Part shown: piece by piece, positions 1 to 35,096 of the stretch | How positions within the stretch are numbered: position 1 is the first letter of the stretch | Layout of the letters: each line of letters starts with the position of its first letter | DNA from: Mitosporidium daphniae | Taxonomy: Eukaryota; Microsporidia | Direction: 5' to 3' | Assembly (NCBI RefSeq): GCF_000760515.2 | Contig: NW_013546334.1 | Coordinates: forward strand, 1 to 35,096 | DNA length: 35,096 nucleotides | The notes under the pieces: generated by a model | Databases searched by the model: none | What the model was told of the DNA's origin: nothing | The model's input: the letters and a program-made list of their open reading frames with translations, nothing else | Made by a program: the position numbers and the translations under genes

Positions 1-2072
1 TCGATTCAGTTTGATGTTCTAATTGCTGGATTCTGTGCTGCCAGGCGAGACTGATGGGCTCTGTAGTTTCAGGATTTAACACTTGAAGTTTTCTTTCCAA
101 CTTTTCGATTTTCCGTTCAAGCTTTGATAGTTTCTCCGAACAGGTTGTGTATTGTTGCGCGACCAAGGCCTCAACAGGGGCAGTTGTAGAAAAATTGTCT
201 TTAATGCGGACTAACTCGTCAATTGAAAGGTCTTTAAACTGCTGCAGATCGGCAACCAACAAAATCAGCGGCTTTACATCTTTTAGGCCATCATTTAAGA
301 TTGAAATCTTTTCCGATATGCTCGATGTGAGCGAAGAAAGGTCGTTATGTCCAATTTCGTAACTATGAATAGCAGAGTTTTTTAAAAGCGAGAGAGATGC
401 ACTTGAAAGGTCCAATACATCCTTGATTTCATGAGAAATTGGATCCAATATCTTATGAATAGAAGAGTCTTTTGGAATATCCTAAAATTAACAAAATGGT
501 TCATAATACCAGCGACTCCATGCCAAATCTATCATTTTCAGCTCCAAATGATTGAACAGGTCCCGATGTGGTAGGTTCTATTTCAAAAGTGTCTGGTGAC
601 ATTTTAGCAGCCAGTTTAACCCCTAATCTTTGGTTTAGTTGGCCCTCCCGTAAAGTCTCTTTGATTTCTTCCGGTATACTTTCAGGTTTCTTTGCCTCAA
701 GGGGACTCTCTGGCAAAGACGAAAGTTTTTCATTGGAATCCATGTTGTGAATCGGTAAGGTTCTTAACGGGGTATCAATCATCGGAACGGACAGACCCTC
801 TGGAAAGAGAAATGAATATCCAACAATCCAGCCAATTGAATTCAGCAAGAATAGGAATGGGTGCTTTTTGGGCTTTGCCTCCCCCACTTCATTAGAAGAA
901 TTGAAAGAAAAAGTCCAGGGGCAGCAATAACTAACAGAGATACCTGTGCAAAATGTATCATATTCGTCCTCAAGTGGGGATTGCTTCTCATTTGGAAGCA
1001 TAGGAAGAGTAGCTAAATCTTCGTCTTCACTTGGAATGGAAACAGAAATAGAATTGGTCTGCTTATTGAAATATAAGATACATAAATCAGGTGAACAGCT
1101 TGACAGTAAAATTGAAACGGCTAGCCCTTCAAGCCCATTTTCTGTCGCAATAGCAGGTATTGAGACACAATGAAAGTAAGGAGGCTGGCTTTCTGGAATA
1201 TCCAGAGAAAATGTGGGATCCTCAAAGGGTTTGATGCTATTTTCATTGGTATCAATGACAATCAGCGATCTTTTCTTCGCAACCGTCTCAATGCAAGCAA
1301 GAAAATGGCAAGAAGAAAATTTTTCAATTACTTGGAAATATGTTAGCTCAGATGCAAAGGAAGAAAGCTTGGAAACACCCGTAAAGGTTTTCTCCTCAAT
1401 GTCATATGAAACAAGTGCATTGTCATTGGGAGAAAAGATTAGCATTTTGTTGTCATCCTCAACATACCATCCATCTATAATTTTGGATGTCATTTTGTGC
1501 TCAAAAGGTATCGAAATAAGCTCAAGAGTATTGGATTGCTCAAGAAACGACAACATATCAATAGAATGGTCCTCGTAAGAAACGGTGGCAATGCTATTGC
1601 AGAGCGAACTTGAAAAGACGCGGAGCTGTTTAATATTTTTGGCCAAACATAGCGTTGCTACACTTTCAGGGTGGCCGGTGTTGGGATCTTTTATAGCATA
1701 CAAAACAATTTCAGTTCGGCCTGCAACCAATAAAAAGCTCCCGCACTTCCGGTAAACAACATCAATGTATCGAATATCGTCCATTTGGGTAGCTATGGCG
1801 TTAGAAGCGACCTCTGAATCTGACATGGCATTTTTTGAGAAAAGACTATACACGGTGGAGCATGGGAGCCAGCGGACCGTTGTGTTGTCTTGACCCTTGA
1901 AGAAAAGAAGATTATTGATGCGATCAACGGCCAGAAAGTTGCAAAAAGCCCTTAAAGCAGCCAATGTGGTAGCACCTACCAGCCTGGGAGGGGATGGAAT
2001 GGCCGGCTGCCGAAATTTGAATGCCTAAACATAACAAAGATGAACACTTGCCCATTCAAACTCGATTGCCAT
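1..2072 (-). CDS. Nup159/Nup214-like nucleoporin, beta-propeller plus coiled coil, 3' end outside window
   Basis: Exons 2072-2046, 2024-510 and 481 to beyond the left edge, with introns of 21 and 28 nt; about 674 residues are visible. The first ~410 residues have beta-propeller-like alternation of hydrophobic strands. They end in a segment (PFLFLLNSIGWIVGYSF) resembling the last propeller strands of Nup214/Nup159. A Ser/Glu/Pro-rich linker follows with only two FG dipeptides (SFGAENDRFG), then ~160 residues of helix-rich, coiled-coil-like sequence still open at the edge. In the family this protein sits on the cytoplasmic face of the nuclear pore and recruits the mRNA-export helicase Dbp5. The long exon has no early ATG; the 9-residue first exon is my inference and gives ATG at 2072, only 49 bp from divergent UPF3. 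Nup82/Nup88 is the main alternative. Confidence 0.55.
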
Positions 2073-2121
2073 AAAAAAGTTAAAATTACAAACTTTTTTC
2101 ACTTGCTTTGCTCGTCTGCCT
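2073..2121. promoter_or_regulatory. 49-bp divergent intergenic region between the nucleoporin gene and UPF3
   Basis: Everything that initiates transcription of the two divergent genes must fit here or inside the neighbouring exons. The nucleoporin side carries a T-tract immediately before its ATG. No TATA box or other named element is obvious. The size depends on the inferred 5' exon of the nucleoporin gene. Confidence 0.4.
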
Positions 2122-3016
2122 ATGTCATCAGCTTTGCAGTGCACTGCTCCCTCCCCTTCACCCCCCAATCCACCTTCAAACCAGTCGATGGAGAGATTAA
2201 GGATTTGCATACGGAGATTACCGTCTTCGCTTTCGCACGACGATTTTCTGGCATTCTTGAATCAGACCCTTGATAAGGAGGCCAGTGCAATCCTGAACAC
2301 CACAGCGATTTCCTATGGCGTTGGAACGCCAAGTAAATCCAAAACTTCAGCTGCCTCTTTTTCATCTGCGGTATTTCTTTCTTTCCAATCTTCGGGCCAT
2401 CTAAATCGATTCTATTCTCTTGTAAATGGCAAGGCCATAAATAAGGAGGGATGTATCCCCATCATCGAATATGCGCCTATTCAGACCTTTCCTCTGATGC
2501 CACCTTCATTGAAGGTGAAGAATGACATCTTGGAGGGCACAGTTGAAGAAGGTATTTTTTATTGTTGTTATGATCCTTGGTGTAGACGAGTATTTCCTTG
2601 CTTTTGTTGAAGAGCTTACTCAGAAGCTCCCACCTGGCAAAGACACCGCCTCAATGAGGGCCGAAAAGATGGGCCCAGAAATTTTCCAAAGACCAAGGTC
2701 AACGCAAAAGGCATTTAAATTGGATTTGTCGCGTGAAAGCTCGAGCAACGATCCCTCAAAACATGTGGTGCTTCGACGACAGCAGACGGCCACGATCAAT
2801 GGTGGGCCGATTGCACCCAATGTTGCTTTGCCCAACCCAGAATACACAAAAGCGCCAGAACAAGATGACATTGTTGTGCGGGCCCAGCAAATGGCTGAAG
2901 AGGCCAAACTAAAATATTCAGAAGCCTCGACAAATGTTCCCGGCCAGAAGAAGAAATCGGTCTCTCGAAAGCCTGCGCATGCAAATCTGCAAACCCCGGT
3001 ACGGAAAAAAACCTAA
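2122..3016 (+). CDS. UPF3: UPF3 (Smg4/UPF3 family), nonsense-mediated decay factor
   Basis: Exons 2122-2551 and 2586-3016; the 34-nt intron splits a GAC codon and rejoins EGTVEE to DEYFLAFVEEL. The product is 286 aa. The N-terminal half is the RRM-like Smg4/UPF3 domain: RICIRRLPSSLSHDDFLAFL near residues 25-45, a middle strand with AVFLSFQSSGHLNRFYSL, then IIEYAPIQ. The remainder is basic and disordered, ending in a Lys/Arg-rich tail (KKKSVSRKPAHANLQTPVRKKT region). UPF3 bridges UPF2, and in some lineages the exon-junction complex, during nonsense-mediated mRNA decay. Start choice: the first ATG after the divergent gap; a second in-frame ATG 22 codons later, just before the domain, is possible. 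A family with very short introns still keeping NMD is consistent with intron-retention surveillance, but that is inference. Confidence 0.8.
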
Positions 3017-3161
3017 ACACGCATTGATTTTACCACAGCACGATCATTGTCTTTTCTTCGACTCGTTGGCGATAAATTGAGCCGGCAACCGTTCTGCACT
3101 AATAAAGTCGATGCCTCAGATTCAAATTAAAATTTAAGTGCAAATTTTCTATTTTTTAAAT

Positions 3162-4840
3162 ATGCTAAGCGCATTATGTTGGGTCAATAGAGAGTGTGTT
3201 CGACCTGTGCCTGTGCGCCTCAAAATCACCGAAGAAGAGGCCAAAAAAATTATTGATGACCATGCCCACTTTGTTTCTCCCAGCTCCGTTGATTTTGTTA
3301 GGCATTCTGTTTCTTCATCTGATGATTGCTCAAATTCCGAATCTGAAGCCTGCATTTTAGATAGCATGGAAATGGCCTCCACTAAGGAGCATATTGACAT
3401 CGACGGCGAAATCGATACGGAAGAATCGATTATTAAAAAATACAACCTGAAGGATTACCCAGAAAGCTCGATGAGCCTTCTCTCTGCAGAAGACGAAAAT
3501 GTGTCCCCAACAAAGGCAGACTTTGAAAGGATATTTGCTGACATGAACACGCTTTCTCTTCTTTCGCCCAGGGACGATCCATACTTGCTTAAATCTTCCA
3601 AAAGCGCCAACCAGGATACCTCTGGGGCCGATGATTTCGATGATTATTTTGACGAGGAAGAGGATATGGATGATCTCACTATTCGCCCGACGGATTATCT
3701 TCTAGTCACCGCCAGAGTGCCCGAGGATGATGATATTGCACAGCTGGAGTTTTATGTCTATGAGGAGTCCGAAGATAATCTGTATGTCCACCATGACATT
3801 ATGCTTCCCACATTCCCGTTATGTCTGGAATGGGCTGATTATGCTACCGGCAGAGACTCCAGTCACGGTATGCATTTTTTAATTAACCGCCATGAAAGGT
3901 AATCTTGTTGCGGTTGGCTCTTTTGACCCGACCATTGAAATCTGGGATCTGGATATAATTGATCCTGTCTATCCCTATGTGATGTTGGGAAGTTCTGGCG
4001 ATAAAGGACCTCATAAAGAGGGATCAAAAAAACTATCCACTAAAAAGAAGGCTTTGGTTGATCCTTGGTTCCATACGGGCTCAATCATGAGCATCAGTTG
4101 GAATGCCATAACGAGGTTTGCATTTGCATCGTGACATGTTAGGAACTTGATAGCAAGTGCATCCAGCGACACCACCATCAAACTGTGGGATATCAATGGC
4201 CCGGAAAAGGCGATTCGATCTTTCAACCACCATTCTGATAAGGTTCTTATTTTTGCATAACTTCCAGGTATCTTGCGCATCGTTTTCGCCATTTGATGCC
4301 CCAATTATAGCAAGCACGTCATTTGATAAGAGCGTAAAAATCGTTGACATGCGGGATCCTTCCTCTTCTTTATCAATTGCTTTGCAAAGCGATGGCGAGG
4401 TGGTCAAATGGAACCCATTTGATGCGAATTTATTGGCTGTGGCTGATGAGAATGGAACGGTATATCTGATTGATCGAAGATCTACAGAGCCGCTTAGCAC
4501 GGTTGAGGCCCATTCCAAACCGATATCGTCGATTGATTATCATCCGCTGATACCAGGCCTTTTACTGACAAGCTCCTTTGATAAGCATTTGAAGATCTGG
4601 GACACCCTTGTTGCCTCGACTTTGATTTTCGACCGGAAACTCGGTGCCGGAAACCTGTTGACCGGATCTTTTTGTAAAAACAGCCCGTTTTTGGTGGCTT
4701 ACACTGGAACAGATTCTCAGGATCCTCATGTTTTAAATCTGAGCAACAGAAAGTCTTACAGATCAGACGTGCAATTTGAAAGCATGCAAGACTTGTTTGA
4801 AACGAGACTGCAGTCTATTCGAACGGCAAGCGCCACTTAA
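3162..4840 (+). CDS. PWP1: PWP1, WD40 ribosome-biogenesis protein
   Basis: Exons 3162-3867, 3899-4115, 4143-4242 and 4268-4840; introns of 31, 27 and 25 nt; 531 aa. The start MLSALCWVNRECV matches the short N-terminal strand of periodic tryptophan protein 1. A strongly acidic stretch (FDDYFDEEEDMDDL near residue 170) follows, then LPTFPLCLEWADY and the diagnostic VAVGSFDPTIEIWDLD. WD repeats include SSDTTIKLWD, SFDKSVKIVD and SSFDKHLKIWD. The protein acts in the nucleolus in rRNA transcription/processing and 60S maturation. The ATG lies at the end of ATTTTTTAAATATG. The gene follows UPF3 on the same strand, with an AATAAA near 3101 in the 145-bp gap. Splicing of all three introns is needed to keep the WD repeats in frame, so the model is well constrained. 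Confidence 0.9.
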
Positions 4841-4897
4841 TTAATTAATTTAAATATTCATGAACCTGTAAATTTTACTCGCCTAATCAATCATACG

Positions 4898-5779
4898 ATG
4901 ATTAACTCTGGTGAGCTGGAGCAAGCAATCCATAGAGACATTGGAAAGAGGGGACTCGAAACCTTGTTTCCAATCGTTTGCGGGTCTTTACAGAGAAGCG
5001 CTAGCTTGATTCAACGTTGTAATTCGATTGCCATTTTGACCGGATTTAACATACCACCCCAAGAAACAGATGGTCCTCCGGGGGCAATTGCCCTGGCAAG
5101 GGCTCTTTCTTTTCTTGGTAAAAGGGCGATTTTCGTAGCTGATGACTACTGTCATGATGTGTTGGCAGCTGGAATAAAAGCCTCTGATCAATGCTATTTA
5201 AACTCGGCATCCTTTCCCATTGAAGTTTTCCACAAAGAAGTCAACGATCCTGAAAAAGCCCGCATGAAAAGCGAAGCCCTGTGCAGAAAATACAATGTCG
5301 ATTGTATGATTTCAATAGAACACGTGGGTCCCTCTTATTCTGATGGGCGATTATATAGAATGAACGGACTTGACACAACAGCAAATGAAGGTTATTCTTA
5401 TGTTTTCTTCGAGACACTTGACAAGATCAATATCCCGAAAGTGGCCATAGCAGACGGTGGGAATGAGCTTGGATGTGCCAAGATTCTGGACTCCCTTCTT
5501 GATAGCTCAATATGCAAGATTCCGAATATTGATAAAATAGCATGTAGAACCTCGTGTGACGAGCTGATCCTTGCAGGTGTTTCCAATTGGGGAGGATATG
5601 CCCTTTCATTACTTATATCGCAAACAAAAGAGATCCTCTGCGTCGACGCAGAGCGAAGCATCCTAAAAGCAATCGTTGATGCAGGCGCGGTTGATCCAAG
5701 AAATGGCTCTGCAATGTTTGTTGATGGATTGGCTTTTGATCCAATCCATGCAGATGTGATCGCTGCACTTTTGAAATGA
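4898..5779 (+). CDS. DGLUCY: D-glutamate cyclase-like protein (DUF4392), stand-alone
   Basis: A single exon of 293 aa. Family-type motifs run in order: ILTGFNIPPQETDGPPGAIALARAL (residues ~45-70), SIEHVGPSYSDGRLYRMNGLD, VAIADGGNELGCAKI and GVSNWGGYAL. In animals this domain converts D-glutamate to 5-oxo-D-proline in mitochondria and is usually fused to other domains. Here it stands alone and I see no clear targeting presequence. The gene lies 57 bp after PWP1 on the same strand, and an AATAAA cluster follows ~50 bp after the stop. Family assignment is confident; the reaction and location in this organism are inferred from the family. Confidence 0.8.
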   Translation: MINSGELEQAIHRDIGKRGLETLFPIVCGSLQRSASLIQRCNSIAILTGFNIPPQETDGPPGAIALARALSFLGKRAIFVADDYCHDVLAAGIKASDQCYLNSASFPIEVFHKEVNDPEKARMKSEALCRKYNVDCMISIEHVGPSYSDGRLYRMNGLDTTANEGYSYVFFETLDKINIPKVAIADGGNELGCAKILDSLLDSSICKIPNIDKIACRTSCDELILAGVSNWGGYALSLLISQTKEILCVDAERSILKAIVDAGAVDPRNGSAMFVDGLAFDPIHADVIAALLK

Positions 5780-5889
5780 AGTTACAGAATTAAAAATCGG
5801 AATTGCAAAGTAAAATCAAATGGAATAAATAAATAAAATCAATAAAATTAAATAAATAAAAATTGGGCTTTATTAAAATTCGGTCCACA

Positions 5890-7044
5890 ATGAAATTCTC
5901 TTCAAGGCTGTATATAATGATGTTTCCCATCTATGATAGCTGGATATCTCCGCTATTAAAAGACGATACAACAAGAGGTTTATTTTGGTTCGCCTGCATA
6001 AACATGGTATTTACCTTTTTTGAGGTGGTTACCGGCTGGTCTTGTGGCTCGTTATCGCTACTAGGTGATGGCCTTCATATGTTGCTGGATGCAGTTGTTC
6101 TGTTTGCAAATTTATTTGTCGTGATTTTATCGAAATGGCCACCAACGGTGGTGTTTCCATTTGGCTTTTCAAGGACCGAGACAGTCGCCGGGTTTGTTAA
6201 TGCCCTTATCCTTATTTTCATTTCCTTTTCTGTCGCGGTGGAGGCGCTAAATAGATTCAGCAAGCCACCTGTGATCCAAACGACCACAGTAATGATTGTC
6301 TCTTTTCTTGGGCTTGTGGTAAACCTTATCGGATTGTATGCTTTCAACAATTCGCCTTTGATGCATCACCATCATCATCAGGCTCGCCCTCGCCCTCAGC
6401 TTCGTGACCACAATGATAATCTTCATGCTTGCAGCCAACCAGAAAATGGGCATTTTCATAACCATATTTCGGCCCTTTCCAATTCCTCCCTTGCTGTGCG
6501 ATGTAAACCAGCGCTATTTTCTGCAGACAAAAAACGGAAATCGCAAGATTTGGAGTCTGGAAAAACATCCAATGCACACACGCTCTCTTATAACATGATA
6601 TTCCAAGGAATGTTTCTGCATGTGCTTGCCGATACTTTGGGATCTATCGTGGTTCTTTTGTCTACTTGGCTAATTAAGAACACCGGCTACTATTGGATCG
6701 ACCCGATCTCATCATTTATTCTTTCCATCTTGATTATCGTTGCCACATGGCCTCTTTTAAAGTCTTCGTTTTACATTTTGATGCAGGCCTCTCAATTCCC
6801 GTCTTCGGAAGCAAAGCACAAAATTCTTGCTGACATAAGTTCGCATGCAGAGGTATCATCGGTGTATTCTTTAAAAATTTGGCAGCTCAAAGAAAACCAA
6901 TACATTGCCTCAGTGGCCCTCACACTTTCCGAGTTTTCTATAGACGCATACTCACGGATTCACGAAAAGATAAAACAATGTCTCAAGGAATATGAAATCG
7001 ACCAGTTTACCATTGAGCTTGGGAATCATCAAATCAAATCTTGA
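5890..7044 (+). CDS. CDF-family zinc transporter, ZnT5/ZnT7/Msc2 type
   Basis: A single exon of 384 aa. The in-frame codon at 5863 is TTG, so the start is the ATG at 5890. Six membrane segments are readable: LFWFACINMVFTFFEVVTGW; the GDGLHMLLD-containing second segment; GFVNALILIFISFSVAVEAL; a fourth after VIQTTTV; MFLHVLADTLGSIVVLL; and WIDPISSFILSILIIVATW. Zn-binding candidates are the D/H/D set in segment 2 and H/D in HVLAD of segment 5. Between segments 4 and 5 lies a cytosolic His-rich loop (five His in a row, then HDNLHACSQPENGHFHNH). ZnT5/7/Msc2 proteins load zinc into the ER/Golgi; that location is inferred here. It converges on AFG2 across 52 bp. A subtype call beyond CDF would need a tree. 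Confidence 0.85.
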   Translation: MKFSSRLYIMMFPIYDSWISPLLKDDTTRGLFWFACINMVFTFFEVVTGWSCGSLSLLGDGLHMLLDAVVLFANLFVVILSKWPPTVVFPFGFSRTETVAGFVNALILIFISFSVAVEALNRFSKPPVIQTTTVMIVSFLGLVVNLIGLYAFNNSPLMHHHHHQARPRPQLRDHNDNLHACSQPENGHFHNHISALSNSSLAVRCKPALFSADKKRKSQDLESGKTSNAHTLSYNMIFQGMFLHVLADTLGSIVVLLSTWLIKNTGYYWIDPISSFILSILIIVATWPLLKSSFYILMQASQFPSSEAKHKILADISSHAEVSSVYSLKIWQLKENQYIASVALTLSEFSIDAYSRIHEKIKQCLKEYEIDQFTIELGNHQIKS

Positions 7045-7096
7045 CCAAAAACCAGGGTATGTATGTAAAGGAAATAAACATCCTGTAATGTCGTGG

Positions 7097-9677
<2,581 letters not shown>

Positions 9678-9706
9678 TGTGATTGCTTAATAAAATAGTT
9701 TTATTT

Positions 9707-12700
9707 TTAATTAATTTTTGAAATCAATAGAGAAAGATAGGACGCGTCCGTTGATTTTGACGATTCAGGCAAGTTGCGGCTTGTAATGATGTTGGACTTG
9801 AATTTTTTAAACATGTCCTCCTTTTGCAAAAGGGTTTCGAAATAGACGCTTTTTGAGGCTTCAGCACGACGCTCCTTTGACGAGGCTGTGCCACCTGCGT
9901 CTGATGAGTCGGAGTGGTCGATGTCCTGCAACCAGACATAGGCTTCCTTATCTTCCGGGGCCAAAGTAATATCAGCGGGCGAGAAAACAAATCTTGGCCC
10001 AGCCTTAACAAGGTCATCATTTTCCTCCTCATCATCACCATTTAACAGTAGTTTGGTGTAGAATACGATTGGTTCGTTATGCCCTTCCCTAATAGCAAGG
10101 TCAAAATGAGTGGTCGGGATATCCTTGATTGGTGACTCTGTCGCGGAGTCGGTTGAGGCGATCGATTGACGCTGCGATTTTCCGAGAATAGATCCTTGGC
10201 CTCGTGCTTTGACATAGAACTCTTTAGCTTGATCGGAAACGTTCTTGCCAAAGACAAGTCCCTTGAGTTGGATGTTGACTTTGGAAATCACTGGATTATC
10301 AGCAAAAGCCACTTGGTTAGTGGTGGCCGGTGCATCTGAACTGTGCTTCCCATGCCGCGAAAATAGACCAAGGCCTTTTTTAGCCAAGAATTTTCCCCCA
10401 GCCATAGGGGCAAACGCAACGGTAGCAGTGGCGCCCACAAAAACGCTTCCGACACCCTTGAAGAACCCTTTGGTGGATGTCATCAGGCCACCAGAGGAAT
10501 CAAGATGCTCTGTTAGCCCTTTAAACTCGGCAGCATTTTCAACAAACGCCACGTGAAGGAATATTGTGCCAGAGGTTGTATCGCCCAGGGTTGCCGTAAA
10601 ATCAGCAAGCATTGAATCTGAAACAGCGTCGGGAGCAATGTCACGATAAATTGCCTGTGCATTTCCCGATGGCTGATTCTTCTTGAACGTGCTCTCAAAA
10701 ATCATTTGTAACAATGGCATAGAAATGGTGCCAAGATGAACAATCGAATCAACTCGATTCCAATCGAAAACTTCAAAGCCAAGGATGGAATATCTTAATG
10801 ACCGAACTGGAAGGACAAATCGTTCGTTCCATTCTGGATTTAGGCTCTTTTTTATCACTGAAGTCTTTCCCAACTCGATGCCATTGAGCTTGATAAGCGA
10901 GAATGGATCGGAGGTTCCCCCGGAATCGACGGCTTTAAGATTGGCAGCCGATTGTATTCTCAACACAATATAGCCGGGAACCTCTTCTGAAGATACGAAG
11001 GACAAAAGCTCATTGAGTAGTTCGGTGGTACTTGCATTTTTGCAATAGTCGATATCCAAAGGCCTATAGTTAATTTCCAAACAAATTCCAGGCACCGAAG
11101 ATGAGGGGTCGAAAAAGTTGGGATCAAAGGTCGAAAAAGGCCAAACTTCACCGATTTCCGTTGTGACGCCTGCAGAGTTATCTTTCTTTGCGGGGGCAGC
11201 AGAATTTTGCTTGGAAATGATATCGACAATAGGTATGCGAACACTGCCAAGATCTGGTCGACTTGTGTATTTTTTGGCCTTCTTGGACACGCAATTGAGA
11301 GACAAAGAAAGCGCAGAGTTTTGAGAGTCAACAACAATCCATTCAAAGGACTCTTTCCATTCAAGCTGCTTAGATGATGATGAAAGCTTTTTGGCTCCCG
11401 AAGAAATAAGCTCCTCAATGACACTTTCGGATGCTGCACTGCCACCAACGAGTTTCATTACGTTAACAAGAGTAGATGGTCTGATCGGATCTCCAGAATC
11501 AACAAATCCGGAGGTTCTCAATATTTTGACCCGCAAAATTCCAACAGAATGAGTCGGCATGATCGGTAACTCTGGGCGAAGCACGGGCCAGTAGGCCAAT
11601 TCAATACGAAGTCGACAGTAGTCTGCGGATTCCAGCGTCTTCAAAGTGAGCCAATGGTTTAAATACACAGCTGGATCGTTCATAACGTCTTCAATTTTCA
11701 GGCTACAAGACGCCAAAAGCAGGTCACCGCTCTTTGAACCACCGTCACTTCTTCCCTTTGCAGCGGATAAAAAGGCTTTTGATCCGGATTCAAAAAGCTC
11801 AAATGTGAAGGTGCCATCCATGTTCTTTATAAAGGCCCACGCACCATCTAGCCAAATCAGCCGAGGTGGTGCTCCACCGGTGTCACTTAGTGAAATGGAT
11901 CGGGTTGAAATAAGAGGCTCTGTGCCCCCAGAAGAGCCCTTGGGGCCTCCAAGGAATGCCTTAACGTAAAAGTTGCTTCCAATGCTGTTGGCCGCTGAAA
12001 ATCCATCTGCTTCAAGAACAGTCAAATGTGCAAGTCCAACGGAAGGAGTACGAGAAAGCGATCCAGATTCGCCACCAACCGCCTCCAATTCCAACGATTC
12101 TGCATCTTCAAGAGACGTTATCGGATCCCAGGTATAGGTAATTCGGACCTTTCCACTGGAACTTTTGTTAAGCTGGAACCAGTCATCATCGAGCGTAGTA
12201 TCTGTTTGAAGAAGAGTATCGGAAAGAGGAAGGACAAGTTCACCAACCAAGGAGGGGCCAGAAAAGTCGCGTTCTTCTCTGATTTGGATCCACAAAGAAG
12301 ACAAAGAGGCGTCTTTAACGAAGGTTTTAATTTTCTGAGACCAGATTGGCGAGTTGGTCTTCTTTTTTGTGCGAGTACGAAAATAGGCTGAAGACGGAAT
12401 ATTGGCAAATGAATCCAACTTCAGCTTGCTACTGTGATCCTCAGAAGTTTCAAACAAATGCGATGGAACAATTGCGCCCTCGGCATACAAATTCATTGCC
12501 TTTGCGTGGGTAGATTTTTTTGGTGTCAACTCGATGGCCTGATGAAATGCAATATCAATGATTCCTGCGCCCTCGGTGTGCTCAACAAGATCTTTTTCCT
12601 CTGGAGAGATCCAGCTAACAGTAGGAAAGAAAGCTACCGAATACTTGAGCTCTCCCTTTACCAATGACGGTTTATCAGGAGCAAGGGAAAAATAGGGTGC

Positions 12701-14098
12701 CCATCCGGTAAAATAAAAGCTTTCCACATTTTTTCCCTTTTCTTTTTTCTCTTTAAAATCGTTCAAAATGGCTTGGATATCAAGTTTGAGCTCGCCAAGG
12801 GGAACCTCTTTGGAAACTAAAGAGGAAGCGTGGATCACTCGAAAGCTAACTTGAGACTTATCATTGGGAAGCAGAATCCAAAATGTTTCACCCCAAAGCG
12901 GATCTTGCTGGTCAACAAGCTCTTTGGTATGGGCAGTTTCAATGCCATTGACAATGATTCTGACAAAAGGATCGACTGTGCCCATGTATTCATTTGTCTT
13001 GGGGATTTTAGCACCAATAATTCCGATACAAAGAACCCCAACCGGCTTTTGGCTTGAAATTATGGCACCATTAACGATTTCATCAACATTGAGGGTAATG
13101 CAATTTGGAGTCACCGCTAGCTCGGAAGAAACAGAGTCGATCATTGAGTTGATAAACGAATGAAGCCCCGGAAGGTCCATGATATCAAGGCTTTTCAAAG
13201 GCTTAAGCACGAAATCTACCTTTGGAGGGCTCATCAAAGAAATTTGGGCAATTTTAACGACCGGAGGAGCAGGCATCAGCTTGAGTTGAATCCTTGCATG
13301 CACCTCGACACTAATGTTTTCCACTAGAATTGGAACATCAACACCAACTAAGGAAGAGCCGAAACGGGCTGCAAGGACGATTTGAGACGACCATTTCCGA
13401 TGGGCAACGCCCCGTCTCAAAGGATACATCACGTCCTCTGTGGAGCGGCGAGGTACAAATGCCAGTCGTATTTCGAAATGAATGACATCGTCGGGCGTAT
13501 CCGGGTACCGCCGAAACCCAAGGATTACAGGAGGCTCACTTCCCAGAGTAAAGGTGGTGAGTTTAAGTGCACTCAAAAAGGAAGGACAGGCATCTTCAAG
13601 AGCCTCATTGACAGTATCGATCAAGGTTGCAGAAAGAACGGGCTCGTATACTCCCCAAATTCGGCCTACAATGTAATTGATCCATTCCGCAGACTCCTCA
13701 TGTGAGGAAATCGAATTTTTGGCTGCTTCTCTGCGTAACGCAAACAGTTCAAGTTCAGCAAATCGGTTGACACGCCTTTTATACAGTACAACCATCGATG
13801 AAAGTGTACCTACAAGCCACAGGAAATGGAAGTTATAATGTCCCAATAGCCAAGTGACGATCAAGTAAAAGATCAGCAAGCATGGGATTTCAAATTTGTC
13901 GATCATTGTGGGCATACTTTTTGCAGCATGGCCACTTTTTTGAACAGCCTTATTTGCCTGAATGGCAAGTGGGTTTATTGGTGGCGCATTAATTAGCTCC
14001 TCAAGCTCCTCCACCTTTTTGTCCCGAATTTTTTTCTCTTCTGGGGTGAGATTTTTCTGTAGAAATTGTTTCTTTTCCTCTTTTGGGATGTGCAGCAT
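9707..14098 (-). CDS. Tricalbin / extended-synaptotagmin-like ER membrane tether (SMP + multiple C2)
   Basis: A 1463-aa ORF with ATG at 14098 and no intron I could demonstrate; an intron whose length is a multiple of three could be hidden. The order is: a basic, helical N-terminus; a membrane hairpin at ~70-105 (CLLIFYLIVTWLLG and WLVGTLSSMVVLY); an SMP lipid-transfer domain at ~136-345; then about five C2 domains, starting near 354, 515, 690, 855 and 1060. The first and last C2 are most canonical: GTVDPFVRIIVNG, and SGGTSDPFSLIKLNG with SLNPEWNERF and FDWNRVD, which keep acidic residues expected for calcium binding. A Ser-rich tail follows. Tricalbins tether cortical ER to the plasma membrane and transfer lipids. 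An AATAAA lies one base after the stop, and AFG2 begins 29 bp downstream on the same strand. Confidence 0.85.
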   Translation of the reverse strand: MLHIPKEEKKQFLQKNLTPEEKKIRDKKVEELEELINAPPINPLAIQANKAVQKSGHAAKSMPTMIDKFEIPCLLIFYLIVTWLLGHYNFHFLWLVGTLSSMVVLYKRRVNRFAELELFALRREAAKNSISSHEESAEWINYIVGRIWGVYEPVLSATLIDTVNEALEDACPSFLSALKLTTFTLGSEPPVILGFRRYPDTPDDVIHFEIRLAFVPRRSTEDVMYPLRRGVAHRKWSSQIVLAARFGSSLVGVDVPILVENISVEVHARIQLKLMPAPPVVKIAQISLMSPPKVDFVLKPLKSLDIMDLPGLHSFINSMIDSVSSELAVTPNCITLNVDEIVNGAIISSQKPVGVLCIGIIGAKIPKTNEYMGTVDPFVRIIVNGIETAHTKELVDQQDPLWGETFWILLPNDKSQVSFRVIHASSLVSKEVPLGELKLDIQAILNDFKEKKEKGKNVESFYFTGWAPYFSLAPDKPSLVKGELKYSVAFFPTVSWISPEEKDLVEHTEGAGIIDIAFHQAIELTPKKSTHAKAMNLYAEGAIVPSHLFETSEDHSSKLKLDSFANIPSSAYFRTRTKKKTNSPIWSQKIKTFVKDASLSSLWIQIREERDFSGPSLVGELVLPLSDTLLQTDTTLDDDWFQLNKSSSGKVRITYTWDPITSLEDAESLELEAVGGESGSLSRTPSVGLAHLTVLEADGFSAANSIGSNFYVKAFLGGPKGSSGGTEPLISTRSISLSDTGGAPPRLIWLDGAWAFIKNMDGTFTFELFESGSKAFLSAAKGRSDGGSKSGDLLLASCSLKIEDVMNDPAVYLNHWLTLKTLESADYCRLRIELAYWPVLRPELPIMPTHSVGILRVKILRTSGFVDSGDPIRPSTLVNVMKLVGGSAASESVIEELISSGAKKLSSSSKQLEWKESFEWIVVDSQNSALSLSLNCVSKKAKKYTSRPDLGSVRIPIVDIISKQNSAAPAKKDNSAGVTTEIGEVWPFSTFDPNFFDPSSSVPGICLEINYRPLDIDYCKNASTTELLNELLSFVSSEEVPGYIVLRIQSAANLKAVDSGGTSDPFSLIKLNGIELGKTSVIKKSLNPEWNERFVLPVRSLRYSILGFEVFDWNRVDSIVHLGTISMPLLQMIFESTFKKNQPSGNAQAIYRDIAPDAVSDSMLADFTATLGDTTSGTIFLHVAFVENAAEFKGLTEHLDSSGGLMTSTKGFFKGVGSVFVGATATVAFAPMAGGKFLAKKGLGLFSRHGKHSSDAPATTNQVAFADNPVISKVNIQLKGLVFGKNVSDQAKEFYVKARGQGSILGKSQRQSIASTDSATESPIKDIPTTHFDLAIREGHNEPIVFYTKLLLNGDDEEENDDLVKAGPRFVFSPADITLAPEDKEAYVWLQDIDHSDSSDAGGTASSKERRAEASKSVYFETLLQKEDMFKKFKSNIITSRNLPESSKSTDASYLSLLISKIN

Positions 14099-14205
14099 AA
14101 AACAGAATAAGCTTTTGAGATCACTTTATCTATCATCATTTATTTATAGCCAAGGCACATGATTGGATTTTCATTGTAACCAATGGACTTTTGAAACTTT
14201 ATTTA

Positions 14206-14252
14206 AAATTAATTTAAAACCAGGCCCAATTCCATTTCAAATTAATTTAAAA
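14206..14252. repeat. Repeated AAATTAATTTAAAA motif in the divergent TCB/PPWD1 promoter region
   Basis: The 14-mer AAATTAATTTAAAA occurs at 14206-14219 and again at 14239-14252, 33 bp apart start to start. It lies in the 184-bp gap between the tricalbin start (14098, minus) and the PPWD1 start (14283, plus). It could be a shared promoter element or ordinary A/T-rich drift; I see no named site. Confidence 0.5.
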
Positions 14253-14282
14253 TTTAATCTCAGCAAAGATATACTTTGTTCG

Positions 14283-16572
14283 ATGAGCGAGGAACCCGAA
14301 CATGAGATTGGACCAATGCCTAAAAATGCACAGGAAGAGCACAAAATCAGAAAAATACCGGGCAAAAACAGCACAGAGCCATTAGCAAGCACAGAGCCAT
14401 TAGCAAACACAGGACCATTAGCAAACACAGGGCCATTAGCAAACACAGGGCCATTAGCAAACACTCCGCATGCATCTTCTTCACAACAGGGATCCCTTGA
14501 GACGCAGCAAAATCCCAAAAAACCGAAGTCATCTGCAGCCTTGTCACCAGCCATAAAATTTGACTTGGAACAACTGCCGAATTCGAAAAGATATGAAAAG
14601 AGCTATCTTCACAGGGATAACGTTACGTTGGTTCTAATTACCCCGTACTATGCTTGCTGTTCTAACTTTTAGTGAGACCGATTTTCTCATTACGGCATCT
14701 ATTGATGGGATTGTTAAATTCTGGGTCAAGGCAGAAAAGGGGATTGAATTTGTAAAAGCATTTAAATCTCACGCCGGCCCCGTGGGAAGACTCGCAACCA
14801 CCAAAGACGGGCTTTACTTGGCCACAATTGCAGTTCCTTCGGCAAAGGATGGCACCCTTAAATTGTATGATGTTGTAAATTTCGACATGTACCAAAGTGT
14901 CCCGGTCTCGTTTACGCCCCTCGCGTTAGCCTGGTGTTCTTTCAAGGCGTTTCTTTCGGCAAATATTATTTTATCTTCCGCTGAAAATACAAATGTATTT
15001 GTCATTGATTCAAAGTCAGGTAGCCTGCTTCATACGATTTGTCTTGGCTCGTTGCATTGTTCCCCAATTGAACTCCTGGAATTCAATCCCAAATTTGATG
15101 CTATGCTGTCTTCAGATATTAAACACGGTGTCTCCTTCTGGGGAATCGATTTAAATTACAACCCAGCCATATCGGCCAACTCGCTTTTTGCTACCAAATC
15201 CCAAACGGACTTTGGAGTTTTTGACAAAAAGCAAAGCCATATTTTGTCGATTACGTTTTCGCCGGACTATGGCAGGTTTGTTATCATGGATTCAAAGAGA
15301 CAAATCCGTATCTTTTGTAGCAAGTCTTGTCGGATTACCCATCAATTCGACGAGAGCTTAGAAAGTGCCTCTCGCCTACGCGACCTAGCATTCAAAAGGA
15401 AGGATAACCCTAACCCCCAAATACTCCCCTATCTAGTGGAACAGTCTGATTTTGATAAACGTCTTTGTTTGGAAAAGGACATCGATGGCCAAGTTGGATT
15501 GGCACTGGCCATACAAGACCACTCCACGCTGAATTCTCTTCGTCGAAATTGCGTTTTCAATGCAACAGGCACTCTTCTTCTATTTCCGACTCTGTTTGGA
15601 ATTAAAGTTGTGCATTTGGAATCCTCCTCCCTATTGTCCGTAATCGGTATGGAAGATGCAGGTGCTTGTCGCTATTCATGTGTGGCCCTTTTCCAAGGCA
15701 CTTGCTCCAAATATTCGAATACAAATTCCATCAAAAAGGCACTTCCAAGCACGGACATGTTGGCATCCGATAACCCTGTTTTGAAGGACATGTTTTTGCC
15801 TCCCGATCCTGTTTTATTTGCAACGATGTATAGAAAATCAAGATTTGTCTTGCTTTCAACAAGGCCGCCAGTGAAGCTGTAATGTGTCGCCCATGTAATT
15901 TTCCATGTAGATCCGAGCGAGATGTTATGAATGAAAAGGCCATCCGGGATGAGCATAAGGTAGAGGTGAAAGCACTTCCATATGAGGAGGATCCATCTCT
16001 CCTTGCAACGGCAAAGGGGAGAAAAATCGCTCTCATATACACCAACCTTGGCGAATTTCAGTTTGAGCTTTTCCAGGCTGAGGCGCCAAAGGCTGTCGAA
16101 AATTTCATTTACCTTTCCAGGCGAGGGTATTATGACAATGTGATATTCCATCGCATCATTAACGGGTTTATGATCCAAACAGGCGACCCAGCAGGTTGTT
16201 TCCCCTACACCACTCATGCCTAGGTGATGGAACCGGAGGGGCATCCAAATGGAACCGAAATTTCGAAGATGAAATTGTGCCCGCTTTGAGGCACGATAAA
16301 CCCTACACCGTTAGCATGGCCAATTCGGGGCCCAATTCCAACGGTAGGCCATTTCATTTGATTTGATCCCTTGTTTAGGGTCCCAATTTTTTGTGACAAC
16401 CATTGCTTGTCCTTGGCTGGACGGCAAGCACACCATATTTGGGCGATGCATTTCCGGAATGGACACCATTCATAAGATTGAGAAAACCCCTGTAAACAAG
16501 TATGACCGACCAACGAAAGAGGTGCATATCATCGGCATCGACATCAAGACAGACGCCGGCCATCGAGAATAA
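14283..16572 (+). CDS. PPWD1: PPWD1: WD40 repeat protein fused to a cyclophilin peptidyl-prolyl isomerase
   Basis: Exons 14283-14644, 14673-15878, 15911-16194, 16224-16343 and 16379-16572; introns of 28, 32, 29 and 35 nt; 721 aa. A disordered N-terminus with a hexapeptide repeat leads into [12 protein letters not shown] and [17 protein letters not shown], the diagnostic PPWD1 start of its propeller. [17 protein letters not shown] and CVALFQG follow. After ERDVMNEKA comes the cyclophilin domain: [46 protein letters not shown] and [11 protein letters not shown]. The catalytic Arg of FHRI and the QFF and W of the active site are present. PPWD1 is a spliceosome-associated isomerase, which fits this intron-rich gene set. 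The first intron has a textbook CTAAC branch site 8 nt from its AG. The stop lies inside AATAAA. Confidence 0.93.
14373..14462 (+). repeat. 18-bp tandem repeat, five copies, coding (T/G)PLAN hexapeptides
   Basis: Five consecutive 18-bp units of the form ACAGGGCCATTAGCAAAC, the first two with GAGCC in place of GGGCC and the third with GGACC. They encode [19 protein letters not shown]-type hexapeptides in the disordered N-terminus of PPWD1. Copies 4 and 5 are identical, which suggests recent slippage. The frame is preserved because the unit is 18 nt. Confidence 0.95.
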
Positions 16573-16581
16573 ATATTTATT
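16568..16581. terminator. 14-bp palindrome holding both stop codons and both AATAAA signals of two convergent genes
   Basis: AATAAATATTTATT is a perfect palindrome. On the plus strand its AATAAA contains the TAA stop of PPWD1 (16570-16572). On the minus strand its AATAAA contains the TAA stop of the TXNDC9-like gene (16579-16577). Four bases separate the two coding regions. If AATAAA works as a poly(A) signal here, cleavage of each transcript would occur inside the opposite gene. The sequence is directly visible; the function is inferred. Confidence 0.7.
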
Positions 16582-17257
16582 GGCGTTTATATTTCGTCGT
16601 CAGAGTCTCGGTCAGAGCGGTCGTGGTTGTTCGATCTATGGTTGTTGTTTGGGGAGACCTTTTTAAAAATGCCTTGGATTGAGCGAATTCAGCGATACCT
16701 GAAAGGGAAATCCTTTTCTCCAACTGGCCGGTGGTAAATGCGGTTGTTCCGCCCAGTTCATCGAATCCGATGATCCTACCCGTGTCAATGGTGCAGAAAT
16801 AGAATACCTGTCCGTCCGAATACCGTTTAAAAATACATCCAGACATGGAAGCACCTTGATTGCTAGCTTTTGCGTCAGAAAGGGCGCATCCAGCACATCC
16901 ATACGAGCCCATCGGATCATTGGATGAAGAGCCGCTAGTTTCTTTCAAAACAATTGATGCCAAATCGAATACCTTCAAATGGCAGTCTAAAACTTCACAG
17001 GTTTTGAATGAAGGCAGAAAAAAGTGGATGATAACCAGGGGCTCCTTTGTGGTCCACTCGAAAACCTCGGCCTCGTTTTGAGCAGAATGCAAATATCCGT
17101 AATGAGGCATGCTGCTGTCTTTCACTGGCTTGAGGACAGATTGCTGAAGCTCCTTCAGCCTTCGAAGGCGGTATTCACAAAAGAAAGAATCGTTTTCAGC
17201 AGAAAGGTTTTCCAGCTCCAAATCCAAACAGCACTCATCGCTATCAGAACGCGTCAT
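16577..17257 (-). CDS. PLP1: Phosducin-like / TXNDC9 (Plp1-type) thioredoxin-fold protein
   Basis: A single ORF of 226 aa with a true ATG at 17257. Residues ~27-45 (CEYRLRRLKELQQ) match the N-terminal helix of the family. GYLHSAQNEAEVFEW, then VIIHFFLPSFKTCEVLDCHL, match the thioredoxin-like beta strand and helix of TXNDC9/Plp1. IIGFDELGGTTAFTTGQLEKRI matches the strongly conserved GFxDLGxxxDFxTxxLE motif. The middle (~100-150) is divergent, Ser/Gly/Cys-rich and includes CAGC, where the family normally has the ERLxIxxxPT strand. The Thr-rich C-terminus is low complexity. Family members modulate the CCT chaperonin in actin/tubulin folding, and CCT8 is in this same window. A stop-free 48-nt intron near residue 150 is possible but not required. 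Confidence 0.7.
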   Translation of the reverse strand: MTRSDSDECCLDLELENLSAENDSFFCEYRLRRLKELQQSVLKPVKDSSMPHYGYLHSAQNEAEVFEWTTKEPLVIIHFFLPSFKTCEVLDCHLKVFDLASIVLKETSGSSSNDPMGSYGCAGCALSDAKASNQGASMSGCIFKRYSDGQVFYFCTIDTGRIIGFDELGGTTAFTTGQLEKRISLSGIAEFAQSKAFLKRSPQTTTIDRTTTTALTETLTTKYKRQ

Positions 17258-17306
17258 TGGGCAAATTAAAGATTAAATTTTATTTAATGTACGAGGCTCC
17301 GCGTAA

Positions 17307-20300
17307 CTACTGAAAAATTGTGGAAAGGCCCAGTGGTTCGTTTAAATCGCTCAGCGAAGTACTGGAGGATGGAGCGGTGGAGCTCAAGCCTGACCCGGCG
17401 TACAACAAATGCGGTCTCTTATTTCTGGGTGCTTGAGCAAGATATGGGAGCGAACTTCCAAGAGCCTTTATTGTGGAGGCGTCGTCATCAAGTTTGTAAA
17501 GACTGCTAGCTTTTACGCCAGTGATTGGCTTGAGAAAGTTTTTCAAAAGACTTTTTTTCTTCTTTAAATCATCTGTCAGGTAGAATTCGTTGATAAAACA
17601 AGTGAAAGCTTCAGAAACGACCCCGCCAAATAGTTGCTTCAAGAGCACGTCCTCAAATTGAGGCTTGCAATTGGTTGCCAAAGCGACAATTAAAGAAATG
17701 TTGGATTCGTGGTTTTCCGCGTGATAACCTTCATTCAAAAGCCGTAATGTTTCCAATAACATTTCGTTGCCTAGGAATTCGGAGAATTCCGAATATCCAG
17801 CAAGCATCGCCACGATACGTTGGCTGATATTGATAGCCTTGTCACATGAGACGGAATCCTTCCACCTCATCATCAAAAGCAGAGATCGAAGCATTGGAGA
17901 ATAAATATCCTATGGTAAGTAATTCTATCACACAGGATACCTTGTTTTGGAAAATAAATTGCAGCAAAGGCGTTGCATTTTCTAGGGAATGCGTTTTCGA
18001 AACCAAAGATTGGCGCTCCGAAATGGGGACAAAAATATTGAACAAATAAGTGGAAAACGAATGACTGGCTTGGCGAAGCAACCGCTCAAACAGCAAATTT
18101 TCCGATATCGAGGCATCGTCTGTTTCAACATCGCTTACCAACAAAAGCTCTATGGATGACGAAGAAAGCTTCCCATAAACGTCCCATTGAGAGGAGAGAA
18201 ATTCCCCAACATAAGAGGCCAATTGAGGTACCCAAGACGCTAGAAAAGCCCTGTATTCGCTTTCTGGGCAATTGATGGTGCAAGGCTCGGCCACAAGTAA
18301 AAGAAAGTACTTTATAAATCTCAGCTGCATCGACGAAAAGTCTTGGAATAAAGAGGACACGAAAAGGGAGATCGGTATTTTCTGATAAAATAGCGCCCCA
18401 TACTGGGATGCCGTGCCGATGATGGAATACGAGCATTGTCGGATATTATTCAGCCAAATACGAATGGAAGTTTCAAGTGCTTCCAGGGGCATAATTTCAT
18501 CTTCGCTTCGGGAGTATTTTGAGCCAGAAAGAAACACCCTCTTCTCCTCCTTTGATAAGTCGAGAAGAACATTTAAGCGGGAACGTTTTTCGATATGTAT
18601 TGATCTCCAAACATCTGCATTCCAGATGGAATGCAAATAGCCGATGACTTTCAGAACTCTGGGAATGATAAGTTCGACAAGAATTGTCGAAGCTTGCAAC
18701 GTTTGAGGAGCAATATGAATCAAAGCAGACGAAGAAGGTACCAAAGAAGACGGCAAAAGCCTTTTTAGAACCACCAAAGAAACGTTGCATAAGTATAAAA
18801 GAGAATTCCTGGAACTCTCCGAATACTCCAATCTGCCCTTTAAAGAGGACGGGTTATTGACGATCTCATCCAACAAAAAAGTGGTTAGGCCGCATGACTC
18901 CACGAACGCCTCGAAATTTTCCAAAAGATGCCCAACAACCGCATTGTTGCTCCATTCTTGAATGATCGGCAAAAAGACAAATTCGTAGCACTTTTCTCTA
19001 TCGATGTCCGTTCCGGCTTCCTGAACGATGATAAGAAGGAATTCGATCAACGAAGCCTTTTCAGACAATCCCAGTGGGCTATCTGAAGCAAGAAGAGTCT
19101 GGATTTGCCGCGAAATCGTGCCAAAATACCGTATCAGTTGAGACGAAAATCCAACGGCAAGCTTAACCAGCCCCGTTGCTGCCCGGCGTTTGAGATTGAT
19201 AATTGAATCCCGATCGCCAGAAACAGTTAACGAGATCAAAGGAACAAGATAGTTATATACAGTGATGATGTTTTCCAGGTTACATTTTAAGAACAGGCAG
19301 CAAGAAACAATGGCCTCGACAACCTTTGTCAGACACAGCGGATCGGGCCGATTGAACGAAAGCAAAATGGACAATACAGAGTGGAATTTTGAAACCAGAG
19401 ACGCCCTGACGCCGCCCTCAGAGGGCTCCTTGAAACAGCCATTGATGTCCCCAATTGACATCAAAATGGCATCCATCACACTTACGATGGACTCTAAATT
19501 CATGTAGTATTTTGATGAAAATGAGCAAACACGATTTCCCTGTTTTCCCTCGCCAATGAGGGCATCGTAGTTTAGCTGAGAAAAATTTTCCACTGCAGAA
19601 ACGACTAGCAACAACATATCCAAAGGCTACCCCATTAGCAATTCAAAAAACCTGCCTTTACTCGGGAAATGCCTCTGATCACATCAAGATACCTACTCTT
19701 GGCGCATGAAAGGAAGATTGCGTATTCCTCTTGATTGTCAAAATCTAGCTCATAAAATCTCTTTTGGTTTGAGTTCTTAAATGAATGCATTTCTGCAGAT
19801 TGAAGCACTTTGTTCGTGATAACATCTATAAGCTGTGCAATGTTAGAGAAAAAGGTATTGTTTTTGTATAGTTTCTCGTGTTTAAACGCGTTCAGCCAAA
19901 AAGAAATCGTCATCGATGAAATATAATCGCTATCACTTCCCAGTAGCATTAAAACGATTTTCAAATACTCCAAAAAGGTCCTTTCATCGGCCAAAATGGA
20001 TTTCTTCCCGCAAAGCTGATGGGTTCCAAACTCGCAAACGAATTCTGAAATACACTTCACCAACTCATAGTTAGTTCCGGAAAATGGATCTCCCAATAAA
20101 GAGGCGGTAAATGAGAGAAAGTCTGCAAATCGGTCCATGATAGGTCTCCATATTGATATCTGTTCTTCAACTTGTCCAGGGGATTTTTTCACAAGCACAT
20201 TAAGAACCTCAACAACTCCCATAAATATCTTTTCATCATTAGATAGCCACATGGACAAGTACTGTGTAAAAGATGTCTGGACCACTAAAGACAGCGGGAT

Positions 20301-21113
20301 AAATTCGGCAAATGCCGTGCACAGCTTAAGGCCTGTAATGAAAAGAGCCTTGGGCGCTGATGAAGAGGAGCCCGAAGAAAGCGCGCCAGTAGACTCCCCT
20401 TTGGATTCCATTAATTGACCGTATTTGGAGATGATGAAATTTACGAATGATGGCCAAAAAACGCGAGACTGGTTGACAATGGCTGACTTCAAATCAAATT
20501 TTCTGCAGTCAGACATGTGCGGATCAACAAAAATAAAAACTTCCTCGATCAAGTGCGTTATTATCAGCAGTGACAGCTCCATGTGAATGTACTTGAAAGT
20601 TAAAAAAGCATACCAACCTGAGCAGAACTCATCAACGACTCCAGCATTGGCCAAAGCTCCGGCCAATTTTGTGGCCACATTCTGACAGCCACAGAAACGG
20701 CAATTTTCGATATTTTTTCCTTAATAGGATATGGTTCTTCTCCGAAGCCGCCCTTCATTTGTGATAAAAGAAGTGTAACAATTTGGTCTCGTAGCGCGAG
20801 CTGTTGCGTAAAATTCCAGTTGTTCCATTGCGTATTGAGAAAGTGCTCAATTACATGGCAACCAAAGAGCCTTAGATTTAGCGGAAGGTCATTTTTGCAA
20901 GATATCAATTGAATGCTAACGGAGAGAGCCTGGTCAGATTCTTTGAGCGACTGCAAGAACTATCGTGGAATGAACATCATAACACTCACCGACTCTGAGC
21001 GTTTCCTATCTACAATTGTTGCCTTTGGATCCAAGATTATATCAAGAGCCTTATTTATTGGAGAAACTACAAATAAGAATAAATTGCCAACCTTGGGATA
21101 AGGCGACATCCAT
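17307..21113 (-). CDS. XPO5: Exportin-5 / Msn5 karyopherin
   Basis: Exons 21113-21092, 21066-20990, 20959-20618, 20591-19662, 19626-17941 and 17909-17307; introns of 25, 30, 26, 35 and 31 nt; 1219 aa, close to yeast Msn5 and human XPO5. The spliced N-terminus reads ALDIILDPKATIVDRKRSES, then FLQSLKESDQAL, LRLFGCHVIEHFL and RMWPQNWPELWPMLESL. These are the importin-beta N-terminal repeat and exportin-1-like region. The C-terminal exon has MMRWKDSVSCDKAINISQRIV, matching the conserved W-(K/Q)-D-(S/T) segment of exportin-5. The long middle is HEAT-like helices. The protein exports RNA and phosphoprotein cargo with Ran-GTP. All exon sums restore the frame. An ATTAAATAAA run lies ~25 nt after the stop. 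Confidence 0.85.
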
Positions 21114-21391
21114 GCCAAAAATTAAAAAGTTAAAATTTAAACGACTTTTATGGCTATTTGTCGCCATTTATGGGAATTTACGTGAGATGGCGAGCATGTG
21201 GGCTCAAATGCATTGTAAGGACGGGGCTAAATGTTGACAATAAACTTGATTTCTGAATGCGCCGCATTAGGAGTCTCTTGCAATATATTTTGATTCAGAG
21301 TCCTCTCTCGACTCCGATGGTGGTATTTTAGTTTGCAAGCTTAAAAATCATCTGAATAATGGATGGCTCTAAAGCCCTCTACTTGCCAATA

Positions 21392-21435
21392 ATTTTACGC
21401 GTCTTTAGGGTCCATTTTACGCGTCTTTAGGGTCC
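21392..21435. promoter_or_regulatory. Two tandem 22-bp units, each with an ACGCGT (MluI cell-cycle box-like) core
   Basis: A 22-bp unit (ATTTTACGCGTCTTTAGGGT plus CC) is repeated exactly twice head to tail. Each copy contains palindromic ACGCGT, the MCB site bound by the fungal G1/S factor MBF. The pair lies ~280-320 bp upstream of the XPO5 start. Binding is inferred only from the motif. Confidence 0.45.
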
Positions 21436-21957
21436 ATTTTCCACCAAAGGAAATAGGTCACTAAGACATTTGATCAAACAAAGCCAGGCTGATGCTCACT
21501 ACAGCTCGGGCATTTGGAGTTTAATCTTGAAACTATCATGTCCTCTAATTCTAGCTCGATGCCATCGATAGATGGCCGTCACTTCTCAATTATAGAGAGG
21601 AAACATCCACCATGCATCGGCTGCAAGTTGCTTCTCAACAATGTGTGAGCTGCGTATACTTAAAAGCGGAGCAGCCCTTCATTCACAGCCTTCCATCGAA
21701 GCAATGCAGCGTTTCAACGTCGTTTAAAGTCTAAGGCTAGGGCTGTCTATAACTAGAGGTCATGATGAGGCTTAATTTTAAAAAATTACATCACTTTGAA
21801 GGGATTCACCAAGAATACGCTCGATATGCAGTAAGATTCAATTGGTTCCTTCGAAATAAAATGTAGCAGGGGCATGGACGAGCAACCGAGCTAGAATTGG
21901 GATTCGAGCTATAAAAACACTTTATTTATGTGCCCCAGACATCAAAATGTTGCGGCG

Positions 21958-22030
21958 TGGGTCAGAAAAGGAGCGATAGTCATCATTGCAATGGCATAAG
22001 AAAGACTAATCGTATCCATCATCATTCCAA
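21958..22030 (-). ncRNA. Candidate C/D box snoRNA guiding 25S/28S rRNA 2'-O-methylation
   Basis: On the minus strand the order is: C box ATGATGA (22025-22019), a 13-nt guide CGATTAGTCTTTC (22012-22000), C' box ATGATGA (21986-21980) and D box CTGA (21965-21962). The guide is perfectly complementary to GAAAGACTAATCG, part of a very conserved LSU rRNA segment (GCGAAAGACTAATCGAACC as I recall it from 25S/28S). If D' starts directly after the guide, the +5 rule points to the G of AAAG. From memory that corresponds to the yeast snR50 target, Gm867. A clear D' box and a strong terminal stem are missing (a short TGG/CCA pairing is possible), so the ends are approximate. It sits downstream of SSF1 in an ORF-free region. 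Confidence 0.55.
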
Positions 22031-22118
22031 AAATGAAATCCCGTGCAATTGAAATTAACCCCAGCCTGTGCAATTAAATTAAAGTGCAATTCGTTTATGT
22101 TTTAAATTAAAATTAGGG

Positions 22119-23306
22119 TTAAACCTGTGGATCCTCAAAGGAGCAGCATGAAGAGTCTGCTAAAATGATTAAAAAAGCTTTTTTGATACCTGCATTTTCA
22201 TCATCTTCTTCTTCGTCGTCATATTCGTCATTGCCAGTATGTCGACCACCATTGACACCATCAGAATCACTATTTTCTAGCATTTGATTATCATTAGATC
22301 CAGCATTCAATTCGGTCCTCCTGAGGTCGCGGAGGTAGATATCTTTTCCAGAACAGAAGCCCTCCTGCACCTGAAATAGAGTGAGAGCCAGGCGAGGGCC
22401 CGTCTCCACAAGATGCAGCTTTCTTGTAGCCTTTTTCTTTTTTGAAAGCTTCAATTCGGCAGAAACGCCCTGGTCGGTGGGATCCTTTTTTGCGGCTGCA
22501 ATATTCCTTGAAATTAGAGTGATGGCTTACTCAAGAACAAAATCGGCCAAATCTTTGCCGGCTTCAATGATTTCTGAAATGTTTTTTTCTGCTTTTGACA
22601 GGATTTCTCGTATCGATGATTCTGGATCCCTCACCATGATTTTATATTGGCGGATCTGGATTTGATCCTGCTTTGGATGATAACTAAACAAAAGCACGCG
22701 CTTCGCTTGCGATAATTGCGCCTAACCCTGTCAAAAATGGAGCGACTTACATGTGAAGAGAAATTTGATGGGGGGAACAAATTTTTGAGGAAGGTTTCAC
22801 AGAGCACCAAATGGCTTTCGGGGTTCTCTCTTTCAAAGCCATCGAAAATAACAAGCGGGGAGAGCGAAACTGCATTTCCAAGAGACACCGGATGTGGCAT
22901 GCTGTTGAAAACATCCTTCATCAAAGAATACGAGTCGATGTTAAAATAAAGGGTCGGCCCTTGTGAAAAGCGTGCCATTCTAAGCACCGAGTTGAAAAGG
23001 GTCTGCGAAAAAAAGAGGCAATTTGTAACGTTCAGTTGGCTACACACGGCCATATAGTCCTTGATTTTGGTTGTTTTTTTCTCGACCAGATTGATGGCGG
23101 TTCGGGGACTCATCATTGTGCGAAAGTTGAGCACCAACTCTGCGAGCAGCGGGCTTTGAACAGAGCCAAGTTTTACAACAAACGAGGAAGGGCCTTCGCT
23201 GTTGTTTTTTGTGTGCTCTTGCGACTGTACAGCTGAAGCCTGACGCTGTCTCTTGTTTTTTTTCCTCTAAAAATAAAAATCAAAAAGACACAACATTTCG
23301 GGCCAT
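22119..23306 (-). CDS. SSF1: SSF1 / Peter Pan, Brix-domain 60S biogenesis factor
   Basis: Exons 23306-23295, 23266-22751, 22721-22531, 22506-22190 and 22159-22119; introns of 28, 29, 24 and 30 nt; 358 aa. Exon 1 encodes only MARN, which joined to RKKNKRQR gives the usual basic N-terminus. SFVVKLGSVQSPLLAELVL, MSPRTAINL, FSQGPTLYFNIDSYSLMKDV, AKRVLLFSYHPKQDQIQIRQY and KLHLVETGPRLALTLFQVQEG follow the Brix domain order of Ssf1/Ppan. The C-terminus is acidic (DEYDDEEEDDENA). The Brix domain binds pre-rRNA, and Ssf1 acts in early 60S assembly and 27S processing. Without the second intron the conserved VLL-Y strand falls out of frame, so that junction is well supported. The last intron is stop-free and a multiple of three. 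Confidence 0.9.
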
Positions 23307-23359
23307 AGGTACAGTACAAAGGAATTAAAAATAAAAATAAAATAAAATTATTTATTTAA

Positions 23360-25229
23360 TCATTCGTCGGCATCGATGGGGCCGGCGGCCTTTGGCTTTG
23401 GACCCCCCGCGGGCTTGCTCATCACAATGGAGTCTATACGCAGAATTGAAAGCGCAGCATCGACCGCAAGATGCAATGCAGATGCCTTTGTTGCATAAAG
23501 ATCCATGATCTGGGCATCAAGCACATCTAGGGTGCCATTTTGCTGTCCAAGCGATTCCACATCTACACCGATGGATCGCTGACCTGCCTCATGGGCAGCG
23601 GAAAGCTGCGCGAGAATCTGCAAATGGTCAAGCCCGCTATTTTCGCAAAGGATTTTGGGGATCGCCTCCAGGGCCTGGCCAAACTTTTTGATGCCATATT
23701 GAGTGAGACCTGGAATGGCTACTGCCATGTTTTGCAAATATATGGAGAGAGCCATCTCGGTTGCCCCTGCACCAGGTAGCAACCGGCCATCCTTGGTAAG
23801 CGATTTTACAACATTTACACCATCATCAATGGCTCGTTCCACGTCATCCAAGAAATTCAGTGTGGACCCTCTTAGAACTATCGAAGCGATCCTGGAGGTG
23901 GAATCTAAAAGCTTAGTAAAAGAGGATTCCATACCGCTCTTGAAAATTGTGCATAAATCGGAGCCAATTTCAATCGTTTCAACCAGGTCGCAATATCCCA
24001 TCTCCTCGGCCATAGGGGCACCCTATTGATTACAAACGATCTCTATACAAGTCTGGCAAGGGCGGTAGCCCCAGTGGCGCGACATAGTCTTTGAAGGTCA
24101 AACTTTGAGGCAATTCTGAAGGCAATAAGTCCATATTGATTGATAAAGTGAAGTGTGATGTCGCCAATTGTTCCGCCAGTAACGATCACTTTTACTCCGC
24201 TGTCCGAAATTTCTTTGACTTGGGCCTCGACAAGCTTTTCTTCTCCAGAGCTGAAGGAGATCAGCTCGGAGGCATTGCGAAGAAGAACAGTGCCTTTTGT
24301 CTCTGTCCTCCCAATGTCAAGCGGACACGAAAATATGGCTACTTTGGCATTTGTGGCTCGTTTAAGGCGACCTAGTGATAAATAAAATTTCCCACAAATT
24401 GATACTTTCTGGCTCTCTGTTGAAAACCATGCCATGGACCAGTGTAGAATCTGCAATGGAGCCTCCCATCACTTTAACAACCCTAATCGAGTCTACATTG
24501 AAGCTTTTCGGATTCTTCGACGGCATAATGGTAACGCATGCGTCAGCAATGAGTCCGGAGAGCAAATCCTCATATCCATACTAGGATGATAAGATTTAAG
24601 GCCACCCACCTGCTTGCTAGAAACGGAAGATTTAATTGCAAAAATTAAATCCTGCTTTGTGAAGGTCGAAATAGTTTGAATGACAAGTTCTGCAATGTAA
24701 AGTTTTTGTGTGAGATGATTACCTTTCATGTGCAAAGAAGCCAATTCAAATGCCCTCTCATATCCATCGATAATGTCGCTTGGATGAATTCCAATTGAAA
24801 TCAGCTCTTCGGCCTTTTTTAGCAATTCACCAGCAAAGACAAGAACAAAATTGGTTTGGTCGCCATTCTAGTCGTCAGGATGAACCCTACCTCTTGTTCT
24901 TGCTGTTGCGACGCCATGACCAACAGCTTGGCTGCTGGATGCACAACATCAAGCTCTCTGATAATTGTCGCTGCATCATTGGTAACGAAAAGCTTTTCCA
25001 GCTGATTGACGATAAGTTTGTTCATTCCTGCACGATGAAGCGGATGAACATACCGTGCGGCCCAAACGAGGTCCTAGTAATTCTGCACAAATCTTGGCAC
25101 GCCGAAATGTTACGCAAAATGGCATCCTCAACATGCTATAGGAATGTGGTTGAGCGCACAACGACATACCTTATATCCTTCCTTGAGGAGTGTCGTGAAT
25201 GAATTGGACTTTCCAACTTGCAACGCCAT
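23360..25229 (-). CDS. CCT8: CCT8, theta subunit of the TRiC/CCT chaperonin
   Basis: Exons 25229-25170, 25135-25054, 25027-24891, 24867-24610, 24580-24406, 24371-24049 and 24022-23360; introns of 34, 26, 23, 29, 34 and 26 nt; 565 aa, a normal length. Theta-specific sequence is clear: LLKEGYKHVEDAILRNISAC, TSFGPHGMNKLIVNQLEKLFVTNDAATIIREL, HPAAKLLVMASQQQEQE, LVHGMVFNRE, ETKGTVLL, GATALARL, LRGSTLNFLDDVERAIDDGVN, LPGAGATE and the terminal SIVMSKPAGGPKP. The nucleotide-binding GDGT motif reads GDQT at residues 95-98 across the third exon junction. CCT folds actin, tubulin and WD40 proteins, several of which are encoded nearby. The ATG lies in ATTTTTAAATG; AATAAA follows within ~10 nt of the stop. 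Confidence 0.95.
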
Positions 25230-25291
25230 TTAAAAATATCGTGAATTTACGCTTTATGCAAATACTGGCATTTTAAATTTTAGTTTACAAT

Positions 25292-26684
25292 TTAATTATA
25301 GACGGTTTTCAGGTAAAAGTCAATATCTTCAATGGCATTTTCCAATGCCAATGCCTCATCACAATCCTCGCCACCATTTAAGATGACATCCCGCAGCGAA
25401 CTTTCCAGCAATAGACGCTGCTCGATAAGCACGTCCTTTTTCAGTGGATCCAGCAGCAGCTTCTCGTCTTCTTGGTTGATAATTAATTTGACCCCTTGTT
25501 TGAGGGCCGAATTTTTTGTTTCCTCCTGTTCTTTTCTTTTATTGTCCTGATAGCTTTCTTCTTTGATTTTTGCATCTTTTACTTGATCTGGATAGGGGAG
25601 GGTGGAAATACTCTTGCAATACATTTGCTGTTCTTGTTGGATATTTCGAATAATAATCAGTAGTTGAAGGTGTAACGACCCTATCTCTGTGCTGCCCATT
25701 TTCTCCATCATCTGCTGGATCTGCTCAATACCATCCATCATCTCTTTTCGGATCAGAATGCAATTGGTCATCTCTTCTTGGCCACTTGTGGCACTATTCA
25801 TGATGTTTGACGCTATTTTTTACCTGATGTTTTGCAAGTGAGCAATGTAATTTTTCTTGATATCTTCAATATCTTGCCTAATCTTCCTGCTGCTCTCGTA
25901 TAGAGATATCAATGGGAGAAGTAGATCCCGATCAAAAAGATATTGAACGATAAACATGTTGCAAGTGCTGCATGTTCGAATTGGATAAGAGATCGGCTTT
26001 TTTTTCAAAAATAACGAACAATTGTTGCAAATGGACTTGCCGCACACTTTACAGTGGTATCTTTTTAAAAAGTCGACAAGCGAATAAAAAGGCCTCAAGC
26101 AGCCCTTACATGATGCATCTTTTTCTTCGATATTTCGCGGCTCAAGAAGCAACATGTTTGCCTTTTTCAAATCTCTCACATCCATTTCCTTCAAATTCGC
26201 CTCTGAAAAGCAATGCAAAATCTAATTTTAAACATGGAACGCCCACATCTTCGTAGCTTTGAATTATCTCCTCAATTGGGTCAGATAAGGCAATGTGTGT
26301 CTCGTCTTGAAAATGGCGTTGTGATTTGTATTTTTCCCTGAGCCGGGAAAAGTCTTCCATCTTTGAAACCATAACTCCGGGCATAAAAAACGTGCTAACC
26401 GAACCTTATTTCAGTTTTCAAAGCTTACCTTTGTTGAAATTGAAAACACGATTTACACACATCTTTAAACGTACCAATGAAAGGGTCGTATTGCTCAGAG
26501 AGATCAAGACGAAGTTCCCATTCGCCCCAGTGCTTGCCGCAGAAAATATGTGCACATCTATTGATTAAAACGGGCCAAAAATGGCTTACTTTGGACAACT
26601 GTACTTGCCCGAGATGAAGGAAAAAGCTACCGTGCATGTGGGGAAGTTGCATAAAAATGGAGAATATAAAAATTTGCCACTCAT
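25292..26684 (-). CDS. VAC1: VAC1/PEP7 (rabenosyn-5-like) tandem FYVE-type zinc-finger protein
   Basis: Exons 26684-26590, 26557-26429, 26394-26247, 26221-25824 and 25793-25292; introns of 32, 34, 25 and 30 nt; 423 aa. The first FYVE-like finger (~12-72) has CNFPTC, SCPKCAHIFCGKH and VCKSC, but reads GKYSCPKC where FYVE domains have RRHHCRxC. The second (~160-215) has CKGC, LKRYHCKVCGKSICNNC and RTCSTC. Helical sequence and a C-terminal region with LLLDPLKKDVLIEQ and a final helix (ALENAIEDIDFYL) follow, similar to the Rab-binding helical ends of rabenosyn/Vac1. Vac1 couples PI3P, Rab5 and Vps45 in vacuole/endosome fusion. The ATG at 26684 is immediately preceded in frame by a stop. Donor choice of the third intron (GTGGGC) is the least certain. 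Confidence 0.75.
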
Positions 26685-27039
26685 CGTTCAGAGGATCGGT
26701 TGATGGTTTTCAGCAGAATCAATAAATTGCAAAAATTGGTCGCCAGGGCCACTAAACATAAAGATTCCAAAATTGTAAAAACGATCAAATGTAATGCCAT
26801 TTTAACGCCTCCCTCCCCCCTTTTATAAATAAAGCCAATTGTTGCCTCTGAATGCAGCAGGTGTAACATAGATTTACACTATTTTGGAAAGCAGGCACAG
26901 ACATTTCATGTATATATGAATAGCTACCAGCTAAAGTTTGCACCTAACCCTAAATATCACATGCGCAGGTAAATTGTGAATCGTGACTGTCCACTTTAAA
27001 AGGAACTCACACTTTTATCAAATTGCACATATTTTTTAA
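26685..27039. promoter_or_regulatory. 355-bp divergent region between VAC1 and PFKFB
   Basis: No gene is supported here; a 62-codon minus-strand ORF is uninterrupted but unconvincing. The region contains a telomere-repeat-like CCTAACCCTAAA at 26943-26954, about 90 bp before the PFKFB start, and a T-tract ending in AAATG at that start. It probably holds both promoters. Confidence 0.5.
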
Positions 27040-28710
27040 ATGACAAAAAGATCAGTTCTCACGAATAGCAGTCACGATGCTCACAAAAGTGAGCATGCAA
27101 TTTCTTCCCAATGCCCATCTCCACTTTCACTGATTAAAGATTCGAAATCGTCTAAACTAAAAGTTGTGTGCGGTAGCTAACTTTCTGTTATTTCTAGTTA
27201 TGGTTGGGCTTCCCGCCAGGGGAAAGACATTTATGGCAAGAAAGTTATGCCGCTATCTTTCATGGCTCGGCTATTCGGCAGCAACATTCAATGTTGGTAA
27301 CTATAGAAGGGGGCAAGCCGGCCCGAGCGTACACCATTCCTTTTTCGATCCGGAGAATGAGGAAGGGGTAGTTTCGCGAAAAAAAGCGGCAGAAGCGGCC
27401 CTCAATTCACTTGCTGCCTGGTTGAACGAAGAAGACTCGATCGGCCAATGTATGCAGAGCCTTTCCTAATGATAGCGTTTTATTCGAACGAAAATGACCT
27501 ATCCTTTGTGCTGGCCGAGTCTATTGGCAAAGTGGCCATTTACGATGCCACCAATTCTACTCGCGATAGGCGACTTTGGATTGTAGATCAAGTTTTGAAG
27601 CTTAAAGCTGCCTCTTCTTCTTCACAAATCCTTTTCATAGAAAGTGTTTGCAATGACCTTGGCATTGTTAACTCCAACATCATACAAGTCAAGCTCTCTT
27701 CGCCAGACTATAAGGACTCGGCAGATCCTGAACAGGCGAAAATCGACTTTATTAGGCGAATAAAGCACTATGAAAATGCCTATGAGCCGCTCTCGGAGGA
27801 AGAATGGTCTTGCACTGGTAAGTTGTCCTTACCCAACCCAAGGAATCGATCCGCTACCTCCAATGATCAAGATCATTGATGTGGGTAAAGAAATTAAGCT
27901 CTCCAATTGCAAGTGGTATTGGCAGACAAGGGTCGCCTCTTACTTGATGAATCTCCACATAACGCCGAGGTGTATTTATATTTTTCGTGTACCTTTGATC
28001 AAATTTCATTCATCCTAGCATGGAGAATCCGAATTCAATCTACAGGGCCGAATCGGGGGCGATTCATCGCTCTCTGAAAACGGGATTCTATTTGCAAAAG
28101 CGCTTCCAGAATGGTTGCGAAACCACTTTGGCGTCAAAAACAACCTTACGGTACTTGCGGTCCTTTATATTTCCCAACCTTTTGGCATCATTTTCGTGAT
28201 AAAAATTCTTGTTTTATTTATTCGATTTTGATGAAATAGGTTTGGACGTCCACTCTCAAGCGATGCATAGAGACCGCAGTGAACCTTAACTATCCAAAGC
28301 TTGCATGGAAAGCGTTGGACGAGCTCAATACAGGCATCTGTGATGGGATGCGCTATGAAGAAATAGAAACCATGTTCAGCAATGAATATTCCGCCAGAAA
28401 TAAGAACAAGTTCTATTATCGATACCCGAACGGGGAATCCTATGCAGATCTTGTATTAAGGCTTGAACCAATCATAATTGAGCTTGAGAGGCAGAAGGAT
28501 ATTTTGGTGATCGGACATCAAGCCGTACTTCGAGCAATTGTTGCGTATTTTACGGGCGTCACACAAGAGCAATTGCCCTATGTAGTGATCCCATTGCATA
28601 CGGTCTTAGAGCTGCGACCGATGACATACAACTGTGAGGTCATCGAGCATCATATTGGAATCCCCGCTGTAGATACGCACATAGACCGCATCAAACTACC
28701 TCTGAGGTAA
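27040..28710 (+). CDS. PFKFB: 6-phosphofructo-2-kinase/fructose-2,6-bisphosphatase (bifunctional)
   Basis: Exons 27040-27172, 27198-27449, 27476-27817, 27843-27988, 28019-28150 and 28240-28710; introns of 25, 26, 25, 30 and 89 nt; 491 aa. The kinase half has Walker A GLPARGKT (48-55), FNVGNYRR and YDATNSTRDRR. The phosphatase half has RHGE with the catalytic His at 292, GRIGGDSSLS, WTSTLKRCIETA, the catalytic Glu in LDELNTG (363) and the second His in IGHQAVLRA (428). The residues for both activities are present, so it is likely able both to make and to degrade fructose 2,6-bisphosphate, which sets glycolytic flux. The intron after IFR separates the RHGE motif. Some yeast paralogues lack the phosphatase His; this one does not. 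The start follows ATTTTTTAAATG. Confidence 0.93.
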
Positions 28711-28789
28711 ATCCGTTGAAAGCTTTTTAAATTGAAGCATTTTACGATTAAATTTGAATTGAAAACTTGATGCTTTCCCAATGGCTTTT

Positions 28790-28847
28790 AAAATTACAAT
28801 CCCAAAAATTACAATCCCAAAAGTTGGAGTCCTAAAAGTTGGAATTT
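28790..28847. repeat. Quasi-tandem ~15-bp A-rich repeats just upstream of EFL1
   Basis: Four head-to-tail units: AAAATTACAATCCC, AAAAATTACAATCCC, AAAAGTTGGAGTCCT and AAAAGTTGGAATTT. The first pair and the second pair are each near-identical. They end ~20 bp before the EFL1 ATG, inside the only promoter space that gene has (157 bp after PFKFB). They could be promoter elements or simple slippage. Confidence 0.7.
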
Positions 28848-28867
28848 AATTTCTTTTACCCTTAATA

Positions 28868-31800
28868 ATGCACCCAGACATTGTCAAGTTCAAGTCCATC
28901 CACATTCGAAATGTCGTCATATTGGCCCACGTGGACCATGGTATAATGACACGGTTTTACTTTTTTAGGAAAAACGACGCTTACAGATAGTCTTCTCGCG
29001 CATCAGGGTCTTATTTCCCAATTCCAAGCCGGCCAGCTTCGCTACCTTGATTCGCTCCCGGAGGAACAAAGAAGGGGAATTACAATGAAATCAGCATGTG
29101 TGGCTTTAAAATATGCCCCAATAGCGGCCAGACTTTACCCGGTCGACAAGTTAACATATTTGAGAAGCTCTCTTGGGTCTGATCATCTCGCGTTGGATGC
29201 ACTCTCCATTTCCGGCCCTGATTTAGGTTCTTCCAAAAGCCCTGGGAGCTATAATAATCTGAATAGGGACTCAAATGTCCCTGTCTCTTTGGTGTCCTCA
29301 TCAAAGCATGATTCCGAGCACATACTTGTGCATCTGATAGATACGCCTGGCCATGTTGATTTTTACGGTCAAGTATATTGCTCAGCACAGCTTGCAGATG
29401 GGACTATCATCGCCGTAGATGTGTCCGAAGGAATTTGCGCCCAAACAATGGCGGCTTTTCATCTGGCATGGGACCTGCGATTGGTGCCTGTCTTGTTTTT
29501 GAACAAAATTGACCGACTTATTGTGGAGCTGCATCTTTCGCCTATGGAAATATTTAATCGTTTGCTACAGCTTCTAGAATCTGTCAATGCAACATGTAGC
29601 ATTTTTCGCCATCAAACCCCATCATGCCCCCTTGATGTAGAAGAGGGCGATCCTTTCTATTTTGAGCCAAGAAAAGGAAATGTCCTTTTTGGATCGGCGT
29701 TGGACGGTTGGGCGTTTCGTTTGAATCTGTTTGCAAACTTGTTTTCTAAGAAAATTCCAACGCTTCCCAAACGCGAGCTAAATCAGAAGCTTTGGTCGGC
29801 GTCTTTTTTCTTGTCGAAAAGGCGCGAAATTCTTCCTGTTGAAAAGGGCGAAACTCCCCTTTTTGTTTCTCTTATTATGGAAAACATTTGCTCCGTTTAT
29901 AAGGCCCTCCTTTTTGACGATGGTACAGAACAAATTCAAAAGATCTGTCAATCATTTTCGCTATCATTTACCCCGGCGTCCGTCAAGGATAGAAAAATGC
30001 TACTCCGAACAATATTCACGAGCTGGATTCCATTGGCTCCCTGTGTTTTTGATGCGATTGCTGACTCCATTCCTTCAGCTCATTCTCGAAGGGTGGGAAT
30101 TTTTGGTGATCATTGCGAAAAGGGAGCTGGAACGACACTAGCATTCCTGGCAAAACCGATCATATACCCTGAACTGACTGAAGAACTCTTGAGGAGCAGT
30201 ATCTGTGAATGGACACGTCCCACCATTCAAAACGGCTTAGAAAATGAGCACGAGTCTTCACTGACTGCCCATTCTTCTTGCCCTTTAGAAAAACTGGTGA
30301 TGATGGGGCGACTATATTCTGGAGCCCTTTCTACCGCCTCTATTGGTGACATTTACTTTTCGTCATCAAATGCTATTGGGTTTGACGGGACCAAGTTTGA
30401 CCGCCACACATTCAAGCTGGAGAAAGGCCGCTTCCGTCTCTACCAACTTATGGGGTCGAAGCTCATTGAGGTTGATTGTGTTCCCGAGGGAAACATCTTT
30501 GGTATCTCTGGAGTGTTAAGCGCAACAAAGGGCATCTTTGTCAAAAGTGGTACGCTTACATCTTTGCCCGTTGATGAAAAAATTCCGATCCATAGTTATT
30601 CCTGTCCTAGCAAAATGCCACTTTATCACAACGATGCTTCAAATTCTCTGCATGGCACACCTGATGATCATCAAACATCTTCGGCAATGATGGGTGTACC
30701 ATTGATCAGTGTTTCTGTAGAGCCTACAACATCCCTACGTGATCTTACACAGCTGCAGTTTGCACTGCTGCTACTTTATCAAACCGATCCATCGATCAAT
30801 GTCTCATTTACGGACATGGGTGAGTTGATCCTCAAAACTTGTGGAATGCTGCATTTAGAGCAATCTCTTAAAGAGCTCAAGTCGCTAGTAAGCTTTCCGA
30901 TTTCAGTATCTGATCCCATCGTTCCGCTAGGTGAAACCATTGGCGATGCACAGACAACAAAACAGGTTCACCACATGCAAGAAAACTTTTCTGTTCTCGC
31001 ATGTCTAAATCCCTCGTTTTTCAGGGACTTTTCCGATGTCTCTGCAAAACCGGATGCTTTGATTGAGACAACATGTGGCACGTACACACAAAATCGAATT
31101 TTTGATCCAAATTCTGGTGCTGAACCGGATCGTTGTAAATTGGTTGGTTGTGAGATGAACGACGCCATTTGCTCGTGTGTGCCCCTGAAAATGGAGGCAA
31201 GCATTGGCGATCAATTTTGCACATTGACGCTCAATGTCACTGTTGTCAAAAACAACACCTGCACACCAACACTTACGATTGACCCCAGTTGCGCAACGTA
31301 TGAAGAGATTATTAAAAGGGCCTTTTCAATTGCCATCTCAAATGGCCCTTTATGCGGAGAGCGAGTTTATGGTGTTGGATTTTCCATTCTCCACCTTTGT
31401 CTCGATGGTCAGCATCTTTCCGATTTCGATAAAACATTGCTGTTTTCGCCGATACGCAAGATGCTTCATCTTGCCATTCTTCTTGCAGACCCAAAGCTGA
31501 TGCAGGGATATAATGAAATTTCTATCCTGGTTCCAGGTTCGTCCCATTTCGATGTCCATGCCCTACTTTCTCCATTAAGATATTTGTCTTCTATATTGGG
31601 CACAATGTTTCACCATATTTTGTGTTTCCATATTTTGTTTCCCCATATTTTCGCTCCCTTTTGGTGCTAATTTTTATTTGTTGTAGGAGAATGGCTGGGT
31701 AAAGTATATGCGCTGATCAGCAAATCGGAGGGCGATATCATTGTGGGATCCGAATTTATCGCTGAGCGCAATTCATTTCACATACTCACGCACGTTCCGG

Positions 31801-32099
31801 TGCGGTTTTCAGCCGCTTTTGTTGATGGTACTGGAAGACCTATACCCAACCCTAACCCTATAGAATTGAGGTCAAAAACAGCCGGTGCCGCCTTTGTCAA
31901 CATTTCGTATTTTGGGCTCAAAGCCATGAAGGGTTCTTTGCTTGTCTGCACAGATTTGATCGAAAATGACACTGCTGTCATGGACCATTCCTCCATACAA
32001 CGAGAACTTGCCCAAAAAACCCGAATTAGAAAAGGACTGTTTGTTTCAACAAAGCTCACGCTTGATGGTGAAAAACAGCGAACGCTTAGGAGATGCTAA
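28868..32099 (+). CDS. EFL1: EFL1/Ria1, EF-2-like GTPase of 60S maturation
   Basis: Exons 28868-28940, 28969-31536, 31687-31827 and 31864-32099; introns of 28, 150 and 36 nt; 1005 aa. G1 is AHVDHGKT (20-27, split by intron 1). Switch I ends RRGITMKS, G3 is DTPGHVDF and G4 is NKID. Later, the joined exons give ISILVPGEWLGKVYALIS and FVDELRSKTAGAAF, both matching conserved EFL1/EF-2 segments. The end TRIRKGLFVSTKLTLDGEKQRTLRRC is the typical EFL1 terminus. With the SBDS protein, EFL1 releases eIF6/Tif6 from nascent 60S subunits in the cytoplasm. The 36-nt intron is stop-free and in frame, so an ORF finder would translate it. Splicing removes 12 extra residues (GTGRPIPNPNPI region) and restores the family sequence. 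Confidence 0.92.
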
Positions 32100-32260
32100 C
32101 GCGATTGACATTGCATTCAAACGATTTGCAATGGTCCTTATATAAAAACGGCGTTTATATCGGCATTTATGCACCTCAGGCTCTTCGTATGGTGCCCTGA
32201 ATGATGACCACACATGCCTTGAGCGTTACCTTCATCGATGTACGCCCTTAATTTCTTTAA

Positions 32261-32443
32261 ATGCTCCGCAGCAAGCTCAATTTGGCCGCCATGCCATATG
32301 GTAATCTATTAAAGCAGTTTGATGTTCTTTCTAGCTATGAAGAAAGACTCATGGGAAAGCAAATGGTATCTGCCGATGAATCCAGGTTCCCAACTGATAC
32401 GGAAGATTCCTCTGTTTTGGATGTGGAAAACATGTCCCTTTGA
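32261..32443 (+). CDS. Small hypothetical ORF (60 aa), antisense to the ATG13 3' end
   Basis: Begins at an ATG in CTTTAAATG, similar to the start context of several genes here, and has a plausible composition (LLKQFDVLSSYEERLMGKQ, then an acidic Ser/Thr-rich end). No family is recognised. It overlaps the ATG13 stop region on the opposite strand by 109 bp, so it is either a real small overlapping gene or a shadow of that exon. Nothing else occupies 32100-32334, the 235-bp gap between the EFL1 and ATG13 stops. Confidence 0.2.
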   Translation: MLRSKLNLAAMPYGNLLKQFDVLSSYEERLMGKQMVSADESRFPTDTEDSSVLDVENMSL

Positions 32444-34717
32444 GAACGATCCATGTCTGTTGCCTTATCAATGGAGGAAGCGGAAAGCTTGGCTGCAAAG
32501 CTCTCAGACATGCTCAACGCCGTTTGCAGAGTCTCCTCCACTGCTGTCGAATCACGGGTACAAATATCCACACCTTCAATCCACGATTTGTATTCATTTT
32601 TGAGACGTTTGAATTCGATCTAGCATGCGGTTATGATCCAAAATATGTACCAGCGATTGAACCATCGAGTATGACGGCGGGGCGTCCGAAATCTTGCAAG
32701 ATACTTTGGGGTAAGAAAGAGCAAATGGCGGGTAGTCTCCTTGTGAAGGATCCACTTGCACGCTATCACGCACATGCACAGAAAATGGCGTCTGCTTTTT
32801 GGAAATTATTTCATTTTCAAGCAGCGAGGGAACCTTCACACAAGAGGCAAATCCTGGGAACGTGGAATCGTCACCATCCTCTGCAGCGGGTGCAAGCGTG
32901 GCAAAGTCATTTCCTTTTTTGAGCACACATGTTGACCGACATTCAGAGCGTGGTTTGCCCCCAAATAAGGGCAGCTCTTTTTTTTCAGCTTCCACGTTTG
33001 GAAACTCGTCAGGACATGCTAAAAACTTCTAACATTAAAGGTGATCGCCATACAAGTCTTTCCGAAATATTTTCGGGCTTGAAAAAATGTTCATCCAGAT
33101 CGGACCATTGCGACGTGTTGTACGCATGTATAATGGTGGCCGACTCTAGGGATAAGGTCGCGTCGTTTTTTTGATGGACATCTAGTTTCGAGCAAGATCG
33201 TCTCAAAGCAGCCCCTGGCGCAAAAGCACACGAGGACTCGTCCACAGGAGCCAGATATGAAACGCTTATATGAAACAATCTACATTGATGGTGTGAATTA
33301 TGCAATACCCGTGAAGCGATCTTAGTGGATCCAGTGAGTGCCTTTTGACCGTGTCAACAAAATCATCCTTGTCAGAGCAGGGCTTTACTAGAGACATCAA
33401 ACATGGGAAACAACAAACCTAGCGGCTTTAAAGTATACTTTTCGCCATTTTCGTGTGAAAGACCTATAATGGATAAGAAAACAGCGCACGGTATTAATTT
33501 TAGATGAGCGAAAACTAGCGAAAAGTACGTACCTGACACATGCAGCCTGAAGGCAGGCTTGAAAAATTCCTCGCAATCCACCATATCCGTCTTTAAGAAA
33601 AGGCTAGAAAGGGGAAGCAACCCACAGATTGACATTATCGATCTTATAAGCAAAGTGGCCTTTTTATAGATTGACGGTAGAGACTCCAGTTGCTCTTTGG
33701 AAGGCGAAATTGGGGCAAAATAAATTTCCCACTGTTCGAAGGGGATAAATTTTTCTGGCAAAATGTCCATGTAGAGTGCGCTTTTTCGGTCGGTCGTCAT
33801 AAATTTTAGATTTGGCGACAATTCCCGCTGCCCATCTATGGCAGCAAGCATGGACTTTGTTGCATACGATGTGTCCGATTTCAATTCAATAAAGTAGCTT
33901 CCAAGCTCTTGCGACAGGGCTTCCAAAAAATGCTCCTCCGATAGTTCTTCTGCTCGCTTGCTAAAAATGGACGATGAGTTGATGTGGCAGTCTCCATTTT
34001 GGCCTAGTTTTCCTTCAGACGTTTTTCGCACAAGAGATTCTAAAGCCAGCTCCTCCATACAGGTGTAGTTAATTTCGAATCCAAAATATAAGCTAATTAC
34101 CGGGGATGATTCGCTCGATAAATGCGGGGCGAAACAATGTCCAGCCGTCATCTCATTGAAGGGATTCAAAAGCTCGCTTCGGAAATCTTCATTTTCCGTG
34201 AGATCCAACTGGAACTAGGGCTATTAGCAAACCAGAACCAACCCATTTGTTGATATTTGTCATCAAATTATCAAATTCTTCCGAAATCGATCCGGATGTG
34301 TTTGAGAGCTTTAAAGATCTCCTTAATTCCCAAAGGATAGCCAATAAACGCGTAACTAATTTCTTGTGCAGTGCCTCGCAGGACGGGCTGCAGACTAAAC
34401 GATACAGGATAAATGTGGACGAAAATACTTTGTAGAGCTGGTCTTTTTACAGCAGCTAGTCTTGGTGATATGCCCGCCGTAGATGCTGACGATGGCGATG
34501 ACGCGGACGAGGAAAGTGAAGAGGATGGTGATGGTGAAGCGCTAGAAAATGTACAAAGCTCGCCCCGAGTTCCGATGAGGGAGTTTCGTGGGCCAGAGAA
34601 ATACTTTTTAGATTCCTCTATAAATGGCCTGTCCTCATCCTTTGGGGAAGACGAGCCTGACCGCGCAGGTGGGCACATTCTCGATGCTTTCCCGTTAATT
34701 GGGATATTGGAGGACAT
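32335..34717 (-). CDS. ATG13: ATG13-like HORMA-domain autophagy regulator
   Basis: Exons 34717-34429, 34394-34243, 34214-33533, 33463-33419, 33387-33309, 33279-33054, 33028-32651 and 32619-32335; introns of 34, 28, 69, 31, 29, 25 and 31 nt; 711 aa. The diagnostic HORMA segment is FIPFEQWEIYFAPI followed by ESLPSIYKKATLLIRSIMS and GLLPLSSLF. Splicing also restores INKWFQLDL (compare KWFNL in Atg13) and LHGLFHISVSYLAP, equivalent to the terminal GTLSISVSYR strand. All exon sums fit the frame. A ~95-residue Ser/Pro-rich segment precedes the HORMA helix, which is unusual; the start codon is the least certain part. The C-terminal half is disordered, as expected for the Atg1/Atg17-binding tail. ATG13 activates the Atg1 kinase complex. 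Confidence 0.8.
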
Positions 34718-35096
34718 TTCTTGCAAATAAGAAAATATTGTTACATGGTTGTGCTAAAGTTTATTCAAATTACTCCAAGTTGATAGATGTATGGAGCATG
34801 TATCGCTTTAATTGCTGTGCTGTGTGATCGTAGCAAGTGCTCAAAATATCAATCAATTTTCAGCAGGTAGCAACAAAGTTTCTTTAATTCCAAATTGCTA
34901 TAAATTATTAAATTGGACTGAAGCGCGTTACACATGGCCGCGCGCCCTGCATTAGGGTTAGGGAAATGGAGGGGAAACCCTGTGCGTTGCAATGCATACG
35001 CCACATGCCATCTTGTACTAGGGCCTTGTTGAAGAACGTTCGTTTCCCTTTATGAAGGAACAAGCCCATTTTAATGCTTTTATTACCTGGGGTTAG
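34718..35096. other. Non-coding right end of the window, upstream of ATG13
   Basis: No ORF of note occurs on either strand. It presumably contains the ATG13 promoter next to 34717. It also carries TTAGGGTTAGGG at 34952-34963, and the last bases of the window read GGGGTTAG. Confidence 0.5.
34952..34963 (+). repeat. Two telomere-type TTAGGG units 133 bp from the window end
   Basis: TTAGGGTTAGGG, G-rich strand pointing towards the right end, as expected for the right side of a chromosome with TTAGGG telomeres. It is an interstitial copy, since unique sequence follows it. Confidence 0.6.

Follow-up and report, generated by a model that had tools for sequence, protein, structure and literature searches.

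Numerous ultra-short, probably U2-type spliceosomal introns in the microsporidian Mitosporidium daphniae

A 35,096-nucleotide stretch of the genome of Mitosporidium daphniae, a parasite of the Daphnia gut belonging to Microsporidia, was analyzed in this study (hereafter the window), and our own gene models contain 49 GT-AG introns in 12 genes between positions 482 and 34428 (Table 1). Forty-six of them are 21–36 nt long, and the other three measure 69, 89, and 150 nt. Judged from the sequence, these intervals are very probably genuine U2-type spliceosomal introns of M. daphniae that have shrunk near the working minimum of the spliceosome. An earlier note on this DNA had read them as genuine spliceosomal mini-introns and had counted 50 in 12 genes, 47 of them at 21–36 nt; its three long exceptions were recovered here independently, and, because it carried no intron list, agreement is judged on totals rather than intron by intron. 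Open frames, family alignments, GT-AG recovery, and matches to spliceosome parts all support that reading.

Spliced frames are open in all 12 intron-bearing genes, the first of which extends past the window edge, and excision at GT-AG ends restores the frames of conserved genes, as is characteristic of U2-type introns. The earlier claim that frames and family motifs back the calls is borne out by domain or family alignments crossing 31 of the 49 junctions; the remaining 18 are placed by frames together with gene-finder models. We take the first gene to be NUP88-like, the WD40 gene with introns at 3868–4267 to be PWP1-like, the AAA ATPase gene to be AFG2/SPATA5-like, the gene with the intron 16673..16698 to be phosducin/TXNDC9-like, and the Brix-domain gene to be SSF1/PPAN-like. 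Neither the NUP88-like nor the phosducin-like model matched a Pfam family, and a comparison of UPF3 with solved structures returned no match. Three further candidate introns, 17824–17845 (22 nt), 9367–9384 (18 nt), and 12615–12644 (30 nt, in a long gene that is otherwise unbroken), were dropped because the retained reading, judged by eye, resembles normal protein.

Table 1. Introns of the window, gene by gene. GF, gene finder; SA, GT-AG spliced alignment; ins., inserts among 120 homologues; cut-off, the model's own.
Gene	Length (nt)	Position	Strand	Support and remarks
NUP88-like	28	482..509	-	GF, frame; joins two long frames
NUP88-like	21	2025..2045	-	GF; in-frame stop if retained; no alignment crosses; weakest call
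UPF3	34	2552..2585	+	Pfam Smg4_UPF3 (24-163) spans junction at residue 143
PWP1-like WD40	31	3868..3898	+	GF, frame
PWP1-like WD40	27	4116..4142	+	Spanned by beta-propeller match 294-415, E 1.8e-27, under cut-off
PWP1-like WD40	25	4243..4267	+	Spanned by beta-propeller match 294-415, under cut-off
AAA ATPase	28	7202..7229	-	Placed by reading; spliced frame open up to stop
AAA ATPase	28	7464..7491	-	Spanned by Pfam AAA match (earlier gene model)
AAA ATPase	30	7654..7683	-	Spanned by Pfam AAA match (earlier gene model)
AAA ATPase	29	7774..7802	-	GF, short-length prior; 64-nt variant under flat prior
AAA ATPase	29	7947..7975	-	GF, short-length prior; absent under flat prior
AAA ATPase	28	8072..8099	-	GF; links 527-aa frame with AAA part
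PPWD1-like (WD40 + cyclophilin)	28	14645..14672	+	TTCTAACTTTTAG; spanned by WD40 match 91-196, under cut-off
PPWD1-like	32	15879..15910	+	GF; links WD40 with cyclophilin part
PPWD1-like	29	16195..16223	+	Spanned by Pfam cyclophilin 565-711 (in model with 26-nt donor variant); 29-nt form picked by reading (GDGTGG)
PPWD1-like	35	16344..16378	+	Spanned by Pfam cyclophilin
Phosducin/TXNDC9-like	26	16673..16698	-	GF
Exportin-5	31	17910..17940	-	Pfam Exportin-5 (320-1153) spans junction at residue 1019
Exportin-5	35	19627..19661	-	TGCTAATGGGGTAG; Pfam Exportin-5 spans residue 457; 47-nt variant under flat prior
Exportin-5	26	20592..20617	-	Pfam Xpo1 (110-275) spans junction at residue 147
Exportin-5	30	20960..20989	-	GF; stop if retained
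Exportin-5	25	21067..21091	-	GF
Brix-domain	30	22160..22189	-	GF, short-length prior only; length divisible by 3; retention brings no stop
Brix-domain	24	22507..22530	-	Pfam Brix (43-285) spans junction at residue 241
Brix-domain	29	22722..22750	-	Pfam Brix (43-285) spans residue 177; 95-nt variant under flat prior
Brix-domain	25	23267..23291	-	GF
CCT8	30	23905..23934	-	No stop; end is TTTTACTAAGCTTTTAG; SA at penalty 8, not 9; at least 5 extra residues in 9/120
CCT8	26	24023..24048	-	SA; ins. 0/120
CCT8	34	24372..24405	-	SA; ins. 0/120
CCT8	29	24581..24609	-	SA; ins. 0/120
CCT8	33	24690..24722	-	No stop; SA; ins. 2/120; flanks just 24% identical
CCT8	23	24868..24890	-	SA; ins. 0/120
CCT8	26	25028..25053	-	SA; ins. 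0/120
CCT8	34	25136..25169	-	25-nt gap of motif-free alignment falls inside; ins. 1/120, median 3 extra residues
PFKFB	25	27173..27197	+	Ins. 0/120; flanks 55% identical
PFKFB	26	27450..27475	+	GF; flanks poorly conserved; ins. 23/120; spliced alignment favours 83-nt gap, same donor
PFKFB	25	27818..27842	+	SA; motif-free run gives 52-nt gap over interval; flanks poorly conserved
PFKFB	30	27989..28018	+	SA; ins. 0/120
PFKFB	89	28151..28239	+	SA; ins. 0/120
EFL1	28	28941..28968	+	Alignment with solved EFL1 chain (5anb) spans residue 24
EFL1	150	31537..31686	+	EFL1 alignment (5anb) spans residue 880
EFL1	36	31828..31863	+	No stop; holds CCCTAACCC; retained in query, its 12 residues lie within a 12-residue gap of EFL1 alignment
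ATG13	31	32620..32650	-	GF
ATG13	25	33029..33053	-	GF
ATG13	29	33280..33308	-	Pfam ATG13 (304-426) spans junction at residue 416
ATG13	31	33388..33418	-	Pfam ATG13 spans junction at residue 389
ATG13	69	33464..33532	-	Placed by reading; Pfam ATG13 spans residue 374; length divisible by 3; retention brings no stop
ATG13	28	34215..34242	-	GF
ATG13	34	34395..34428	-	GF

If the intervals were coding, they would represent lineage-specific inserts of 7–12 residues or programmed frameshifts, which we regard as very improbable. Five of the 49 have lengths divisible by 3 and contain no in-frame stop (22160–22189, 23905–23934, 24690–24722, 31828–31863, and 33464–33532), and the CCT8 homologues with inserts at the second of these would fit such a reading; against it, 37 of the 49 lengths are not divisible by 3, retention brings an in-frame stop in 22, and the intervals share a GT-AG excess, a distinct composition, and a common length. 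At seven of the eight CCT8 junctions, at least five extra residues occur in 0–2 of 120 homologues, compared with nine at the eighth (23905–23934). At 25136..25169, the GT-AG spliced alignment of CCT8 omitted the short first exon.

The preference for GT-AG was recovered by a spliced aligner run against family profiles and given no splice motifs, with 64 of 256 dinucleotide pairs tried on eight genes. GT-AG was top of the 64 pairs in the pooled result (2202 vs. 2024 nats for the runner-up, a margin of 178) and ranked 1, 3, 2, 1, 1, 4, 2, and 1 in the single genes; among all 256 pairs it was top for CCT8 alone (518 vs. 481) and fifth for PFKFB alone. The 19-intron CCT set leaves out gaps that we did not regard as introns (36 nt in L003, 27 nt in L006, 42 nt in L007, and 62 and 19 nt in L004) as well as the 83- and 97-nt gaps, counts the 58-nt gap of L003 as 31 + 27, and includes one 35-nt L006 intron whose motif-free gap was moved by eye onto GT-AG. 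Codon-bias gene finding alone also placed GT-AG top of 10 pairs tried, and its small margin (517.7 vs. 505.4) was considered too weak to serve as sole support.

A length distribution was obtained from 235 kb, made up of the window together with 20 further stretches from 20 contigs, using a gene finder whose prior on intron length was flat between 15 and 60 nt and whose splice-site matrices were seeded with 15 hand-picked short introns. Among the 194 introns predicted, 158 measure 23–36 nt, five are shorter, and 31 are longer than 36 nt. The onset is sharp, with one intron each at 15, 17, 19, 21, and 22 nt followed by 12 at 23 nt, and the modal length is 25 nt; under a flat prior, these narrow lengths and the hard lower edge correspond to the ultra-short class (about 15–35 nt). 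For some introns of the window, the placement under the flat prior differs from that in the final models. Assembly indels mimicking introns could likewise leave frames interrupted by gaps, but the gaps here are 21–36 nt with GT..AG ends rather than 1–2 base errors, and the same length class dominates the window and the 20 other stretches, so that the probability of this explanation is close to nil. A curated set of 65 introns has a median of 29 nt and a mean of 28.8 nt (sd 3.4), the mean and sd being conditional on a cut at 36 nt that excludes the three longer window introns. Density in the 235 kb is about 1.3–1.6 introns per kb CDS, and scaling would give ~3,800–5,100 such introns per genome.

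The introns begin with GT and mostly end with TAG, and their interior is T-rich and G-poor (T 42%, G 13–16%). The donor is weak, with 1.04 bits at +3 to +6 and the commonest hexamer in 12% of the 65 introns. Upstream of the acceptor, a weak branch-site consensus is present: YTNAY occurs in 72% of the 65 introns (shuffled mean 46%, maximum 58% over 300 shuffles), and the best motif log-likelihood is 25.0 vs. 10.2–15.2 in 10 shuffles (30 starts for the real set, 10 for the shuffles). The earlier claim of CTAAC/CTAAT/TTAAT-like branch sites in many introns is borne out only in part: the stricter CTAAY is found in just 14% (shuffled mean 4%, maximum 14%) and CTAAC in 5%. Among the 65 introns, 47 have a YTNAY near the end, and in these the putative branch A has a median distance of 8 nt to the intron end and of 19 nt to the donor G.

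Genome matches were found for U1, U2, and U6, the snRNAs covered by the search, and for Prp8, Slu7, Prp18, and U2AF35; the three snRNAs and Prp8 are those of a U2-type spliceosome. The U1 candidate has ACUUACCU close to its 5′ end, the U2 candidate carries GUAGUA, and the U6 candidate carries ACAGAGA; Prp8 shows its U6-binding domain within a 2419-aa frame, and U2AF35 is 58% identical to the human protein. Of the components that the earlier note had suggested inspecting, U2, Prp8, and U2AF35 are thus matched; exon-by-exon searches, which are not decisive, gave no match to the SF1 N-terminal domain (SF1-HH, no positive control) and no recognizable U2AF65. RBM17/SPF45 gave no match in a search without a positive control. 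Nine of 30 matches to the U2AF65 model, from seven genes (L034, L035, and L039–L043), were read and look like other RNA-binding proteins, which is our presumed label for L034, L035, L039–L041, and L043; L042 is Y14, and L036 presumably is KHDC4-like.

In the mechanism that we propose, U1 would pair with the weak donor, U2 would find the degenerate branch site YTNAY with its A mostly 6–9 nt ahead of the intron end, and U2AF35 would read the AG. Because the donor–branch distance is about 13–29 nt, both ends would have to be recognized jointly across the intron (intron definition), with small size and T-richness standing in for strong motifs. The proposed intron definition at a minimal donor-to-branch distance is consistent with the 23-nt edge and the branch geometry. 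Several observations count against the overall explanation by genuine shrunken introns and this mechanism, namely the missing SF1 and U2AF65 matches, since the standard early-recognition model would want both, the 18 junctions without alignment, the four of eight single genes in which GT-AG is not top, the differing placements under the flat prior, and the weak branch motif.

Many of the introns might be real and poorly spliced, or regulated by retention and nonsense-mediated decay (NMD), as in Encephalitozoon cuniculi, where spliced transcripts are reported at <50% for 30 of 37 introns (PMC3629993). The weak signals would suit this reading, and with UPF3 encoded in the window and Y14 outside it, parts of an NMD/EJC system exist; we nevertheless consider it unlikely, because introns lie within conserved domains of CCT, EFL1, and PFKFB, and lengths divisible by 3 (18 of 65) show no clear depletion, unlike Paramecium, for which strong pressure on such introns is described (PMC5014332).

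Taken as genuine shrunken spliceosomal introns, those of M. daphniae resemble the introns of E. cuniculi, of the same phylum, in being GT-AG and very short (there 22–76 nt; PMC3629993). However, E. cuniculi is reported to have just 37 introns, whose donor and branch motifs are relatively strict, and M. daphniae, with ~1.3–1.6 per kb CDS and weak motifs, does not follow the canonical microsporidian pattern of few introns with strong donor and branch consensus. Mikrocytids (Mikrocytos mackini, Paramikrocytos) are likewise reduced parasites with many size-constrained tiny introns, but they belong to Rhizaria, and the 224 introns given for M. mackini are 16–17 nt with highly conserved sequences (PMC10245619), in contrast to the heterogeneous 23–36 nt introns here. 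Paramecium and Nyctotherus share ultra-short introns near 25 nt (PMC5014332), and Stentor combines tiny (15-nt) introns with U2-type factors, although Slu7 and Prp18, both matched here, are entered as N/A in a Stentor table (PMC9505925). The earlier description "near the lower limit known" holds in that the introns are very short, but shorter ones are in print, at 15–17 nt in Stentor and Mikrocytos, and those of E. cuniculi start at 22 nt. No intron lengths for M. daphniae were found in the literature covered on Mitosporidium and introns (including PMC8476143, PMC12449221, and PMC12534020), with the genome paper (Haag 2014) outside this coverage. As the coverage is partial, the introns are not claimed as unpublished.

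Microsporidia serve as a textbook example of intron loss. A reconstruction based on 263 fungi, the main text of which does not mention Mitosporidium, puts the microsporidian ancestor at 0.22 introns/kb, the present-day mean at 0.01, and Rozella at 2.53; it terms a mean intron length of 63 bp relatively short (PMC8476143). With its density and its mostly 23–36 nt introns, M. daphniae lies between microsporidia and Rozella, which suggests that shrinkage precedes loss. Tiny introns are a known feature, and their number here is unusually high given the relationship of M. daphniae to microsporidia that have almost no introns. It is conceivable, though we hold it only tentatively, that M. daphniae keeps an intermediate stage of microsporidian intron evolution, with thousands of introns of ~28 nt and weak signals, mass loss and consensus tightening coming later, early recognition using U2AF35 without SF1 or U2AF65, and deposited gene models missing part of the introns. 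Such genes would be broken up by gene predictors whose minimum intron length is set higher. A fungal-lineage spliceosome with Slu7 and Prp18 retained offers a system for asking about minimum intron size, and the value of the finding is evolutionary, namely intron shrinkage without mass loss.

Independent models of the 12 genes in the window, built from a self-trained gene finder, family profiles and reading, placed 49 GT-AG introns, which bears out the earlier note's claim of about 50 short GT-AG introns in these genes. Forty-six are 21-36 nt long and the remainder 69, 89 and 150 nt. Spliced frames stay open to the last stop in all 12 models, the first gene being open to the window edge. A domain or family alignment spans the junction at 31 of the 49 introns, and the other 18 are based on frames and gene-finder models.

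Junction support and located features in the window and elsewhere in the Mitosporidium daphniae genome
Feature	Sequence	Position	Observation
Pfam or solved-structure matches	window		17 junctions spanned, 3 of them dependent on WD40-type matches under those models' own cut-offs
AAA gene	window		2 junctions spanned
CCT8	window		8 junctions spanned
PFKFB	window		4 junctions spanned
CCT8 junction	window	23905-23934	at least 5 extra residues in 9 of 120 homologues
PFKFB junction	window	27818-27842	insert in 1 of 120 homologues; flanks poorly conserved
PFKFB junction	window	27450-27475	inserts in 23 of 120 homologues; flanks poorly conserved
Gene presumed to be of FYVE-type zinc-finger kind	window	25292-26384	two more predicted introns, 25 and 30 nt, excluded from the 49
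Telomere-like CCCTAACCC/GGGTTAGGG word	window	15408-15416	
Telomere-like CCCTAACCC/GGGTTAGGG word	window	31850-31858	
Telomere-like CCCTAACCC/GGGTTAGGG word	window	34955-34963	
Short direct repeat, TTTTACGCGTCTTTAGGGTCCATTTT-like	window	21393-21445	two copies, in a stretch of about 1 kb from exportin-5 to the Brix gene where no gene is predicted
Prp18 match	contig C56	50046-50384	score identical at all three places
Prp18 match	contig C80	2158-2496	as above
Prp18 match	contig C118	10369-10707	as above
Gap in a CCT gene	locus L003, reverse strand	1450-1507 of the reversed locus	58 nt

Splice ends were compared using a spliced aligner that admitted introns of at least 10 nt with any ends at a flat penalty. 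With the ends confined to one of the 256 dinucleotide pairs at a time, GT-AG came first for CCT8 against a profile of 114 homologues (518 vs 481 nats). When CCT8 and PFKFB were pooled with six more CCT genes of the genome, and 64 of the 256 pairs were tried, GT-AG scored 2202 nats vs 2024 for the best of the 63 others. Gene by gene, its rank among the 64 pairs was 1, 3, 2, 1, 1, 4, 2 and 1 in these eight genes, and in PFKFB alone it ranked fifth of 256. No more than 2 of 120 homologues carry at least 5 extra residues at seven of the eight CCT8 junctions, and three PFKFB junctions have inserts in none of 120.

Intron lengths, for which the earlier note had suggested a genome-wide histogram, were taken from 235 kb with a length prior that was uniform from 15 to 60 nt and dropped above 60 nt, keeping genes that scored at least 10. 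Among 194 introns in 94 predicted genes, 158 fall at 23-36 nt and 31 exceed that range; below 23 nt there is one each at 15, 17, 19, 21 and 22 nt, followed by 12 at 23 nt and 28 at 25 nt. Since the pile-up persists under a flat prior, it does not come from the length model, with the caveat that short introns had been used to seed the splice-site matrices. Intron density is 1.28 per kb of coding sequence under this prior and 1.62 under a short-length prior, and scaling to the genome (4.66 Mb in 147 contigs, the window being contig 87) would give roughly 3,800-5,100 introns. GC content is 41-46% across 2-kb blocks of the window, and 43% is reported for M. daphniae (PMC5701793).

Splice signals were described on a curated set of 65 introns no longer than 36 nt, 46 of them in the window and 19 in the six additional CCT genes. 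Position 3 of the donor is A in 68% and position 5 is G in 40%, with 1.04 bits over positions +3 to +6; the acceptor is TAG in 83%, and the interior contains 42% T and 13-16% G. The CTAAC-like branch sites previously ascribed to many introns are borne out in part, as a weak signal: YTNAY occurs in 72%, against a mean of 46% and a maximum of 58% in shuffled sequences, but CTAAY in just 14% (shuffled mean 4%). The 36-nt EFL1 intron has a telomere-like word within it, which is the source of its CTAAC branch-like site. In the 47 introns with YTNAY near the end, the putative branch A has median distances of 8 nt to the intron end and 19 nt to the donor G, the latter ranging from 13 to 29 nt. The commonest hexamer accounts for 12% of introns, or 22% with one two-fold site allowed; PMC2483917 gives more than 50% for intron-poor species with strong sites and less than 30% otherwise, so that M. 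daphniae is of the weak, intron-rich type by a count that follows the idea of that study and not its exact method. Long exons (15.1 kb) contain 506 GT..AG pairs of 21-36 nt. The real introns also served to train the scoring matrices, under which 4 of these pairs outscore the median real intron and 14 the lowest tenth; ends, size and composition thus discriminate fairly well, not perfectly. The gap in the L003 CCT gene is possibly a tandem of two abutting mini-introns, 31 and 27 nt long, joined AG|GT with no exon between, a suitably placed AGGT being not rare by chance.

With a donor-branch spacing of about 13-29 nt, U1 and U2 would have to recognise the intron as one unit, perhaps with help from a high T content and from recognition of the AG by U2AF35, and the sharp 23-nt edge may represent the steric minimum of this spliceosome.

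The snRNA search covered U1, U2 and U6 and gave one genomic match for each, carrying GUACUUACCUG at or near the 5' end, GUGUAGUAUCUG and ACAGAGA, respectively. The Prp8 U6-binding domain lies within a 2419-aa frame, Slu7 is matched, and the Prp18 triple reflects either recent duplication or assembly redundancy. Inspection of the U2, SF1, U2AF and Prp8 homologues, as the earlier note had proposed, was partly positive: U2, Prp8 and U2AF35 (58% identity to human) were matched, but SF1-HH gave no match in a profile search of the genome run without a positive control, and U2AF65 was not recognised, the 9 of 30 model matches examined all reading as other RNA-binding proteins. Given these two limits, absence of SF1 and U2AF65 is a lead and not a result. 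The best BBP-type KH match is one that we take to be KHDC4-like. UPF3 in the window and Y14/RBM8A (locus L042; 166 aa, four predicted introns of 27-31 nt) indicate that the EJC/NMD system is partly retained.

Database searches with the spliced queries listed no M. daphniae protein in the best 120 of 4827 matches for CCT8 or of 6610 for PFKFB, the top identities among the matches listed being 58% and 54%; an intronless CCT1 has a deposited M. daphniae protein, 100% identical over 97%. The lowest scores in the best 120 were 609 and 424 bits. At an expected 2.07 bits or so per residue (1068 bits over 516 aa), a deposited model of allowed length with about 300 correct CCT8 or 210 PFKFB residues should rank among them. 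From these two genes, the deposited models are probably broken at mini-introns or absent from the database.

Introns shorter than these are already known, at 16-17 nt in Mikrocytos (PMC10245619), 15 nt in Stentor and mostly 18-20 nt in nucleomorphs (PMC5014332). M. daphniae combines 1.3-1.6 introns per kb with mini-introns and weak motifs, whereas Encephalitozoon cuniculi, according to PMC3629993, has 37 introns, between 22 and 76 nt long, whose motifs are relatively strict. NCBI taxonomy places M. daphniae within Microsporidia, and its density is intermediate between the 2.53 introns per kb of Rozella and the 0.22 and 0.01 that PMC8476143 gives for the microsporidian ancestor and the present microsporidian mean. 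A joint reading, which we hold tentatively and somewhat short of even odds, is that introns were miniaturised while still thousands strong, that deposited models miss some of them, and that SF1 and U2AF65 were lost; this last part lowers its odds, since the reading covered 9 of 30 U2AF65 matches. If the phylogeny holds and the introns are old, the natural reading is that introns in this lineage shrank before they were lost.
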